Shown here piece by piece: positions 1-64,000 of a DNA stretch of 64,000 nucleotides. A model generated the notes under the pieces. The model worked only from the letters and a program-made list of their open reading frames with translations. It did not search any database and was not told the origin of the DNA. This DNA is from Phyllobacterium sp. OV277 (lineage in GTDB: Bacteria; Pseudomonadota; Alphaproteobacteria; Rhizobiales; Rhizobiaceae): the NCBI RefSeq assembly GCF_900104355.1, contig NZ_FNIY01000008.1, positions 1 through 64,000 of the forward strand. The letters run 5' to 3'. The position numbers and the translations under genes are program-made. Numbering within the stretch: position 1 is the first letter of the stretch; each line of letters starts with the position of its first letter.

Positions 1-1
1 A

Positions 2-91
2 GCCGCAAAAGGCGAATTCTCCGTCTGGCCCATGCTCCTTGCCCAACTGCGCGCAAATGGACAACACGTCAGGCTCGTCAAAGGAAGGTGA
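2..91 (+). CDS. C-terminal end of an unrecognised gene (truncated by window edge)
   Basis: An open frame enters from the left edge and ends at a TGA at 89-91, leaving 29 residues that finish in HVRLVKGR. It has no internal start with a ribosome binding site, so it is most likely the tail of a gene that begins outside the window. The family cannot be told from so little sequence. Confidence 0.4.
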   Translation, partial: AAKGEFSVWPMLLAQLRANGQHVRLVKGR

Positions 92-173
92 GGAATGAGG
101 CGGCGGATGATATTGTTGAAAGGCGCGATAAATCTTCAAAAATGGAGCCTTGCAGAAAATGCCACGCGATATA

Positions 174-195
174 ATATGACTATTGGTAGTCATAT
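174..195. promoter_or_regulatory. Perfect palindrome over the -10 region of the toxin-antitoxin operon (probable operator)
   Basis: Two 9-base arms, ATATGACTA at 174-182 and TAGTCATAT at 187-195, are exact reverse complements around the spacer TTGG. A consensus-like -10 element, TATAAT, sits at 170-175 and overlaps the left arm. The antitoxin ribosome binding site AGGAG follows at 196-200. Phd/YefM-family antitoxins usually repress their own operon by binding such palindromes, so this is the expected autoregulatory site. The palindrome is seen; binding is inferred. Confidence 0.65.
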
Positions 196-208
196 AGGAG
201 TGGTCATA

Positions 209-457
209 GTGAAAGAGGCGCAATTAAAAGACGTGAAGGCAACTTTCTCGGCAATTGTTGATCGGGCCGTTGCAGGGGAACCGACTGTTGTTACGCGCCA
301 CGGACGCAAGGAAGCCGTGGTTCTCTCCTTTGAAGAATATGAAAGGCTCTCCAAGGTTCCCAGCTTCGGTGAACTTCTAGCAGCGTTTCCGGGAGAGACG
401 GGTGACGTTCCCGAACGCAGTCAGAAGCCATCGCGATCCTATAGTCCGGAGTTCTGA
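209..457 (+). CDS. Antitoxin of a type II toxin-antitoxin system, Phd/YefM family
   Basis: An 82-residue protein. It begins with an alternating strand/helix Phd-like N terminus (KEAQLKDVKATFSAIVDRA), followed by EPTVVTRHGRKEAVVLSFEEYERL, which is the typical Phd/YefM DNA-binding and dimerisation segment. The acidic and proline-rich C terminus (from about residue 55) should be the toxin-neutralising tail. The GTG at 209 is chosen as start because AGGAG lies 8 bases upstream; an upstream in-frame ATG at 176 falls inside the operator palindrome, and the one at 95 lies upstream of the -10 box. The stop is 2 bases before the toxin start, so the two are translationally coupled. Confidence 0.85.
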   Translation: MKEAQLKDVKATFSAIVDRAVAGEPTVVTRHGRKEAVVLSFEEYERLSKVPSFGELLAAFPGETGDVPERSQKPSRSYSPEF

Positions 458-459
458 GC

Positions 460-903
460 TTGTTCCTGCTTGATACAAACATCGTATCTGCGACATCACC
501 GGTTGCCGCCGCTCAAAGCACACGCCCTCCAATTCTTGGTTGGCTGGAGTTGCATGGCTCCGAAATTTATCTTTCGTCGGTGACAATTGCTGAAATCTGG
601 CATGGCATTCATCGTGCCGAGCGGATTGAGGCGGTCACCAAGGCCAAAAGGCTGCGCAATTGGGTGACCTTGATCGAGAATTTGTATGGAAGCAGAATTC
701 TCCCATTTGGCATCAAAGAAGCTTACGCAGCGGGTGCCATTCTTGATCGTGCTCGAGCGTATGAGCCCGGTTTTGCAGACGTTGCCGTTGCAGCTACAGC
801 GGATGCCAATGGCTTAACAGTGTTAACCGCCAACGAAAAGCATTTTGATCCAATGGGCGTGAAATGGTGGAATCCATTAAAAGAACTACCGTCGTCGGCA
901 TAA
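460..903 (+). CDS. vapC: PIN-domain toxin, VapC family
   Basis: A 147-residue PIN-domain protein, predicted to be a Mg-dependent RNase that blocks translation when freed from its antitoxin. The N terminus FLLDTNIVS supplies the first acidic residue (Asp5). Glu45 in VTIAEIWHG and Asp107 in GFADVAVAATA are the next expected metal ligands, and LTVLTANEKHFDPMGV is the usual C-terminal PIN strand. The start codon is TTG at 460, preceded by GGAG at 448-451; using a weak start directly after the antitoxin stop would keep toxin below antitoxin. A Phd-type antitoxin paired with a VapC-type toxin is a common mixed arrangement. Confidence 0.88.
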   Translation: MFLLDTNIVSATSPVAAAQSTRPPILGWLELHGSEIYLSSVTIAEIWHGIHRAERIEAVTKAKRLRNWVTLIENLYGSRILPFGIKEAYAAGAILDRARAYEPGFADVAVAATADANGLTVLTANEKHFDPMGVKWWNPLKELPSSA

Positions 904-931
904 AGTGTCGAGGGAGTGACAGCTTTTGAAT

Positions 932-964
932 ATGTGTCGATACAATTCGATTTCATCGACACAT
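932..964. terminator. Inverted repeat after vapC (possible terminator or operator)
   Basis: Arms ATGTGTCGAT (932-941) and ATCGACACAT (955-964) are perfect reverse complements around a 13-base spacer, 29 bases after the toxin stop. There is no clear T-run, so it may be a weak bidirectional terminator or a protein-binding site rather than an intrinsic terminator. Confidence 0.4.
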
Positions 965-1524
965 TATCTTAGTCATAAACGGTTTTGTACAAACACATAA
1001 GTTATTGGAAAACGAACGTTTGAAAATGCCGATAAGGGGAAAACGGCGGTAAGAAGGCTAGGTGGAGAGGGCAGGGGAGGCCTAAAACGTCGAAAAAATG
1101 CAGGAAAATCAAGCAGATCGGCCCTCAGCACGGGCACAGAGCGCAATCTCCCTCATAAGACAGCGCAGCAAGCAAGTAATGCTTGGCTGAGGGGTTATGT
1201 TAGTCCGTAATGAGGAAGCTATTATTGTAATAATTGCGTGATAAGTGAAGTTATCTAATAAAAACAACGCAAAGTGATCTGCATTTGCTGCGCTTTCGTG
1301 ATCAATCGCTAATGACAATGAATGACCAAGATGGGGCTGCGAAGACTGCCGTGATTCATCACAGCCATTTTCATCGGCTCGCCTTCCTATTTCAGCAGTC
1401 CGTTCAAGTGCTTGAATGCCGCCTCAAAGCGATCCTTGGTTTCGTCTAACACGTTCCGTCACAAGGTGGCCAGATTGTCCGTGAAGTAGCACGCCGGTCG
1501 CCTCCTTGGGTTCAAGCACCCGCC
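965..1524. other. Non-coding or decayed DNA, no intact gene
   Basis: About 560 bases with stops in all frames. On the minus strand, roughly 1455 down to 1390, a short frame reads LDETKDRFEAAFKHLNGLLK before a stop and looks like the tail of a lost gene, but I cannot name it. No strong promoter or repeat is visible. Confidence 0.4.
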
Positions 1525-1843
1525 TTGATTAAGGTCGGCGTCACTGAAAATGCCGACATAACAGCAGTACACCTAATTCTTGCCAATCTGCCGCTGAACA
1601 CGCGCTGATATTAGACCGCCCGCCACCCCGCAGTTTTCTCGTGGCGTTCGGTGCATGTGGAGTTCTGGACTTTGAACTCAGGGTTTTGTCCGGCCGATCG
1701 AAGATAGGATGAATGCAATTAACGACCTCAATGCCCGAATTTTTGAAGCGTTAGCTAAAGCAGGCATACACATAGCCAACCCGCAGGTCGGTGTGCACGT
1801 TGACGGCGTAATCGCCATGCAACCTCTACCGGTTATATCCTGA
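1525..1843 (+). pseudogene. Decayed C-terminal fragment of an MscS-family mechanosensitive channel
   Basis: The fragment reads across at least two frameshifts. It starts IKVGVTENADITAVHLIL (from 1528), shifts to EHALILDRPPPRSFLVAFG and VLDFELRV (to about 1685), and shifts again to FVRPIEDRMNAINDLNARI followed by FEALAKAGIHIANPQ, with a stop at 1841-1843. The order VGV...D, then HALILD-PPP, FGA...LDFELRVFV, INDLN-RIFEALKEAGI-IP-PQ is the cytoplasmic beta/alpha C-terminal region of MscS-like channels. The transmembrane part is missing. Frameshift positions are estimated by eye. Confidence 0.65.
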
Positions 1844-2132
1844 TGTAGTTTCGAATCTGATTATTGCAATCAACGAAAATGACTGGAGCTTATCGGGCAT
1901 GAACAGATGTGATTGGCGCAGTCTAATTCCACTTACACTACTTTTGATTGCTTCCTGATTATCCTAGAAAGAGTGGTGATTTTTCGGAATTGACGGGACA
2001 ATGCTTCGACCGGGCTGATGCAAAATTCAGGAGCACCCGGCGCAGCGATGGCTGGCTGATTGTCGAACACTAGGCCAACTGCAGGTGGAGGTCGGCTAAC
2101 CAAGCGAGCCTTTCGGTTTTCCGGGGATTGGC
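1844..2132. other. Intergenic, no feature recognised
   Basis: Nearly 290 bases between the MscS remnant and the esterase stop codon. No convincing coding frame, hairpin with T-run or repeat was found. Confidence 0.4.
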
Positions 2133-3242
2133 TTATGAGGCTCCTCCCTGTGATCCAACTTTGCCATTCGCCTGATTAAATCTGAGCACATTGGATGAAG
2201 TGGCGTCATCGCGCGCAAAGGCTTCACGCAGCTGACGGGTCGCATCGTCAAATGATACCGCGGCATCGTGAATATAGCCTCCCGTGCCCAAAAAAGAATG
2301 TGGGAGGCTGGGGTAACGTTTGCAGAATGCGTCGATCCCGGCTGCCTCCAGCCTGCGGGCATATTCCTCCCCTTCGTCGCGTAAGGGATCAAAGCCCGCG
2401 ATCAGAATTGCCGCCGGGGCCAGTCCTGTTACATCGCCGAGTATGGGGGATGCTCTTGGATCGAGACTATCGGATATTCTGGGCAGATATAGTTCGGTGA
2501 ACCACTCCATATGAATTCTTTCAAGACCAAAGCCACGCTCAAAGAGCGTATAGGATGGTCTCTGCCTGCTCATGTCGACCCATGGTATCCACAGCAACTG
2601 GAAACATGGCTTGTTAACATCATCTTTTGTTTGCTGGGCGACAACGGCGGCCAGATTACCGCCGGCACTGTCGCCGCCAACGGCTACGCGTGTTACGTCC
2701 ACACCCAATTCACCTGCGCGGATCGTAACCTGCCGGAATGCCGCCACGCCGTCATCAATAGCGGCCGGAAATGGATGCTCGGGCGCCAGCCGGTAATCAA
2801 TGGAGATGACCAGGCAGTTGGCATCCAGAGCTATTTGGCGGCAATGCATGTCATGGGAATCGAGTGATCCCGCCACGTATCCGCCACCATGATGGTAAAC
2901 CAGCGCCGCAGCCGGTTCACGCATGTTGCGCGGCCGGTAACTTCGTGCCGGTATGGCCCCGGCCGGTCCGGCAAGTTCCAATGATGCGATGGTGATATTT
3001 GAAGTTGCAGGATGGGCAAGCAAACCGCCCATTGCTTCCAATTCCTGTCTCGCCATTTGGACAGTTGGAGGTTCGTCCTTCCGCTTGAACAGATGCAAGA
3101 GGAACTGGACCTGAAGGTCGAGTGTCTGTCCATCGCGGATAATCGCGGGGCCACATATGGCCCGCATGAGCCATTTGGGAGAACGTATAAATGCCCGGAC
3201 TATTTTTGCTTCCAAGCGGCCGCGCAGGGTCGTCGATGTCAT
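2133..3242 (-). CDS. Alpha/beta hydrolase, hormone-sensitive-lipase (HSL) type esterase
   Basis: A 369-residue cytoplasmic esterase/lipase of family IV. The oxyanion-hole motif HHGGG is at residues 117-121, the nucleophile elbow GDSAG at 190-194 (Ser192), the acid probably Asp285 in GFDPLRDEG, and the base His315 in LPHSFL, a full catalytic triad. No signal peptide is visible. It hydrolyses short or medium carboxylic esters; the natural substrate is unknown. The gene follows the MFS transporter on the same strand after a 76-base gap with no operator of its own, so it is probably the second gene of that operon, consistent with uptake of an ester followed by intracellular cleavage. Confidence 0.88.
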   Translation of the reverse strand: MTSTTLRGRLEAKIVRAFIRSPKWLMRAICGPAIIRDGQTLDLQVQFLLHLFKRKDEPPTVQMARQELEAMGGLLAHPATSNITIASLELAGPAGAIPARSYRPRNMREPAAALVYHHGGGYVAGSLDSHDMHCRQIALDANCLVISIDYRLAPEHPFPAAIDDGVAAFRQVTIRAGELGVDVTRVAVGGDSAGGNLAAVVAQQTKDDVNKPCFQLLWIPWVDMSRQRPSYTLFERGFGLERIHMEWFTELYLPRISDSLDPRASPILGDVTGLAPAAILIAGFDPLRDEGEEYARRLEAAGIDAFCKRYPSLPHSFLGTGGYIHDAAVSFDDATRQLREAFARDDATSSNVLRFNQANGKVGSQGGAS

Positions 3243-3318
3243 AGCTCCATCCTCCTTCTCAAGTCGCGATCACCAAATAATTTCCCGGGCAATTTCGGTC
3301 ATGGATGGATGTGTTGCA

Positions 3319-4626
3319 TCATGCTGCTTTCATGGCGTTGGCATCCCTTGTGAACGTGCGCGCAGCTACGAACATGGCAATAGCTGTTATGAACAGAGCG
3401 ACGGGAATGACAAACATTGCCGCATGGAGACCGTCTGCCTTAAACTCTTCGGTCATTTGTGATGCGCCAGCCGCCAGCATGGCGGTGGCTGAGAAGTGAT
3501 CGGAAAGTAATCCAACGACAATCGGTCCGAAGGCTCCTCCCAGCAGATAAAGTGCCGCGAAGAAAACAGCCACGGCGGTTGCGCGCAGGCGCGGTTCCAC
3601 AACATCCTGAATGGCCGGATAGACGCAGGTGTAATAATTGTATTGAAGCAGCCAACCAAAGCTGAACACTGCCGTAAACAACGCAATCTGGGTGCCGCCG
3701 AGCGTCAGGGCATAAGCTGTTACACCTGCCGATACCAGCAGGCCGAATGCCCCGAACAATAGTCGGCCTCGTTCGGAGCGCTGATGCATCTTGTCGGCAA
3801 TCCATCCGCCAAATGTCAGGCCAATCAAGCCGGTGACACCTACGATCACCCCAGTGGTTATGGCTGCCTTTTCAAGTGGAAGGCCAAAATAGCGCTGTAA
3901 CAAAGGAACCATAAAGAAGTTGGTGGAATAGGCCGCGACATTTGCTGCAATTCCCGCAAGCGTGAGCCACCACATGGTTGGGATGCTGAGCACTTTGCGT
4001 ATGGGGCGCGTGACAGTCGTTTGCGCAATTTGCTGTTCTTCGGCTGCGCCGCGCCGTGGCTCCTTGATGAAAAAGATGAGAACTGCAAGGACAATGCCTG
4101 GAACCATGGCAAGGAAGAAAGGCGCCCGCCAGGAGCCGAAAGCGCGTACCACAGCGCCGGTGGTGAAGAAGGCGAGTATCAGTCCCAGCGGCAGTCCCAG
4201 CATGAATATCCCGAGAGCTCGAGAGCGTCTGTTCGACGGAAACAGATCTCCGATCAGTGCGCTTGCTGCCGGAGAATAGCTTGCTTCGCCAATTCCCACG
4301 CCAATACGCACAACGAGATAGGAAGAAAAATTCCAGACCAATCCGTTCAAGCCCGTGAAAGCGCTCCAGATAATGAGACCCCAGCCCATGATCTTCTTGC
4401 GCGAGCCCGTATCTGCAAGTCGTCCCATCGGCAGCCCGGCGATGGCGTAGACGACCGTAAAGGCTGAAGCGACAAGACCAAGCTGAAAATCTGTCAGCCC
4501 CCATTCGTGCCGGATCGGCTCATTAAGGATGGCCGGAATGGCACGATCAAAGAAGTTGAACAGATTGGCCAGAAAGAGCAGGCAGAGCACTCTCCATGCG
4601 TTACTGGCTTGTTTCCCCTCATTCAT
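3319..4626 (-). CDS. MFS transporter
   Basis: A 435-residue, 12-helix major facilitator. The signature loop between helices 2 and 3 reads GRLADTGSRKK at about residues 68-78, and a second related loop, GWIADKMHQRSERGR, lies after helix 8. It resembles anion/organic acid symporters of the spinster/ACS-like type, but the substrate is not predictable. The ATG at 4626 is preceded by a GGGGGAG ribosome binding site. Upstream lies one of the island's six related promoter/operator modules (4663-4694). It heads an operon with the esterase downstream. Confidence 0.88.
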   Translation of the reverse strand: MNEGKQASNAWRVLCLLFLANLFNFFDRAIPAILNEPIRHEWGLTDFQLGLVASAFTVVYAIAGLPMGRLADTGSRKKIMGWGLIIWSAFTGLNGLVWNFSSYLVVRIGVGIGEASYSPAASALIGDLFPSNRRSRALGIFMLGLPLGLILAFFTTGAVVRAFGSWRAPFFLAMVPGIVLAVLIFFIKEPRRGAAEEQQIAQTTVTRPIRKVLSIPTMWWLTLAGIAANVAAYSTNFFMVPLLQRYFGLPLEKAAITTGVIVGVTGLIGLTFGGWIADKMHQRSERGRLLFGAFGLLVSAGVTAYALTLGGTQIALFTAVFSFGWLLQYNYYTCVYPAIQDVVEPRLRATAVAVFFAALYLLGGAFGPIVVGLLSDHFSATAMLAAGASQMTEEFKADGLHAAMFVIPVALFITAIAMFVAARTFTRDANAMKAA

Positions 4627-4662
4627 GTCAATCTCCCCCAGTGTGACATATTAGTACACTCC

Positions 4663-4694
4663 AAACATGATATATAATCATGTTTTTAGTCAAG
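4663..4694 (-). promoter_or_regulatory. Promoter with palindromic operator (regulon site 1), driving MFS-esterase
   Basis: On the minus strand a -35 box TTGACT (complement of 4688-4693) is followed by the perfect palindrome AAACATGAT-ATATA-ATCATGTTT (4663-4685), which covers the spacer and -10 region. A repressor here would block polymerase. The same architecture recurs at five other promoters in this island, including the one beside tetR. Confidence 0.7.
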
Positions 4695-4783
4695 AGGAAA
4701 TGGCGACTAGTCTTTCAGCATTATGGATGACGCAAAGTTGAGAGTGTGCTGGAGACTTGAGGCCATGTGTTTAAAAACTGCAC

Positions 4784-5965
4784 TTAGACCGGTCGCAACG
4801 AGTTTCTTGCCAGTTCACGATGACTTGCATAGCCAGACAGAGCGAGCGTCAAATCGAGTTCGGCCAAAAAGCAACGCAGCACGTGTTCAACGCCGGATTG
4901 TCCCCTGAGTGCGAGCCCGTAAAGCACTGGACGACCTAACAGGACTACTTGAGCTCCGAGAGCCAGGGCCTTGGTTACGTCAACGCCTGTGCGCGTGCCG
5001 GAATCGAACAATACTGTAAGCTTGTCCCCAACGGTTTCGGCAATCAGAGGCAAGGCATCCAGCGCTGCAACAGCACCGTCAATCTGTCGCCCGCCGTGGT
5101 TCGACACCACGATTCCATCCATCCCATGTTCGGCAGCCAGTATGGCATCGGCAGGAGAAACAATTCCCTTCAGAACGATCGGACCATCCCAATGTTTTCT
5201 CAGGAAGGGCAGATCCGACCAACTCAAACCCGGATTGGGAAACATCTTTACCCAATGAAGAGCTGCTGCCACTGGGTCTTCCGCAGCGGGTTTGCCCAGT
5301 CCGGAAAGAAATGCCGGATCGGTGAGCCAGTTGGCAAGCCCCTTATTGTGCAGGAATGGTAAAAATCCGCGATCAAGATCGGCAGGCCGCCATCCCATAA
5401 GAACAGTATCAAGGGTAAGAACAAGTGTGGAAAAACCGCTTGCCTTGGCGCGCTTCAGAAAGCTGATACAAACAGCCTCGTTGGTTGGCCAATAGAGCTG
5501 AAACCATCGCGGTCCAGATCCGTTTGCATCCGCAACTTCTTCAAAGGAATGCGCAGCTTGCGTCGAGTGAATGTAGGGAATCCCAAGCGTCGCTGCTGCA
5601 CGCGCTGTTGCGAGCTCCCCATCGGGATGAGCCAGAGTCTGGATACCCATTGGCGCAATCATCAAGGGAGCCGGCATTTGCGTTCCGAGGAGGCTGCAAG
5701 ACAAATCTCTTTGGGGGCTTCCGCGCAGCATGCGAGGCTCGATGTGCCATTTCTCGAATGCGGCTCTGTTCGCTTTTGCAGTTGCGCCACTCCCAGCACT
5801 TGGCAAGACGTAGCCAAGTGCGTCTTGTGATAAATGTTGCTTCGCGCTGTCCTCAAGATCGGCCAGATTGGTGGTGATGTCAGGAACTTTATTTCCGAAC
5901 ATGCCCTCCTGATAGATATCATTCTGGTATTCGGAAAAATTTCGCCGAGGTGTTGTTTTGCTCAT
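4784..5965 (-). CDS. FMN-dependent alpha-hydroxyacid oxidase, lactate 2-monooxygenase-like
   Basis: A 393-residue TIM-barrel flavoenzyme that oxidises a 2-hydroxyacid to a 2-oxoacid or, in the lactate monooxygenase branch, to a decarboxylated acid. The catalytic loop SNHGGRQIDG (His290, Arg293), the FMN-binding Lys266 in VLKGI, and AFEKWHIEPRMLRG at about 70-82 are clear. The N terminus SEYQNDIYQEGMFG resembles lactate monooxygenases more than LldD. It is the last gene of a minus-strand run, 40 bases after the DUF2147-like gene, and lacks its own operator. It could also act on mandelate-like or longer 2-hydroxyacids. Confidence 0.82.
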   Translation of the reverse strand: MSKTTPRRNFSEYQNDIYQEGMFGNKVPDITTNLADLEDSAKQHLSQDALGYVLPSAGSGATAKANRAAFEKWHIEPRMLRGSPQRDLSCSLLGTQMPAPLMIAPMGIQTLAHPDGELATARAAATLGIPYIHSTQAAHSFEEVADANGSGPRWFQLYWPTNEAVCISFLKRAKASGFSTLVLTLDTVLMGWRPADLDRGFLPFLHNKGLANWLTDPAFLSGLGKPAAEDPVAAALHWVKMFPNPGLSWSDLPFLRKHWDGPIVLKGIVSPADAILAAEHGMDGIVVSNHGGRQIDGAVAALDALPLIAETVGDKLTVLFDSGTRTGVDVTKALALGAQVVLLGRPVLYGLALRGQSGVEHVLRCFLAELDLTLALSGYASHRELARNSLRPV

Positions 5966-6005
5966 CCAGATATTCCTCCCTCCTACATGACCGGTGATGG
6001 ACCTG

Positions 6006-6353
6006 CTACTGGCGCGACAACTTCAGGCTTTTGCAGATCAGTCCACCAAGCGCGCAGCCCTTCAGGGACATCTCATTGCCACTCACAGTTGCTTTGCCGT
6101 CATAGGTTTTCCCCTCCTTGAAGCTGATGACTTTGCCGGTATAGGCGCTACCGGTTCCGGCCATTGTACCAACGGATTTTCCCTTGTCGGGACCGCTTGC
6201 GACGGTGCCGCAGAATGCGGTCTGATTGCACGAAACGTATTGGATGATTGTTCCATCATCCATTTTCCACGACCCGACAATTGGCTCGCTGGCGAGAGCC
6301 GGGGTTGCGGTCATCAAAAGTGCAGCGATCATTGATGAATATTTTAGTTTCAT
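6006..6353 (-). CDS. Small exported protein, DUF2147-like
   Basis: 115 residues with a Sec signal peptide (MKLKYSSMIAALLMTATPALA, cleavage after about residue 21) and a mature domain starting EPIVGSWKMDDGTII. The pattern of a GxW start, paired cysteines (C42, C48 region) and a C-terminal MSLKGCALGGLICKS is typical of DUF2147 proteins, small periplasmic beta proteins of unknown function. It lies between the autotransporter (74 bases upstream) and the lactate-monooxygenase-like gene (40 bases downstream), all on the minus strand, so it is probably part of that operon. Confidence 0.75.
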   Translation of the reverse strand: MKLKYSSMIAALLMTATPALASEPIVGSWKMDDGTIIQYVSCNQTAFCGTVASGPDKGKSVGTMAGTGSAYTGKVISFKEGKTYDGKATVSGNEMSLKGCALGGLICKSLKLSRQ

Positions 6354-6427
6354 TTTATTCCCCTTTTTGTTTGTAAGCTCATGCTGTGGCGCCTACCCAT
6401 GGCGGGTAGGGGCCAGCAATCGTCTCT

Positions 6428-9400
6428 TTAGAATTTGATGCTGAGATCAGCCTTGATGGAGTGATCATTCATGTGATCAGCGATCTGGCCGCGGTATGAA
6501 ATGCCAAGCGAAGTGTTACGGCTCAGGTTGAAATCCAGACCTGCCTCAAGTGCCAACGCATCCTTTGCGATGGGCAGACCTTCGACGGAGAATGGAGTGC
6601 CGCCAGCAAATGCGAGTTTGGCTTCCGGCGTCGTGTCGCCCATGGCATGCTGCCACGCGACCATAGCCTTGGCGGTCATCGTCGTCGTATCGCCGAGGTG
6701 GAACTGGCGGGAGGCGCGAAGACCAAGCGTGGAGGTGGTGGCCTCTGTCGAACCGCTGAAGCCCGACAGCGCAGTGGCGCCACCAGTCTCCGTGAAGCTG
6801 TCAGTCTTCAACCGGGTATAGGCAAGTCCGGCAAATGGTTCGAACGAAGCAACGGAGGTTTTGATTTCGTAACCCGTTTCGCCGAATATCTGCAAGCTGT
6901 TGGCATCGTAGCTGGCATTGGTTGAGTCTGCGATGCCGCCAAAGGTCACCGACCGATCAGTGTCGATTTGATGATGCGCATAGGTGCCGCCAAAGCGCAG
7001 ACCAAGTGCATCCCATTGCGTGCCGCCATAGATACCAACCTGATAGCTATCGACCGAGGCGGATGAACCGGCTCCGTTCATCGAGGAATTGGCGTAGCCC
7101 GCCAGAATGCCGAGCCGCCAGTTATCAGCAACGATGCCATCAATACCGGTTACAAACCCACCGATTGAACGGTTGCGTTCGATGGCATTGCCACTGCTGT
7201 CGACGTGGTTCCATGAACCGTATGCTTGACCCCACATTGCTATGGTTGCTGCACCTGACTTGTCGGTGTTGCCGGAAGCGGGACCTGCGTTGACCGAAAT
7301 GCCATCAAAGGCCTCTCGCACCCTGTTGGTTGCAGCATCACGGAAGCGATTGTCCTCAAGGAGCATGCCTCTCAGGGAAGCATGCACGTCGCCGGAAAGG
7401 GCTGTCAGAGCTATGGGCAAATTGTCGTTGATCGTTGAGGCAGCCACCTCATTATAGAGTGCGATGGCCGGTTTCTTGGTATCCCCATTCCCGTTGCCTA
7501 CTGTGGATGGCGCGTCTGCCAACTGTTTTCCGGTCATTGTCTGTTGAGTGACCGCAGCTTGTGGCTGTTGGGTTTGCGCCGTATTATTGGCCGGGTCCTT
7601 CGCTGGGTTATCGCCAGTGACCGATGTTGGAGCGGTATTGGCTTCCGGTGCCGCCACCATCATGGATTGGATGCTTGCGGCGGCCATTTTCTGGTTTGCC
7701 GTTGTGCCTGCTGAGGCAAAGGACGTCCCGTTGCGTGCGAGGGTGAGGATCACATCATCAGGGTTGTAGTTAAGGTGCGCGCCGTAAAATCTGTAATACG
7801 GCGTGGCATTATCAAACCTGCCATTGACGCCTTCGTTGGCGGTCAGGATGACATAGCTCTTGCCTGCAAGGGTTTTCACCTGACCTTCAGTCAAAAGGGA
7901 GGTGCTGTTTTCAGGGCGGACATAGACCGTGCCACCATTGAGTGTAGCTGTACCTGTCACTGTCAGCTTGTCGCTGCGTCCGTCGCCTGCAACTTCAATG
8001 GCAAGGCCACTACCCTTGTCAAAGGATGCGTCGTCATTAACAGTCAATTTGCCGATGGCATTGCCCGGTGAAACCAGACCACCGCTCTTGGCTGACAAAC
8101 CACCGATCGTACCCGTACCGCCGATGATGCCGCCATTATTCACCGTCACCTTCGATGCGAGCGAGCCATTCACAGACAGCATGCCCTTGTTGACGATGGT
8201 ATCGCCGGTATAGGAGCTGGCGCCTGTCAGGACCGTTCGGCCGGAACCATTCTGTTCGACGCTGCCTTTACCGGAAATAACACCATCAAAAACATAGGTG
8301 TTGGAGCGATCGAACTGCAGCAGCGCCCTGTCTCCCATCTCAACATTGCCGATGATGGAGCCGGTTGTTCCGCCATTGCCGATGCGCAAGCCGCCATCTC
8401 TGATAAAAGTACCGCCAGTGTAGGTGTTCTCACCGGTTACGGTAAGGGTGCCGCCATTGAGCTTGTAGAGGGCGGCATCGCCGGTCAGATAACCGGCAAG
8501 GGTTCGTGCATCATCCGGGAAAAAGTAATGCCGCACCGTGCTGAAGAGATTGCTTGGCGAAACGGTGTAAAAGCCGGCAAGATCAGGATTAAGCCAATAC
8601 TGTTTGATATAATTGGCAAGATAGGCATGCATGCGCGTTGTCGGGTGAACATCATCCCAAAAGAGATAAGCGTTCTGTGCCTCAGAACCGCGCTCGAGTT
8701 TGAAACAGTCGGTATAATAGCAGCCTTGCGTAACGTTCGTGAAACCGAAATCGGAACCATACTTTACGGCCGTATCAACGAGAGGCCCGATCTTGGGCGC
8801 GAATATCGTGGCATCCGGATGCGAAGCCTGAAACTCACTGATAGCTGCGGCTATGCGCCTATTGAAGATGTCTGTCGTTTCATTGCCCGCCGCTATTGTC
8901 TGTCCATTTGCATTAAAGCGAGGCGTAGATCCGAAGTTTGGTAAGTCGGGGATGAGAAACTTGCGACCGCCAGCTGCGTAGAGCTTGTTCAGACTCTTGA
9001 GCGCTTCCTGCTTTGACGTATCCGCAGATGCTTCAGTCAGTGCGCCTTTGCCGACAACCTCAAATCCATCATTGGCACCGGCCCAGAATGTCACAAGGTC
9101 ATTCTTGTCGATGGAATTGGTGGCATATCCCGTCGCCTTCAGGAAAGCGTCTACTTGGGCGCCGGGGGTAGGAATCACTCGGCCCTCTATCCCGTCGGGA
9201 GTGAGATATTTCGCGCCGGCCACCGCGTAGTTTATGCTTTTTCCGCCATTGGGCCCTGTCGCACCATAATTCCCCGCGACAGCCCAACCCGTAAAGCCGA
9301 GTGCTGCTGCCGCAACGCCGCCAAATGAAACAGTCACTCCTCTGTCCTGATTTGGGACCAGATATTCATCCCAGACAGATCCATTGCTTATCCGTCCGTC

Positions 9401-9628
9401 AGTCGCGTGCTTGGCTATTTCGAGGAACGCACCGATGATCGCCCCCGATAAGCCGTTAGTCGCGTCCTTGAGCCCGCCATTGTCGGACAGGCTATCCCCG
9501 AAAATGATAGATCGGCGAAACGGAAAGTCGCCTGATTGGACCGGCTGAGCCCATGAAGGGGCCGCCAAAACAAGGGTTAGCGCGACCGAAGTCAGGGAAC
9601 GTGTGATGCTGTTTCGAACAATGCTCAT
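6428..9628 (-). CDS. Autotransporter with N-terminal GDSL esterase/lipase passenger
   Basis: 1066 residues. A signal peptide ends near residue 27 (APSWAQ). The passenger begins with GDSL hydrolase blocks: FGDSLSDNGG (Ser46), GAND (Asn186) and DDVHPT (Asp325/His328), the complete SGNH set. From about 390 there are autotransporter-associated beta repeats (TLTVTGENTYTGGT and similar). A Gln/Asn/Pro-rich linker lies around 660-730. A C-terminal beta-barrel (about 790-1066) ends in Phe, as required for outer-membrane insertion. It should display or release an esterase at the cell surface. It resembles EstA-type autotransporters but has extra beta-repeat domains. It lies 90 bases after the acyl-CoA synthetase gene, so released fatty acids could be activated by its neighbour. 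Confidence 0.92.
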   Translation of the reverse strand: MSIVRNSITRSLTSVALTLVLAAPSWAQPVQSGDFPFRRSIIFGDSLSDNGGLKDATNGLSGAIIGAFLEIAKHATDGRISNGSVWDEYLVPNQDRGVTVSFGGVAAAALGFTGWAVAGNYGATGPNGGKSINYAVAGAKYLTPDGIEGRVIPTPGAQVDAFLKATGYATNSIDKNDLVTFWAGANDGFEVVGKGALTEASADTSKQEALKSLNKLYAAGGRKFLIPDLPNFGSTPRFNANGQTIAAGNETTDIFNRRIAAAISEFQASHPDATIFAPKIGPLVDTAVKYGSDFGFTNVTQGCYYTDCFKLERGSEAQNAYLFWDDVHPTTRMHAYLANYIKQYWLNPDLAGFYTVSPSNLFSTVRHYFFPDDARTLAGYLTGDAALYKLNGGTLTVTGENTYTGGTFIRDGGLRIGNGGTTGSIIGNVEMGDRALLQFDRSNTYVFDGVISGKGSVEQNGSGRTVLTGASSYTGDTIVNKGMLSVNGSLASKVTVNNGGIIGGTGTIGGLSAKSGGLVSPGNAIGKLTVNDDASFDKGSGLAIEVAGDGRSDKLTVTGTATLNGGTVYVRPENSTSLLTEGQVKTLAGKSYVILTANEGVNGRFDNATPYYRFYGAHLNYNPDDVILTLARNGTSFASAGTTANQKMAAASIQSMMVAAPEANTAPTSVTGDNPAKDPANNTAQTQQPQAAVTQQTMTGKQLADAPSTVGNGNGDTKKPAIALYNEVAASTINDNLPIALTALSGDVHASLRGMLLEDNRFRDAATNRVREAFDGISVNAGPASGNTDKSGAATIAMWGQAYGSWNHVDSSGNAIERNRSIGGFVTGIDGIVADNWRLGILAGYANSSMNGAGSSASVDSYQVGIYGGTQWDALGLRFGGTYAHHQIDTDRSVTFGGIADSTNASYDANSLQIFGETGYEIKTSVASFEPFAGLAYTRLKTDSFTETGGATALSGFSGSTEATTSTLGLRASRQFHLGDTTTMTAKAMVAWQHAMGDTTPEAKLAFAGGTPFSVEGLPIAKDALALEAGLDFNLSRNTSLGISYRGQIADHMNDHSIKADLSIKF

Positions 9629-9718
9629 TGAATAAAGGTTCCCATTTGAGTTTGAAACCTCGCATCGTCCGTTCCACGATTTTTTGCTCTTGAAACGATG
9701 TGAGGTCGTTGAATTGCT

Positions 9719-11416
9719 TCAGGCCGATCGGGATAATTCCGAGGCGCTGTCATGCATTCTGCTCACTGCTTCGTCGCGCAGCTGGCGGCGTAAGACCTTC
9801 CCCACGTTGGATAATGGCAAGTCTGTGCAGAACTGAATGTATTTCGGCCGCTTATAGCCGGTGAGGCTGCGGGCGCAGAAGGATCTGAGCTCTTCTTCAG
9901 TAAGTGTCGGATCGCTGCGAACGGCAAAGAGGACGACGGCTTCACTTGAGCGTTCGTCTGGTATCCCAACGGCGGCACAATCCCTTATGGCTGGGTGGAG
10001 CACTGCCACACTCTCGATTTCGCTTGGAAAGACATTGAACCCCGACACCAGGATCATATCTTTCTTCCTGTCGACGATCTTGATGTAACCTTGCTCGTCC
10101 ATCGAGCCGATATCACCGGATTTGAAGAATCCATCGGCTGTCATTGCTGCTTTGGTTTCATCAGGGCGGTTAAAGTAGCCGGCCATTACTTGCGGACTTC
10201 TGATCGCAATTTCACCGGTTTTGCCGAAGGCCACATCGTCGCCATTGTCATCGATCAGCCTGATATCGGTATTTGGAAAAGGCAGGCCGATCGTGTCGGT
10301 AAAGCGCTGGCTATCCGCCAGGTTGCAGACAATGGCGCATGAAGTCTCCGACAGGCCATACCCTTCGGTGATCGAGCAACCGGTAATCTCCAGCCATTTC
10401 CGGGCCACTGCCCGGTCGGCTGCCATTCCCCCTGCTATGGATAGTTGCAGGTTTGTGAAATCCACTTCAGCAAAATTGGGGTCATTGGTCAGAGCTTTGA
10501 AGAATGTATTCACACCCGGGATGCAATGGACTTTATGTCGGGCGATTTCCTTGACCACGACCGGGATATCCCGAGCATTGGGAATAAGGACGTTCAAACT
10601 GCCCCATCGCATTGCGAGCATTCCACACATAATGAATGCAAAAATGTGGTAAAGAGGCAGGGCGCAGAGAACAGCTCTCTGTTCTGAATTCTCCTCCTTG
10701 GTAAAGCCAACATCAAGCCACACATCATGGATCAGGACACTCGCAATAATCGCGCGGTGCTGAAGGACGGCACCTTTCGAAACCCCAGTTGTTCCGCCCG
10801 TATATTGCAGAACAGCGATGTCATCAGGTTCGATCTGCGGTTTGACGAGAGTCCCAAGATGCCCGATTGCTATAGCCTTGTTGAAGCGAACCGTATTGGG
10901 CAATCCGGAATGCTCGGCAAGCTGATTGGTATCCTCGGCGCTGGAAGATTCTAACAGGTCTCCCTGTCCCGCAAGCACAACGTTTTTGATCGCCGTCTTC
11001 TTGACGATATGCTCGAGCGTCGCTGCAAACTGTTCGAGAATGATGATGGTATTGGCGCCCGAATCCCTTAGCTGATGCTCAAGTTCTCGCGTTGTATAGA
11101 GTGGGTTGACGTTTACGATGATAAAGCCAGCCCGCAGGATTGCAGCGGTCGCTATCGGATATTGCAGCACATTGGGCAACATGACCGCGACACGATCCCC
11201 ATGTCGCAAACCCAGCGCCTGCAAATATATAGCAAGGTCAAGCGAGAGGCGGTCGACATCGTTATAGGTCAATGTCTTGTCGGCCAATACATATGCCTGT
11301 TTGCCGCGATGCTTTTCAAAGCCTTCTTCAAGCAATTCAACGACAGACGAATATTGGTGGATATCGACTTCGGCAGGCACTCCGGCCGGATAGTGCTTGG
11401 TCCAGATGCGATCCAT
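9719..11416 (-). CDS. fadD: Long-chain fatty acid-CoA ligase (acyl-CoA synthetase)
   Basis: A 565-residue adenylate-forming enzyme that activates fatty or aryl acids to CoA thioesters. The AMP-binding signature YTGGTTGVSKGA, the SEGYGLSETS motif, the SGDIGSMDEQGYIKIVDRKKD hinge region and a C-terminal PKYIQFCTDLPLSNVGKVLRR with the catalytic lysine are all present. The start at 11416 (MDRIW) is preferred to an upstream in-frame start at 11521 because GGGAG precedes it and FadD proteins begin like this. It sits at the head of a minus-strand run (autotransporter, DUF2147-like, lactate-monooxygenase-like) downstream of regulon site 2. Confidence 0.88.
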   Translation of the reverse strand: MDRIWTKHYPAGVPAEVDIHQYSSVVELLEEGFEKHRGKQAYVLADKTLTYNDVDRLSLDLAIYLQALGLRHGDRVAVMLPNVLQYPIATAAILRAGFIIVNVNPLYTTRELEHQLRDSGANTIIILEQFAATLEHIVKKTAIKNVVLAGQGDLLESSSAEDTNQLAEHSGLPNTVRFNKAIAIGHLGTLVKPQIEPDDIAVLQYTGGTTGVSKGAVLQHRAIIASVLIHDVWLDVGFTKEENSEQRAVLCALPLYHIFAFIMCGMLAMRWGSLNVLIPNARDIPVVVKEIARHKVHCIPGVNTFFKALTNDPNFAEVDFTNLQLSIAGGMAADRAVARKWLEITGCSITEGYGLSETSCAIVCNLADSQRFTDTIGLPFPNTDIRLIDDNGDDVAFGKTGEIAIRSPQVMAGYFNRPDETKAAMTADGFFKSGDIGSMDEQGYIKIVDRKKDMILVSGFNVFPSEIESVAVLHPAIRDCAAVGIPDERSSEAVVLFAVRSDPTLTEEELRSFCARSLTGYKRPKYIQFCTDLPLSNVGKVLRRQLRDEAVSRMHDSASELSRSA

Positions 11417-11554
11417 TTCCCTCACTCCCAATTGTTCCCGGTTTGGCAAGTTCAGTTGCAACGGGGCATTTGCTGCTCGGCTCAAAGGCCTTTGCCCGCA
11501 TTTTTTCTTGCGGGTAGGCATTGCGGGACGCTTCTCTTCAAAAAAGTCTATGCA

Positions 11555-11725
11555 TTAGGCCTTCCCCGGCATCACGCGTGGATCGAGCCTCGTGTGGGTG
11601 AGTGATTGGATGCGGGGGAAGTTTGTGCAGCCTGCGCGACGCCGATTGCACAATGCAATGTCGAAAAAACTGAAGCGCCCGGGCCGGGTTGCGATGAACG
11701 CGGCACCCAATCTGACTGCTTGCAT
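11555..11725 (-). CDS. Possible small leader ORF between promoter and fadD
   Basis: A 56-codon frame starting at 11725 (MQAVRLGAAFIATRPG...) with a strong GGAGGA ribosome binding site at proper spacing, directly downstream of regulon site 2. The product is rich in Arg/Phe/Thr and matches no family I know. The DNA just after the start (GATTGGGTGCCGCG) resembles that at the start of the first amidase mRNA (GATTGGATGCCACGC), which suggests a duplicated promoter-leader segment. It may be a leader peptide, an untranslated leader, or a relic. Confidence 0.3.
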   Translation of the reverse strand: MQAVRLGAAFIATRPGRFSFFDIALCNRRRAGCTNFPRIQSLTHTRLDPRVMPGKA

Positions 11726-11740
11726 GTCAAGTCCTCCATA

Positions 11741-11793
11741 ATATGACATGTAATCATATTTAGAAAATGATACACATTCATGTTTTAAGTCAA
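11741..11793 (-). promoter_or_regulatory. Promoter with tandem operators (regulon site 2), driving fadD operon
   Basis: On the minus strand TTGACT (complement of 11788-11793) is followed by an imperfect ATGAA-TGTGT-ATCAT site and then ATATGATTACATGTCATAT (complement of 11741-11759). The last 19 bases are identical to the site beside tetR at 17522-17540. Confidence 0.7.
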
Positions 11794-11886
11794 GCGAAAA
11801 TCTTACAACGGCAAACAACGGATCGCTGGTCGTGATGGCCGCCGGGAGAGGAGAACACTCAGTTCGAGTGGCTCAAAGATTTTCGC

Positions 11887-11945
11887 TTGACTTAAAATAT
11901 GAATATGTATCAGATTATGAATCTGACAATATATCATATTTAATC
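11887..11945 (+). promoter_or_regulatory. Promoter with operators (regulon site 3), driving amidase 1
   Basis: TTGACT at 11887-11892 is followed by ATATGAATATGTATCA, a perfect CAGATT-ATG-AATCTG palindrome at 11911-11925, and a further ATATATCATATTT block to 11941. It is divergent from regulon site 2, about 94 bases away (11793 to 11887), with nearly the same flank (the GATTTTCGCTTGACTTAAAA stretch occurs at both). Confidence 0.65.
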
Positions 11946-12003
11946 GGCTGTCTTTTCATGCTGTGTGATTGGATGCCACGCCGGGCAGATCGGGAGAGAT
12001 TGC

Positions 12004-13485
12004 ATGAGCTCTGCAAGTACACAGGAATTGCTTCAAACATCCGGAACAGACAACACGGATACGATCCAAACTGCCGTCACAGGCAATCGGATGACGCCTA
12101 TTGCTGATGCAACAGAAACAGCGGCGATGGTTCGACGGGGCGATATCACCGCGCTTGAAGCGGTTGATGCAGCCATCGCTCGTGCTGAAGCATTGCAACC
12201 AAAATTGAACTTTATGGTCTCATCCTGTTTTGATCAGGCCCGCGATCGGGCAAAAAATGCAGATCTGACAGGCCCATTTGCCGGCGTTCCCTATCTCATC
12301 AAAGACATGGTCGATTTTGCCGGGCAAGCAACCCGTATGGGTTCCAATGCCACGAGAAATTTTCCGCCAGCAAAAGCATCCATCCCCTATGTTCAGGCAG
12401 TCGAGAGTTTGGGCGTAGTGGTGATCGGGAAAACAACGCTTGGTGAGTTCGGTCTCCTCCCGACCACTGAACCCCTGGCGTTTGGCCCAACCCGCAATCC
12501 CTGGAATACGAATGTAAGTACATCTGGCTCGTCCGGAGGCGCTGGCGCAGCTGTTGCTGCCGGGATTGTGCCTTTCGCGGATGGAAGTGATGGCGGTGGT
12601 TCTATTCGCAATCCCGCATCTGCATGCGGGTTGTTTGGCCTAAAGCCGAGCCAAGGACGGCTTGTGGGGCCGACGCCTGTCTCCGGTCCAATCGCGATTA
12701 CCGTCAAACATTGCCTGACACGAAGCGTCCGGGATTCGGCCACCATGTTTGCTGCAACCGAAAGAACAGGGGACGACGCGGTTTTCTCGCCTATCGGCAA
12801 AATAGAAGGTCCGGCAAACCGGCGGCTCAAGATTGGTTTTGTCAATGGAGGCATCACCGGCAACAAGGCACATCCTGAAGTTCAACGGGGCATGGATGAC
12901 ACCTGTCATCTGTTGCAGGAACTGGGACATCATGTTGAAGAAACGAGCTGGGCGATCGATGGTGAAGTTCTGACCAGAGACTTCATCGACTGTTACGCCA
13001 AAGCAGTCGCAGAGGGGACGGAGATGTTCCGCCAGCTTACAGGAGTCGAACCCAACACCACGATGTTTGAAACGACGACGTTGGGTTTACGTGAGATGGG
13101 GCTTAAGCTGACTGCCGACGACATAGCAGCGCTTCTCGAGCGTCGACAGGCCAATATAATGATCTATGAGGCCTGGCTGAAACAATTTGATCTTATCCTA
13201 TCGCCTGTTTTCCTGACGCCGCCAATCCCCTTGGGTGAAATAACGGGTGATCTTTCGGCTGACGAAGCTTTAGAGCGGTGCACGCATTTTATGAACGGCG
13301 CGTATCTTCAAAATTATATCGGAGCACCTGCCGCGAGTATTCCCTTGCATTGGACAGAGGATAATCTGCCTGTTGGCATGCAATTTGCCACTGGTATGGG
13401 CGAGGAACGAACATTGTTTGAACTTGCCTTTGAGCTCGAGGCAGCAAAGCCGTGGGCGCATCGCCGCCCGCCGGTCTTTGCCTGA
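12004..13485 (+). CDS. Amidase-signature hydrolase (amidase 1), 6-aminohexanoate-cyclic-dimer-hydrolase-like
   Basis: 493 residues with the Ser-cisSer-Lys triad of the amidase signature family: Lys100 in PYLIKD, Ser176 in SGSSGG, and Ser200 in GGGSIRNPAS. Overall layout, including DATETAAMVRRGDITALEA near the start and PWAHRRPP at the end, is like linear- and cyclic-amide hydrolases of the NylA type rather than GatA. The start at 12004 is chosen for the GGGAGA ribosome binding site. It is cytoplasmic with no signal peptide. It is paralogous to the amidase at 17741-19285 and stands alone behind regulon site 3. Hydrolysis of an amide bond is confident; the substrate is unknown. Confidence 0.88.
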   Translation: MSSASTQELLQTSGTDNTDTIQTAVTGNRMTPIADATETAAMVRRGDITALEAVDAAIARAEALQPKLNFMVSSCFDQARDRAKNADLTGPFAGVPYLIKDMVDFAGQATRMGSNATRNFPPAKASIPYVQAVESLGVVVIGKTTLGEFGLLPTTEPLAFGPTRNPWNTNVSTSGSSGGAGAAVAAGIVPFADGSDGGGSIRNPASACGLFGLKPSQGRLVGPTPVSGPIAITVKHCLTRSVRDSATMFAATERTGDDAVFSPIGKIEGPANRRLKIGFVNGGITGNKAHPEVQRGMDDTCHLLQELGHHVEETSWAIDGEVLTRDFIDCYAKAVAEGTEMFRQLTGVEPNTTMFETTTLGLREMGLKLTADDIAALLERRQANIMIYEAWLKQFDLILSPVFLTPPIPLGEITGDLSADEALERCTHFMNGAYLQNYIGAPAASIPLHWTEDNLPVGMQFATGMGEERTLFELAFELEAAKPWAHRRPPVFA

Positions 13486-13629
13486 GTATCATGCGAATAA
13501 TCCTGCGTGGTGACGGTTGCGGCAAGCAATCAAGTCGCCACGTGGTACCGCGTAGTCGACCACTCGAGCCGCATCGTTCCAGCCAATCGACTTAACAATC
13601 CGGCAAACAAGTCTTCGATATTTCCGGGC

Positions 13630-13683
13630 TTGACACAAATGTGATTACATATCATAAATTTAAACATGATTGGTAATCATGTT
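13630..13683 (+). promoter_or_regulatory. Promoter with tandem operators (regulon site 4), driving porin and MFS
   Basis: TTGACA at 13630-13635 is followed by GTGATTACATATCAT and by the perfect palindrome AACATGATT-GGT-AATCATGTT (13663-13683). A leader of about 245 bases separates it from the porin start; I see no riboswitch-like fold in that leader. The 144 bases between the amidase stop and this site hold nothing recognisable. Confidence 0.68.
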
Positions 13684-13929
13684 ATTGAAAGTTGAGTTCT
13701 TACTTGGGTCCGAAATGGGCGGATACCGACGAAGGGTCAAAACATGGAAGCAGTCGTTGGGACCAGTGCGACCCAACGTTATCGCCAAATCCAGACAAGC
13801 TGGGCGATGAAATAACAGGACGGTCTTTAGGAGAGGCCAACACAATTTGAAATGCATTCCTGCGCAGTTCCCTTCATGCCCGGATGGTCTCGAGGGAGCT
13901 GCAGCTAAAAAAAAAAGGGGGATTTCGTA

Positions 13930-15087
13930 ATGCATGCAGTAACACAAGATAATTCCAAGCTCCGTAAAGCAGCGTCGCCGCTAAGTGTCGGCCTTCTCGG
14001 TTCGCTCATGCTGCTGGGCCTTGGTTCCATGGCGTTGGCGCAGTCGAAATCGGATCCGGTTGAGCCTGAGCCTGTCGAATATGTACGCGTCTGTGACGCC
14101 TACGGTGCTGGCTTTTTCTATATTCCGGGAACGGAAACCTGCCTGAAGGTCGATGGCTATATCCGAATCCTTCACGGCTTTGGTGAAGATCCGGGCACAG
14201 GTACTGAATTGAAAACCTGGTATGTCAGGAATCAGACCAAGCTTCGCTTTGACGCCCGCACCGAAACGGAATTGGGAACACTGCGCTCCTTCATTGAACC
14301 GGAGTTCAACTATACCAACGGCGACAACATATTTAAGCAGCTCACGGCCTACATTGAGCTGGGCGGCTTTCGCATTGGTGTAGCAGACGAAATCTTTGGA
14401 ACGTGGACCGGGGACGCCGGAGGCGTGGTGATTGATGACGTTATCAACTACCAGTCGGGATATTCGAACCAGATCAGCTACACCTACGACAGTGGCAAGG
14501 GCTTCTCGGCGATGATCGGCGCGGAGCAGGGTTCAGGCTCATATGATCGGATTGTGGGGATCAATCCCCTGACAGGTGCTCCGGTTATCGATAGCACGCC
14601 CTACGAGATCGATGGTTATACCCCCCATATTCTTGGCGGTCTGAAGTACAAGCAGGAATGGGGTGGTATTTCCGCTGTTGCTGGGTACGATTCCAAACAG
14701 GAAGAATGGGCTGCCAAAGTTCGTCTGGATCTGAAGTTCAACCAGATCGTGTCGGCATTCGTGATGGTTGGTTATCAGAGTGATGGCGACACAACCAAAT
14801 TCGGCCCGACCTTCTTCAAAAAACCGAACTGGTTCGCGCAATGGAATGGAGATTATGCGGTCTGGGGAGGGGTCTCCTCATTCATCTCGACCAAAGCGAT
14901 GGTCAATTTGCAGGTCGCCTACGAATCTGCCGGAACCACGTCGGCTTCCCTGAACCTGCTCTATCGGCCTGTTCCCAATCTGACGGTCGGTCCTGAATTT
15001 GTCTATACGTCATATGGCGACAGCAATCGCGGGTTTGGCAAAGACCACTCCTTTGGCGGCCTGCTCGGCATTCAGATGGACTTTTGA
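13930..15087 (+). CDS. Porin, rhizobial Omp2 family
   Basis: 385 residues. A signal peptide (LGSLMLLGLGSMALAQ, cleavage near residue 37) is followed by the diagnostic VEYVRVCDAYGAGFFYIPG and TETCLKVDGYIR segment with the conserved cysteine pair. A 16-strand-like beta-barrel ends in aromatic Phe (GIQMDF). It should form an outer-membrane pore. The first strand is unusual: the family's YVRYDV is replaced by YIRILHGFGED. The start has an A-rich run and AAGGGGG upstream. It is placed inside the regulon behind site 4 and ahead of an MFS gene, so it is probably the dedicated outer-membrane entry for the island's substrate. Confidence 0.9.
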   Translation: MHAVTQDNSKLRKAASPLSVGLLGSLMLLGLGSMALAQSKSDPVEPEPVEYVRVCDAYGAGFFYIPGTETCLKVDGYIRILHGFGEDPGTGTELKTWYVRNQTKLRFDARTETELGTLRSFIEPEFNYTNGDNIFKQLTAYIELGGFRIGVADEIFGTWTGDAGGVVIDDVINYQSGYSNQISYTYDSGKGFSAMIGAEQGSGSYDRIVGINPLTGAPVIDSTPYEIDGYTPHILGGLKYKQEWGGISAVAGYDSKQEEWAAKVRLDLKFNQIVSAFVMVGYQSDGDTTKFGPTFFKKPNWFAQWNGDYAVWGGVSSFISTKAMVNLQVAYESAGTTSASLNLLYRPVPNLTVGPEFVYTSYGDSNRGFGKDHSFGGLLGIQMDF

Positions 15088-15247
15088 TCATCGACGTTAT
15101 GATCGCATGCTCCGGAGTTAAGACTCCAGAGCCACAGAATTTCAGTCCAGTTATACGATGCGTAATTTTGCAATGAACGTTGACCTCCATACTGGGGGTG
15201 CGGCGTATGCGGCGATGAAATTTTCAGTTCCAAGAGCGGGTACAATT

Positions 15248-16552
15248 ATGACACAGATAGAAAACGCCATTTCTGGTCCGGGGGTAAGCAACGGGGCAGC
15301 GCCCATGACCGCACTCTCGGAACCGGTTAAGACCGTATCCAAACGGTTCATCAGCACATTGACATTGGCGCATCTTGGCCTTTTCACCAGTCTGTTCGGT
15401 ACGATGGCTGTATTGTTGCCTCAACAGATTGAAGCGATCGCTCCGGGCCAAAAGGAATCCATGCTCGCGCTGGTTTCAGGGCTGGGAGCGTTGGCTTCGG
15501 TCTTTGCAAACCCCTTGGTTGGAGCATTTTCTGACAGAACGACATCGCGCTATGGCAGACGTCATCTATGGACAGTCGGATGCGCGGTAATCGGCGCTTT
15601 GGCTCTGGCATCTCTGGGTTTGGCCACGGCAATTTGGCAACTCATTATGGCCTGGTGCGTTGCCGCTGCCTGCCTCAATGGCATGCTTGCATCACTGGGG
15701 GCGGAAATTCCTGATCATGTACCCGTAAAGCAACGAGCCATTGTTGGAGCCTTTGTTGGAGGCTCTCCGCCTATGGGCACGATCATCGGCGCATTGGTAG
15801 CAGCATTTTTCATATCTGCGGTGTCGTCTGCCTACTATTCCTTCGCGTTCATCCTCGTGTTGTCTGCCATATCTTTCGTCATTTCATCCCGTGATCCGAT
15901 TCTGCCAAAATCATCTCTACGCCCTTTCAATGTGATGGAATTTATTGGCGGTTTCTGGATCAGCCCCAAAAAGTACCCCGATTTTGCCTGGGCTTGGATA
16001 ACGCGTTTTCTCATGCAACTCGGTGCTGCAATGTTCACATTGTATTTGTTGTATTTTCTGCGAGACAAATTGCACTATGAACTTCTTTTCCCGGGGAAAC
16101 GCTCGGAAGATGGTCTGGTGTTGCTGGTGGTCATCTACACCTTATGCACGGTGATCTCAGGCGTTACGTGTGGTTGGCTGTCCGACCGCAGTGGCAGGCG
16201 AAAAGCTTTCGTCATCCTGGGCGGACTCATTAAGGCAACAGGTATACTTCTGTTTGCCATGGTACCCAATTCATGGCCATTGATTATGGTTTCTGCCGGT
16301 GTCGTTGGTTTGGGGTTTGGCTGCTACATAGCCGTGGATCAGGCCATGATTACACAAGTGTTGCCATCAGCTGGAGACAGGGGCAAAGATCTCGGCGTGA
16401 TCAACTTTGCCATCGCCGGCCCCTATGCTTTAGCCCCGGTGATTGCCGGCCTTCTTGTTACGCAATTTGGTTATGGAACCCTCTATACGATTGCCGCAGC
16501 AATCGTCGGACTAAGCGCAATACTGGTGAACAAAATCCGCAGCGTCCGATAG
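15248..16552 (+). CDS. MFS transporter
   Basis: 434 residues from the chosen start, 12 predicted helices. Signature loops are AFSDRTTSRYGRRHLW after helix 2 and CGWLSDRSGRRKAF after helix 8. Together with the long aqueous loop after helix 6 it resembles the SLC45/GPH-like branch of sugar or organic solute transporters. In-frame ATGs exist at 15158, 15173 and 15215; 15248 is chosen for a GAGCGGG ribosome binding site and because it places the first helix at a normal distance. It follows the porin by 160 bases without its own operator, so a porin-MFS transport operon is likely. Confidence 0.85.
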   Translation: MTQIENAISGPGVSNGAAPMTALSEPVKTVSKRFISTLTLAHLGLFTSLFGTMAVLLPQQIEAIAPGQKESMLALVSGLGALASVFANPLVGAFSDRTTSRYGRRHLWTVGCAVIGALALASLGLATAIWQLIMAWCVAAACLNGMLASLGAEIPDHVPVKQRAIVGAFVGGSPPMGTIIGALVAAFFISAVSSAYYSFAFILVLSAISFVISSRDPILPKSSLRPFNVMEFIGGFWISPKKYPDFAWAWITRFLMQLGAAMFTLYLLYFLRDKLHYELLFPGKRSEDGLVLLVVIYTLCTVISGVTCGWLSDRSGRRKAFVILGGLIKATGILLFAMVPNSWPLIMVSAGVVGLGFGCYIAVDQAMITQVLPSAGDRGKDLGVINFAIAGPYALAPVIAGLLVTQFGYGTLYTIAAAIVGLSAILVNKIRSVR

Positions 16553-16802
16553 CGTGATGCTGTCTGAATAGGTGCATATCCGACAAGCAGGCTTTCCGTA
16601 GCCAATTATTTTAATGGTCGCGCTCCAAACAGGGGCGCGGTCGCTGCTGCCCTGTAAACCGGTGCCCTGTCCATAAATCGCGCCGTGTTTTTGGCGCGCT
16701 AACAAAGCTGCACCTTTCCCGTGCCGTCCGGCAAGATTGGAGCCGAATTCCAAGATTTTCGGCTTGTTTGCCATCAGATTGCCTTACGAAAACGTGGTTT
16801 CG
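16553..16802. other. Convergent intergenic region, no gene
   Basis: It lies between the MFS gene and the tetR stop. It contains two short GC-rich inverted repeats (GCGCTCC-AAACA-GGGGCGC with one mismatch, near 16620-16640, and CGCGCC...GGCGCG near 16679-16700). These could terminate transcription from both sides, though neither has a good T-run. Confidence 0.35.
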
Positions 16803-17474
16803 TTACCCGTTTTTCATGAAATGTTTCATGTAGATGCGAACGAGGAGCTTGTAGTCGTCGAGCACACGCTTTGCCTCGTTGTCATCGACCCCCAGTGACA
16901 GCCGTGCAACGCTGCTGTTGAGATGCGCGATCATAAACACAGCGCGATCAAACATTTCAGATTGTTCGGGCTGAACGATACCGACACATGCCTTGGCAAT
17001 GATTTCGGCGTTGTCTCTGCTATCGGCGATATCAATGTGGTGTAACGTTTTGTCTGCTACAACGGCATTCAGCAAATCCTGAATTGCAGGGTTGTTGCGT
17101 ACCCGCTCGTAGTACCGATCGAGAAGATCATAAATGATATTCATCATATCATCGAAATTCTTGAAATCCCGAACCGCGTTCAAAATTGTTTCGCGCGTTT
17201 CTACGGCATAATTCTGATAAAGCGATGCCAGTATCGCCGATTTGTTCGGAAAATATTGATAGAGCGTCGAGATCGGGCTGCCGATCTTCGTTGCAATTTC
17301 CTTCATCGTAACAGCGTCAATGCCCTTCTCGCCGATGAGCGTGAAGGTCGCCTCGAGGATGGCGTCAACGCGCTGCTTGCTACGCTTTTGCTGCGGCCGG
17401 CGACGGGTTTCGCTATCGAGAAGATCATCGTCTGCCTGCTCTGGAAATGGCACTATGACTTGCTCTCTTGGCAT
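16803..17474 (-). CDS. TetR-family transcriptional repressor, probable master regulator of the island
   Basis: 223 residues. The N-terminal tetra-helical DNA-binding domain has its helix-turn-helix at about 55-80 (AVTMKEIATKIGSPISTLYQYFPNKSAIL), preceded by an RxxQKRSKQRVDAIL start helix typical of TetR. The rest is a helical ligand-binding and dimer domain without recognisable specificity. The gene is divergent from the FadL-remnant/amidase 2/aldolase genes. The intervening 81 bases hold regulon site 5, so both directions are probably repressed by this protein. Related sites at five other promoters make it the obvious candidate for controlling the whole 2-27 kb region. The ligand is presumably a pathway intermediate. 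Confidence 0.88.
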   Translation of the reverse strand: MPREQVIVPFPEQADDDLLDSETRRRPQQKRSKQRVDAILEATFTLIGEKGIDAVTMKEIATKIGSPISTLYQYFPNKSAILASLYQNYAVETRETILNAVRDFKNFDDMMNIIYDLLDRYYERVRNNPAIQDLLNAVVADKTLHHIDIADSRDNAEIIAKACVGIVQPEQSEMFDRAVFMIAHLNSSVARLSLGVDDNEAKRVLDDYKLLVRIYMKHFMKNG

Positions 17475-17488
17475 GATGATTTTTGTCC

Positions 17489-17540
17489 TTGACTCTAAAT
17501 CTGAATGTGTATCATGTTTAAATATGATTACATGTCATAT
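17489..17540 (+). promoter_or_regulatory. Promoter with tandem operators (regulon site 5), between tetR and amidase 2 operon
   Basis: TTGACT at 17489-17494 is followed by GAATGTGTATCAT and by ATATGATTACATGTCATAT (17522-17540). The stretch from GAATGTGTATCAT to the end matches site 2 almost base for base, with a one-base spacer difference. It lies 15 bases upstream of the tetR start, so bound repressor would also block tetR transcription. Confidence 0.72.
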
Positions 17541-17555
17541 TGGGGAAAACGAGGC

Positions 17556-17747
17556 ATGAATGCAAGGGGAATAAATTTTGTTATCGCCACATTATTATTA
17601 GGCGCCTCTGTAGCGCAAGCCGGTGGTTTTGCCCACCGCAACGCAGATATTGATATTCTCTATGGGGCCAAGCATGGCCCGATGAATGCGTCACTGATTA
17701 ACGACTGGGGTTATGCCTTCCAAGCCTCCTACAAAACAAAATGGTGA
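17556..17747 (+). pseudogene. 63-residue exported remnant of a FadL-like outer-membrane protein
   Basis: The frame has a proper GAGG ribosome binding site, a signal peptide (MNARGINFVIATLLLGASVA, cleavage after QA) and a mature start GGFAHRNADIDILY. That start resembles the N terminus of rhizobial OMPP1/FadL proteins (GGFxRGxADTDILF). After about 20 further residues it ends in YAFQASYKTKW, which looks like a terminal beta-strand. The intervening several hundred residues of a FadL barrel are absent, so I read it as an internal-deletion relic, although it may still be expressed as a small exported protein. Its TGA overlaps the start of amidase 2. Confidence 0.5.
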
Positions 17748-19285
17748 TGGCGATGCAATTGCAATCTCGAGAGAACCTGTCCATGCGCACAATGACGAAG
17801 AGCTGGCCGCTTCCAGATGCCACCGAAACTGCTGCCATGATCCGGCGCAGGGATATCACGGCTCTTGAGGCCGTCGATGAGGCAATTGTCCGCGCGGAAG
17901 CGCTGCAGCCAGCTTTGAATTTCATGGTGATGCCGCTGTTTGAGCAGGCGCGCGAACGGGCCAAATTAACCAGCCTCATCGGCCCTTTTGCGGGCGTGCC
18001 TTACCTCATAAAGGACATGTACGATGTAAAGGGTGCGCCAACACGGTGGGGCTCCCGTTTTACAAGCCGGTTGCCCGTGGCTGCGAAGAGCAGCCAACAG
18101 GTGCAGGCACTGGAAGCGGCTGGTCTGATTTTGATCGGCAAGTCTTCTCTCGGCGAGATGGGGTTTTTGCCGACAACGGAGCCCGTCGGTTTCGGCCCGA
18201 CAAACAATCCATGGGATATTACGCGCAGTCCGGGTGGCTCGTCAGGTGGCGCGGCCGCAGCGGTGGCAGCAGGAATCTTGCCAATGGCGGATGCGGCCGA
18301 TGGCGGAGGGTCAATCAGAATTCCGGCATCGGCCTGTGGGCTGTTCGGTTTAAAGCCCTCGCGTCACCGTTTGATTGGCCAACAGACGCCCGCGGGTGGT
18401 GTGGTGGTAACCTCTGAACACTGCGTGTCGCGCACGGTTCGAGATTCCGCCGCTCTGTTCGCTTCCATGGAGCGCACCGGTCAGGCAGGTTCAATGCCAT
18501 TTGTTGGCCCCGTCACGGGTCCGTCGAAGCGTCGTCTGCGGATCGGCTATGTCTTTCATGATTATAACGGTCGCGCGCCGGATGCTGAAGTGCTAACCGG
18601 TCTCGAGAAGACGATCAAACTGCTTCAGGAACTGGGGCACATCGTTGAGCCTACACAACGGCCGTTTGACAGCGCCGCGTTGCTCGTGAGTTTTTCCCAC
18701 CTGTTTATGATGGGAGCACAGCAGGCTGTTGGTATGGCGCGGGCGTCGCTTGCCCCCAAACCATTGGGAATGCTGTCGCTTGCCCTGCAGCTAAGCGGAT
18801 TGGTTCCTGGGGGGATCGGGCCTATGCCAGATACCACCATGATCGAAGAATTCACTTTGGCGTTAAGTCGGATTGCAGCGGACTTTCCGCGAGGCGAAAC
18901 CGGACGCATAAAGAAAGAGATCATAAGGGCCGAAGCTCAATATGACCAATGGTATGAGAGCTTTGACGTAATCTTTTCTCCCGTATTGCGTACGCCTCCG
19001 GTCAAGACCGGGCACATTGTAGGTAACTTGCCATTCGAGGTCCTTTGGGAGCGGCTGCTGGATTACGCAATGTATACGGAGATCGATAATATGCTTGGCA
19101 CACCAGCCATGAGCGTTCCGCTTCATTGGACTGCAGCTGGCCTTCCGGTCGGCATGCATTTTGCAGCCCGCAAAGGTGATGAGCGGACATTGTTTGAGCT
19201 TGCCTATGAACTCGAAGATGCCCGGCCGTGGGCTCTTCGAGCACCGCCCGTCAATGCCTTCAGGCAGGGGGTAGGTGGTTCATGA
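17741..19285 (+). CDS. Amidase-signature hydrolase (amidase 2), paralogue of amidase 1
   Basis: Up to 514 residues with the full amidase triad: Lys91 in PYLIKD, Ser167 in GGSSGG, Ser191 in GGGSIRIPAS. The motif order and end (PWALRAPP) match amidase 1, with clear similarity throughout the first 250 residues; the middle third, which forms the substrate pocket in this family, diverges. The two probably cleave different amides. Starts at 17741 (overlapping the preceding TGA), 17753, 17783 and 17792 are all possible; 17783 has GAGAGA upstream. The gene is part of the operon behind site 5 with the aldolase 137 bases downstream. Confidence 0.88.
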   Translation: MVMAMQLQSRENLSMRTMTKSWPLPDATETAAMIRRRDITALEAVDEAIVRAEALQPALNFMVMPLFEQARERAKLTSLIGPFAGVPYLIKDMYDVKGAPTRWGSRFTSRLPVAAKSSQQVQALEAAGLILIGKSSLGEMGFLPTTEPVGFGPTNNPWDITRSPGGSSGGAAAAVAAGILPMADAADGGGSIRIPASACGLFGLKPSRHRLIGQQTPAGGVVVTSEHCVSRTVRDSAALFASMERTGQAGSMPFVGPVTGPSKRRLRIGYVFHDYNGRAPDAEVLTGLEKTIKLLQELGHIVEPTQRPFDSAALLVSFSHLFMMGAQQAVGMARASLAPKPLGMLSLALQLSGLVPGGIGPMPDTTMIEEFTLALSRIAADFPRGETGRIKKEIIRAEAQYDQWYESFDVIFSPVLRTPPVKTGHIVGNLPFEVLWERLLDYAMYTEIDNMLGTPAMSVPLHWTAAGLPVGMHFAARKGDERTLFELAYELEDARPWALRAPPVNAFRQGVGGS

Positions 19286-19422
19286 TGAGTAACCAATTTC
19301 ACCTCACGACTACCAGTTATTTTACACCTGCATAGGCCGGAACGCCGCCGCATATCGGCCGCTTCCGGCGGCTGAAGTGAAAAGTGTTCGTCGTTCGTTT
19401 GTTAAACTCAGTGGAGGAAAGC

Positions 19423-20193
19423 ATGCCAAATAATGTTGATGTTTCAGTTCGCAATTCGATTTCCGATGAGGAATGGGAAGTTCGCGTCAATCTTGCCGCA
19501 ACCTATCGTGCCGTTGCAATCTATGGGTGGGATGATCTTATTTTCACCCATATTTCAGCACGCGTGCCGGGTCCCGAACATCACTTCCTCATCAATCCTT
19601 ACGGGTTGATGTTTGAGGAGATTACAGCTGGCAGTCTGGTCAAAGTGGATATGGACGGGAATCCTGTTACGAAATCCGCATTCCCGGTCAATCCGGCCGG
19701 GTTCACCATTCATTCGGCGGTGCATGAGGTTCGTGAAGATGCCGGATGTGTTATCCACCTGCACACACCTGACGGCACGGCAGTTTCAACCTATGAGGGC
19801 CGCCTCCTACCTCTCAATCAAACAGCGCAGCTCATCCTTGGTGATCTCGCATATCACGACTACGAGGGTGTCGCTTTGGATCATGATGAGCGACCGCGTA
19901 TTCAGAACGATCTGGGCAGTAAAAACCTGATGTTGTTGCATAATCATGGAACTTTGGCAGTCGGGCGCACGGCCGCTGAAGCATTCACCCGAATGTATTA
20001 TCTGGAGCGCGCGTGCACGATGCAGGTACGGACGCTCATGCAGGGCGGCGCACAGCATGCAACGGAAGAACCGGTGATCGAAAGCAACGCCGAGCTCGGT
20101 AAATCAGAGGGCTTTGCGAAACTTGCCAATCAACTTGTATGGCCAGCAATATTGCGAAAGCTGGATCGCGTGAACCCGGGTTTCCGGCAGTAG
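19423..20193 (+). CDS. Class II aldolase/adducin-family protein
   Basis: 256 residues. The Zn ligands are seen as HLHTPDG (His-x-His, about residue 110) and HNHG (about 173), and GWDDLIFTHISAR is the typical substrate-binding start. Family members are aldolases (fuculose-, rhamnulose-, ribulose-phosphate), epimerases or non-catalytic adducin-like proteins. This one is of the long adducin-like branch with unknown substrate, often encoded among catabolic genes. The start at 19423 is fixed by GGAGGAAAGC just upstream. It ends the amidase 2 operon and is followed by a strong terminator at 20201-20238. Confidence 0.85.
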   Translation: MPNNVDVSVRNSISDEEWEVRVNLAATYRAVAIYGWDDLIFTHISARVPGPEHHFLINPYGLMFEEITAGSLVKVDMDGNPVTKSAFPVNPAGFTIHSAVHEVREDAGCVIHLHTPDGTAVSTYEGRLLPLNQTAQLILGDLAYHDYEGVALDHDERPRIQNDLGSKNLMLLHNHGTLAVGRTAAEAFTRMYYLERACTMQVRTLMQGGAQHATEEPVIESNAELGKSEGFAKLANQLVWPAILRKLDRVNPGFRQ

Positions 20194-20200
20194 CAGATGA

Positions 20201-20238
20201 AAGCCGGTGTTGAACCAATCAACACCGGCTTCATTTTT
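20201..20238 (+). terminator. Rho-independent terminator after the class II aldolase
   Basis: A perfect 12-bp stem, AAGCCGGTGTTG (20201-20212) with CAACACCGGCTT (20220-20231), and a 7-base loop, followed by CATTTTTT. It is the clearest intrinsic terminator in the window and separates the amidase 2 operon from the aldehyde dehydrogenase operon. Confidence 0.9.
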
Positions 20239-20353
20239 TCAGGAACTGGATGATCGGTTTCTAATACGGGCCGTAGGTTTGTTGCCTCGGCTTCCGTCGT
20301 CGTTCTGCTGTCCCTGTCCATTCTTCGCATCTTCCGTCGTTTGAAAACATCAC

Positions 20354-20406
20354 TTGACTCAAAACATGATTAAGTATCATATAATAACCTGATCATATAT
20401 CATATT
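20354..20406 (+). promoter_or_regulatory. Promoter with tandem operators (regulon site 6), driving the six-gene oxidoreductase operon
   Basis: TTGACT at 20354-20359 is followed by the perfect palindrome ATGAT-TAAGT-ATCAT (20366-20380) and by TGAT-CATAT-ATCA (20390-20402) running into ATATT. The first palindrome covers the spacer and -10 zone. Confidence 0.7.
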
Positions 20407-20453
20407 GAACCAGTGTGGTTTCGACTGGTCGTTACGAAGGCGGGGAGAACAAG

Positions 20454-22208
20454 GTGAGGAAGGCAGTATTAAGTGCCGTTGGCACGGAGAGGATCGAGGG
20501 CTGGGCAGACGAACTCGAGATCAAGCTGACGGAGCTTGATCGCAGGAAGGATGCCTGGGCTGGTACGTCTGTTTCTGTTCGGATTGCCATTCTGGAAGAG
20601 ATCAAGACGCATCTTCTCGGTGTTGCTGAGGATTGGGTCAAAACTGCCTGCCGAAAAAAGGGGATACCCGAAGGATCGCCTCTTGAAGGCGAAGAGTGGC
20701 TCGGTGGGCCTTATGCCCTTATGTCGGCCTGCAACCAGTTCATCCGCACGCTTTCACAACTCAACGGCAAAACGTTCCTCAAAAATATTCCCTTGCGTGA
20801 TCTGCCAAATGGCCAGATTGCGGCGCGCGTGCTTCCCCACACCAAATGGGATCATCTGCTTCTCTCCGGTGTGAAGGCCGAAGTCTGGATGCAGAAGGGC
20901 GTTACGAAATCCAACCTCTCCCAGCACACGGCATCCAGCTACGATTCACCGCGCGTGTTTCGTACCGGTGCAATCTCGCTTATTCTCGGAGCAGGCAATG
21001 TTGCGGCCATAGCGCCATTGGATTGTTTCCAAAAGCTCTTTGTCGAGCATCAGGTCGTCATTTTGAAGATGAATCCCGTCAACGATTATCTGATGGAGTT
21101 CCTGATACCTGCCCTGCGTCCGCTGATCGAATTTGGAGCGCTGCGGATAGTCAGGGGAGGGACCGAAGTTGGATCGTATCTTTGTAATCATCGATTAGTC
21201 GAAGAGATCCATATCACCGGATCTGAAGCATCGCATGATGCAATCGTCTGGGGCTTAGGCGACGAGGGAAAACGCAACAGGGCGAATGGCACACCGAAGA
21301 ACAGGAAGCGCATTACATCCGAGCTTGGAGCGGTATGTCCGACGATCGTTGTGCCCGGCCCTTGGACGGCGGCTGATATCGCCTTTCAAGCTGAAAATAT
21401 CGCGACCCAGAAGCTGCAAAATTCAGGGTTTAATTGTGTCGCATGCCAGATGCTGATCCTGCCGGAAAGCTGGGAAAAGTCGGACGAGTTGGTCAAGGCA
21501 GTCGAAACAGTTATGGCCACAGCTCCCGGACGGCCCGCATATTATCCCGGCGCCGAGAAACGCATGGCTGATTTCGCCGGACATGCTGAGGCGAGCCTCG
21601 ATTTTGAGCGGCCGAATTCACCCGCCTGTGTCGTCGTTCCCTTTGTTCAGGGGCAGGATGATTATCTGGAGAAGACGGAAGTTTTCGCTCCGGCAATGAG
21701 TGTTCTTCGGTTGGCGGGCAACGATGCGGAGGCATATCTCAGGTCAGCCATTGAGTATGCGAATGAGAAGCTGCATGGCACGCTCGGTGCGAACATCCTC
21801 ATTCACCCCCGTACAATCAAGGCGATTGGCCGTGATCGTTTCGATGCCCTGATTGCCGAACTGCGCTATGGAGGCATAGCCATCAACGCCTGGTCAGCAC
21901 TCGGGTTTCTGCTCGTGCAGACCCCATGGGGTGCATTTCCGGGGCATACGCCCGATGACATCCAGAGCGGCAGCGGTTTTGTACATAACAGCTTCATGTT
22001 CGATAAGCCGGAGCGCACGGTTGTCGAAGCGCCGTTTCGACCGCATCCGCGCAATCTCCTGAGCTTTGATCTGTCGCTGCTGCCGCGGCCACCGTGGTTC
22101 ATCACCAATCGCAAGGCGCGGGTTCTCGGCAAGCTGCTGACCGCATTTGAATACAGGCCAAGTTTCGTCAAGCTTCCACGCATTTTTTTGAACGCGCTGC
22201 GTGGCTAG
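20454..22208 (+). CDS. Aldehyde dehydrogenase-superfamily protein, divergent
   Basis: 584 residues from a GTG start at 20454 (GGGGAG 6 bases upstream; an upstream in-frame GTG at 20415 is less likely). The NAD-binding and catalytic regions are recognisable: SELGAVCPTIVV supplies the general-base Glu, and SGFNCVACQ, where the family has GQxCTA, supplies the catalytic Cys. The first 120 residues and the last 60 (PRPPWFITNRKARVLGKLL) are unlike ordinary ALDHs and suggest a hydrophobic or membrane-near substrate. It should oxidise an aldehyde or reduce an acyl thioester. It is the first gene of a run of six plus-strand genes. Confidence 0.78.
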   Translation: MRKAVLSAVGTERIEGWADELEIKLTELDRRKDAWAGTSVSVRIAILEEIKTHLLGVAEDWVKTACRKKGIPEGSPLEGEEWLGGPYALMSACNQFIRTLSQLNGKTFLKNIPLRDLPNGQIAARVLPHTKWDHLLLSGVKAEVWMQKGVTKSNLSQHTASSYDSPRVFRTGAISLILGAGNVAAIAPLDCFQKLFVEHQVVILKMNPVNDYLMEFLIPALRPLIEFGALRIVRGGTEVGSYLCNHRLVEEIHITGSEASHDAIVWGLGDEGKRNRANGTPKNRKRITSELGAVCPTIVVPGPWTAADIAFQAENIATQKLQNSGFNCVACQMLILPESWEKSDELVKAVETVMATAPGRPAYYPGAEKRMADFAGHAEASLDFERPNSPACVVVPFVQGQDDYLEKTEVFAPAMSVLRLAGNDAEAYLRSAIEYANEKLHGTLGANILIHPRTIKAIGRDRFDALIAELRYGGIAINAWSALGFLLVQTPWGAFPGHTPDDIQSGSGFVHNSFMFDKPERTVVEAPFRPHPRNLLSFDLSLLPRPPWFITNRKARVLGKLLTAFEYRPSFVKLPRIFLNALRG

Positions 22209-22306
22209 TGGTGAGGACATACCAAAGAGCATGCCGCACGGGTGCTACCGTCCACATGACTCTCAGGGAACATAAGCAATCAAAAGAAAAATGAGGGGAA
22301 TAACGC

Positions 22307-23503
22307 GTGATCAATACTCAGTCGCAACACAATAGCCACCCGAATTGGCTTGTTGGCAGCCCCACGAAAGTTCAGGTGGCGGCCGCATTGTGGATGGGGT
22401 CCATAGGTCTGTTGATCCTTGGCCTACAGCCAATCTTGCTGGGCGCGATGTTCACTGAAGCGCGTCTCAATCTGGATGAGCTTGCACTCGTCGCGACCGC
22501 TGAGCTCATCACTATCGGAATAGGTTCGGTTGTTTTCGGGCTGGCTCTATCCACACGTCATTTGAAGCTCAAATCGGCCGTAATGATGTTGCTCATCGCT
22601 GGCCTCAATCAATCAATGTTTTACGCACATACGCCCCACAAAATTCTGGGGATTAGAGCAGTGACGGGGTTGATTGAGGGGGGAGCTGTCGCCGTTGCCA
22701 TGGAACTTATCGCAAGGTCGCGCCATGCTGAATTCGTAGGTGGCCTTTTTGTCACTCTGCAAACGGTAGCGCAGAGTCTCCTTGCCCTTCTGTTCGCCCT
22801 ATGGGTCATACCGCACTTTGGCTCAAATGGAGGTTTTTCCGCCCTCGCCATCGTTGGCATCGCGTCGCTTGCGCTGGCCGCCCTTGTGCCGTCGTATTAT
22901 GGCGATCTTCCAAAACAAGCGGGGTCAGCAGGCGGCGTTCTCTCACTCAAAGCCATAATCTCTTTGCTTGTCATCGTTCTTCTGATCATGGGTCTGGGTG
23001 CCATCTGGGCGTTTCTCGAACCGATCGGTGCTCAGAATGGCATCGATGGCAAGACCGTGGGTGTGATGTTGTCCGCTTCGCTTGCTGTTCAGGTTGTTGC
23101 CGCGCTTGTGGCAACATCAGTTGCTCAACGCCTCAATTATCGGGCAGCGCTTGCGGGTTGTGGACTGATCGTTATCGGATCGGCGGCAGTTCTGAGCCAA
23201 AAGCCGTCACTTGCCGTGTGTTGGGTCGCTGTCATCCTTCTTGGTTCGATATGGACATTCATTGTTCCATTCTTCGTCGCGCTCACGCTTGATGCAGACC
23301 CCAAGCGGGACACGGTTCTCCTCGTTCCAGCCGCTACTCTGACAGGTGCAGCGATGGGCCCTTTGGCGGCTTCGGTGTTTATTGTTGATGGAAATGTCGG
23401 TCCGGTCCTGCCCTTCAGCAGCTCCGTCGCCCTTGGCAGCATGGTTCTGCTGATGGTGTTCATACTGATAGCGCGTCGCAGGCCAGTCACGCTGAGGACC
23501 TGA
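22307..23503 (+). CDS. MFS transporter (YbfB/CynX-like)
   Basis: 398 residues with 12 predicted helices. The start is GTG at 22307, preceded by GAGGGGA. Loops are short and the usual helix 2-3 signature is weak (LALSTRHLKLKS), as in several small permeases and in arabinose-efflux-like MFS proteins. The direction of transport is unknown. It sits 98 bases after the aldehyde dehydrogenase and 5 bases before the FAD oxidase gene, so it is co-transcribed. Confidence 0.82.
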   Translation: MINTQSQHNSHPNWLVGSPTKVQVAAALWMGSIGLLILGLQPILLGAMFTEARLNLDELALVATAELITIGIGSVVFGLALSTRHLKLKSAVMMLLIAGLNQSMFYAHTPHKILGIRAVTGLIEGGAVAVAMELIARSRHAEFVGGLFVTLQTVAQSLLALLFALWVIPHFGSNGGFSALAIVGIASLALAALVPSYYGDLPKQAGSAGGVLSLKAIISLLVIVLLIMGLGAIWAFLEPIGAQNGIDGKTVGVMLSASLAVQVVAALVATSVAQRLNYRAALAGCGLIVIGSAAVLSQKPSLAVCWVAVILLGSIWTFIVPFFVALTLDADPKRDTVLLVPAATLTGAAMGPLAASVFIVDGNVGPVLPFSSSVALGSMVLLMVFILIARRRPVTLRT

Positions 23504-23508
23504 AGCAA

Positions 23509-24870
23509 ATGACCAGCAAATCATCCTCCCAAACCTTGATTGCAGCAAACCAACCCGGACAGGCCAATGCCGTGAGTGAAACCATCAAACCGAAGTGGCA
23601 AAACTGGTCAGGCTTCGTCACTGCCAACCCGCAAATGCGCGTGGCTCCTGATGATCTGGATGCACTTGCCATGGTCGTCAAAAATGCGCCGGGCCCAATC
23701 CGGATCGCCGGTGCCGGCCATTCCTTTACGCCTCTGGTCAAAAGCGAGGGCACGATCGTGTCGCTCGAAAAATTCTCTGGCCTGAAATCGCACCAAACGG
23801 AAGAGTTGCTGGCACGTGTGGGCGCAGGCACGCAAATTGGAACCCTTGCCAAGCTCTTGCACGGCGTTGGTCAGGCACTGCCCAACATGGGCGATATTGA
23901 CCGGCAGGCGTTTGGTGGCGGCCTTGGAACCGCAACGCACGGATCGGGCATTAAGCTCGGTGCTTACCATACACAGCTCGAAGCAATCCAGCTCGTTGAT
24001 GGCCTTGGTGCTGTCAGGGAATATGCCAAGAAAACAGACGGTGACGTGATCAATGCGATGGGTGCGTCTCTGGGCGCGTTCGGTGCAATCACCGAAGTGA
24101 CAATACGCAATGTTGCCGATTACAAATTGCATCGACGCCGCTGGACAGCACCTGTCGCTGAGGTGCTTGACCAATTTGAACAGGTCATGAGTGCGCATCG
24201 CTCTGCCGAATTCTTCTACATCCCGTTTTCGGGTCGGGCGCTGATGCTGGCGAGTGATATTTCCGAGGGTGAACCAGGTGTCCGGCCACACGATAGTGAC
24301 GACGACGCAGTGGCCACGCTTAAAACCCTTCGAAACTATATAGGATGGTTTCCGTGGTTGCGCCGCCGCCTGATCGGCACGGCTATCGCCAAACTACCCG
24401 ACGAAGACTATGTCGAACATTGGCTGAATGTGTATCCCAGTGATCGCAAGACCAAGTTCAATGAAATGGAATATCACCTGCCATTCGAAGAGGGTGCCAA
24501 GGCGCTTCGCGACATCATTACCTTGCTTGAGACGAGATTCCCCGAGGTCTATTTTCCCATCGAAGTAAGGGTTGTTGCTGCCGACGACGTCTGGCTTAGC
24601 CCGTTCTATAAGCGGCGAACCTGTTCCATCGCCATTCATCATGACGCCGCCGAGGACCCATTGCCATTTTTCGCCGCGGCGGAATCGATCTTCCGTATTT
24701 ATGGCGGCCGTCCGCACTGGGGCAAAATGCACAATCTCAAGGCCAAGGATCTGAAAGGCATCTATCCGCGCTGGGATGACGCGATGGAAGTCCGCCGCGA
24801 CATAGACCCTCAAAACAGGTTTGTGTCCCCCTATGTTGCTCGGTTGCTTGGAATTGAAAATGCCGGATGA
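23509..24870 (+). CDS. FAD-linked oxidase of the D-arabinono-1,4-lactone / L-gulonolactone oxidase family
   Basis: 453 residues. The N-terminal PCMH-type FAD domain includes GAGHSFTPL (His71, the position of covalent FAD attachment in GULO/alditol oxidases) and FGGGLGTATHGSG. The C-terminal ALO domain ends with GGRPHWGKMHNL, the family active-site motif. The protein should oxidise a sugar lactone, alditol or other polyhydroxylated alcohol, passing electrons to oxygen or an acceptor. No signal peptide is seen. Its stop overlaps the start of the PLP enzyme by 11 bases, which indicates tight coupling. The true substrate may be unrelated to ascorbate-type lactones. Confidence 0.87.
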   Translation: MTSKSSSQTLIAANQPGQANAVSETIKPKWQNWSGFVTANPQMRVAPDDLDALAMVVKNAPGPIRIAGAGHSFTPLVKSEGTIVSLEKFSGLKSHQTEELLARVGAGTQIGTLAKLLHGVGQALPNMGDIDRQAFGGGLGTATHGSGIKLGAYHTQLEAIQLVDGLGAVREYAKKTDGDVINAMGASLGAFGAITEVTIRNVADYKLHRRRWTAPVAEVLDQFEQVMSAHRSAEFFYIPFSGRALMLASDISEGEPGVRPHDSDDDAVATLKTLRNYIGWFPWLRRRLIGTAIAKLPDEDYVEHWLNVYPSDRKTKFNEMEYHLPFEEGAKALRDIITLLETRFPEVYFPIEVRVVAADDVWLSPFYKRRTCSIAIHHDAAEDPLPFFAAAESIFRIYGGRPHWGKMHNLKAKDLKGIYPRWDDAMEVRRDIDPQNRFVSPYVARLLGIENAG

Positions 24871-26089
24871 TCGCTACTTCCCAAGACTGTCGAAAGCCTT
24901 GTCCGATGCAGGCTTATATCAACCGAGCCTTGTCCTTGATCTGGACAGGCTTTCGGGAAATATCACGAAGATCAGACGCGGCCTGTGTGACAGCATTGCC
25001 CTGCGCATTGTCGACAAGTCGCTACCATGCATCCCGCTGCTCGAGCGGGTACGTGATGCTTTCAAGACCAATCGGTTCATGACGTTTCACCTGCCGATCA
25101 GCGCAGAAGTACTACATACCTTCCCCGACGCAGAACTTCTCCTGGGCAAACCCATGCCGGTGGCGGCAGTTGGGCATGCACTCACCGAAGGCGTGCTAGC
25201 CGGCAATAAACAGGCAAGCAATCGTATTGTCTGGCTGATCGATACGAATGAACGGCTGGCTGCCTACGGTGCACTGGCCGCAGAGCTTGGGATACAATTG
25301 CGCTTCTGTTTTGAAGTCGACATCGGTTTGCATCGTGGCGGCTATCCAAGCCCAGCAGCGCTCGAACAAGCGATGACCTTGCTCAAACAGTTTCCAGGCC
25401 TGATCTGTGAAGGAATCATGTCCTACGAAGCGCATATCTCCCATGTGCCGACATTTTTGGGAGGCGGCAGGAAAGCACAGGCAAAGTCGACAAGTTTGCT
25501 GCGGCAGTTCGCGGCCTGTCTCGGGGCAGATCAACGCAAGATCATCAACACGGGTGGCAGCTCAACATCGCTACTCTACGACAAATGGATCGCTGCAAAC
25601 GAAGCCTCGATGGGATCTGCATTTGTCCTCCCCGTCGATTTTGATGTTCCCAGCCTATCCGATCTTCAACCCGCAATGTTCATCGGCACACCTGTCTTGA
25701 AGGTCGGCGATGCAAAAATGCCGGGCTTGGATGACAAAAGCTGGTTCCTGCAAATGCTTGGACTGTTTCCGCGTCGTGGCTGTTTCATCTATGGCGGCAA
25801 GTGGATGGCAGAACCTGCCTATCCCAAGGGAATGAAGGTCAACAAGATCATGGGGTATTCGACAAACCAGCAATTCATGGCCTTGCCTGACGATTCCACC
25901 CTTGCCCCCGATGACTTCGCTTTCTTCCGACCAACGCAAAGCGAATTCGTCATGCAGCAATTTGGTTCGATGGCCATTTTTTCCGGCAATCAGATCGTTG
26001 ACCGTTGGCCGACGGTTCCGTTGGCGGATTTTTTCGGGGAACGCACAGATATCAAGGGCCATTCTCATGCCAGACCGGCTTTTGTCTGA
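24860..26089 (+). CDS. PLP-dependent alanine racemase-fold enzyme (amino acid deaminase/aldolase, D-threonine aldolase-like)
   Basis: 409 residues. The N-terminal alanine-racemase-like barrel has the Schiff-base lysine likely at Lys53 (RIVDKSLPCIP), FEVDIGLHRGGY at about 163-174, and INTGGSSTS, which would bind the PLP phosphate. The C-terminal domain resembles D-threonine aldolase/D-serine dehydratase (DSD1), with a probable metal site near the final GHSHARPA. Expected chemistry is retro-aldol cleavage or deamination of a beta-hydroxy amino acid. The start at 24860 overlaps the FAD oxidase end and has GGAATTGAAA upstream. Confidence 0.8.
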   Translation: MPDDRYFPRLSKALSDAGLYQPSLVLDLDRLSGNITKIRRGLCDSIALRIVDKSLPCIPLLERVRDAFKTNRFMTFHLPISAEVLHTFPDAELLLGKPMPVAAVGHALTEGVLAGNKQASNRIVWLIDTNERLAAYGALAAELGIQLRFCFEVDIGLHRGGYPSPAALEQAMTLLKQFPGLICEGIMSYEAHISHVPTFLGGGRKAQAKSTSLLRQFAACLGADQRKIINTGGSSTSLLYDKWIAANEASMGSAFVLPVDFDVPSLSDLQPAMFIGTPVLKVGDAKMPGLDDKSWFLQMLGLFPRRGCFIYGGKWMAEPAYPKGMKVNKIMGYSTNQQFMALPDDSTLAPDDFAFFRPTQSEFVMQQFGSMAIFSGNQIVDRWPTVPLADFFGERTDIKGHSHARPAFV

Positions 26090-26133
26090 CTAGGGAATTG
26101 GCGCCTGTTCACGTTGGATTAAGGAGCGGAGCG

Positions 26134-26970
26134 ATGAGTAACTCAGGAAAAGAAGCGCGCGTTGTCTTGATAACCGGTGCCTCTTCGGGCATCGGAAAGA
26201 TGTGTGCCTCACATCTCCATAGGCTGGGCTACCGTGTTTATGGAACCAGCAGACGTGCGGCCGTGGCGGGATCTGCCGAAAACGGTTTCGCGCTCATTCC
26301 GATGGACGTTACCTCGGAACCATCCATCGTAAGTGCCCTTGAACTGATTATGGCGCGCGAAGGCCGGATTGATATTGTCATCAACAATGCGGGCAATGGC
26401 ATTGCGGGTGCCATTGAAGACACGACGATAGCGGAAGCTCAGGAGCAGCTTGATACGAATTTTTTTGGGACACTTCGCGTTTGCCGCAACGTCTTGCCAT
26501 TGCTTCGGCGCCAGAAGCGCTCTTATCTGATCAACATCAGTTCAATTGGCGGTATCATCGGTATTCCGTTTCAGGGGCTTTACAGCGCCAGCAAATTTGC
26601 CATTGAAGGCATGAGCGAAGTTCTTGCTACCGAAGTTAAATCACAGGGGGTGAATGTTGTGCTTGTGGAGCCCGGTGATTTTCGCACCGGTTTCTCGGCT
26701 GAACGGCGGATCGTGGCAAACGCGTTAAAGCCAACGATATATTCCAAACACTGCGAGGCCGCACTCAAGGTCATGGAAGCAGATGAGCTTGGCGGTTCTA
26801 CCCCCGAACCCATCGCCAGGATGATTGAGCGGATCGTCAATATGCGATCACCAAAATTGCGGTACATGGTCGGGCCAACGGTCCAAAAACTCTCGGTTTC
26901 CATCTTCAAGAAACTGCTGCCGCAAAAGCTGTTTCAGCTGTTCATCATGAAGTATTACAAGATCGCTTAG
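26134..26970 (+). CDS. Short-chain dehydrogenase/reductase (SDR)
   Basis: 278 residues of the classical SDR fold: nucleotide-binding TGASSGIG at 14-21, NNAG at 84-87, and the catalytic set Ser136/137, Tyr150 and Lys154 in GLYSASKFAIEGMSEVL. The C-terminal extension (KLSVSIFKKLLPQKLFQLFIMKYYKIA) is hydrophobic/basic and may be membrane-associated. It should oxidise an alcohol or reduce a ketone with NAD(P). The start has a GGAGCGGAGCG ribosome binding site. It lies 44 bases after the PLP enzyme. Confidence 0.87.
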   Translation: MSNSGKEARVVLITGASSGIGKMCASHLHRLGYRVYGTSRRAAVAGSAENGFALIPMDVTSEPSIVSALELIMAREGRIDIVINNAGNGIAGAIEDTTIAEAQEQLDTNFFGTLRVCRNVLPLLRRQKRSYLINISSIGGIIGIPFQGLYSASKFAIEGMSEVLATEVKSQGVNVVLVEPGDFRTGFSAERRIVANALKPTIYSKHCEAALKVMEADELGGSTPEPIARMIERIVNMRSPKLRYMVGPTVQKLSVSIFKKLLPQKLFQLFIMKYYKIA

Positions 26971-26998
26971 AAGCTTTAAACCAGTCTGGAGAGATGTT

Positions 26999-27418
26999 AT
27001 GAACTACAAAATTATCAGCCTCCCAATGCTTGCAATCCTCGCGCTTGCCGTTGGCAATGTTCAGGCACATGCCGCAGAACGCAAATACAAAGCCAATGGC
27101 CCAACCTCGTCAGCCATCACCGGTGACATCTCGATCGATGACAACGGCATCAAATTTGCCAATGGTAAAACGCTCGCGTTCTCATCGCGTACAACTGGCG
27201 ATTTTAGCTGGGGTGGCGAACAGGTTGATGCCTCGATTTACAAGGTCAAAACACCATCTGACCCCAAATTGAAAGGCGGCAACATGCTCTGCGGTAAAAA
27301 AGTGACCTATGTCGCCACATGGATTGCTGAAACATCATTGGCACTGGCTGTTTTCACGGATGACAAAGCGCCTACAGGCGACGACACAATGTGTGCATTA
27401 TATACGTACGACAAGTGA
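26999..27418 (+). CDS. Small exported protein of unknown function
   Basis: 139 residues with a Sec signal peptide (MNYKIISLPMLAILALAVG..., cleavage near HAAE at about residue 26). The mature part is beta-rich with two cysteines (NMLCGKKVTY and TMCALYTYDK) likely to form a disulfide. I do not recognise a family. GGAGAG precedes the start. It lies 28 bases after the SDR and closes the operon begun at 20454. It may bind the substrate or a product in the periplasm. Confidence 0.65.
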   Translation: MNYKIISLPMLAILALAVGNVQAHAAERKYKANGPTSSAITGDISIDDNGIKFANGKTLAFSSRTTGDFSWGGEQVDASIYKVKTPSDPKLKGGNMLCGKKVTYVATWIAETSLALAVFTDDKAPTGDDTMCALYTYDK

Positions 27419-27421
27419 CGT

Positions 27422-27540
27422 GAGGCAGAGGAGGCGCCGCACCTTATACGCGCGGACGGCATCTGCGATCGCGTAAAGTGTCGGGTTATTCGCGCAGAAC
27501 CCACCATCCAGCAGCAGAAGCGCGTCCCACCCGATTTAGG
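27422..27540 (-). pseudogene. Remnant of a patatin-like phospholipase
   Basis: On the minus strand, after an in-frame stop, the frame reads WDALLLLDGGFCANNPTLYA and continues IADAVRAYKV before decaying. DGGFCANNP is the patatin DG[GA] motif carrying the catalytic Asp, followed by the usual NNPT. Nothing of the N-terminal GxSxG half is left. The remnant lies immediately beyond the end of the 139-residue gene. Confidence 0.55.
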
Positions 27541-27607
27541 TTGGTAACCTGACCGCCAATAGCCGCCAAGATCTCAAGCAATTGACAGTGATCACTGCCG
27601 ATGCCCC

Positions 27608-27780
27608 TTATACGTCGAAACCAAAGGCGAGATAGTCGTACATGCAGGCAAGCTTTTTGAAAAATGAACGGTATGAACCTTCATTCAGCCTGTCGGAATT
27701 GTCTTTGAGGAACTTCCCGAGCACAGCGCCCACCTGTTCGTTTTGCGACCAGCCTCGCATCAGTGTAGGGGCATTTTTGG
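27608..27780 (-). pseudogene. C-terminal remnant of an unrecognised gene
   Basis: The minus-strand frame KNAPTLMRGWSQNEQVGAVL...MYDYLAFGFDV ends with a natural-looking stop at 27608-27610, but it starts out of frame inside the WGR gene. The composition is protein-like (helical, amphipathic), yet I cannot assign a family. It appears to be a 3' end joined to the WGR frame by deletion. Confidence 0.35.
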
Positions 27781-27983
27781 AAGGCATCTAGATCTGCGGT
27801 ACATCTGTAACCCTTACGGCGTTTCTGTCGAGAGAGCTCTTCATAGGCCCTCTCTAATTCAGTATAGTGGGGAAACGTGTCGACCTTCTGTTGTCCTGTT
27901 GTGCCAATTCTCCCCCAGTTGCGCACGAGCGATATCTCACCAAACAGGGTTGGTTGCATCGTCGGGCTATAATACCGCGCCAT
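27681..27983 (-). CDS. WGR-domain protein, truncated
   Basis: 100 residues. NMARYYSPTMQPTLFGEIS and LVRNWGRIGTTGQQKVDTFP form a WGR domain (the WGRIG core at about 23-27), a small nucleic-acid- or MolR/PARP-associated fold. Full-length relatives begin about 10-15 residues earlier; here the upstream frame carries a stop four codons before ATG. After the RRKGYR end of the domain the frame runs into a basic tail (VAKRTGGRCAREV) that overlaps another gene's remnant. It is probably a decaying gene whose 5' and 3' ends are damaged. Confidence 0.55.
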   Translation of the reverse strand: MARYYSPTMQPTLFGEISLVRNWGRIGTTGQQKVDTFPHYTELERAYEELSRQKRRKGYRCTADLDAFQKCPYTDARLVAKRTGGRCAREVPQRQFRQAE

Positions 27984-28004
27984 GTTATGCTCGCCTCAAG
28001 TAGG

Positions 28005-28946
28005 TTAAATCGTTCCGATCACACGCAGGCGGTCTTGCATCGCCCGCAGCGACAGTTTCGATGTCGGGGCGAGCCGATCGAAACCGTGGTTCGCACCGGA
28101 ATGCACGTGCAGTTCGACCGGTACGCCTGCCACAGCCAGTTTTTGGGCGTAACGGATGTCCTCGTCCCGGAAGATGTCAAGTTCACCCACCTCGATGTAG
28201 ACTGGGGCGAGACCCGCCGCGTCCTTCAAACGTGCCGGCACCGCTGCCGGAGAGACAGTCACGTCGCAAAGCCGTTCACCCAGCAGCGCACTCCAGCCGG
28301 TGAAATTGTGGTCATAAGTCCAGGTCGCGAACGGCAGGAGACGTGGATCGGGAACGAGGTTCTGATCATCAAGCATCGGATAGATGAGGATCTGCTTTGC
28401 AACCGCGATGCCGTGGTCGCGCGCAAGGATTGCCGCGCCGGCCGCCGGACAGCCGCCACCGCTATCGCCCATCAGGGCGATACGGCTCGGATCGATGCCG
28501 AGTTCATCAGCATGCGCCGTGAGCCAGGTTAGGCCAGTGAGCACGTCTTCCGCCAGCATGGTGCCAGTGCTTTGGGGCGCCAATCGGTACTCAACCGCAA
28601 GGAATGGCACGCCGGACTTGGCCACATACTCGGCGATGACGAAGGCATAGAGATCGACACTCGCCAAAATCATGCCGCCACCATGCGCATAAACCACGGC
28701 GGAGCCAGGGCTAGATCCTTCCCGAACGAACCAACGTAGTTCGATTTTTGCGCCATCGGCCGTTTCGGCAAAAAATGACGTTGTATGCACATCCGGGTAG
28801 GTAGGGGCAGCGGCGGACCAGGCCGCCCAACCGGCATTGCCGATGGCACGTATGGCTTGCCAGTCACCGCGCGCCGGCGGCGGTGAGGTGGGCGAAGGAA
28901 GAACGGCCAGCGCAGCCGCAAGTTCAGGATCAAGGGCGTAGGGCAT
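28005..28946 (-). CDS. Alpha/beta hydrolase, HSL-type esterase
   Basis: 313 residues from ATG 28946 (a longer frame to 29153 lacks a good start). HGGG at 88-91 forms the oxyanion hole, GDSGGG at 160-165 holds nucleophile Ser162, GELDIFRDE has the acid and GANHGFD the catalytic His. It is a family IV esterase like the one at 2133-3242 but only distantly similar, and it carries no regulon-type operator. It lies downstream of the SnoaL-like gene (180 bases) and opposite the divergent LysR gene, suggesting control by that regulator. Confidence 0.85.
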   Translation of the reverse strand: MPYALDPELAAALAVLPSPTSPPPARGDWQAIRAIGNAGWAAWSAAAPTYPDVHTTSFFAETADGAKIELRWFVREGSSPGSAVVYAHGGGMILASVDLYAFVIAEYVAKSGVPFLAVEYRLAPQSTGTMLAEDVLTGLTWLTAHADELGIDPSRIALMGDSGGGCPAAGAAILARDHGIAVAKQILIYPMLDDQNLVPDPRLLPFATWTYDHNFTGWSALLGERLCDVTVSPAAVPARLKDAAGLAPVYIEVGELDIFRDEDIRYAQKLAVAGVPVELHVHSGANHGFDRLAPTSKLSLRAMQDRLRVIGTI

Positions 28947-29125
28947 GAGAATTTTCCAAAAAAAGGCACGACGATCCCCACGCTCACGATGACCTTCGGG
29001 ATTGGAGACTATCCGCAGAAGTTGAAGGGACAGGATCAGCCCGCTAGCGAGGCCGTGCGACGATGCTGTTGAGGGTGATAGCGAGGTGAGTAATGGCCTT
29101 GGGAGTTGAGAACACCGCCGCGGAA

Positions 29126-29554
29126 TCAAGCCGCTACAATTTTGCCATCCCAATCCCCGCCCGCAGGGAAAGAGGCATGTTCATGAATTAGTTTCCACTC
29201 ACCGCCCCGCCGTTCAAAGCAATCGGTCTGACGCACCAATGCGCGCTTGGTATCACCGTTCTTAAGCACGATATGGACTTTCTGAATTGTGCAGACGATC
29301 CCCATATCGCCGTTTATCGTGACATCCTCTTCAAGAACTTCGATATTACACGAACGGAAACCCTTGAATACGCTATCGAACATCTTCAATGCCGGCTGAA
29401 TGCCTCTTGAGGCAAAAGCAGGGATGTCGAACCAAAGAGCGTCTTCGGCCCAATGTCTTGTGCTCTGCGCACCCGTCATGGACTCGGCCATCTCCTTGAC
29501 GATGGAAGTCAGAACCTCCTTGTCGCGCTGCCGATTGTCGTTGGTGTTCTTCAT
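29126..29554 (-). CDS. SnoaL-like/NTF2-fold protein
   Basis: 142 residues of the cystatin-like alpha+beta cone (NTF2 fold) family: helix KEVLTSIVKEMAESMT, ALWFDIPAFASRGIQPALKMF, and C-terminal strands RQTDCFERRGGEWKLIHEHASFP. Related proteins are ketosteroid-isomerase-like enzymes, polyketide cyclases or binding proteins. The function cannot be told from sequence. It is divergent from the LysR gene, with 135 bases between them, so it is likely the regulator's primary target together with the esterase. Confidence 0.8.
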   Translation of the reverse strand: MKNTNDNRQRDKEVLTSIVKEMAESMTGAQSTRHWAEDALWFDIPAFASRGIQPALKMFDSVFKGFRSCNIEVLEEDVTINGDMGIVCTIQKVHIVLKNGDTKRALVRQTDCFERRGGEWKLIHEHASFPAGGDWDGKIVAA

Positions 29555-29689
29555 GGTGATTTCCTTTTCGATTGCGTCAGGGCTCTGTTTCCGTTCCCAA
29601 CGACAAATACCTACCCCTTCCTGAAAAGTGAGAGTAGAAAGGTATTCGGAATAGGATCAATTCCCAATATGGAATGAATGGGTGTCTAA

Positions 29690-30592
29690 ATGGACCGTAT
29701 GGGTGCCATCAGTCTATTTGTCCGGGTGGTCGACAGCGGCAGCTTTTCTGCTGTCGCCCGGACGCTTGGCGTCGGTCAGCCAGCCATCAGCAAGCAGATC
29801 GCTGCCCTCGAAATACATCTGGGTGCTCAGCTGTTACAACGGACCTCGCGCAGCCTGACCCTCACAGAGGCTGGCCGTGACTTCTACGAGTCCGGTGTGC
29901 GCCTTTTGGGTGATCTCGAAGCAGCGGAGTCGCGTATCGGACGTGGCCGGATCACACCCTCGGGCCTGGTGCGCGCCACCGTGGCGCCGGTTTTCGGCCG
30001 ACTTTATGTGGTGCCACGATTGCATGAGTTCTTCCTCCGGTATCCCGAGGTTGCGGTCGAACTGGTGGTCGCTGACCGTCTCATGAATCTGGTCGAGGAG
30101 GGTATCGATCTAGGCGTGCACAATGGCGAGCTATCGGACTCTAGCCTGATTGTCAGCAAGATCGCGCAAACGCCGATCGTTACCGTTGCTACTCCTGCCT
30201 ACCTGATGGCTCATGGCGAACCCGCGATACCGTCTGATCTCGAGCGGCATTCCTGCATCATCTACGCTCCGCAAGGCGCACCGCGCATATGGGGTTTTCA
30301 CGGCCGTTTCGGCCCGATCACCCATCAGCCCAAAGGGGCTTTTCGTACCAACGACGCCGAACAAATTCGAACTGCTGTGTTGGCAAACCTCGGTATCGCC
30401 CATACACCGGGCTGGCTCTTCGCGTCAGAGATCGCCTCGGGCACTGTCCTGCCCGTTCTTACAGACTATGAGCCTGCCAAGCTTGCGATCAGTGCCGTTC
30501 GGCCGTCAGGTCGGTTCCTTGCCAGCAAGGTCCGGGTCTTCATCGATTTCCTTACCGAGATATTCGCTGAGGAGCCGTCTCTCGCCTTATAG
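29690..30592 (+). CDS. LysR-family transcriptional regulator
   Basis: 300 residues. An N-terminal winged helix-turn-helix at 1-60 (SFSAVARTLGVGQPAISKQIAALE, QLLQRTSRSLTLTEAG) is followed by a periplasmic-binding-protein-like effector domain. It belongs to the large CrgA/PtxR-type group (MDRMGAISLFVRVVDSGSFS). Divergent from the SnoaL-like and esterase genes, the classic LysR arrangement. The inducer is unknown. Confidence 0.9.
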   Translation: MDRMGAISLFVRVVDSGSFSAVARTLGVGQPAISKQIAALEIHLGAQLLQRTSRSLTLTEAGRDFYESGVRLLGDLEAAESRIGRGRITPSGLVRATVAPVFGRLYVVPRLHEFFLRYPEVAVELVVADRLMNLVEEGIDLGVHNGELSDSSLIVSKIAQTPIVTVATPAYLMAHGEPAIPSDLERHSCIIYAPQGAPRIWGFHGRFGPITHQPKGAFRTNDAEQIRTAVLANLGIAHTPGWLFASEIASGTVLPVLTDYEPAKLAISAVRPSGRFLASKVRVFIDFLTEIFAEEPSLAL

Positions 30593-30604
30593 AGGGGTAT
30601 CTGC

Positions 30605-30841
30605 GTGAAGGTGCGAAACGTATCGACAGATATCGTCTATCTCGGCCGACCGGATCGCGCCAATTGTCACATTGTCGTCGTGGTCGGTTCCAAATGGGTG
30701 CGGAGTGTTCCTGATACAGATGGTCCCGGCTGCATCTCCCATACGGGCTATTTATCGATCCTGCGAAATAATATTGATGAAAGTGTCGACCGAACAAAGA
30801 TGCGGGTGGATCAGCAAAGCATCGTGGCCGCGTCATGCTGA
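30605..30841 (+). CDS. Small hypothetical ORF of doubtful reality
   Basis: A 78-codon GTG-initiated frame (MKVRNVSTDIVYLGRPDRAN...) starting 13 bases after the LysR stop. The first part is Val/Ile-rich and protein-like, but no ribosome binding site or family is evident. It may be spurious or a relic; the region otherwise contains nothing recognisable. Confidence 0.25.
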   Translation: MKVRNVSTDIVYLGRPDRANCHIVVVVGSKWVRSVPDTDGPGCISHTGYLSILRNNIDESVDRTKMRVDQQSIVAASC

Positions 30842-30844
30842 CGG

Positions 30845-31195
30845 TCAGTGTGAATCAAGCCACTCGTTCAACTCAATTTCGGAACGCTCCAATCCATGGA
30901 AATTGATCAGTTTGCGCATGAAGGCAACTGCAACGGCTCGGGCACGAAGGTAGAATCGTCCGTCATGATCGTCCCGTGACATTTGATAGACGTCAAGTTT
31001 CTCATATAGCTGCTGAAGCCGATTCTGGACACTGCGCAAGTATAGGTTACGGCGGTCGGCAATGGCCCGTTCGGTCAATCCAAGGGCGACGTCGACGAGG
31101 ATTTCGTACTCGATTTCGTTGACACCTTTTAGTGGCGCAAGGCTCTTTTGCTGCAGAAGAATGCAGGGGCAGGTATAAAGCGCGGTCAAACGCAA
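30845..31195 (-). CDS. LuxR-type helix-turn-helix protein, apparently lacking its N-terminal domain
   Basis: 116 residues. EYEILVDVALGLTERAIADR and NLYLRSVQNRLQQLYEKLDV form a GerE/LuxR DNA-binding domain, followed by the C-terminal RARAVAVAFMRKLINFHGLE tail seen in complete regulators. A receiver or autoinducer domain is missing, and the first 25 residues (MRLTALYTCPCILLQQKS) do not look like one. It may be a 5'-truncated response regulator or a stand-alone HTH protein. It lies 36 bases downstream of the porin-gene start side, on the same strand as the porin but after its stop. Confidence 0.6.
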   Translation of the reverse strand: MRLTALYTCPCILLQQKSLAPLKGVNEIEYEILVDVALGLTERAIADRRNLYLRSVQNRLQQLYEKLDVYQMSRDDHDGRFYLRARAVAVAFMRKLINFHGLERSEIELNEWLDSH

Positions 31196-31231
31196 TTAAA
31201 ACAGTAATCTGTCGGTTTTAGTGACGAAATC

Positions 31232-32296
31232 TCAGAAGTTGCGCTGGAGGCGCAACCGGCCCTCAACGGGATCACCGCGATTATCGTCGTAGTTGGTGTA
31301 GGTTACCTCTGGAATAATATCAAAGCCCGGTACCAGCTTGTATCGGACATTTAGAGCGGCTGATACGTTGCCGTATTCCTCATAGGCAACTTGCCCATTC
31401 AACGTGGCCTTATCTGACAATTTGGCGGAAAGACCTGCCCAAATGGCGTAGTCGCCCTCCCAATTGGCATAATAATTATTGACGCCCGTAGATTTGTTCC
31501 AGTCGGACTGATAGCCGCCCATGAGGAAAGCAGAAACAGTGTTGCTGAATTTTACGTCAAGCCGCACCTTACCGGCCCAGACCTCATCAAGGGCGTCATA
31601 GCCGACTACGCCAGACAGCTTACCCCAGCCCTGTTCGAATTTCAGACCACCAACAATATGCGGCGTGTAATCGTCAATGACGTAGTTTTTGGTGTGGCCT
31701 TGATCATTGTAACCGAAATCACTGGTGCTGCCTTGTTCAAAGCCAAGCATTGCGGAAAATCCATTGCCGCCTTTAAACGTATAGCTGATCTGGTTCGTGG
31801 CAGTATCTTTGTCGGGCCCGTAGGCAATGACATTGTCGTTGATGATGTCGCCGGCGTAGTTGGTCCATGAGGTGAACTGTGAATCGACAGCGCCGACGCG
31901 AAAGCCGCCAAGCTCAATATATGCTTTGGGGATATAGGCGTTGTTGCTGCCATTGGTATACTGGAAATAGGTTTCGATGTAAGAGCGAAGTGTACCCAAC
32001 TCCGTTTCCGAACGAGCATCGAAACGCAGCGAAGCCCTCGTGCGTTTGTACCAGCTGTCCCGCTTGACACCTGTCAGTGGGTCATCGCCGCCGCGCACAT
32101 CATAACGCAGATATCCGCCAATCTTCAGGCATGTTTCCGTACCGGGAATATAGAAGAACCCGGCGCCGTAGGTATCGCACACGCGAACATATTCCACCGG
32201 TTCTGGTTCTGCCACGACGACTGCGTCAGCGGCGTGGGCGGAAGACGCACTAAAAATGACCGCAGATGAGCCAATCAGAAATGTCTTGATACCCAT
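31232..32296 (-). CDS. Porin, rhizobial Omp2 family
   Basis: 354 residues. A signal peptide (MGIKTFLIGSSAVIFSASSAHA) is followed by ADAVVVAEPEPVEYVRVCD, then YGAGFFYIPGTETCLKIGG and YLRYDVRGGDD, the canonical start of Brucella/rhizobial Omp2b-type porins, and a barrel ending in Phe (RLQRNF). This one is closer to the family norm than the island porin at 13930. It is monocistronic apart from the LuxR-HTH fragment after it; no regulon-type operator precedes it. Confidence 0.92.
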   Translation of the reverse strand: MGIKTFLIGSSAVIFSASSAHAADAVVVAEPEPVEYVRVCDTYGAGFFYIPGTETCLKIGGYLRYDVRGGDDPLTGVKRDSWYKRTRASLRFDARSETELGTLRSYIETYFQYTNGSNNAYIPKAYIELGGFRVGAVDSQFTSWTNYAGDIINDNVIAYGPDKDTATNQISYTFKGGNGFSAMLGFEQGSTSDFGYNDQGHTKNYVIDDYTPHIVGGLKFEQGWGKLSGVVGYDALDEVWAGKVRLDVKFSNTVSAFLMGGYQSDWNKSTGVNNYYANWEGDYAIWAGLSAKLSDKATLNGQVAYEEYGNVSAALNVRYKLVPGFDIIPEVTYTNYDDNRGDPVEGRLRLQRNF

Positions 32297-32379
32297 GCCC
32301 GATCTCCAAAAATGAGTAATGATTTTGGTTTGATGTTGGCAGGTTTATATTACAGTTCGATGGCAGTGGATTTTAGGCG

Positions 32380-32560
32380 ATGGTGCTTGTGGAACACTCT
32401 CGCTCCGGAATGAGGGCGATTGGCCTTACGTTGCCGCGTGCAAAAGCGCTTTGGGAAATCTCACATCGCGAATCCGTCACCCAGCGCGAACTTGCAGATG
32501 CCCTGAAATCCACCCCCCGAAATATTACCACGCTCATGTCGGCGCTTTGGTCATACCGTC
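32380..32560 (+). pseudogene. Fragment of a MarR-family regulator
   Basis: The frame includes GLTLPRAKALWEISHRESVT and QRELADALKSTPRNITTLMS, the winged-helix core of a MarR protein, then runs into unrelated sequence antisense to the intact MarR gene. Only about 55 residues remain, without dimerisation helices, so it is a broken gene. Confidence 0.6.
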
Positions 32561-32977
32561 GCGCAATTGCTGGACCTTTTGGTTGAGATCAATCATCTGG
32601 GGTATTGTGAAGCCGGAGCGTTGCAGCAGTGTTGCGGTCAGGCATCCGGTCTTGGCGTGCAGGTCAGCGCCTTTGGGAGTCAGATGGACCTCGACCAGCC
32701 GTTCGTCGGTGACACTGCGGCGACGCGTGAGAAAGCCGGCACTTTCCAGCCGCTTGACGGCGGGGGTAATGGTGCTTGGCTCCAGCGCCAGCCTGTCGCC
32801 GATGACCGTAATGGTCAGACCATCCTGTTCCCAAAGAGCACTGAGGACGAGATACTGCGTATAGGTGACACCCAGTTCATCCAGCATGGGCTTGTACACG
32901 CGGTGAATGGCAATCGACGCCGAGTAGATTGAAAAACACAGCTGGCTGTCGAGCGGCAGAGTGGGGGCATCGGTCAT
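32534..32977 (-). CDS. MarR-family regulator, OhrR-like
   Basis: 147 residues. LDSQLCFSIYSASIAIHRVYKPMLDELGVTYTQYLVLSALWE is the OhrR start, with the redox-sensing cysteine at Cys14 in the expected QLCF context. The winged helix follows (ITVIGDRLALEPSTITPAVKRLESAGFLTRRR). OhrR proteins are peroxide-inactivated repressors. Here the divergent target is an exported alpha/beta hydrolase rather than ohr, with two TATCGCGATA palindromes in between. A one-cysteine OhrR is indicated, because only Cys14 and a distant Cys (GCLTATLL) are seen. Confidence 0.85.
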   Translation of the reverse strand: MTDAPTLPLDSQLCFSIYSASIAIHRVYKPMLDELGVTYTQYLVLSALWEQDGLTITVIGDRLALEPSTITPAVKRLESAGFLTRRRSVTDERLVEVHLTPKGADLHAKTGCLTATLLQRSGFTIPQMIDLNQKVQQLRDGMTKAPT

Positions 32978-33025
32978 TGTCGTCTCCTGTTCGGCGATGT
33001 TTATAACCTTTATCAGAAATAATGA

Positions 33026-33092
33026 TATCGCGATAAAGAAATCGCTTTACAAGATTTCGGCGGTCGTTTATGTAGTCTTTATCGCGATAAAG
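33026..33092. promoter_or_regulatory. Two palindromic operators between the OhrR-like gene and the hydrolase
   Basis: Perfect palindromes TATCGCGATA at 33026-33035 and CTTTATCGCGATAAAG at 33077-33092, about 51 bases centre to centre, with a further TTATCGCGA half at 33094-33102. MarR/OhrR proteins bind such short palindromes; placement in the divergent intergenic region fits autoregulation and hydrolase control. Confidence 0.75.
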
Positions 33093-33127
33093 ATTATCGC
33101 GAACAAAACAACGAAGGAGATACGCAT

Positions 33128-33886
33128 ATGAGCAAGATCCTGACCGCAGCCGCTACCCTCGCCATGGCCGCCACCGCTTTCACCCCCGCGCACGCTGCAC
33201 CTGCTGGTGCCAAGAACATTGTCCTTGTCCACGGCGGTTTCGTCGATGGTTCCGGCTGGCAGGGCGTTTACAACATCCTGAAAAACGATGGCTACAATGT
33301 CAGCATTGTGCAGAACCCGACCATCTCGCTTGCCGATGATGTGGCTGTTACCAAGCGGACCATTGCGCAGCAGGACGGTCCTGTGATTCTGGTTGGCCAT
33401 TCCTATGGCGGCGTCGTTGTCAGTGAAGCCGGCACCGACGAGAAGGTGAAAGCTGTCGTCTACATCGCAGCGTTCGCGCCTGACAAAGGCGAGTCCGTAT
33501 CATCACTGATCGCCAATGCGCCTGCAGGTGCGCCGGTACCGCCGATCCTGCCGCCCGTTGATGGCTACCTGTTCCTTGACAAGGCCAAATTTGCTGCCTC
33601 GTTCGCCGCTGACGTGGATGCTACAACCGCTGCATTCATGGCTGACTCACAGGTTCCATGGGGCGTCGAAGCATTGGCCGGTGCTGTTACCGAACCCGCA
33701 TGGAAGAGCAAGCCAAGCTTCTATCTGGTTGCCACTGACGATCACATGATCCCGCCACCTGCCCAGCGCATGATGGCCGAACGTGCCAAGGCCACAGTCG
33801 TCGAAACGGCTGCCAGCCACGCCGTTTACGTTTCCAAACCGCAAGTCGTTGCCGACCTTATAGAGCAGGCGGCATCCGCCAAATAA
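33128..33886 (+). CDS. Exported alpha/beta hydrolase
   Basis: 252 residues with a signal peptide (MSKILTAAATLAMAATAFTP, cleavage after AHA). The mature enzyme shows VLVHGGFVDGSGW (oxyanion HGG at 35-37), the nucleophile elbow GHSYGG at 90-95 (Ser92), and a C-terminal His in ASHAVYVSKP. It resembles the salicylate-esterase/hydroxynitrile-lyase-like AB hydrolase subfamily often found beside MarR regulators. GAAGGAGA precedes the start. It is controlled from the TATCGCGATA operators and followed by a hairpin at 33906-33930. Confidence 0.88.
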   Translation: MSKILTAAATLAMAATAFTPAHAAPAGAKNIVLVHGGFVDGSGWQGVYNILKNDGYNVSIVQNPTISLADDVAVTKRTIAQQDGPVILVGHSYGGVVVSEAGTDEKVKAVVYIAAFAPDKGESVSSLIANAPAGAPVPPILPPVDGYLFLDKAKFAASFAADVDATTAAFMADSQVPWGVEALAGAVTEPAWKSKPSFYLVATDDHMIPPPAQRMMAERAKATVVETAASHAVYVSKPQVVADLIEQAASAK

Positions 33887-33905
33887 ACATCCGCATTCAT
33901 CGGAT

Positions 33906-33930
33906 ACCGGGGCGTGCCAAGCGCCCCGGT
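33906..33930 (+). terminator. GC-rich hairpin after the exported hydrolase
   Basis: A 9-bp perfect stem, ACCGGGGCG (33906-33914) with CGCCCCGGT (33922-33930), and a 7-base loop, 20 bases after the stop. The downstream tract CTATCTGTGT is T-poor, so termination may be partial. Confidence 0.55.
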
Positions 33931-34053
33931 CTATCTGTGTCAATGAGGCTGTTTGCTGTCGTTTCACAAGCATTTCCAAGTAGTTGCTGGTTTTGTCACA
34001 ACGCCGCCTGTGGATGTGCACTTTGAATGTCACAAAAATTCGTAAAAAATTGT

Positions 34054-34095
34054 TTGAACTGTGATGTGTTGCATGGTATTAGGTAACCGATCGGT
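34054..34095 (+). promoter_or_regulatory. paaA promoter with TetR-type operator
   Basis: TTGAAC (34054-34059), a 17-base spacer and TATTAG (34077-34082) form a plausible sigma-70 promoter. The palindrome ACCGATCGGT (34086-34095) lies at the expected transcription start, followed by a related CCGGTCGG at 34111. The same kind of sequence occurs between paaG and paaN, so PaaR is the likely ligand. Confidence 0.65.
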
Positions 34096-34135
34096 CGATT
34101 AATAGGTCTGCCGGTCGGGGAGCGAGGAGGCAACC

Positions 34136-35128
34136 ATGTATGCGCAGATGGTAAAAACTGACGGCACCCGTGTTCGGTCTCTCGATGAGATGGAGCCGCA
34201 CGAACGCGCCTTTCAGGAGCGCGTTGACGCCGGTCAGAAGATCGAGCCGAAAGAATGGATGCCTGATGGATACCGCAAGACGCTGGTGCGTCAGATCAGC
34301 CAGCACGCCCATTCCGAGATTGTTGGCCAGCTGCCCGAGGGTAACTGGATCAGCCGTGCACCGACGCTGGAGCGCAAGGCGATCCTGCTCGCCAAGGTGC
34401 AGGACGAGGCCGGTCACGGCCTCTATCTCTATTGCGCCGCCGAGACGCTTGGTATCAGCCGCGACGAAATGTATGAGCAACTCCATTCCGGTAAGGCCAA
34501 ATACTCTTCGATCTTCAATTATCCAACGCTGACCTGGGCCGATATCGGCGCGATTGGCTGGCTGGTTGATGGCGCAGCCATTATGAACCAAGTACCATTG
34601 CAGCGCTGTTCCTATGGGCCGTATGCAAGAGCCATGGTCCGCATCTGCAAGGAAGAGAGTTTTCATCAGCGCCAGGGCTTTGATGCCCTGATGCGGATGG
34701 TGAAGGGTATCCCGGCACAGAAAGCCATGGTGCAGGACGCATTGAACCGTTGGTGGTGGCCATCGCTGATGATGTTCGGGCCCTCCGACGATGCTTCAGT
34801 TCATTCGGTTCAGTCGATGGCATGGAAGATCAAGCAGAATTCGAACGATGAGTTGCGCCAGAAGTTTGTCGACCAGACTGTGCCACAGGCCGAATATCTC
34901 GGTCTGACCGTGCCGGACCCTGACCTCAAATGGAACGAGGAAAAGGGTGGTTATGATTTTGGCGAGCCGGATTGGGAAGAGTTCTTCAATGTGATTGCCG
35001 GCAATGGTCCCTGCAATGCAGAACGTCTCAATGCCCGCAAACAGGCGTGGGATGATGGGGCCTGGTTCCGCGACGGCTTGACAGCCCATGCGCAAAAGAC
35101 AGCAGCGCATTCCGTCGCCGCCGAGTAG
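34136..35128 (+). CDS. paaA: 1,2-phenylacetyl-CoA epoxidase, catalytic subunit A
   Basis: 330 residues, the diiron monooxygenase subunit that epoxidises phenylacetyl-CoA. Carboxylate/His ligands are visible as DEAGH (Glu91/His94) and CKEESFH (Glu173-174/His177), with Glu61 in [13 protein letters not shown]. Length and sequence match PaaA throughout. First gene of the paaABCDE run; GCGAGGAGG precedes the start. Confidence 0.97.
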
Positions 35129-35158
35129 GGGCCGCAGAACGTTTCAGGGAGTGAGAAC

Positions 35159-35443
35159 ATGTCCAGCGAATGGCCGCTTTGGGAAGTCTTTATTCGAGGT
35201 CAGCACGGCCTCAATCATCGCCATGTCGGAAGTCTGCATGCGCCCGATGCCGAGATGGCGGTCAACAATGCCCGCGATGTTTATACGCGCCGCAATGAGG
35301 GCGTCAGTATCTGGGTTGTCAAATCATCGGAGATCACCGCCAGCGCCCCATCAGAAAAGGGTCCGCTCTTCGAGCCGTCCAATTCCAAAGTCTACCGTCA
35401 CCCGACCTTCTTCGACATTCCGGATGAAGTGGGGCATATGTGA
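35159..35443 (+). CDS. paaB: 1,2-phenylacetyl-CoA epoxidase subunit B
   Basis: 94 residues; WPLWEVFIRGQHGLNHRHVG and SLHAPDAEMAVNNARDVYTRR is the PaaB signature. The small subunit bridges PaaA-PaaC heterodimers in the multicomponent complex. The start has AGGGAG upstream. The stop overlaps the paaC start (ATGTGATG), so translation is coupled. Confidence 0.96.
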   Translation: MSSEWPLWEVFIRGQHGLNHRHVGSLHAPDAEMAVNNARDVYTRRNEGVSIWVVKSSEITASAPSEKGPLFEPSNSKVYRHPTFFDIPDEVGHM

Positions 35444-36225
35444 TGGCAACTGCGACGCTTGAACCTGATGTCGATCAGTCCGCGCTCTTTGAATTCCTGC
35501 TGCGCATTGGTGATAATGCCTTGATCCTCGGCCATCGGGTATCTGAGTGGTGCGGTCACGCGCCAGCGCTTGAAGAAGATATTGCCCTTGCCAACACTGC
35601 GCTTGACCTGATCGGCCAGACCCAGCTTTGGCTCGGTCTTGCGGGCGAAGTGGAAGGTGAGGGCCGCTCTGCTGATAACCTCGCCTATCTGCGCGACGGT
35701 TTCGAGTTCCGCAACATCCTGCTTGTCGAGCGCCCCAACGGCGATTACGGCAAGACGCTGATGCGGCAGTTCCTGTTCGATGCCTGGCATTATCTGCTGC
35801 TGAAGGCGCTCAAGGGCTCTGCGGAGAAGCGGATCGCCGACATCGCGGAAAAGACCTTTAAGGAGGTCTCCTACCATCTTAATCGCAGCCGTGATCTGGT
35901 GATCCGCCTTGGCGACGGCTCAGCAGAAAGCCATCGCCGCATGCAGGAGGCGCTCGACGACCTTTGGCCTTATACGGGCGAGATGTTTGTTGGCGATACC
36001 ATCGACGCGGCACTGGCAGGTGCTGGTATCATCCCTGCACCTCAAAGTCTCAAGATCGGCTGGGATGAGATCGTGGCGGATGCTCTTTCCGAGAGCACTC
36101 TGGTGAAGCCTGCCGATGGCTACATGCACAAGGGCGGCAGGCGCGGCGTACACACGGAACATCTCGGCTATATCCTGTCCGAGTTGCAGTTCCTGCAGCG
36201 CGCTTATCCAGGCGCGGTCTGGTAG
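35443..36225 (+). CDS. paaC: 1,2-phenylacetyl-CoA epoxidase structural subunit C
   Basis: 260 residues of the ferritin-like PaaC family (DNALILGHRVSEWCGHAPALEEDIALANTALDLIGQ). It pairs with PaaA but does not carry the active diiron centre. The start at ATG 35443 overlaps the paaB TGA by one base; a GTG at 35440 is an alternative. It ends 9 bases before paaD. Confidence 0.96.
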   Translation: MATATLEPDVDQSALFEFLLRIGDNALILGHRVSEWCGHAPALEEDIALANTALDLIGQTQLWLGLAGEVEGEGRSADNLAYLRDGFEFRNILLVERPNGDYGKTLMRQFLFDAWHYLLLKALKGSAEKRIADIAEKTFKEVSYHLNRSRDLVIRLGDGSAESHRRMQEALDDLWPYTGEMFVGDTIDAALAGAGIIPAPQSLKIGWDEIVADALSESTLVKPADGYMHKGGRRGVHTEHLGYILSELQFLQRAYPGAVW

Positions 36226-36234
36226 GAGGTGGTG

Positions 36235-36759
36235 ATGACCATGGCGCTTCACCCCTCCGTGGAAGAGGTCTGGCACTGGCTTTCGGAGGTGCCGGATCCT
36301 GAGATTCCGGTGATCTCGCTCACCGAGCTTGGCATCATCCGCGATGTCGAATGGCGGGATGATGTCATGGTGGTGACGGTGACGCCAACCTATTCTGGCT
36401 GCCCCGCAACTACGGTGATCAACTTGGATATTGAGCGGGCACTCGCCGAAAAAGGCCTCGCCAACGTGCGGCTGCAACGCCAGCTTTCGCCCGCATGGAC
36501 AACGGACTGGATCAGTGCCGAGGGCAGGGACAAGCTTCGCGCCTATGGCATCGCTCCGCCGATTGACGGCACGGCCGCCGATGGTGTGCTGATGAAACGC
36601 ATAGACCGGCTTTCCGGCCGCTCGAACTTCATGATCGCCTGTCCGCGCTGCCAATCGACGAACACCGAAAAGATCAGCCAGTTCGGCTCGACACCCTGCA
36701 AGGCAAGCTACCGCTGCACCGACTGTCTGGAACCGTTCGATTACTTCAAGTGCATCTGA
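36235..36759 (+). CDS. paaD: Phenylacetate degradation protein D, MIP18/DUF59 family
   Basis: 174 residues. The N-terminal DUF59 domain (VEEVWHWLSEVPDPEIPVIS, SGCPATTVINLDIE) is of the iron-sulfur assembly type. The C-terminal zinc-ribbon-like part has CPRC and CTDC pairs (about residues 139-165). PaaD is required for the epoxidase, probably for FeS or diiron maturation. ATG 36235 is preceded by AGGAGG; an in-frame GTG lies at 36229. Confidence 0.95.
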   Translation: MTMALHPSVEEVWHWLSEVPDPEIPVISLTELGIIRDVEWRDDVMVVTVTPTYSGCPATTVINLDIERALAEKGLANVRLQRQLSPAWTTDWISAEGRDKLRAYGIAPPIDGTAADGVLMKRIDRLSGRSNFMIACPRCQSTNTEKISQFGSTPCKASYRCTDCLEPFDYFKCI

Positions 36760-36781
36760 CCCATAGGACGAGGGCCCGCAT

Positions 36782-37858
36782 ATGGCACGTTTTCATCCCC
36801 TGATCGTCACCGAAGTTCGCCGCGAAACGCGCGATGCGGTTGTCGTCACGCTCATGCCCTCAGAGGAGGACAGGAACGTCTTCGATTTCACGCAAGGGCA
36901 GTATCTGACTTTCCGCCGTAAATTCGAAGACGAGGAATTGCGCCGCTCCTACTCCATCTGCGCGGGCAGGGATGAGGGCGTGCTCAAGGTGGGTATCAAA
37001 CGTGTCGATGGCGGCTGCTTCTCGACATGGGTCAACGAAAACCTCAAGGCTGGCGATACGCTGGAAGCCATGCCGCCGATGGGCGCCTTCTTCACAGCGA
37101 TCGAACCTGACGTCGCCAAGCACTATCTGGGCTTTGCCGGCGGCAGCGGCATCACACCGGTGCTCTCCATCATCAAGACAGTACTATCGCGTGAGCCGAA
37201 TTCGCGTTTCACGCTCATTTACGCCAACAGGCAGATCAGCTCGATTATGTTCCGCGAGGAGCTGGACGACTTGAAGAACCTCTATCTCGGTCGTCTCTCC
37301 GTTCTGCATGTGCTGGAGAGCGAGGTGCAGGACATCGATCTCTTCACCGGCCGTATCGACGGCGCGAAGTGCGCGGCGCTTTTCAAGAGCTGGATTGACG
37401 CGAAGTCGGTGACCACCGCCTTTATCTGCGGCCCGGAGCCGATGATGCTGGCGATCGCCGCAGCGTTGCGGGAGCACGGTTTGCGCGACGATCAGATCAA
37501 GTTCGAACTTTTTGCTTCCTCGCAGCCGGGTCGTACTGCCCGCCGGGTCGAATCCGCAAGCAAATCCGGTGAAGATGCTGTCTGCGAAGCGACGGTCACG
37601 CTCGACGGTGCGGCGCGCATTTTCAAGTTTCCCAAACAGGGCCAGAGCCTACTCGATGCTGCGCTCCAAAACGCCATGGATGTTCCCTATGCCTGCAAGG
37701 CCGGTGTCTGTTCCACCTGCAGGGCCAAGGTCATTGAAGGCGAGGTCGAGATGGCAACAAACCACGCCTTGGAAGACTATGAGGTGGACCAGGGCTATGT
37801 GCTGACCTGCCAGTGTTTTCCGCTCAGCGACCGCATCGTGGTCAGCTACGACCAATAA
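36782..37858 (+). CDS. paaE: 1,2-phenylacetyl-CoA epoxidase reductase subunit E
   Basis: 358 residues. The N-terminal FAD domain has RRSYSICAG, the NAD domain GGSGITPVLSIIKTVL and FICGPEPMMLAIAAAL, and the C-terminal plant-type 2Fe-2S domain CKAGVCSTCRAKV...LTCQC. It passes electrons from NADPH to PaaA. Fifth gene of the operon, 22 bases after paaD. Confidence 0.96.
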   Translation: MARFHPLIVTEVRRETRDAVVVTLMPSEEDRNVFDFTQGQYLTFRRKFEDEELRRSYSICAGRDEGVLKVGIKRVDGGCFSTWVNENLKAGDTLEAMPPMGAFFTAIEPDVAKHYLGFAGGSGITPVLSIIKTVLSREPNSRFTLIYANRQISSIMFREELDDLKNLYLGRLSVLHVLESEVQDIDLFTGRIDGAKCAALFKSWIDAKSVTTAFICGPEPMMLAIAAALREHGLRDDQIKFELFASSQPGRTARRVESASKSGEDAVCEATVTLDGAARIFKFPKQGQSLLDAALQNAMDVPYACKAGVCSTCRAKVIEGEVEMATNHALEDYEVDQGYVLTCQCFPLSDRIVVSYDQ

Positions 37859-37893
37859 CATCAGGCTCTGGTCGCATTGAAGGGGAGGACAGC

Positions 37894-38652
37894 ATGTCCG
37901 ATACAATTCCGATCGAGGACTATCTGGCTGAGGGCGGTGTACTCTCTTCGCCCGACAATGTGCCGCCGCGCTATCGGGGTGAACTGCTGCGCCTGATGGC
38001 GAGCTTCGTCGACAGCGCGCTGGCTGGTTCCGCCGGTTTTGCCGACACGATCAATGATGCTCCGGGTATTCAGGAACGGATATCCGCAGCCCGCATCGTG
38101 CTGGAAAAGACCGATCATGCGGGTCAAGTGTTGAAGATCATGGAAACCTTCGGCGCCGATGGTGGTCGCTATGCCGTACATCACCCTTGGGCCGTGCGCG
38201 TTTCCCGCGACGATGATATAGGCGCGGCACGTCAGGGCGGCGATATGCGTCTTTCGGTCTTTCACTATCCGCTGAACGGGTGGCTGGATGCGGTTGTGAT
38301 GAATGTGTTGATGGGCCGGGCAAGCGCCGTGCAGCTCAAGGAGTTGTCGCGTGTCTCCTATCAACCGCTTGCCGACGTTTTCCGCGCCATCCTGCCGCGC
38401 GAGGAACGACATGCAGAACTAGGCATAACCGGTCTTGCCCGCATAGTTAGTGATGAGGAAAGCCGCACGGCAGCGCGCGCCTCTGTTGCCTACTGGTATC
38501 CACGCGTCGCGGCAAGCTTTGGCCATTCGGCCTCAACAAGGTTTGAAACCCAGTCGCGCTTCGGGCTGAGGCACACATCGAATGAAACCTTGCTTGCGCA
38601 ATGGCAGGCCGAGATCGATCCGCAGCTCGCTGCGCTCAGACTGAATCCATAG
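37894..38652 (+). CDS. Extra PaaA/PaaC-family ferritin-like protein in the paa operon
   Basis: 252 residues of the phenylacetate catabolic family (PF05138-like): IVLEKTDHAGQVLKIMETFGA and IFxAILPREERHAELGITGL mirror the two PaaA helix pairs. One half-site keeps E-E-x-H (PREERH), while the other reads EKTDH instead of the PaaA DEAGH, so a complete diiron site is doubtful. The start at 37894 is fixed by GGGGAGGACAGC. It lies 35 bases after paaE and 13 before paaZ, so it is co-transcribed. It is not PaaA, B or C. It may be an accessory subunit, a chaperone or a decoy diiron protein. Confidence 0.82.
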   Translation: MSDTIPIEDYLAEGGVLSSPDNVPPRYRGELLRLMASFVDSALAGSAGFADTINDAPGIQERISAARIVLEKTDHAGQVLKIMETFGADGGRYAVHHPWAVRVSRDDDIGAARQGGDMRLSVFHYPLNGWLDAVVMNVLMGRASAVQLKELSRVSYQPLADVFRAILPREERHAELGITGLARIVSDEESRTAARASVAYWYPRVAASFGHSASTRFETQSRFGLRHTSNETLLAQWQAEIDPQLAALRLNP

Positions 38653-38665
38653 GAAGGACAGGCAC

Positions 38666-40723
38666 ATGAATGTCATGGCAAATCGGCCACGTCGGCTTGA
38701 AAGCTACGTCGGCGGTACTTGGGTCGCTGGCGCGAGCGAGGGCAAAGCTTTGCTCGACGCATCGACAGGCGCACCGGTCGCCTTCATCGATTCCACCGGC
38801 GTCGATTTCAAGGCGGCACTTGCCTATGGCCGTGACAAGGGCGGCTTGGCTTTGCGGCGTATGTCCTTTCACGAACGCGCCGGGATGCTGAAGGCGCTGG
38901 GTCAGGCGCTCATGGAGAAAAAGGAAGAGTTTTACGCGCTATCCACCGCGACGGGTGCGACGCGCGGGGACGGCTGGGTTGATATCGAGGGCGGTATCGG
39001 TACGCTCCTCTCTTACGCCTCCAAAGGCAGGCGCGAATTGCCGAACAGCCGCGTACTGCTTGATGGTGACATCGAGCAGCTCTCCAAGGATGACAGCTTT
39101 TCCGCTCAACATATTCTGAGCCCGTTGCAGGGCATAGCCATCCACATCAATGCCTTCAACTTTCCCTGCTGGGGCATGTTGGAAAAGCTGGCGCCGACAT
39201 TGCTTGCCGGTGTTCCGGCGATCGTTAAACCGGCGAGCCAGACCGCCTATCTCACCGAACTCATGGTTCGCCGTATCATAGAGACCGGCTTGCTGCCCGA
39301 GGGGACGCTGCAACTGGTCTGCGGCTCGGTCGGTGATCTGCTGGATCACGTGGGAGGCCAGGATGCGGTAACCTTTACCGGTTCCGCAGCGACTGGACGG
39401 CAATTGAAGACGCATAAGGCAATCATTGAGAATTCCGTGCGTTTCACCATGGAAGCCGACAGCCTCAATGCCGCGGTGCTTGGCCTCGATGCCGCACCCG
39501 GCACCGAAGAATTCGACCTCTTTGTCAAGGAAGTCGTTCGCGAGATGACGGTGAAATCAGGACAGAAATGCACGGCTATCCGGCGCGTCATTGCACCACG
39601 CGCCTACAGCGAAGCACTGATCGAAAGCCTGCGCAATCGTCTCGGCAAGACCATAGTCGGCAATCCCGCTGACGAAGCTGTCCGCATGGGTCCGCTCGCC
39701 AGCCTCGACCAGCTTGAGGAAGTGCGTGCCCGCATCCGCGATCTTTCTGTTGATGCGGAGATCGTTGCCGGTGATCCTGATAATCCGAACATTACGTTGG
39801 GCAATGCGAGCGCCGGGGCCTTTCTCAATCCTGTTCTGCTTTACTGCGATAAGCCGGGATCCGCCCGTGCCGTGCACGATGTCGAGGCATTCGGCCCCGT
39901 CAGCACCGTCATGCCCTATGACACGGCTGATGAGGCTGTTGATCTTGCCCGTCGCGGCAAAGGCAGCCTTGTTGCCTCTGTCTTCACCAACGACCCTGCT
40001 TTTGCCGAGGAGGTTGTGCTGGGCCTTGCACCGTTCCATGGGCGCGTAATGATCGGCAACCGCGTCAGCGCCAAATCCTCCACAGGTCACGGTTCGCCGC
40101 TTCCGGGGCTTGTTCATGGCGGTCCCGGCCGTGCTGGTGGCGGCGAGGAACTCGGCGGCATTCGCGGCGTGAAGCATTATATGCAGCGCACGGCAGTGCA
40201 GGGCACGCCGACCCTGCTCTCCGCTGTAACAGGGCGCTGGATGCAGGGCGCGCAAGCATATGCAGGCGGCGAACATCCTTTCCGCAAGTCGCTGGCCGAA
40301 TTGAAGATCGGCGACCAGTTGATCAGCGCAAAACGCGCTGTTCTGCTTGAGGATATCGAGCACTTCGCCAATTTCACCGGCGATACATTCTATGCTCACA
40401 TGGATGAGGAAGCGGCCAAGGCGAACCCATTCTTTGAAGGTCGCGTGGCCCACGGTTATCTCATTGTCTCCTTTGCCGCCGGTCTCTTTGTCGATCCGGC
40501 GCCGGGTCCGGTCCTTGCCAATTACGGCGTCGACAATCTGCGCTTCCTGACACCGGTTAGTCCGGGTGATACGTTGCAGGTGCAGCTTACCTGCAAGGAG
40601 ATCAACCCGCGCGCCAATGCCGAGCATGGCGAAGTGCGGTGGGATTGCAATGTGACGAACCAGACCGGGGCTACAGTTGCGCAATACGATGTTCTGACAA
40701 TGGTGGCTAAAACGAGAGAGTGA
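38666..40723 (+). CDS. paaZ: Bifunctional oxepin-CoA hydrolase / 3-oxo-5,6-dehydrosuberyl-CoA semialdehyde dehydrogenase
   Basis: 685 residues. An N-terminal aldehyde dehydrogenase domain (1-520) has catalytic Cys in SGQKCTAIRRV and Glu in FTMEADSLNA. A C-terminal MaoC-type hydratase (about 540-680) has ANFTGDTFYAHMDEEAAKANPFFEGRVAHGY, which keeps the Asp/His hydratase dyad. Both ring-opening hydrolysis and oxidation of the semialdehyde should therefore be possible. AGGAAGGA precedes the start. It is the last gene of the first paa transcript and ends at a hairpin shared with convergent paaR. Confidence 0.95.
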   Translation: MNVMANRPRRLESYVGGTWVAGASEGKALLDASTGAPVAFIDSTGVDFKAALAYGRDKGGLALRRMSFHERAGMLKALGQALMEKKEEFYALSTATGATRGDGWVDIEGGIGTLLSYASKGRRELPNSRVLLDGDIEQLSKDDSFSAQHILSPLQGIAIHINAFNFPCWGMLEKLAPTLLAGVPAIVKPASQTAYLTELMVRRIIETGLLPEGTLQLVCGSVGDLLDHVGGQDAVTFTGSAATGRQLKTHKAIIENSVRFTMEADSLNAAVLGLDAAPGTEEFDLFVKEVVREMTVKSGQKCTAIRRVIAPRAYSEALIESLRNRLGKTIVGNPADEAVRMGPLASLDQLEEVRARIRDLSVDAEIVAGDPDNPNITLGNASAGAFLNPVLLYCDKPGSARAVHDVEAFGPVSTVMPYDTADEAVDLARRGKGSLVASVFTNDPAFAEEVVLGLAPFHGRVMIGNRVSAKSSTGHGSPLPGLVHGGPGRAGGGEELGGIRGVKHYMQRTAVQGTPTLLSAVTGRWMQGAQAYAGGEHPFRKSLAELKIGDQLISAKRAVLLEDIEHFANFTGDTFYAHMDEEAAKANPFFEGRVAHGYLIVSFAAGLFVDPAPGPVLANYGVDNLRFLTPVSPGDTLQVQLTCKEINPRANAEHGEVRWDCNVTNQTGATVAQYDVLTMVAKTRE

Positions 40724-40739
40724 CCGGTTGGCACCGGTC
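40722..40739. terminator. Short hairpin between convergent paaZ and paaR
   Basis: GACCGGT (40722-40728) pairs with ACCGGTC (40733-40739) around TGGC, overlapping the paaZ stop codon and touching the paaR end. It could serve as a bidirectional terminator, although T-runs are absent; the ACCGGT half also resembles the PaaR operator core. Confidence 0.4.
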
Positions 40740-41336
40740 TTACGTTACGGCTTTAACGCCTTCGAGGATCAAGGTCGTGGCAATGTCGGCATATTCGTCG
40801 CGGGTGATGGGGCCATTTGGCCGGAACCACATATACACCCAGTTCATCATGCCGAAGAGCGACATGGTGACGGGCATCAGGAGTGGCCGACCCTTGTTAA
40901 GATCCGGGTTTATGTCACGGATGACGCTGGAGAAGCGCTTGACGATCTGCCGCTCGATCGCCTGCAGTTCCACGAGCTGTTCTTCTGATAGCGCACTGGT
41001 GCCGTTGAGCTGCACCTTGTGCTCATTGTCAGCGCCTTCATAATTCCTCAACACGGCCTTCACCAGCAGGCGTAGCCGCTCCTCGGGCGTCACATCGGTG
41101 CGATCAGCCGCTGCAATTGCGCCATCAAGCTCTGTCAGGTGCGTGCGCACGATGTCGAAGATCAGCGCGTCCTTGCCCGGGTAATAATGATAGAGCAGTG
41201 CCTTCGAGACATTGCTGTGTGAGGCGATCATCGACATGGAGGCTTTCTCCATGCCCATTTCAGCAAATACCGCTGCGGCACTCGTCAGAATGCCACGTTG
41301 CTTTTCCTCGAAATCAACTGCCCGCGTGCGTGCCAT
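40740..41336 (-). CDS. paaR: TetR-family repressor of phenylacetate genes
   Basis: 198 residues. Helix-turn-helix at about 31-55 (ASMSMIASHSNVSKALLYHYYPGKDALIFDI), and a C-terminal ligand-binding domain. PaaR-type TetR proteins in beta- and alphaproteobacteria repress paa operons and are released by phenylacetyl-CoA. The putative operators ACCGATCGGT upstream of paaA and ACCGACCGGTCAGT between paaG and paaN fit. It lies 108 bases after paaK on the same strand, so it may be co-transcribed. Confidence 0.88.
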   Translation of the reverse strand: MARTRAVDFEEKQRGILTSAAAVFAEMGMEKASMSMIASHSNVSKALLYHYYPGKDALIFDIVRTHLTELDGAIAAADRTDVTPEERLRLLVKAVLRNYEGADNEHKVQLNGTSALSEEQLVELQAIERQIVKRFSSVIRDINPDLNKGRPLLMPVTMSLFGMMNWVYMWFRPNGPITRDEYADIATTLILEGVKAVT

Positions 41337-41444
41337 GTTGTCCTGCTCTGCTTATTTCCTGTTGGCCGGGCCGCCTGAAGGCCGCCAAATCCGTCTCTAT
41401 ACACAGTCAATCAGGTACCGGATTATCCCGGCGCCTTCGTTCGT

Positions 41445-42755
41445 CTACCCTTTCGGGCGGTTGTCCACCACCCTCTTAGCCTTACCTTCAGAACGGGCCA
41501 CACCTCCCGGATCGTGCACCAGAATACTGGTTGAGACCCCGACCACACTCTTGATGTGATGGGTAAGCTCCTTTGCTGATCCCGTACGTGCGCCGTTATC
41601 GGCGGCTTCTGCGGTACATTCGACATGAACAGTCATGTTGTCCATACGGCCCGTGCGCGTCAACTCGATCTGGAAATGCGGCGCAAGGCCGCGACATTTC
41701 AGAATCTGTTCCTCGATCTGCGTTGGAAAGATGTTGACCCCACGCAGAATCATCATGTCATCCGAACGGCCGGTTATCTTTTCCATGCGGCGCATCGAGC
41801 GGGCAGTGCCGGGGAGCAGCCGCGTCAGGTCGCGCGTGCGATATCGGATGATTGGCAAACCTTCCTTGGTCAATGTCGTAAAGACCAGTTCGCCGAGTTC
41901 ACCGTCAGGCAATACATTACCTGTTACCGGATCGATGATCTCGGGATAGAAATGGTCTTCCCAGATGTGCAGGCCGTCCTTCGCCTCGACGCATTCGTTG
42001 GCAACACCCGGTCCCATGACCTCAGACAGGCCGTAAATATCGACCGCATGCATGTCAAAGGCTTGCTCGATCTCCTCGCGCATGGCGTTGGTCCACGGCT
42101 CTGCGCCAAAAATCCCGACAGCAAGCGAGCTTTCGCGCGGATCGATACCGTGCCTGCGGAACTCGTCAAGGATCGACAGCATGTAGGAAGGTGTCACCAT
42201 GATGATGCGTGGCTTGAAGTCCTGCATCAGCGTGACCTGGCGCTCGGTCATGCCGCCGGAGATCGGCACAACGGTGCAGCCGAGTTTCTCTGCGCCGTAA
42301 TGCGCGCCGAGGCCGCCGGTGAACAGGCCATAACCATAAGCAATATGGACGATATCCCCGGCGCGGCCACCCGAAGCGCGTATCGAACGGGCAACGACGG
42401 TGGCCCAGGTGTCGATATCCTTTTTCGTATAGCCAACGACGGTGGGTTTGCCTGTGGTACCTGATGAGGCATGGATGCGCGCGAGCTTCTCGCGCGGCAC
42501 GGCGAACATGCCGAAAGGATAGGTATCCCGCAGGTCCTTCTTGGTGGTGAAGGGAAACTTTGCAAGGTCAGAAAGCGTCTTCAGATCGGACGGATGCACG
42601 CCCGACTCATCGAAGCGCTGGCGATAGAAAGGCGAATTCTCATAGGCATGGGTCAGCGACCATTTCATGCGTTCGAACTGCAGCCCCGAAATCTCGTCAC
42701 GGGAAGCTGTCTCGATAGGTTCAAGCTCGCCGGGGCGGGGGGATAGGTCTTCCAT
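41445..42755 (-). CDS. paaK: Phenylacetate-CoA ligase
   Basis: 436 residues, AMP-forming ligase that activates phenylacetate, the first catabolic step. The ATP-binding motif HASSGTTGKPTVVGYT, DIYGLSEVMGPG and the hinge YRTRDLTRLLPG are typical, and the C-terminal lysine region RVVDNRPKG is present. GGAGGAGACATTT precedes ATG 42755. Third gene of the paaG-paaI-paaK minus-strand operon. Confidence 0.96.
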   Translation of the reverse strand: MEDLSPRPGELEPIETASRDEISGLQFERMKWSLTHAYENSPFYRQRFDESGVHPSDLKTLSDLAKFPFTTKKDLRDTYPFGMFAVPREKLARIHASSGTTGKPTVVGYTKKDIDTWATVVARSIRASGGRAGDIVHIAYGYGLFTGGLGAHYGAEKLGCTVVPISGGMTERQVTLMQDFKPRIIMVTPSYMLSILDEFRRHGIDPRESSLAVGIFGAEPWTNAMREEIEQAFDMHAVDIYGLSEVMGPGVANECVEAKDGLHIWEDHFYPEIIDPVTGNVLPDGELGELVFTTLTKEGLPIIRYRTRDLTRLLPGTARSMRRMEKITGRSDDMMILRGVNIFPTQIEEQILKCRGLAPHFQIELTRTGRMDNMTVHVECTAEAADNGARTGSAKELTHHIKSVVGVSTSILVHDPGGVARSEGKAKRVVDNRPKG

Positions 42756-42791
42756 AAATGTCTCCTCCGAGAATGCTGGATGGTACCGTCG

Positions 42792-43241
42792 TCAGATCTG
42801 CTCCGCCAGATGGGTACCCTTGACTGTTCGCGAGTGGCCACGGAATTCCGCGACGTGCTCGCCCTCCTGATTGGTAATGCGGATATCGTAGATTCCGCCT
42901 CGTCCGCGGCGCGATACCTCCCGTGCCGTCGCTGTCAGCCGATCGCCTCTGAAAGCTGGAGCGATGTAAGTCATCGAACAGTGCTGGGCGACGGTTCGCT
43001 GGTTGTAGGTGTTGCAGGCGAAAGCAAAAGCTGAGTCCGCCAGCGTAAAGACGTAGCCGCCGTGGCAGGTGCCGTGGCCATTCGTCATTGTTTCTGTAAT
43101 CGTCATCGCCACCGTCGCCGCGCCGGGGGCTACGGCAAGAAGCTGCATGTCGAGATGGCGGGTGGCGTTGTCGTCGTTCCACATGGATTTTGCGCAGGCT
43201 TCCGCCAGCGCCTGCGGGGAGAGTCTTATAGCGTCGGTCAT
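42792..43241 (-). CDS. paaI: Hotdog-fold thioesterase PaaI
   Basis: 149 residues. Hotdog fold with MTNGHGTCHGGYVFTLADSAFAFACN, the PaaI active-site stretch, where the HGGYxFxLAD Asp is the catalytic acid. It hydrolyses ring-hydroxylated or stalled phenylacetyl-CoA thioesters to free CoA. The start overlaps the paaG stop by 4 bases. Confidence 0.94.
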   Translation of the reverse strand: MTDAIRLSPQALAEACAKSMWNDDNATRHLDMQLLAVAPGAATVAMTITETMTNGHGTCHGGYVFTLADSAFAFACNTYNQRTVAQHCSMTYIAPAFRGDRLTATAREVSRRGRGGIYDIRITNQEGEHVAEFRGHSRTVKGTHLAEQI

Positions 43242-44029
43242 TTGCCCTTGAACTCCGGCTTGCGCTTTTCAAGGAACGCGCCGACGCCCTCGGCATAATC
43301 CGCGGTGCGGCCAGCCTCACGTTGCAGGTCGCGTTCAAGGTCAAGCTGTTCGTCCAACGTGTTGGTTGCTGCGGCCTGAATGGCACGCTTCGTCATGCCG
43401 AGGCCCCTGGTGGGACCAGCGGCAAGACGAGTGGACAGTGCGGTTGCTTCTTCCATCAGCTTGTCATCATCCACGGCGCGCCAGATCAGGCCCCATTCAG
43501 CGGCGGTTTCCGCACCGAGCGGTTCGGCGGTCAGCATTAATGCCTTGGCACGCGCCTCACCGATGAGCTGCGGCAGGCTCCATGTACCGCCGGAATCCGG
43601 TACAAGACCGATCTTGGCAAATGCCTGGATGAAGCGGGCCGAGCGCGCGGCAAGCGTGATGTCGCAGGCGAAAGCGATGTTGGCACCGGCACCAGCGGCA
43701 ACACCGTTGACTGCGCAGATGACAGGTTTTTCGAGGCTGCGAATGAGCCGCAGCAGCGGATTGTAAAAAGTTTCGATCGTGTGGCCGAGATCGGGCATTG
43801 CGCCCTTGCGCGGGTCACGGTCGCCAAGATCCTGACCAGCACTGAAGCCGCGACCGGCGCCGGTCAGCAGCACAGCGCGCACGTCCGCATCCGCATGAGC
43901 CCGCTCAAAACCGGCACGTAGCGCAAGATGCATTTCATCGTTGAAGGCATTGAGCTTGTCCGGGCGATTCAGCGTGAGGCGCAAAACGCCATCGACAAGC
44001 GCCGACAGAATTGTATCAGAATCGGACAT
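43238..44029 (-). CDS. paaG: 1,2-epoxyphenylacetyl-CoA isomerase
   Basis: 263 residues, crotonase fold: GAGRGFSAGQDLGDRDPRKG, VNGVAAGAGANIAFACDI (oxyanion loop), and FAKIGLVPDSGGTWSLPQLIG with the catalytic Asp of PaaG. It converts the ring-epoxide to oxepin-CoA and later shifts the double bond in the ring-opened product. GGGAGG lies upstream. First gene of the minus-strand paa operon, divergent from paaN across the 44083-44096 operator. Confidence 0.95.
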   Translation of the reverse strand: MSDSDTILSALVDGVLRLTLNRPDKLNAFNDEMHLALRAGFERAHADADVRAVLLTGAGRGFSAGQDLGDRDPRKGAMPDLGHTIETFYNPLLRLIRSLEKPVICAVNGVAAGAGANIAFACDITLAARSARFIQAFAKIGLVPDSGGTWSLPQLIGEARAKALMLTAEPLGAETAAEWGLIWRAVDDDKLMEEATALSTRLAAGPTRGLGMTKRAIQAAATNTLDEQLDLERDLQREAGRTADYAEGVGAFLEKRKPEFKGK

Positions 44030-44082
44030 ATTTCCTCCCTGTCACCCTTCCCAGCGGTGACTGTAAAAAAACTCTTGCATAA

Positions 44083-44096
44083 ACCGACCGGTCAGT
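44083..44096. promoter_or_regulatory. TetR-type operator between divergent paaG and paaN
   Basis: ACCGACCGGTCAGT is a 14-base palindrome with one mismatch and resembles the site at the paaA promoter. A minus-strand TTGACT (complement of 44094-44099) overlaps it, so binding should block paaG transcription and probably paaN as well. Confidence 0.65.
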
Positions 44097-44131
44097 CAAT
44101 TATAAATGCAATGACTGGGAGGGAGCCAGAG

Positions 44132-45790
44132 ATGACAGGACTTTTCGAGCGGCATCAAGTGACGCTGCAGGCTGCACTTGATGCGGCTGCCAAGCGCGAC
44201 TACTGGTCCGCCTATCCCGAAGTGCCGAGTGGCAAGATCTATGGCGAAACCGCCAGAGACGATGGTCTTGCCACCTACGAGGCACGGCTCGGAAAATCCT
44301 TTGATCTGCCCGGACATCCGGCGGAAAGTTCGGTTGGCGCGGAAGTTTCGCCTTATGGTCCGTCGCTCGGTATCACCTATCCGGCCGCGTCGGTTGACAT
44401 GCTAGTCGCTGCCTCGCGGGTTGCCGCCCGGCAATGGGGGAGCGCCACGCCAGAAGTGCGCACCGGCATCTGTCTCGAAATCCTCGCCCGTCTTAATGCT
44501 CGCAGCTTCGAAATGGCGAATGCTGTCATGCATACAACCGGTCAGGCTTTCGCCATGGCCTTTCAGGCTGGCGGCCCACATGCACAGGATCGTGGCCTCG
44601 AAGCAGTTGCCTATGCCTATGCCGAGATGAGCCGCACACCAACTGAGGCAATTTGGACGAAGCCGCAGGGGAAAAGCGAGCCAATCATTCTGGAAAAGCA
44701 CTGGCGTATCATGCCCCGCGGTGTTGCGCTCGTTATCGGCTGCAATACTTTTCCGACCTGGAATAGCTATCCGGGCCTCTTCGCCAGCCTTGCGACCGGC
44801 AATACCATCATCGTGAAGCCGCATCCGGCGGCGATCCTGCCGCTCGCCATCACTGTTGAAGTTATCAGGCAGGTGCTGATGGAAGAAGGCTTTGCCGCTG
44901 ATACCGTGCTGCTTGCGGCTGATGCGACAGGTTCCGAGATCACAAAAAATCTCGTTCAGCATCCCTCGATTTCAATAATCGATTACACTGGTTCAAATAG
45001 TTTTGGCAGCTGGGTGCGCGCCAATGCCCGTGATGCCGATGTCTATACGGAAGAGGCGGGTGTCAATTCGATTGTCATCGGCGCTACCGACAATTTTGCC
45101 GGCATGTGCAGCAATATCGCCTTTTCGCTTGCTCTCTACAGTGGCCAGATGTGCACTGCGCCGCAAAATATTTTCGTGCCACAGGACGGCATCGGGACGG
45201 ATGAAGGCCACAAGAGCTTCGATGAGGTTGCAGCCGGTATCGCCGCTGCGGTCGACGAGTTGCTGGCCGACCCGGCCCGCGCCGCCGGTGTCTGTGGTGC
45301 AATTGCCAATCCCGCCACGCTCGCCCGTATAGCCACGGCCCGTTCGCTGGGCCGCATCGTGCGTGACTCCGCGCCGGTCGAAGGTCTTTCGCAAGCGCGT
45401 ACCGCGACGCCGCTGATCCTCGCCGTCGAGGCAAATGAAGAATCCTATGCCGAAGAACGTTTCGGGCCAATCACCTTTATCGTTGCTGTCGATGACGTCA
45501 CCGACGGTGTGAACCGTGCGGCCGAACTTGCCGAGCGCAAAGGGGCCATCACAGCTGCGCTTTACGAGACCGGCGAGGCGCGCATTCTTGCTGCTGCTGA
45601 TCGTTTCGCCGCAGCGGGTGTCAATCTCTCGGTCAATCTGACTGGCGGCATCTACGTCAATCAGAGCGCCGCTTTCAGTGATTTCCACGTTACCGGTGCC
45701 AATCCGGCAGGCAATGCAAGCCTGACGGATACGGCTTTTGTTGCAAACCGGTTCCGCGTGGTGATGTGGCGTCGCCCAATAGCGGCGTGA
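44132..45790 (+). CDS. paaN: Phenylacetate degradation protein PaaN (aldehyde dehydrogenase family)
   Basis: 552 residues. Characteristic PaaN opening (LFERHQVTLQAALDAAAKRDYWSAYPEVPSGKIYG), nucleotide-binding NTIIVKPHPAAILPLA, catalytic Cys in YSGQMCTAPQN. PaaN is an ALDH-type protein thought to act as semialdehyde dehydrogenase in organisms lacking the PaaZ ALDH domain; here both occur. ATG 44132 is chosen for GGGAGGG upstream. First gene of the transport operon that follows, 45 bases before the binding-protein gene. Confidence 0.93.
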   Translation: MTGLFERHQVTLQAALDAAAKRDYWSAYPEVPSGKIYGETARDDGLATYEARLGKSFDLPGHPAESSVGAEVSPYGPSLGITYPAASVDMLVAASRVAARQWGSATPEVRTGICLEILARLNARSFEMANAVMHTTGQAFAMAFQAGGPHAQDRGLEAVAYAYAEMSRTPTEAIWTKPQGKSEPIILEKHWRIMPRGVALVIGCNTFPTWNSYPGLFASLATGNTIIVKPHPAAILPLAITVEVIRQVLMEEGFAADTVLLAADATGSEITKNLVQHPSISIIDYTGSNSFGSWVRANARDADVYTEEAGVNSIVIGATDNFAGMCSNIAFSLALYSGQMCTAPQNIFVPQDGIGTDEGHKSFDEVAAGIAAAVDELLADPARAAGVCGAIANPATLARIATARSLGRIVRDSAPVEGLSQARTATPLILAVEANEESYAEERFGPITFIVAVDDVTDGVNRAAELAERKGAITAALYETGEARILAAADRFAAAGVNLSVNLTGGIYVNQSAAFSDFHVTGANPAGNASLTDTAFVANRFRVVMWRRPIAA

Positions 45791-45835
45791 GGGGAATTTC
45801 AATCTAAACCGTTTTTCTTGGGAGGAGAAACCAGC

Positions 45836-46984
45836 ATGAACTTTAACAGAAACACCGCACTTGCAAGCTCGCTCGCGCTTGTACTCGGCTTTGCCACACC
45901 TGTTTTCGCCGACATTAAAATCGGCTCGACCATTTCTGAAACCGGACCGGCCTCGTTCCTTGGCGATCCGGAAGCCAAGACGCTGAAAATGCTGGTTGAG
46001 GAAATCAATGCAGCTGGCGGCGTCAATGGCGAGAAGATCAATCTTATCCTCTATGATGATGGCGGCGATCCGAACAAGGCACGCACATTTGCCACCCGTC
46101 TGGTCGAGGATGACAAGGTTGTCGCCGTCATCGGCGGCACGACGACCGGTACGTCTATGGCAATCATACCGGTTTTCGAAGATGCGGAAATCCCCTTCAT
46201 CTCGCTTGCTGGCGCAATCGAAATTATCGATCCCGTCCGCCCGCACACTTTCAAGACACCGCACACGGATCGCATGGCCTGTGCAAAGATCTTCGAGGAC
46301 ATGAAGAAGAATGGCATCACCAAGATCGGCATGATCTCCGGGTCTGACGGGTTCGGCGCTTCAATGCACAAGCAGTGCCTTCAGATCATCGGCGAGTACG
46401 GTATCCAGGTTCTGGCCGACGAAACCTATAGCCCAGCGGATGCCGACATGACGCCGCAACTGACCAACATCAAGAGCAAGGCGGGTGTCCAGGCGGTATT
46501 GAACCCCGGCTTCGGTCAGGGCCCGGCGATCGTCACGCGTAACTATGCCCAGCTTGCACTCGGTCTGCCGCTCTACCAGTCGCATGGCGTTGCTTCCGAT
46601 GGCTTCATCGAGCTTGCCGGAGCAAAAGCTGCGGAAGGCGTGCGCCTGCCCGGCACCGCTCTGCTCGTCGCTAGCCTCCTGCCGGAGAATGATCCGCAGC
46701 GTTCTGTCGTCGTTGCCTATAAAGCAGCCTATGAGAAGGCAACCGGCAAGCCAGTCTCGACCTTCGGCGGTTATGCCCATGATGCACTGCGTATCCTCGT
46801 GGATGCGATTAAGCGGGCGGGCAGCACTGAGCCATCTGCGATCCGCGATGCAATTGAGGGAACGCACGGTCTGGTCGGCACAACCGGCACGGTCACGATG
46901 TCGGCGAAAGACCATCTTGGCCTTGATCTCTCGGCATTCCGTATGCTGCGGATCGAAAACGGCGGCTGGAAGATCGTCGAATAA
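45836..46984 (+). CDS. ABC transporter substrate-binding protein, branched-chain amino acid/aromatic type
   Basis: 382 residues. Signal peptide NRNTALASSLALVLGFATPVFA, then DIKIGSTISETGPASFLGDP, a type I periplasmic binding protein of the LivJ/PaaT-like family. It sits between paaN and the permease genes, so it most likely binds phenylacetate or a related aromatic acid rather than amino acids. GGAGGAGA precedes ATG 45836. Confidence 0.9.
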   Translation: MNFNRNTALASSLALVLGFATPVFADIKIGSTISETGPASFLGDPEAKTLKMLVEEINAAGGVNGEKINLILYDDGGDPNKARTFATRLVEDDKVVAVIGGTTTGTSMAIIPVFEDAEIPFISLAGAIEIIDPVRPHTFKTPHTDRMACAKIFEDMKKNGITKIGMISGSDGFGASMHKQCLQIIGEYGIQVLADETYSPADADMTPQLTNIKSKAGVQAVLNPGFGQGPAIVTRNYAQLALGLPLYQSHGVASDGFIELAGAKAAEGVRLPGTALLVASLLPENDPQRSVVVAYKAAYEKATGKPVSTFGGYAHDALRILVDAIKRAGSTEPSAIRDAIEGTHGLVGTTGTVTMSAKDHLGLDLSAFRMLRIENGGWKIVE

Positions 46985-47055
46985 TCGGACCGTACCGCTG
47001 GCCTGCGCCATAAAGGTGTAAGCCAGCGGAACTGTCGCGCGAAGTGGAGGCATCC

Positions 47056-47928
47056 ATGCCCGAATTCCTGCAATTCCTTCTGTCCGGGATCACCGTCGGC
47101 GCTGTTTATGCGCTTGTCGCTCTCGGCTTCACGATCATCTACAACGCATCAGGTGTCGTGAATTTCGCCCAGGGCGAATTTGTCATGCTTGGCGGTATGA
47201 TCACCGTTTTCACATATGCTGCCGGTCTGCCGCTTCCACTTGCCGCGCTCATAGCCATTCTCGCAACGGCAGCGATCGGTGTTGCGCTCAACACATTGGC
47301 GATCGCGCCCGCACGCGGCGCTCCGGTTGTCTCGCTGATCATCATCACTATCGGCGCATCCATCCTCATTCGCGGTGCCACGCAGCTCGTCTTCGACAAG
47401 CAGCTTCACCGCTTTCCGGCCTTCTCAGGCGACACACCGATTGCGATTGGCGGCGCTACGATCCTGCCACAGAGCCTCTGGGTTATATCAGGTGCGTTCG
47501 CCATTTTCCTCCTCCTTTGGTTGTTCTTCACCCGCACCCTGATTGGCCGTGCGGTGCTGGCGACCGCCAACAACCGCGTTGCCGCTCAACTCGTCGGCAT
47601 CAACACCAATTTTGTGATGACGCTTTCCTTCGCCATGTCCGCCGCCATCGGTGCACTCGCTGGCGTGCTGGTGACGCCGATCACCCTCACAAGCTACAAT
47701 ATCGGCCTCGCCTTTGCGTTGAAGGGCTTTGCCGCCGCCATGATTGGCGGCATGGGCAATCCGAAGGGCGCGCTTGTCGGTGGCCTGCTGCTTGGCATTC
47801 TGGAAGCGATGACAGCAGGTTACATCAGCTCTCAGTATAAGGATGCGACCGCCTTTATTGTCATCCTCGTCGTGCTCTTTGCCATGCCGCAGGGCCTTTT
47901 CGGCAGTAAATCGACGGATCGGGTATGA
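47056..47928 (+). CDS. ABC transporter permease, LivH family
   Basis: 290 residues, 8 or so membrane helices, with the LivH opening FLQFLLSGITVGAVYALVALGFTIIYNASGVVNFAQGEF. It forms the transmembrane channel with the LivM homologue downstream. GTGGAGG precedes ATG 47056. The stop overlaps the next start by 4 bases (ATGA). Confidence 0.93.
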   Translation: MPEFLQFLLSGITVGAVYALVALGFTIIYNASGVVNFAQGEFVMLGGMITVFTYAAGLPLPLAALIAILATAAIGVALNTLAIAPARGAPVVSLIIITIGASILIRGATQLVFDKQLHRFPAFSGDTPIAIGGATILPQSLWVISGAFAIFLLLWLFFTRTLIGRAVLATANNRVAAQLVGINTNFVMTLSFAMSAAIGALAGVLVTPITLTSYNIGLAFALKGFAAAMIGGMGNPKGALVGGLLLGILEAMTAGYISSQYKDATAFIVILVVLFAMPQGLFGSKSTDRV

Positions 47929-48887
47929 TCATGCGGCCATCAAACAAGGTAGTCACCCTCGTCATCCTCGCTGCGATCATCCTGATCGCACCGATCTTCT
48001 TTCCGTCCTCCTATTATTTCCGCGTCGGTTCGCTAATTTTCGTCAACGGCCTTGCGGTTACCGGTCTCGTCATCCTGTTGGGCTATGCCGGTCAGATCAG
48101 CCTCGGCCATGCGGGCTTTGTTGGCATTGGAGCCTATGCCTGCGCACTGGCGCCTGTTCATCTCGGGCTGCATCCGGCGCTCGCCGCCATACTCGGTGCG
48201 TTCCTCTCAGCGGTCATTGCCTTCCTTGTTGGCCGCCCGATCCTGCGGCTCAAGGGCTATTATCTGGCCGTTGCAAGCCTCGGTTTCGGTATCCTCGTCT
48301 CCATGGTGCTGTCGAACGAGGCACAACTGACCGGCGGGCCGGATGGCATGCCGGTGCCGGAGCTTGGGCTCCGCGCTGGCCTAAAGACCATTGGCATTGA
48401 TCTTTCCAACACCGAGTTCTGGTATGCCTTGTCGGGTCTCGTGCTGGTCGTTGGTGCCTGGCTTGCGCTTAATCTCTATGACAGCTCGACCGGTCGCGCG
48501 CTCAGGGCATTGCATGGCTCGGAGGTTGCCGCCCGCACGGTTGGTATCGACGTCGCGCACTACAAGTTGCAGGCTTTCATCATCTCGGCTGTTTATGCCT
48601 CCGTCTCCGGCTCACTGCTGGCGCTTCAGAACAAGTTCGTCACGCCAGATATTGCAGGTTTCCTGCATTCGATCGAGATGGTCACCATGGCTGTGCTCGG
48701 CGGTGCAGGTTCGGTGTTTGGTGCCATTCTCGGCGGCGCTATCCTGACCACGCTGCCGCAGGTGCTGACCGTCTTTCAGGAATACGAACAGCTCATGCTC
48801 GGCCTCATCATGATGCTCGTCATGATCTTCATGCGCGAGGGCCTGCTGCCAGCCATCGCACGTCGCTTGCGAGGGAGGGGAGAATGA
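47925..48887 (+). CDS. ABC transporter permease, LivM family
   Basis: 320 residues; GLAVTGLVILLGYAGQISLGHAGFVGIGAY is the LivM signature, with about nine helices and VTMAVLGGAGSVFGAILGG near the end. Its start overlaps the LivH stop and its stop overlaps the LivG start by 4 bases each. A second in-frame ATG lies at 47931. Confidence 0.93.
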   Translation: MIMRPSNKVVTLVILAAIILIAPIFFPSSYYFRVGSLIFVNGLAVTGLVILLGYAGQISLGHAGFVGIGAYACALAPVHLGLHPALAAILGAFLSAVIAFLVGRPILRLKGYYLAVASLGFGILVSMVLSNEAQLTGGPDGMPVPELGLRAGLKTIGIDLSNTEFWYALSGLVLVVGAWLALNLYDSSTGRALRALHGSEVAARTVGIDVAHYKLQAFIISAVYASVSGSLLALQNKFVTPDIAGFLHSIEMVTMAVLGGAGSVFGAILGGAILTTLPQVLTVFQEYEQLMLGLIMMLVMIFMREGLLPAIARRLRGRGE

Positions 48888-49669
48888 GCCTGCTTCAGAT
48901 CGAAGGTCTTGGCATTGATTTTGGTGGACTGCGCGCCGTCAATGATGTCGGGTTCTCCTTGAAACCGGGTGAGATCGTCTCTGTGATCGGCCCCAATGGT
49001 GCGGGCAAGACAACGCTCTTCAACATGATCTCCGGGATCTATGCACCGTCGCGTGGTCGCGTGGTGCTTGATGGTGAGGATGTCACCCGCCTTCCGCCGC
49101 ATCTTCTTGCCCGTCGCGGTCTGTCGCGCACGTTCCAGAACCTGCAGATATTCCAGTCGATGACGGTGCTGGAAAATGCTGTTGCTGGCCATCATCTGCA
49201 TGATCGTGGTTCGGTATTTGCAGATCTCCTCGCACTGCCTGCCTCGCGCCGCCGCACACGCGCATCGGAGGCGAGCGCCCGGGCGTTGCTCGATCGGGTC
49301 GGCCTTGGCAGAGCTTGCCAACAGGAGGCAGGCTCACTCTCCTACGGGGCGCTGAAGCGTCTGGAGATCGCCCGGGCGCTGGCGCTGAAGCCTCGCGTGC
49401 TGCTGCTTGATGAACCGGCCGCTGGCTGCAATGCCGTCGAGACGGAAGAAATCGATCATCTGATCGCTCAGGTGGCTGATGAAGGCGTGTCGATCCTGCT
49501 TGTGGAGCACGACATGAAAATGGTGATGCGCATTTCCAATCATATCGTTGTGCTTGATCACGGCGAAAAGATCGCCGAGGGCGAACCGGCGGCGATTTCA
49601 CGCAATGCGCGTGTCATCGAAGCCTATCTTGGTGCGCAGGCGACGGAGGTTCAAAATGCTGACGGTTGA
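48884..49669 (+). CDS. ABC transporter ATP-binding protein, LivG family
   Basis: 261 residues. Walker A GPNGAGKTTLFN, signature LSYGALKRLEIARALA (family norm LSYGEQRRLEIA), Walker B VLLLDEPAAGCN and H-loop VEHDMKMVM. LDEPAAGCNAVET in place of the usual LDEPAAGLNPxET is a small oddity. It overlaps the next gene by 14 bases. Confidence 0.93.
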   Translation: MSLLQIEGLGIDFGGLRAVNDVGFSLKPGEIVSVIGPNGAGKTTLFNMISGIYAPSRGRVVLDGEDVTRLPPHLLARRGLSRTFQNLQIFQSMTVLENAVAGHHLHDRGSVFADLLALPASRRRTRASEASARALLDRVGLGRACQQEAGSLSYGALKRLEIARALALKPRVLLLDEPAAGCNAVETEEIDHLIAQVADEGVSILLVEHDMKMVMRISNHIVVLDHGEKIAEGEPAAISRNARVIEAYLGAQATEVQNADG

Positions 49670-50357
49670 AGGACTGCGTTCGCGTTATGGCCGCATCGAG
49701 GTGTTGCATGGCATCGATATCGAGGTGGCTTCCGGCGAGATAGTGACCGTTGTTGGCGCCAATGGTGCCGGAAAGACAACTTTGCTCAAATGCCTCTCCG
49801 GCATCCAGCCGGTCTCGGCGGGCTCTATCCTCTTTCGCGGAGAGACACTGACCACTGTGCCAGCGCACGCCCGCGTGCGCCGCGGCCTTGCCCAGTCGCC
49901 TGAAGGCAGGCAGATTTTCACCAATCTGACTGTTGAGGAGAACCTGCGCCTCGGCGCCTATGTCTTCGCCGATGCCAAGGTGGATACCGATATGCAGGAC
50001 GCCTTCACCATGTTCCCGATCCTCAAGGAGAAGCGGAACCTTGCGGCCGGCGGGCTTTCCGGTGGTCAACAGCAGATGCTGGCAATCGCCCGAGCGCTTA
50101 TGGCGCGGCCTTCCTGCCTGCTTCTCGACGAGCCAAGCATGGGCCTCGCGCCGATCCTCGTTGCGCAGATATTTGATGTGGTGAAGAACATGAAGGCGCT
50201 TGACGTCACTGTTCTCCTCGTCGAACAGAACGCATTCGGCGCGCTTTCCATCGCCGATCGTGGTTATGTGATGGAGACGGGACACGTCACCCTATCAGGC
50301 CCGGCAGCTGAACTGATCACCGACGAACGCATCCGCGCCGCTTATCTGGGAATATGA
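49656..50357 (+). CDS. ABC transporter ATP-binding protein, LivF family
   Basis: 233 residues from ATG 49656. Walker A GANGAGKTTLLK, signature LSGGQQQMLAIARALM, Walker B LLLDEPSMGLAP, and VLLVEQNAFGALSIADRGYVMETG are all LivF-like. A longer in-frame extension to 49548 lies inside livG and is rejected. Ends 4 bases before the next gene. Confidence 0.93.
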   Translation: MLTVEGLRSRYGRIEVLHGIDIEVASGEIVTVVGANGAGKTTLLKCLSGIQPVSAGSILFRGETLTTVPAHARVRRGLAQSPEGRQIFTNLTVEENLRLGAYVFADAKVDTDMQDAFTMFPILKEKRNLAAGGLSGGQQQMLAIARALMARPSCLLLDEPSMGLAPILVAQIFDVVKNMKALDVTVLLVEQNAFGALSIADRGYVMETGHVTLSGPAAELITDERIRAAYLGI

Positions 50358-50361
50358 GAGC

Positions 50362-52422
50362 ATGACCGTTACAATCACACGCGAAGGCGCTATCGCCGTC
50401 GTCACCGTCGACAATCCTCCCGTCAACGCATTGTCGCAAGCGCTTCGCCAAAGTCTCGTCGAAGCGGTGGCGGCACTCGATGCGGACGTTTCCGTGAAAG
50501 CTGTCGTCTTACTCTGTGCCGGTCGTACCTTCATCGCCGGTGCGGATGTCAACGAGTTCGGCAAGCCGCCACTGCCGCCACATTTGCCTGACGTGGTCAC
50601 GTATATCGAAGCTGCGAAAAAGCCGTGGATCGCGGCTGTTCATGGCAGCGCGCTTGGTGGTGGTCTCGAAGTTGCGCTCGGCTGTGCTTATCGCGTCGCT
50701 GTTTCCTCCGCCAGCCTCGGCCTGCCGGAGGTGAAACTGGGCATTATCCCCGGCGCTGGCGGTACGGTACGCCTGCCGCGCCTGATCGGTCCTGCGGCAA
50801 CTGTCGATCTTGTGACGAGCGGTAGTCCCGTTGGGGCAAAGAAGGCGGAGGCGTTGGGCCTTGTTGACACGTTGATCGATAGTGATCTGCGTATCGGTGC
50901 GATTGCCTTTGCCAACAGCGTTGCCGATAAGCCTTTGCCACAACCGATTTCCAGTCGGACAGTCCCGGCAGTGGATGCTGGCTTCTGGGAAAGCGCGCAA
51001 ATGGCGGTCTCCGCAAAGGCCAAGCGGGAAGTCGCGCCTCTGCGGGCGCTCGCCTCCATCCGCAACGCATGCGAAGCGGATTTTGCCAGCGCCATGGCCT
51101 TTGAGCGTGAAACCTTTCTGAACCTTCGTGGCTCCCCGCAGGCGGCGGCCCTGCGTCACGTTTTCTTTGCCGAGCGCGCCGCACCGCGTCCGCCCGAGCT
51201 TGCGGGTGTGAAGCCGCGTGAGATCCGCTCGGCAGCGATCATCGGCGGCGGCACCATGGGTGCCGGTATTGCTGCGGCTCTACGGGATGCCGGTCTGCCG
51301 ATCATCCTTGTCGAGCGGGACGGGGTGGCCGTCGAGCGCGGTCTTGCCAATATCCGCGCTATCTACGAGGGCTCGGTAAAACGTGGGCGCATCTCGGAAG
51401 AGGTCGCAGTGGATCGTATGGCCGGTGTCACTGGCAGCGACGATTATGGATTGCTCGCTAACATAGACCTTGTCATTGAGGCCGTCTTCGAAGACATCAC
51501 CGTCAAGCATGCTGTGTTTGCGAAACTCTCGGATGTCTGCCGTCCAGATGCGGTGCTTGCCACCAACACGTCTTATCTTGATCCGGGCCAAATCAGCGAG
51601 GGCATAGCGCAGCCGGAACGGTTCCTTGGTCTGCACTTTTTCAGCCCCGCCCATATCATGAAGCTGCTGGAAATCGTGCCTACGGAGACAACGGCGCCGG
51701 AAGTTCTGGCGACCGGCTTCGCACTGGCCCGCCTGCTTGGAAAGATCCCGGTTCGCGCTGGCATCTGCGATGGATTCATCGGCAATCGCATCCTGAAGGT
51801 CACGCGCGCGCAGGCCGAACGGCTTTTGCTATCCGGCGCGACGCCGTCTGCCATTGATGCCGCCATGCGCTCCTTTGGCCTGCCGATGGGGCCTTTTGAG
51901 GCGCAGGACCTTGGCGGCCTCGACATCGCCGCGTTCCAGCGCAAGGCTGCCCGCGTTCGCGGGGAAATGCCCTTTGCTCCGATCGCCGATCGGCTCTGTG
52001 CCATCGAACGCTTTGGCCAGAAGTCTGGAGGAGGCTGGTATGACTACCAGCCCGGTGAACGCGCGCCGCTTCCGTCGGCAATTGTCGCTGGTATCATTGC
52101 CAGAGAAGCTGGCGGATGGCCGCAGCGGCCTTGGGACGAAGCATCGATCGTGGACGCTATCGTCCTGCCGATGGTCAATGAGGCGGCCCGCATTCTGGAG
52201 GAACACGTGGCACTGCGTGCCGCCGATATCGATCTCGTCAAGATACACGGTTACGGCTTCCCGCGCTGGCGCGGTGGACCGATGCACTATGCCGAGGCGC
52301 GGGGTCTTATCGAGGTTTTGTCAGCGATTGACGAACTGTCCGCCGAAGGGCTTGCTGACCAGCCAAGCGAAGGGCTGCGAAGTGCTGCACAAGCCGGTGG
52401 TTTTTCAGGACTTGCCGGCTAG
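50362..52422 (+). CDS. Fused enoyl-CoA hydratase / 3-hydroxyacyl-CoA dehydrogenase (FadJ-like; probable PaaF+PaaH role)
   Basis: 686 residues. The N-terminal crotonase domain (1-190) has the oxyanion motifs CAGRTFIAGADVNEF and HGSALGGGLEVALGC and both catalytic Glu regions (GLPEVKLGIIPGAGGTVRLPR). The NAD-binding domain starts at about 290 (AAIIGGGTMGAGIAAALRDAG), with HFFSPAHIMKLLEIVP and a C-terminal HAD domain. In place of separate PaaF and PaaH it should hydrate 2,3-dehydroadipyl-CoA and oxidise 3-hydroxyadipyl-CoA. It closes the paaN-transport operon and its end overlaps convergent paaX by 4 bases. Confidence 0.92.
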   Translation: MTVTITREGAIAVVTVDNPPVNALSQALRQSLVEAVAALDADVSVKAVVLLCAGRTFIAGADVNEFGKPPLPPHLPDVVTYIEAAKKPWIAAVHGSALGGGLEVALGCAYRVAVSSASLGLPEVKLGIIPGAGGTVRLPRLIGPAATVDLVTSGSPVGAKKAEALGLVDTLIDSDLRIGAIAFANSVADKPLPQPISSRTVPAVDAGFWESAQMAVSAKAKREVAPLRALASIRNACEADFASAMAFERETFLNLRGSPQAAALRHVFFAERAAPRPPELAGVKPREIRSAAIIGGGTMGAGIAAALRDAGLPIILVERDGVAVERGLANIRAIYEGSVKRGRISEEVAVDRMAGVTGSDDYGLLANIDLVIEAVFEDITVKHAVFAKLSDVCRPDAVLATNTSYLDPGQISEGIAQPERFLGLHFFSPAHIMKLLEIVPTETTAPEVLATGFALARLLGKIPVRAGICDGFIGNRILKVTRAQAERLLLSGATPSAIDAAMRSFGLPMGPFEAQDLGGLDIAAFQRKAARVRGEMPFAPIADRLCAIERFGQKSGGGWYDYQPGERAPLPSAIVAGIIAREAGGWPQRPWDEASIVDAIVLPMVNEAARILEEHVALRAADIDLVKIHGYGFPRWRGGPMHYAEARGLIEVLSAIDELSAEGLADQPSEGLRSAAQAGGFSGLAG

Positions 52423-53312
52423 AAGAACGAAACGGAGGCTCCGGCCTTCAGCCGTTGGCGCGTTGTTTCCGTGGTTCGCGGAAGAGGTCCCGACCCTGTC
52501 ACAAAACTTCCGGCGATATGCTCATCTGCAAGAGGAGAAAGACGGCGATACAGTTCGGTAAACAGCTGTCTGGCTTGATGTCCCGGCCATCCAGCTGGCA
52601 GAACTGAGGGCGGAAGCCGCGGATCGTGTAAAACGATCATGCGGTATTGGTGCACTAATAACAGTCTCAACGTCAGACATGCGGATGGCAGCAGTGTTTC
52701 CGTTTGTTCCACGATATTAAGAAATGGCGAAAATCGATTGATAAAAGAAATGTAGGAGGTGGAATGCCCGGCCAAATCCCAATATTGCGAAATTGAGGTC
52801 GAAAGACCTTCACCTTCCGCTGAGGGTTGTGCGGCAAATATCACTGCTCTTGGGGGATTAGGCCCAGGCCTGCGAGGGCCAAACGCCAATCGTTGCCCAA
52901 TTTTTGCGTACCCCAGCCGTTCGAGCGCCACCATATCATTTTCAGGTTCTGTTCCGGTCAAATGCAGAAAATTCCATTCAACCGCTTCTTGCGAGCCAAA
53001 GAGGATTTGCGCCGCTGCTGCAAACTCGGTTCGAGCCGCTGCGGAGAGGCGATAGTAACTCCTGCGCCCATCACGTTCGCCAAGTAACTGCCCTGATGTC
53101 ACCAGCCGCGATACCGCCGTGCGAACAAGGGTTTCACTAATTCCCACGCCTGCGCACGCTGCTATGAGATTTCCGATCCATGCGATTCCGCCGCGAGGTT
53201 CAACAACGTCGCCATATATCGTTACGATAAAGCTGGCGGCTCTCGGGGGGCCTTCACTCAGCACATGCCCTATCAGATCTGAAGCGACATCCGGATTCTT
53301 GTTGGTTTTCAA
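52419..53312 (-). CDS. paaX: PaaX-family transcriptional repressor
   Basis: 297 residues. The N-terminal winged helix IVTIYGDVVEPRGGIAWIGNLIAACAGVGISETLVRTAVSRLVTSG is the PaaX signature, and the middle and C-terminal PaaX domains are present (LHLTGTEPENDMVALERLGYAKIG). PaaX proteins respond to phenylacetyl-CoA. The start codon is TTG at 53310-53312 with GGTGGA upstream, a weak start. It is the second paa regulator here besides PaaR, and it overlaps the upstream-facing fusion enzyme's stop. Confidence 0.88.
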   Translation of the reverse strand: MKTNKNPDVASDLIGHVLSEGPPRAASFIVTIYGDVVEPRGGIAWIGNLIAACAGVGISETLVRTAVSRLVTSGQLLGERDGRRSYYRLSAAARTEFAAAAQILFGSQEAVEWNFLHLTGTEPENDMVALERLGYAKIGQRLAFGPRRPGPNPPRAVIFAAQPSAEGEGLSTSISQYWDLAGHSTSYISFINRFSPFLNIVEQTETLLPSACLTLRLLLVHQYRMIVLHDPRLPPSVLPAGWPGHQARQLFTELYRRLSPLADEHIAGSFVTGSGPLPRTTETTRQRLKAGASVSFF

Positions 53313-53659
53313 GGCGCGGGTCCACCGGTTTGGTATGCTGAGACATAAAAGACAAAACCACCATAATAGACCACGGTGTCATTGCAATAAGGTTGAGAGC
53401 CATTGGGCCGCTGGCTGAGCGGCCCAATTTCACTGGTCGCCTCTTATCGGCATTATATGTAAATAAGTGGGTTCGCTCGCCAAGGGTCTAGTATTAGCTA
53501 ATGGCCTTTATCAATCCAATTCAAAGATTGAAACAGTATGGCAACATTGATTCAATACGTTGATAAACGGATAGGTGTCACGCCACGTCCCGCAAATCTC
53601 GTTCGCTGATTTTTGGAAACGCCGTTCGTGCAGTCACACCGAACCTCTGGCTGATCGTC
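53313..53659. other. Intergenic region with an 11-bp hairpin, no gene
   Basis: The perfect inverted repeat ATTGGGCCGCT (53402-53412) with AGCGGCCCAAT (53418-53428) around GGCTG is the only structure. It may end transcription of the minus-strand monooxygenase at 53660, but it lies 230 bases beyond the stop and has no T-run. The paaX promoter must also lie here; no strong one was identified. Confidence 0.4.
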
Positions 53660-55231
53660 CTACGCCGCTATAGGTGCCCCGAACCACTTGGTTAGCGCAT
53701 CAGCAAGCCCGATTGGAGTTCCGTCTCCTACCCATGCCACGTATCCGTCTGGACGAACCAGCACCGCAGTGGGAGCAGGCACAATCCCATGAACAGGGAG
53801 TTTCAGCGGACCGGTGTATTTGGCGTTGATCAATTGAACCCGATCGGCCCACGGTGTGATCTCAATACTGCCAGGCTCGCCGAAATTGATCAGCACCGGC
53901 CGGGCACTGTGTAGCAGGGCGAAGACCCGTAGTGGCCCTTTGTCAGTGATCAGGTCGAGATCGGGCATGCGGCGTCCAAGCAGCGGATGTCCCACGCCGA
54001 GGTCGTAGTAGATGTCGAGGCCTGACATCATTGCAGCATAGCGTTTGCGAGGCTCATCCAATGTGATGAGCTCGGCGATAGTGTCGCGCAGAGCGGTTGT
54101 GCGTTCGTCAGGGCGACGAAGCGCTACAGATGCCATGGTGTTACGCAATACGCGAGCTCCGACCGGGTGGCGCTCGGCATGATAGGTATCAAGGAGGCTT
54201 TCAGGTGACGTCCCCTTGACCACCTGGGCCAGCTTCCATCCCAGATTCACAGCATCCTGCATTCCGGTATTGAGACCTTGTCCACCGTCCGGGGCATGCA
54301 CGTGCGCGGCATCGCCGGCTAGGAGAATTCGCCTGTCGCGGTAGGTAGCCGCCTGCCGGGTCGTATCGGTAAATCTGGAGATCCAGATGGGACTGTGGAT
54401 GCCATAGTCAGTTCCGCACGCCGCGATGAGTGCATCACTAAGATCGTGCAGCGTGGGCTCATCAGTGGCTCCAACACGTTGTTCGCTCACAAGTAGGCGG
54501 ACCGGCCCTTCATCTTTGTAGACGACCTTGCCATCGTGTATTTCGTACTCCACCCGGCCGAACGAATGAATGCCAAAGGCATTGCGGTGAACGCCCCATT
54601 GCGGCTCCTCGGCTATCTCAATCTCGGCAATCAGATGACTGGTTGTCGGATCCCATCCGGGGAAATCGATACCGGCGGTTTTGCGGATCAGACTGCGTCC
54701 TCCATCGCAACCAACGAGATATTGCGCCCGCAATGACTGACCATTGCTGAGTTCAACGTCAACTCCGGAATCATCCTGTGCAAAGCCCAACGTCTCCAGT
54801 CCGCGATAGACGGGCACTGCCAATTCCTCGATCCAGCTGGCCAGAATCTGCTCGATGTGGTTCTGCCATAGCCCCAGCCCATAAGGGTGCCGCGTCGGAA
54901 AGTCACCAATATCCAAGGCAACCCCGGCGAACGCTGTAGTCTGTGCTACCTGTCCCTTGGTTAGGAAGCGATCGGCAATGCCGCGCTGATCAAGGACCTC
55001 GATACTACGTGAGTGCAGGCCGCCCGCCCGCGAACCGGCAAGCTCCTGGTTGGGGCGACGTTCGACAATGACAACACCCACACCTGCCAACGCCAGCTCT
55101 CCTGCCAGCATCAGCCCAGTCGGGCCTCCTCCGGCAATCACTACCGGATGCTCTGTCAAAGAGGTGGACTTTATGAGCGCGGGGATGCCCTTCGGGCCCA
55201 CATTTGCTTGCGTCACATTTGATTGCTGCAT
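53660..55231 (-). CDS. FAD-dependent aromatic monooxygenase (PheA/TfdB family)
   Basis: 523 residues from the chosen ATG 55231 (a longer frame reaches 55312). FAD-binding GGGPTGLMLAGELALAGVGVVIVERR, GCDGGRSLIRKTAGIDFPG, and GDAAHVHAPDGGQGLNTGMQDAVNLGWKLA match class A flavin hydroxylases. The C-terminal thioredoxin-like domain (about 390-523) is typical of the phenol/rifampicin/tetracycline-type branch. It should hydroxylate a phenolic substrate or inactivate an antibiotic of that kind. No operon partner is adjacent. Confidence 0.88.
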   Translation of the reverse strand: MQQSNVTQANVGPKGIPALIKSTSLTEHPVVIAGGGPTGLMLAGELALAGVGVVIVERRPNQELAGSRAGGLHSRSIEVLDQRGIADRFLTKGQVAQTTAFAGVALDIGDFPTRHPYGLGLWQNHIEQILASWIEELAVPVYRGLETLGFAQDDSGVDVELSNGQSLRAQYLVGCDGGRSLIRKTAGIDFPGWDPTTSHLIAEIEIAEEPQWGVHRNAFGIHSFGRVEYEIHDGKVVYKDEGPVRLLVSEQRVGATDEPTLHDLSDALIAACGTDYGIHSPIWISRFTDTTRQAATYRDRRILLAGDAAHVHAPDGGQGLNTGMQDAVNLGWKLAQVVKGTSPESLLDTYHAERHPVGARVLRNTMASVALRRPDERTTALRDTIAELITLDEPRKRYAAMMSGLDIYYDLGVGHPLLGRRMPDLDLITDKGPLRVFALLHSARPVLINFGEPGSIEITPWADRVQLINAKYTGPLKLPVHGIVPAPTAVLVRPDGYVAWVGDGTPIGLADALTKWFGAPIAA

Positions 55232-55538
55232 GTTTACCGGCCTTTTTCGCTTAAGGCCCCGCAGTCTATGCATAAAAAGGTCAGTGACAATTCTTGTACT
55301 TAACTGTTTCATCCCCAGATACAGGGTAGGGCGAGGCTCCAGGTTTTAGAACGCGTCTGTCTACAGTTTCCTTGAGATATCGACGTAAGGGATTCTATTT
55401 TTAGGGCTGGTTCTGTGTTTGCTTGATGGAACAAGTTTGCAGTGCTGACGGCTGCGGCTTTCGCCATGCCTGCTTGTGACTGCTTCAAGCGACACCCTTG
55501 GCCGGTATCGAGCTCATTTATACGATGCGCAAACAATA

Positions 55539-55618
55539 GGCCCAGTTTTTCTACGCTCAACTTCCGTCTCTCGAAGTGGTCTTTGAGAGACGGAAGTTGA
55601 GCGTAGAAAAACTGGGCC
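55539..55618. repeat. Long near-perfect inverted repeat (80-nt hairpin)
   Basis: The 34-base arm at 55539-55572 (starting GGCCCAGTTTTTCTACGCTC) is the exact reverse complement of 55585-55618. The inner 12 bases also pair except for one G-T, leaving a TGGT loop. It lies 16 bases after the stop of the minus-strand binding-protein gene. It may be an oversized terminator, a MITE-like or IS-end element, or a structured small RNA. Confidence 0.85.
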
Positions 55619-55633
55619 CATCGTGCACGGCAT

Positions 55634-56653
55634 TTATTTTGTTGACGCGTTTTTCACAAATTCCGTAGTGTAGGTTTTCGACAAGTCGATCTGTTTGCCT
55701 TGTATATTCTTTGAGAACGCTGAGAGTACAGCGAGAACCGTTTTCGGGCCATCTTCTGGCATCACGCCGTCAACGGTGAACATCGATTTGCCGGCATCAA
55801 GCGCCTTGATGTAGCTTTCCTTGTCACCGACATAAAAGTCCTTCGGCATTTTGTCTGCAATCTCAGATCCTGTATGGGTGTTGATGTAATGTAGCGTTTT
55901 GACGAAAGCATTCGCCAGTTTCTGTGTTTCATCCTTGTGTGTATCAACCCAATTCGTCTCCATGTAGAGCGAAGCAGCGGGATAGGTGCCGCCGAGCGCC
56001 TTGCGTGCACCCTCTATCGTTCGCATGTCTACTGCGATCGTGGCCTCTTTGGTTTTCAACATGCGCGAAATGGTGGGCTCGGTTGTCATGCCAACCTGAA
56101 TGGCATCTTGCTGCATGGCCGCAATGAATGTCGTGCCTGCTCCCACTGGCACCGATGTCACGTCACCCGGTTTGAGGCCAGCCTGTGCCAGCATGAATTG
56201 GGTCAAAAAGTTCGTGGACGAACCCAAACCCGTCACACCAGCACTGTGGCCCTTGAAATCAGCAACACTCTTGATCTCGGGATACTTTGTCGACACTAAC
56301 TCGACTTCGCCCGGGGCTTGGCTAAACTGGACGACGGATTCAATAAATTTGCCTTTGGCTTGCAAGTCGACGCAATGGTCGTAGAAGCCGACAACGCCCT
56401 GCACTGCACCAGCGAGCAGCTCGTTTTCTGCATCAACGCCTGCGGGCTCATTGAGTAGTTCGACATCCAAGCCTTCATCCTTGAAATAACCAAGTGATTC
56501 GGCGAGCTTTGCCGGCAGATAAATCTGCTTTTCGTAGCCACCAACCATCAGTGTGATCTTATCAGCCGCATAGGATGCGTTTGTGGCAAGAAGCGAACCA
56601 ACGATAATAGCCGCCTTGGTGACAGTATGAAGTAGAGTGCGTGTTGAACGCAT
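55634..56653 (-). CDS. ABC transporter substrate-binding protein, NMT1/THI5-like (nitrate/sulfonate/taurine type)
   Basis: 339 residues. Signal peptide MRSTRTLLHTVTKAAIIVGSLLATNASYA, then KITLMVGGYEKQIYLPAKLAESLGYFKDEGLDVELLNEPAG, a type II binding protein of the SsuA/ThiY family. No permease or ATPase is adjacent, so it is an orphan. GGAGGAACAAACC precedes the start. The substrate is unknown; the family carries sulfonates, nitrate, pyrimidines and aromatic acids. Confidence 0.87.
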   Translation of the reverse strand: MRSTRTLLHTVTKAAIIVGSLLATNASYAADKITLMVGGYEKQIYLPAKLAESLGYFKDEGLDVELLNEPAGVDAENELLAGAVQGVVGFYDHCVDLQAKGKFIESVVQFSQAPGEVELVSTKYPEIKSVADFKGHSAGVTGLGSSTNFLTQFMLAQAGLKPGDVTSVPVGAGTTFIAAMQQDAIQVGMTTEPTISRMLKTKEATIAVDMRTIEGARKALGGTYPAASLYMETNWVDTHKDETQKLANAFVKTLHYINTHTGSEIADKMPKDFYVGDKESYIKALDAGKSMFTVDGVMPEDGPKTVLAVLSAFSKNIQGKQIDLSKTYTTEFVKNASTK

Positions 56654-56810
56654 GGTTTGTTCCTCCGGGTTTCAGTGCATCCATGGTTCACTTCGTCCTG
56701 ACGACGATGCGCTCCTCCCATGACGCATGCTGATTATGGAATACTGAAGCTTTCAGTTGGCTTTCAGCTGCCCGTTTGCATTCGCAGATTTTGACGGTTC
56801 CCAAGGGGCG

Positions 56811-59800
56811 CTAACCTGTAATTGCTGCCCCCTTGCTTGGCAGCGTATCAAGCGCTCCAGTATCTTCAGCATATGTGTGTTTGTGAGATCCCCCGAGCGC
56901 CAGATACACAACCGGTGTCGTAAAAAGGGTGAGGACTTGCGAAACAACAAGCCCGCCGACAATGGCAATCCCGAGTGGCGTGCGCAGCTCGGCGCCGGGT
57001 CCCGTGCCGAGCGCAAGCGGCAATGCTCCCAGGAGCGCGGCCATTGTTGTCATCATGATTGGCCGGAAGCGTAATAGGCAGGCCTGCCGGATAGCTTCAG
57101 CAGGAGGCAGCCCCTGGTGGCGCTCGGCATCTAGCGCAAAATCAATCATCATGATGGCATTCTTCTTTACAATCCCGATCAGCAGAATGATGCCTATCAT
57201 CCCCATGATCGAAAGATCTTGGCCGAACAACAGCAACGCCAACAGCGCGCCGAGACCCGCTGAGGGAAGCGTGGATATGATCGTCAACGGGTGAACGGCA
57301 CTTTCGTAGAGCACACCAAGCACAATGTAGACTGCGATCACCGCCGCCAGTATGAGCCAGGGCTGTGTGCTCAGGGAGCTCTGGAAAGCTTGGGCTGTTC
57401 CTTGGAATGTGCCGGTAACAGTAATGGGAATGCCCGCTGCCTGTTCCGCCGTGTGTATGGCCGTTACTGCTTCGCCAAGCGCCACATTTGGCTTCAGGTT
57501 AAAGGAGAGGGTCGTTGCGGGCATCGAGCCCTGATGATTGATCGTAACGGGAGATACACCGGTTTTCACCGATGCAAGTAGGCTGAGCGGAACAAGTTGA
57601 TTCATCGTCGAAGAGCGCACGAAAAGGTGAGCCAGTGCATCGGTTGACAGGCTAAAGCGCGGATCAATCTCCAACACAATGTGGCTCTGGCTTACCTGCG
57701 TGAATTGAGTGGCAACCTGACGCTGTCCAAATGCATCATAAAGCGTGTCATCAATGGCTTGCACACTCACCCCGAGACGAGATGCCGTTGCGCGGTCAAT
57801 ACTCAGTGTGGCACTGGTGGCTTCATTTTGTTTGTCAGATATTACGTCCTGCACCTCAGGTAGTGAACTGAGAGCTTTGGACATGACGGCGGCCCATTTG
57901 GTTAATTCCTCAGTGTCCTGCGCCTGAAGTGTGTATTGATATTGCGATGCCGACGAGCGTCCGCCAACCTGGATATCTTGGCGAACCCGCATACCGAGTG
58001 TCAGTCCTTCCATACCCGCGACTGCTTTTTTCAAGCGCGCCATCACGGTCTTGGCCGGGCTGCGCAGGTTGAAGGGTTTCAGATTGATCTGGACTTGACC
58101 AATGCTTGTCGACGGGCTGGGATTGATCCAGTAAGCAACGTTGTCAACAGCCGGATCACGCATGATGATAGCGCCCAAATCCTGCATCTTTATGGACATA
58201 GCATCGAACGAAATATCCGTTGCCGTTTGGGCCTGAGCCTGGATGAAACCTGTATCCTGCTCTGGCAAAAATCCTTTGGGTACAATGATATACAGCCACA
58301 CCGTCAGCACCAGAGTTGCGCATGTTACCAAGAGGGTGGTGGTTCGATGCCGGAGAACAAAGTCCAACCCACGGCCATAAGCGCGGGTGCAAGCATCAAA
58401 CAGCCTTTCGGACCAATTGAAGAGGCGGCCATGGGATTTGCGATTGTTGTCGCGGATCAGCCAGGCGCATAACATTGGCGTGACAGTGAGAGAGATCAGT
58501 CCGGACATTAAAATCGCAATACTGACCGTGACCGCAAATTCGCGGAACAGACGTCCCACAATACCGCCCATAAGCAGGATAGGGATGAAAACTGCAACGA
58601 GCGATATTGTCATCGAAATGATTGTGAAATTGACCTCACGGGCGCCTTCAATCGCGGCCTGAAACTTGGATTTCCCGTTTTCGAGGTGGCGGACAATGTT
58701 TTCGATAACGACGATGGCATCGTCGACCACAAACCCAACGGCAATTGTCAGACCCATGAGTGATAGATTGTCGATGCTATATCCAAGGAGGTACATGACA
58801 CAAAAGGTGCCGAGCAGTGACAGCGGTATCGTTATGCTTGGAATAAGCGTTGCCCAAAAGTTTCGCAGAAAGGTGAAAATGACCATGACCACGAGCGCAA
58901 TGGTGATGAGCATTGTGAGCTGCACGTCGGACACAGACGCATTGATGATCTGCGTACGGTCGCCCACCACCGATAACTGGACGCCGGCGGGCAACCCGGC
59001 TTCTAATGCTGGCAGCTTGTCTTTGATATTTCGAATGGTGTCGAGGATGTTGGATCCCGCCATCTTGTGAACATCGATCATGACGGAGCGCTTCATCTGC
59101 AGCCATGCAGCCTGTTTGTTGTCCTCCGGGCCAGGTATCACCTTTCCAACATCTTTCAGATAGATGGGAGCGCCGTTCCGGTAGGCGATGATCATGTTCC
59201 TGTATGTGGGAACGTCAACAATCTGATCAGTCGCGTCGAGAACGGTAGTCCGCCCGTCACCGCTGATCGAGCCTTTAGGTGTATTCACCGTTTGACTGCC
59301 AACGATACTGCGGACATCCTCAAGCGTGAGCCCGCGTGCCGCCAATTTGTCAGGATCAATTTGAATCCGGACAGACGGGCGTTGCGGTCCGTGGAAATCG
59401 ACAAGCCCGACGCCAGTCATCTGCGACACCTGTTGCGCAACAATATCCTCTGCGTAGTGGTCGAGTTCGGTCAGGGGAAGTTGGTCTGATGTTAACGCCA
59501 GAGTAAGAACGGTTGCTTCGGCGGGGTTGGATTTATGGTAGGTTGGGGGGCTTGGTAGGCTTTTGGGAAGGCTGCCTGCTGCCGCTCCAATGGCAGCCTG
59601 TATGTCTTGCGCAGCTGCATTGATGTCCCGCGACAGATCGAACTCAATTGTGATGTTTGTACGGCCCGACGAACTCGTCGAAGTCATCTGGTTCACGCCG
59701 GAGACGTTTGAGAGCTGATTTTCCAAGGGGGTTGCGACCGATGTGGCCATTGTATTGGCGCTGGCCCCCGGAAGCGTGGCTTCCACCTGAATTGTCGGGA

Positions 59801-59924
59801 AGTCAACCTGTGGCAACGAAGCAACCGGAAGCATGAAATAGGAGACTGCGCCCAAGAGCACCAATCCTAATGCCAACAGGCATGTTCCCACACGCCGTCG
59901 GATGAATATCTCAGAAATGCTCAT
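56811..59924 (-). CDS. RND efflux transporter, MdtB/MdtC-like
   Basis: 1037 residues with the AcrB/MdtBC layout: 12 helices, two large periplasmic loops. Start IFIRRRVGTCLLALGLVLLGAVSYFMLPVASLPQVDFPTI, proton-relay TM4 motif GFVVDDAIVVIENI, and GIVKKNAIMMIDFALDAERHQG near the end. It should extrude drugs, bile-type compounds or aromatic acids with the fusion protein upstream (4-base overlap). No outer-membrane factor gene is adjacent. Only one RND subunit is encoded, unlike E. coli mdtBC. Confidence 0.92.
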   Translation of the reverse strand: MSISEIFIRRRVGTCLLALGLVLLGAVSYFMLPVASLPQVDFPTIQVEATLPGASANTMATSVATPLENQLSNVSGVNQMTSTSSSGRTNITIEFDLSRDINAAAQDIQAAIGAAAGSLPKSLPSPPTYHKSNPAEATVLTLALTSDQLPLTELDHYAEDIVAQQVSQMTGVGLVDFHGPQRPSVRIQIDPDKLAARGLTLEDVRSIVGSQTVNTPKGSISGDGRTTVLDATDQIVDVPTYRNMIIAYRNGAPIYLKDVGKVIPGPEDNKQAAWLQMKRSVMIDVHKMAGSNILDTIRNIKDKLPALEAGLPAGVQLSVVGDRTQIINASVSDVQLTMLITIALVVMVIFTFLRNFWATLIPSITIPLSLLGTFCVMYLLGYSIDNLSLMGLTIAVGFVVDDAIVVIENIVRHLENGKSKFQAAIEGAREVNFTIISMTISLVAVFIPILLMGGIVGRLFREFAVTVSIAILMSGLISLTVTPMLCAWLIRDNNRKSHGRLFNWSERLFDACTRAYGRGLDFVLRHRTTTLLVTCATLVLTVWLYIIVPKGFLPEQDTGFIQAQAQTATDISFDAMSIKMQDLGAIIMRDPAVDNVAYWINPSPSTSIGQVQINLKPFNLRSPAKTVMARLKKAVAGMEGLTLGMRVRQDIQVGGRSSASQYQYTLQAQDTEELTKWAAVMSKALSSLPEVQDVISDKQNEATSATLSIDRATASRLGVSVQAIDDTLYDAFGQRQVATQFTQVSQSHIVLEIDPRFSLSTDALAHLFVRSSTMNQLVPLSLLASVKTGVSPVTINHQGSMPATTLSFNLKPNVALGEAVTAIHTAEQAAGIPITVTGTFQGTAQAFQSSLSTQPWLILAAVIAVYIVLGVLYESAVHPLTIISTLPSAGLGALLALLLFGQDLSIMGMIGIILLIGIVKKNAIMMIDFALDAERHQGLPPAEAIRQACLLRFRPIMMTTMAALLGALPLALGTGPGAELRTPLGIAIVGGLVVSQVLTLFTTPVVYLALGGSHKHTYAEDTGALDTLPSKGAAITG

Positions 59925-61162
59925 GGCTTGGATTCCGATGTACTTGCGACATTCGATCCGGCGTTCTTGACGGTAATCAATGCGCCGTCGCTTAGGCGGG
60001 ATTGACCTCCTACGACGATTTCCTGCTCTGGTGCTATTCCCGACTTCAGGGCGGTGTATCCGCCGGCAGTAAGCCCTGCCTCGACAGGAACCGCCGCTAC
60101 TTTGTTGTCAGGTTTGACAACAAAGACGTAGGGGCCATTCTGCCCATTCTGGATTGCGGCCGCTGGAGCAGCGACCATATTGCGGTCCGTGCGGGTGACA
60201 ACGCGGGCCGTAACCAATTCTCCCGGCCAGAGGCTCAAGGATTCGTTGGGAAAAGTGGCCTTCAACTTGATCATGCCGGTATTTGGGTCAACCTGACTGT
60301 CAATGGCTGTGATTTTGCCGTCGGCGAGATGTTGCTGCCCGTCACGGCTGTCGACCGCTACACTGAGTTCGCCGCTGTTTTGGCCAGCCAGCAGATCGGG
60401 AAGATCATCCTGCTGCAACGAGAACTCGACGGCGATCGGTTTCATTTTGGTAATTGTGACCAAACCCGCAGTGTCCGACACATGAAGCATTGAGCCTTCA
60501 TCGACCAGTTTCAAGCCTACTCGACCAGAGACCGGCGCATTGATCGTTGAGAAATCCAGATTAAGTTTGGCTGTGTCGATGGCTGCCTGATCACCGGCAA
60601 TTGTTGCTTCCAGAATCGCAACCTGGCCCTTGGCTGTATCCGCTATTTGGACTGCTCCATATCCCGAGCTGGAGAGTTTGGAAGCACGATCGTAGTCGGC
60701 TTTTGCAACGGTCAGTTGAGCGCTGTCTTTCGCCAGTGTGGCTTGAACACGGGCCAGTTCGGCTTCGTAAGGACGGGGGTCAATCCGGGCCAATACATCG
60801 CCGACTTTAACATCTTGTCCTTCTTGAAAAGACAGACTGAGCAGTTGGCCGTCAACTCTGGTTCGCACCGTCACGGTAGACAGAGCCGTGACGGTACCCA
60901 AGGCAGAGCGTTCAATCGACATGTCGCGAATGCCGGTTTTCCCTGTGGTGACCGGGATTGCGGTTGGTGCAGAAGCTGATTTGACCGGTCGGTTGTTCAA
61001 GGTTGGCCAATACTGCAGCGCGGCAAATCCAACGCCAGCCAATGCAAGAATCCCGAGTATCGCAAAAATCCCGCCGCGCCTACGGGCACCTGATTTATGG
61101 GCAGGGAATTCGTCCGCTTGACCGTCTTTCTGCACAAATTCGTTTGGGCCACGGTTCAGCAT
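59921..61162 (-). CDS. RND membrane fusion protein, MdtA-like
   Basis: 413 residues. An N-terminal membrane anchor (GIFAILGILALAGVGFAALQYW) is followed by beta-barrel, lipoyl and alpha-hairpin segments (LARIDPRPYEAELARVQATLAKDSAQLTVAKADYDRA) and INAPVSGRVGLKLVDEGSML. It bridges the inner-membrane pump to an outer-membrane channel. It is the first gene of the pump operon and overlaps the RND gene by 4 bases. Regulated probably by the response regulator upstream on the same strand. Confidence 0.92.
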   Translation of the reverse strand: MLNRGPNEFVQKDGQADEFPAHKSGARRRGGIFAILGILALAGVGFAALQYWPTLNNRPVKSASAPTAIPVTTGKTGIRDMSIERSALGTVTALSTVTVRTRVDGQLLSLSFQEGQDVKVGDVLARIDPRPYEAELARVQATLAKDSAQLTVAKADYDRASKLSSSGYGAVQIADTAKGQVAILEATIAGDQAAIDTAKLNLDFSTINAPVSGRVGLKLVDEGSMLHVSDTAGLVTITKMKPIAVEFSLQQDDLPDLLAGQNSGELSVAVDSRDGQQHLADGKITAIDSQVDPNTGMIKLKATFPNESLSLWPGELVTARVVTRTDRNMVAAPAAAIQNGQNGPYVFVVKPDNKVAAVPVEAGLTAGGYTALKSGIAPEQEIVVGGQSRLSDGALITVKNAGSNVASTSESKP

Positions 61163-61449
61163 TGGGCACCAAGGAATGAAACCGCCAAATTGCTTGATAC
61201 GATTGACAGCCGCGAAGTGCTTGACGTTCTATAGGCTCGCTGTCGGTAAGCGAGCTTGAAAAGCCAGAACCTATAGCGGCACTGCAGTGAAGTGATTGTG
61301 TCTGATTCCATCTTTTTAGCACCACCGAGACAAGAAAGCGCGGCAATCAATTTTGCTGCATGTCTTGATAATGGATGCGCTGTCATGCCCTCGACTTCGC
61401 GCGAACATGAAATGTATTTCAGAAATCGGTTTGGCTTGACCCTACAGCA
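61163..61449. other. Intergenic region between fusion protein and response regulator
   Basis: 287 bases on the promoter side of the pump operon. I see no conserved palindrome; the pump promoter and the response-regulator terminator should lie here. Confidence 0.35.
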
Positions 61450-62151
61450 TCAATCATCACTGAACGGCTGATCTTTCGGTGGCTTTCCCATAAGGTAACC
61501 TGCGCCCGGTACTGTGTGTAGTATGGGGTCGTTAAAGCCGGAATTGAGCTTTTTCCGTAGCCGGTGGATATGCATGTCAACGATGTTTCCCTTCGGCTCG
61601 AAATCATAATCCCATGCCGCTTCGAGAAGCATTGAGCGGGTAACCACCTCGTTGGCGTGCTGCATAAGTGTGCGTAGAATAAGAAATTCCCGGTTCTGGA
61701 GATCAATGGGGGAACCGTCCCGCGCAGCCTGCCTTTTCTTCACATCCAGCGTGAGATTTCCCACGCTCAGTATGTCCGCGCCAGCCGTGCGGTCGTGTCG
61801 TCTCTGAAGTGCCTGGACCCGGGCCAGAATCTCCGAAAACGCGTATGGTTTTCCCAGATAGTCATCGCAACCGCTTCGAAGTCCTTCAATCCTGTCCTTG
61901 GCGCTGGCTATGCCGCTGAGCATGAGTATTGGCAGGTTGATCTTCAACCGGCGCAGTTCCGCAACCACAGCCAGACCGTCTAGACCCGGAAGTACGCGAT
62001 CGATGATCGCTACGTCGTAAATACCCTCCAGCGCCAGTGTTAATCCAAGCTCGCCACCGTTCGCATGGTCAGCAACATGACCGCTTTCATTGAGCCCGCG
62101 TACTAGAAACCGTGCCGTCTTTTCGTCATCCTCAATAACCAGTATCCGCAT
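61450..62151 (-). CDS. OmpR/PhoB-family response regulator
   Basis: 233 residues from ATG 62151 (62166 is an alternative). Receiver domain: acidic pair in VIEDDEK (8-9), phospho-acceptor Asp51 in IIDRVLPG, Lys in LGKPY. The C-terminal winged helix includes LILRTLMQHANEVVTRSMLLEAAWDYDFEPKGNIVDMHIHRLRKKL. It is transcribed toward the RND pump and divergent from a second regulator-kinase pair; no kinase follows it, so it may share the kinase at 62944. Confidence 0.9.
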   Translation of the reverse strand: MRILVIEDDEKTARFLVRGLNESGHVADHANGGELGLTLALEGIYDVAIIDRVLPGLDGLAVVAELRRLKINLPILMLSGIASAKDRIEGLRSGCDDYLGKPYAFSEILARVQALQRRHDRTAGADILSVGNLTLDVKKRQAARDGSPIDLQNREFLILRTLMQHANEVVTRSMLLEAAWDYDFEPKGNIVDMHIHRLRKKLNSGFNDPILHTVPGAGYLMGKPPKDQPFSDD

Positions 62152-62282
62152 GGAAGACGTTTCCATTTATGAAATGCATTTAATGTTGTGGCGAAGTAGT
62201 ATCAGGGTCACACCCGCTAAGGTGCGCAGCAACAGCCCGCCTCTTATATTCAATCTTAATTGGGCGTTTTCAAGGAAGTGAC

Positions 62283-62966
62283 GTGTCGATAATTCTTGTA
62301 ATCGAGGACGACGCTCGAACAGCTTCCGAGATCGAAGCTGCCCTTATTGACAATGGTTGTACCGTTAAAATAGCCGTCGATGGCCGTGCAGGTCTGCTTG
62401 AAGCCGCTACAGGCCGCTATGATGCCATTGTTCTTGATCGCATGCTGCCCGGCGATTTGGACGGGCTTGGAGTTCTTTCGACGCTCAGGGTTGCCGGTAT
62501 CCATACGCCGGTACTTATTCTCAGCGCACTTTCTGCCGTGGACGAACGTGTGAGAGGTTTGAAAGCAGGCGGCGATGACTATCTGACGAAGCCATTTGAA
62601 TTTCTTGAATTGACGGCTCGTATTGACGTCTTGGTCAGAAGGCAATCGGTTGCGATGCCAGAAACCTCGATTCGCGCAGGCGATCTCGAAGCAGATCTCC
62701 TAACCCATACCGTAAAGCGGGCCGGAAAACTTATTGATCTGTTGCCAAGAGAGTATCGACTACTGGAATATTTGATGCGCCACTCAGGTCAAATAGTAAC
62801 GCGTACAATGTTATTTGAAGAGGTCTGGCATTATCGCTATGACGAACCAACGAACGTCATTGACGTTCATATAAGCAAGCTCCGCAGAAAAATTGAAGCC
62901 ACTGGAGCAGCTACGGTCATCAGAACAGTACGCGGCTCAGGATATGTACTTGATGCGCCTGATTGA
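62283..62966 (+). CDS. OmpR/PhoB-family response regulator
   Basis: 227 residues with a GTG start at 62283 preceded by AAGGAAGTG. Receiver: VIEDDAR (9-10), Asp52 in VLDRMLPGD, Lys in LTKPFEF. DNA-binding wing: LEYLMRHSGQIVTRTMLFEEVWHYRYDEPTNVIDVHISKLRRKIE. It resembles QseB/TctD-type or metal/efflux regulators and is about a third alike to the divergent regulator. It overlaps the kinase gene by up to 23 bases. Confidence 0.92.
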   Translation: MSIILVIEDDARTASEIEAALIDNGCTVKIAVDGRAGLLEAATGRYDAIVLDRMLPGDLDGLGVLSTLRVAGIHTPVLILSALSAVDERVRGLKAGGDDYLTKPFEFLELTARIDVLVRRQSVAMPETSIRAGDLEADLLTHTVKRAGKLIDLLPREYRLLEYLMRHSGQIVTRTMLFEEVWHYRYDEPTNVIDVHISKLRRKIEATGAATVIRTVRGSGYVLDAPD

Positions 62967-64000
62967 ATTGATACACACAACGAGCTTTCGGCTCGCTATC
63001 GCATTTCTTGTTCTATTTGCCGTCGCATCTGGAGCACTTTTTGCTTTTCTGTCATGGGAGACCAGAGATTTTCTCACGGATCGTACTGATGAATGGCTCT
63101 TGAGAGAAGCAGGCACATTATCAGCCCTCGATGATCAAACCATCATATCTCGATTGTCAGCCAGGGAATCTTTGAGCGCAGTACGGGAACGGCCCATTTC
63201 GTTATTTGATCCGCAAGGGCATCTCCTTGCTGGCAGTACGATGACATTACCAGTCTATGATGTAAACAAATCAAATCCTCACAATTTTGCGACGAAGAGG
63301 GCAGATGAACGCGCTCATTTTCGCGGTCTTGTAAAGCGCTTATCCTCGGGCAACACACTGCTTATCGCTCAGGATGTTGGCGAACTGCGTGAGTTTAACG
63401 ATGTTTTGACAAACGCGATGATCTTAGGCGCCGCTGTGACAGCAGCTTTGGGCCTACTTGGTGCTGCATTCATTGGAGCTGGTTCGGTAAGGCAAATCCA
63501 CACGATATCTGACGTGACGCGCAACATCATGAGCGGTGATCTCACTCAGCGTTTGCCTGTTCTGGGAGGCAGCGGAGACGTTCGTCGGCTTGTGAAAGTC
63601 GTCAACTCCATGCTGGATGAAATCGAGCGTTTGATGCATGAAGTCAAAGGCGTTTGCGATAATATTGCTCACGACATGAGGACGCCGCTTACCCGTATGC
63701 TGGCCGGACTTGAACGCGCTCGCCGCAGGGCGGTTACAGCGGATGAGTATGCTGATTATGTTGACGGCGCGATTGTCGAAACCCAAGGAATGTTGAAAAC
63801 CTTCAGCGCGCTCTTGCGTATTTCGGAGATCGAGGACGGCGCGCGACGGGCGGGATTCGTGTCGGTTGATATGAGAACTGTCATATCAGATGCTGTGGAA
63901 TTGTACGAACCGCTTGCCGAGGAGCGCGAGATCCGACTGTCTGTTGATTTCGGCGAGGTTCCCGTGCGCATTCTGGGAGACCCAAGTCTACTTTTTGAAG
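62944..64000 (+). CDS. Sensor histidine kinase (3' end outside the window)
   Basis: At least 352 residues, open to the right edge. Two membrane segments (about 17-40 and 160-185) flank a periplasmic sensor of about 120 residues. They are followed by a HAMP-like stretch (SDVTRNIMSGDLTQRL) and an H-box, CDNIAHDMRTPLTRML, with phosphoacceptor His at 63670-63672. The ATP-binding domain is only partly inside. Start is ATG 62944 or 62953, overlapping the response regulator, which indicates a cognate pair. Confidence 0.92.
   Translation, partial: MYLMRLIELIHTTSFRLAIAFLVLFAVASGALFAFLSWETRDFLTDRTDEWLLREAGTLSALDDQTIISRLSARESLSAVRERPISLFDPQGHLLAGSTMTLPVYDVNKSNPHNFATKRADERAHFRGLVKRLSSGNTLLIAQDVGELREFNDVLTNAMILGAAVTAALGLLGAAFIGAGSVRQIHTISDVTRNIMSGDLTQRLPVLGGSGDVRRLVKVVNSMLDEIERLMHEVKGVCDNIAHDMRTPLTRMLAGLERARRRAVTADEYADYVDGAIVETQGMLKTFSALLRISEIEDGARRAGFVSVDMRTVISDAVELYEPLAEEREIRLSVDFGEVPVRILGDPSLLFE

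What the first reader, a model, noticed from the sequence alone, without database searches (positions are those of the whole stretch)
2133..27418. A 25-kb catabolic regulon with six promoters sharing one TetR-type operator design
Six promoters (4663-4694, 11741-11793, 11887-11945, 13630-13683, 17489-17540, 20354-20406) all have a TTGACT/TTGACA -35 box followed within about 50 bp by ATGAT-N5-ATCAT-like palindromes, and one of them sits beside the only TetR gene of the region. Together they head operons for surface esterase, porin, three MFS carriers, two amidases, an esterase, acyl-CoA synthetase, aldolase and five oxidoreductases. I know of no described pathway with this set. I infer a single repressor controlling a complete uptake and degradation system for an ester/amide-linked, possibly acylated, compound.
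Basis: partly seen in the sequence, partly recalled or inferred. Interest (0 to 1): 0.85.

Follow-up and report, generated by a model that had tools for sequence, protein, structure and literature searches.

The report
TetR-controlled sphingolipid-type breakdown gene set
Six promoters in a rhizobial-family bacterium share one paired on/off switch design that most likely answers to a single repressor, and the genes they drive look like a kit for taking up and breaking down ceramide-like (sphingolipid) lipids, a pathway that is only partly understood in bacteria.

Summary
Five promoters carry two ATGAT-N5-ATCAT-like palindromes 23-25 bp apart, 5-6 bp behind a TTGAC(T/A) box; the sixth has one perfect site and a degenerate second. 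In the host's 5.33-Mb genome the full design occurs five times, all here. The TetR link rests on footprinting: TetR homologues beside an ALO-oxidase/PLP-enzyme operon carry TGAT-N5-ATCA upstream (11 of 18 loci exact, 0.12 expected; 64 of 75 named, mostly Mesorhizobium loci, partly the same), with the same -35/operator/operator layout in 60 of 67. The oxidase (23509) and PLP enzyme (24860) are homologues of Pseudomonas aeruginosa SphC (40%) and SphD (39%), the sphingosine operon. The first carrier (3319) groups with Spinster/SPNS2 lipid transporters; relatives of the aldehyde dehydrogenase sit beside fatty-acyl-CoA ligases. Best reading: a TetR-repressed ceramide/sphingoid-base catabolic regulon using a kinase-free route. 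Single-repressor regulon: about 0.9. Substrate class: about 0.65, untested. A new variant of a known kind (the SphR regulon).

The parts
16803..17474 (-). TetR-family repressor (TetR_C_22), proposed regulon repressor, divergent from promoter P5
   Evidence: Pfam; homologue within 5 kb of the PLP-enzyme homologue in 16 of the 21 other family genomes that have the latter; footprint
4644..4693 (-). P1: -35 TTGACT 4688-4693, operator 4667-4681 (perfect), degenerate second site 4644-4658
11743..11793 (-). P2: -35 TTGACT 11788-11793, operators 11767-11781 and 11743-11757
11887..11937 (+). P3: -35 TTGACT 11887-11892, operators 11899-11913 and 11923-11937 (2 mismatches each)
13630..13680 (+). P4: -35 TTGACA 13630-13635, operators 13641-13655 and 13666-13680
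17489..17538 (+). P5: -35 TTGACT 17489-17494, operators 17501-17515 and 17524-17538; 15 bp from the tetR start, so probably also autoregulatory
20354..20403 (+). P6: -35 TTGACT 20354-20359, operators 20366-20380 and 20389-20403; counterpart of the MFS3-ALO-DTA promoter of Mesorhizobium
3319..4626 (-). MFS1, Spinster (Spns)-type carrier
   Evidence: PDB sequence search: 6e8j 2.3e-37 (labelled only as an MFS transporter; that it is the Hyphomonas Spns is recalled), SPNS2 2.7e-29, SPNS1 7.2e-29, next family 4.2e-10
2133..3242 (-). hormone-sensitive-lipase-type esterase (Abhydrolase_3), second gene behind P1
4784..5965 (-). FMN 2-hydroxyacid dehydrogenase/oxidase; membership uncertain (no operator, 462 bp behind 6428)
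6428..9628 (-). autotransporter with GDSL lipase passenger (surface esterase), second gene behind P2
9719..11521 (-). FadD-type long-chain acyl-CoA synthetase, first gene behind P2
   Evidence: 789 bits to PRK07059, below its 869 cut-off
11965..13485 (+). amidase-signature hydrolase 1 (P3); true start probably 12091
   Evidence: 50% identical to amidase 2
13930..15087 (+). outer-membrane porin (Porin_2), P4
15158..16552 (+). MFS2 carrier, behind P4
17741..19285 (+). amidase-signature hydrolase 2 (P5)
19384..20193 (+). class II aldolase (PRK07044 family, above its cut-off), probably behind P5
20415..22208 (+). divergent aldehyde dehydrogenase; relatives sit next to fatty-acyl-CoA ligases; true start probably downstream of 20415
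22307..23503 (+). MFS3 carrier (MFS_1 match just below the Pfam cut-off), found beside tetR and ALO-DTA in relatives
23509..24870 (+). SphC homologue: FAD-linked ALO/TIGR01679 oxidoreductase, no twin-arginine start
   Evidence: 40% to P. aeruginosa SphC, 321 bits
24860..26089 (+). SphD homologue: PLP enzyme with D-threonine-aldolase-like predicted fold
   Evidence: 39% to P. aeruginosa SphD, 230 bits
26134..26970 (+). SDR, best NCBIfam hit 3-ketodihydrosphingosine reductase (319 bits, below the 400 cut-off); ATG at 26134
26999..27418 (+). small protein with signal-like N-terminus, no family

Best explanation
The region is one regulon, repressed by the TetR protein at 16803-17474. Two TetR dimers probably bind the two palindromes that lie between the -35 box and about +1 of each promoter, shutting the operons until an inducer is present (inferred from position; binding and inducer not shown). 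The genes form a ceramide/sphingoid-base uptake and degradation pathway. Surface GDSL esterase and porin admit the lipid; Spinster-type and other MFS carriers move it inward. Amidase-signature enzymes split the N-acyl bond, as a ceramidase does. [quoted passage not shown] The aldehyde dehydrogenase oxidises the aldehyde to a fatty acid, and FadD activates the released fatty acids for beta-oxidation. The core, tetR facing MFS3-ALO-DTA, is a Rhizobiaceae module; the amidases, aldehyde dehydrogenase and the rest were added and put under the same operator. Shown by sequence: operators, their conservation with the TetR, SphC/SphD and Spinster homology. Inferred: substrate, order of steps, directions of transport, order of recruitment.
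For: Operator pairs unique to this locus in the genome. TetR-operator co-conservation: 11 of 18 unnamed loci exact against 0.12 expected, 16 of 18 within one mismatch against 2.42, other spacers at most 1 exact; 64 of 75 named loci exact, all 60 of those with ALO and DTA within one mismatch; -35/op1/op2 layout in 60 of 67. A stricter pattern searched in 297 family genomes hits only 3: this one and the stretch beside tetR in two relatives. PLP-enzyme and TetR homologues within 5 kb in 16 of 21 other genomes with the former. P. aeruginosa locus cytochrome c5 - ALO - DSD1 PLP enzyme - transporter - SphR, matching the published sphBCD description (PMC5150637, passages). SphC 40% / 321 bits and SphD 39% / 230 bits to the window proteins, with shared invariant motifs. 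Published prediction of oxidation then aldol cleavage to long-chain aldehyde and glycine (PMC3900636, passages); sphBC needed for sphingosine metabolism (PMC11893366, abstract, passages and one section). MFS1 Spinster similarity. PLP enzyme model matches beta-hydroxyaspartate and D-threonine aldolases first. Aldehyde dehydrogenase relatives beside a fatty-acyl-CoA ligase at 3 of 4 loci read. FadD-like gene near ALO-DTA in 2 of the 18 tetR loci and 1 of 80 named loci. A Yoonia plasmid groups cytochrome c, ALO, GDSL hydrolase, AMP ligase, PLP enzyme, hydrolase and enoyl-CoA hydratase.
Against: No binding, expression or growth data. The SphC/SphD substrate is itself unproven: the 2025 paper leaves open whether SphB and SphC act on sphingosine directly, and sphD was dispensable there. 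Identity of 39-40% does not fix substrate. The window oxidase lacks the TAT signal and cytochrome partner of SphC, and no SphA, SphB or SphR homologue was found in the window at E 0.01. The amidases resemble 6-aminohexanoate-cyclic-dimer hydrolase and generic amidase-signature enzymes, not ceramidases. The SDR falls below the KdsR cut-off. Bacterial Spns proteins may carry other compounds (a mycobacterial Spns drug transporter appears in the listing). Amidase, aldehyde dehydrogenase, Spinster or autotransporter homologues were not beside ALO-DTA in the 38 loci compared (one 23% MFS1 hit), and the aldehyde dehydrogenase is absent at E 1e-30 from 346 other genomes of the order and 19 of the genus, so co-inheritance of the whole set cannot be tested. 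Most named footprint loci are Mesorhizobium, at least six repeat contigs of the 18-locus set, and they are not independent. The strict pattern missed 3 of the host's own 5 promoters and most relatives, so it shows specificity, not sensitivity.
Confidence: 0.62

Rival explanations
1. Same TetR regulon, but the substrate is a smaller N-acylated amino-diol or amino-alcohol (for example phenylserinol or chloramphenicol-like amides, acyl-amino-alditols), cut by the same amidase - oxidase - retro-aldol logic.
For: The oxidase and PLP enzyme chemistry only requires a 2-amino-1,3-diol; ALO relatives include xylitol oxidase; a cytosolic oxidase plus MFS carrier suits a soluble substrate; the esterase is distantly like chloramphenicol hydrolase (202 bits, cut-off 500); a phenylacetate cluster lies next door at 34-53 kb.
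Against: Spinster-type carrier, FadD, an aldehyde dehydrogenase whose relatives sit beside fatty-acyl-CoA ligases, surface lipase-type esterase and SphC/SphD homology all point to long chains; the phenylacetate cluster has no operator site within one mismatch.
Confidence: 0.2
2. A generic lipid or amide scavenging regulon (N-acylethanolamines, acyl-homoserine lactones, fatty-acid amides) in which the ALO-DTA operon handles a different compound and is merely co-regulated.
For: The amidases match fatty acid amide hydrolase (6dhv, 7.4e-25) among others; many hydrolases and FadD; the related tetR-ALO-DTA loci have no amidase homologue beside them.
Against: The same operator pair drives the amidases and ALO-DTA, so one inducer is expected to serve both.
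Confidence: 0.13
3. The palindromes are sites of another regulator and TetR merely lies close by.
For: No binding test; a LysR gene lies at 29690.
Against: The palindrome lies upstream of TetR homologues of 35-47% identity across several genera; LysR-like genes were called in only 7 of the 18 tetR loci.
Confidence: 0.04

Closest known systems
SphR regulon of Pseudomonas aeruginosa (sphA, sphBCD, cerN)
   Same: SphC and SphD homologues adjacent in the same order; porin plus amide hydrolase plus oxidase plus aldolase co-regulated; sphingoid-base logic
   Different: Regulator is a TetR, predicted repressor, not the AraC-family SphR; oxidase has no TAT signal and no cytochrome c partner; MFS carriers; amidase-signature enzymes instead of neutral ceramidase; aldehyde dehydrogenase, FadD, surface esterase and SDR added
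tetR / MFS3-ALO-DTA module of Mesorhizobium and other Rhizobiaceae
   Same: Homologous TetR (35-47%), carrier, ALO (about 56-66%) and DTA (about 45-57%); same -35/operator/operator promoter in most
   Different: No homologue of the window's amidases, aldehyde dehydrogenase or surface esterase beside it, FadD-like gene only in 2 of 18; I found no description of it
Spinster/SPNS2 lipid transporters
   Same: MFS1 is closest in the PDB to these by a wide margin
   Different: Transport substrate and direction untested
D-threonine aldolase / beta-hydroxyaspartate aldolase
   Same: Predicted fold matches these first
   Different: 16-17% identity; only Ala_racemase_N matched in Pfam up to E 1; C-terminal motif RP(T/R/Q)QSE conserved in the 10 sequences aligned

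Membership tests
SphBCD-type sphingosine catabolic operon | SphC: FAD-linked ALO/TIGR01679 oxidoreductase | tested here: met
   Window ALO 592 bits and P. aeruginosa SphC 468 bits to TIGR01679, cut-off 292; 40% identity over 424 aa
SphBCD-type sphingosine catabolic operon | SphD: PLP aldolase-like enzyme directly after SphC | tested here: met
   24860-26089 overlaps the end of the ALO gene; 39% identity over 398 aa, 1e-74
SphBCD-type sphingosine catabolic operon | SphB: c-type cytochrome upstream of SphC, TAT-exported SphC | tested here: not met
   No SphB homologue in the window by tblastn and no twin-arginine start; no CXXCH gene within 2.5 kb on the ALO strand in the 23 family-f1 loci with ALO, one of them the host's second copy
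SphBCD-type sphingosine catabolic operon | Control by SphR (AraC) and response to sphingosine | tested here: not met
   No SphR homologue in the window; TetR with conserved operators instead; the response to sphingosine itself was not testable
TetR-family repressor regulon | TetR_N HTH plus TetR C-terminal domain | tested here: met
   PF00440 2.5e-13, PF17928 5.3e-18
TetR-family repressor regulon | Palindromic operators overlapping core promoters, conserved with homologous TetR | tested here: met
TetR-family repressor regulon | Protein binds the operator and is released by a ligand | not testable with these tools
   no biochemistry available
Spinster lipid transporter | Sequence closer to Spns than to other MFS families | tested here: met
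   SPNS2 2.7e-29 and SPNS1 7.2e-29 against 4.2e-10 for the next family in the PDB
3-ketodihydrosphingosine reductase KdsR | Score above NCBIfam NF049977 cut-off | tested here: not met
   318.6 bits, cut-off 400
Neutral ceramidase | Ceramidase family domain | tested here: not met
   Both amidases match only PF01425 Amidase at E 0.001; a ceramidase role would be by analogy

The most novel reading that the evidence does not exclude
A self-contained, kinase-free and sphingosine-1-phosphate-lyase-free ceramide degradation pathway, from surface esterase to acyl-CoA, gathered under one TetR and one paired-operator promoter by recruiting new operons to an older Rhizobiaceae sphingoid-base module. It would be the first TetR-controlled sphingolipid catabolic regulon that I know of and would supply the aldehyde-to-acyl-CoA steps that the SphC/SphD prediction still needs.
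Probability: 0.42. Interest if true: 0.78.

Novelty: new variant of a known kind. Interest (0 to 1): 0.64.

Why it matters
[quoted passage not shown] Here SphC and SphD homologues are wired to amidases, an aldehyde dehydrogenase, FadD and a Spinster-type carrier by one distinctive operator. That makes the predicted route (sphingoid base to glycine plus long-chain aldehyde) testable with six reporters and four purified enzymes. It also predicts a function for a module found in many Mesorhizobium and some Rhizobium species, with consequences for how plant-associated bacteria use plant, fungal or sphingomonad sphingolipids. The regulon shows how a transcription factor's network can grow from one promoter to six while the promoter layout is kept almost to the base.

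Tried and rejected
Single-site statistics at two mismatches were uninformative. Palindromes with other spacers were used as controls: none gave more than one exact match, though spacer 10 gave 8 of 18 and 50 of 75 loci within one mismatch (not explained further). Searching the window's first 25 kb by megablast in plasmids gave no match. RepC was found only on contig C14, so C6 is not shown to be a plasmid. The second ALO-DTA copy on C15 has no tetR called in its 20 kb and no exact operator, ten one-mismatch words. An SDR next to ALO in another genome is only 33% identical over 137 aa and was not counted. The Polaromonas FadD next to the aldehyde dehydrogenase is only 26% identical to the window FadD, so 'same FadD' was rejected and only 'same kind of neighbourhood' kept. 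Amidase neighbourhoods in Shinella and Sphingobium gave no common theme. MFS3 matched nothing in the PDB at E 1. NylA-type nylon-oligomer degradation was considered because the amidase's best solved relative is 6-aminohexanoate-cyclic-dimer hydrolase, and rejected because the other genes do not fit it. The genome-contig scan does not name the window's own genome; I infer family Rhizobiaceae because G057:C2, same family, has the length and match start of Sinorhizobium sp. BG8 NZ_CP044012.1.

Full report
Observation. The six promoters are real. On the promoter strand they read TTGAC(T/A), 5-6 bases, a palindrome of the form NTGA-N7-TCAN (best ATGAT-N5-ATCAT), 8-10 bases, and a second such palindrome. 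Five promoters have the pair, with start-to-start offsets of 23, 23, 24, 24 and 25; the 4663 promoter has one perfect palindrome and a poor second one. TGA and TCA are invariant in the 11 sites tabulated. Shuffling the window gives 0.075 pairs on average (largest 2, 200 shuffles) against 5 seen; shuffling only the intergenic stretches gives 0.007 (largest 1, 300 shuffles). Counting single sites with two mismatches would have missed this (30 seen, 33.5 expected). In the whole host genome (5.33 Mb, 26 contigs) the -35 plus first-operator pattern matches exactly five times, all here, with 12 further places at two mismatches and 2 in the reversed control at up to two mismatches; the -35 plus two-operator pattern matches five times, all here, with none in the reversed control.

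Regulator. Among the 17 proteins of 2133-27418 that I scanned, the only regulator is the TetR at 16803-17474. Of 297 family genomes, 78 (host included) have a homologue at E 1e-20 or better and 22 (host included) a homologue of the PLP enzyme at E 1e-30. In 16 of the 21 other genomes with the PLP enzyme the two lie within 5 kb. In the 18 loci read that have both, tetR faces the ALO - PLP enzyme operon; MFS3 was called as a frame of its own in 10 of the 18. In these 18 loci TGAT-N5-ATCA lies upstream of tetR exactly in 11 (0.12 expected from shuffles) and within one mismatch in 16 (2.42 expected); no other spacer from 0 to 11 gives more than one exact match, although spacer 10 gives 8 within one mismatch. 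In the genome collection scan 198 relatives were found and the best 80 kept. Five of the 80 were dropped because no TetR reading frame was called; of the other 75, 64 are exact and 70 within one mismatch, and all 60 that also have ALO and DTA are within one mismatch. Of 67 loci with tetR and MFS3 or ALO, 61 have a TTGACN hexamer ending 6-8 bases before the TGA of the first palindrome, and 60 of them a second palindrome 25-28 bases on. A stricter form of the window's pattern searched in 297 family genomes hit three: the host (2 of its 5 promoters) and two relatives, both next to tetR on the side of the ALO operon; it is specific but not sensitive. Sites, regulator and layout are therefore inherited together. 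I take P6, before the aldehyde dehydrogenase - MFS3 - ALO - PLP enzyme genes, as the ancestral promoter and the others as recruits; that is inference.

Core enzymes. A homologue of the ALO protein lies on a P. aeruginosa record in the order cytochrome c5, D-arabinono-1,4-lactone oxidase, DSD1-family PLP enzyme, transporter, sphR, argB. [quoted passage not shown] The window ALO and PLP proteins are 40% and 39% identical to SphC and SphD over 424 and 398 residues, share TIGR01679 membership in the case of ALO (592 and 468 bits, cut-off 292) and many invariant motifs. In one unnamed family (f87, probably Pseudomonadaceae, since the ALO of one member is 81% identical to that of P. aeruginosa) the six loci with an ALO call all have a CXXCH gene upstream, a twin-arginine start and the PLP gene behind; a seventh had no ALO call. 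The window protein lacks the TAT signal and the cytochrome, so the oxidation is probably cytosolic, with MFS3 bringing the substrate in. [quoted passage not shown] DiGianivittorio et al. (PMC11893366, abstract, passages and one section) showed that sphBC are needed for sphingosine metabolism but not that they act on it directly, and found sphD dispensable in their conditions. The AlphaFold model of the PLP enzyme (pLDDT 74, weak in the C-terminal third) matches beta-hydroxyaspartate aldolase, D-threo-3-hydroxyaspartate dehydratase and D-threonine aldolase first.

The rest of the kit. MFS1 at 3319-4626 is closest among solved structures to 6e8j (2.3e-37; recalled to be the Hyphomonas Spns) and human SPNS2 (2.7e-29) and SPNS1 (7.2e-29), with the next family at 4.2e-10. 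That search was run to test the sphingolipid idea and could have gone the other way; the same search with MFS3 found nothing. The aldehyde dehydrogenase at 20415 has relatives at 55-61% identity in Polaromonas, Sulfitobacter and Klebsiella, each next to a fatty-acyl-CoA ligase and in two of the three behind a GMC oxidoreductase; a Tsukamurella relative is not. At E 1e-30 it is absent from 346 other genomes of the order and from 19 others of the genus, so the extended regulon is a recent or rare assembly. FadD, two amidases that are 50% identical to each other, a GDSL autotransporter, an Abhydrolase_3 esterase, a porin and a class II aldolase complete the set. The SDR's best named family is 3-ketodihydrosphingosine reductase but below the cut-off. 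A FadD-like gene lies near ALO-DTA in 2 of the 18 tetR loci and 1 of the 80 named loci. A Yoonia plasmid groups cytochrome c, ALO, GDSL hydrolase, AMP ligase, PLP enzyme, hydrolase and enoyl-CoA hydratase genes.

Proposed mechanism. Without inducer, TetR occupies both palindromes, the first in the -35/-10 spacer and the second near the start point. With inducer (proposed: a sphingoid base or derivative) it leaves, and P1-P6 fire together, tetR probably included because P5 lies 15 bp from its start. Surface esterase and porin give access; MFS1, MFS2 and MFS3 give transport; amidases free the base from its fatty acid; [quoted passage not shown] aldehyde dehydrogenase and FadD pass the chain to beta-oxidation. 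The class II aldolase, SDR and FMN dehydrogenase may deal with hydroxylated bases and 2-hydroxy fatty acids; this is speculation, and the FMN dehydrogenase may not be in the regulon at all.

What speaks against it. Nothing here shows binding, induction or activity. Identity near 40% does not fix substrate. The amidases are not ceramidases by family. The related single-operon loci have no homologues of the window's amidases, aldehyde dehydrogenase or surface esterase beside them, which allows a smaller natural substrate. I put the single-repressor regulon at about 0.9 and the sphingolipid-type substrate at about 0.65.

Literature. Searches over the held library found no description of a TetR-controlled sphingolipid catabolic regulon or of the Rhizobiaceae module; subscription journals are mostly not held.

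Noticed in passing
window 34136-53312: A phenylacetate (paa) catabolic cluster with PaaA/PaaC-type protein, Fer2/FAD reductase, ALDH-MaoC fusion, AMP ligase, PaaX regulator and a TetR at 40740-41336; G+C up to 0.61 against 0.53 in the regulon; no operator site within one mismatch.
   Followed up: partly
window 17556-17747: A 63-aa reading frame with a signal-peptide-like start lies between promoter P5 and amidase 2; no family search was run on it.
   Followed up: no
L091 (G000:C15:1040001-1060000): The host carries a second MFS3-ALO-DTA copy (52/72/63% identical) without tetR and without an exact operator; a same-genus genome, G063 (L092), also has MFS3-ALO-DTA without tetR.
   Followed up: partly
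L239, L240 (Pseudomonas syringae plasmids): The only plasmid-collection relatives of MFS1 at E 1e-40 (4 records, 66%) are MFS genes on P. syringae-group plasmids; in the two read, no ALO or PLP gene is annotated nearby.
   Followed up: partly
window 95-903: Phd/YefM antitoxin plus PIN-domain pair at the end of the contig.
   Followed up: no
window 28005-32296: Just outside the regulon: another Abhydrolase_3 esterase, a LysR regulator and a second Porin_2 gene; no operator site within one mismatch.
   Followed up: no
window 56811-62966: RND efflux pump genes with two OmpR-type response regulators nearby.
   Followed up: no
L141 (Yoonia sp. SS1-5 plasmid): Cytochrome c, ALO, DUF819 protein, GDSL hydrolase, AMP ligase, PLP enzyme, alpha/beta hydrolase and beta-oxidation-type genes lie together, a parallel to this regulon.
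   Followed up: partly
18 tetR loci and 75 named loci: TGAT-N10-ATCA matches within one mismatch in 8 of 18 and 50 of 75 upstream regions, more than other off-spacers; not explained.
   Followed up: no
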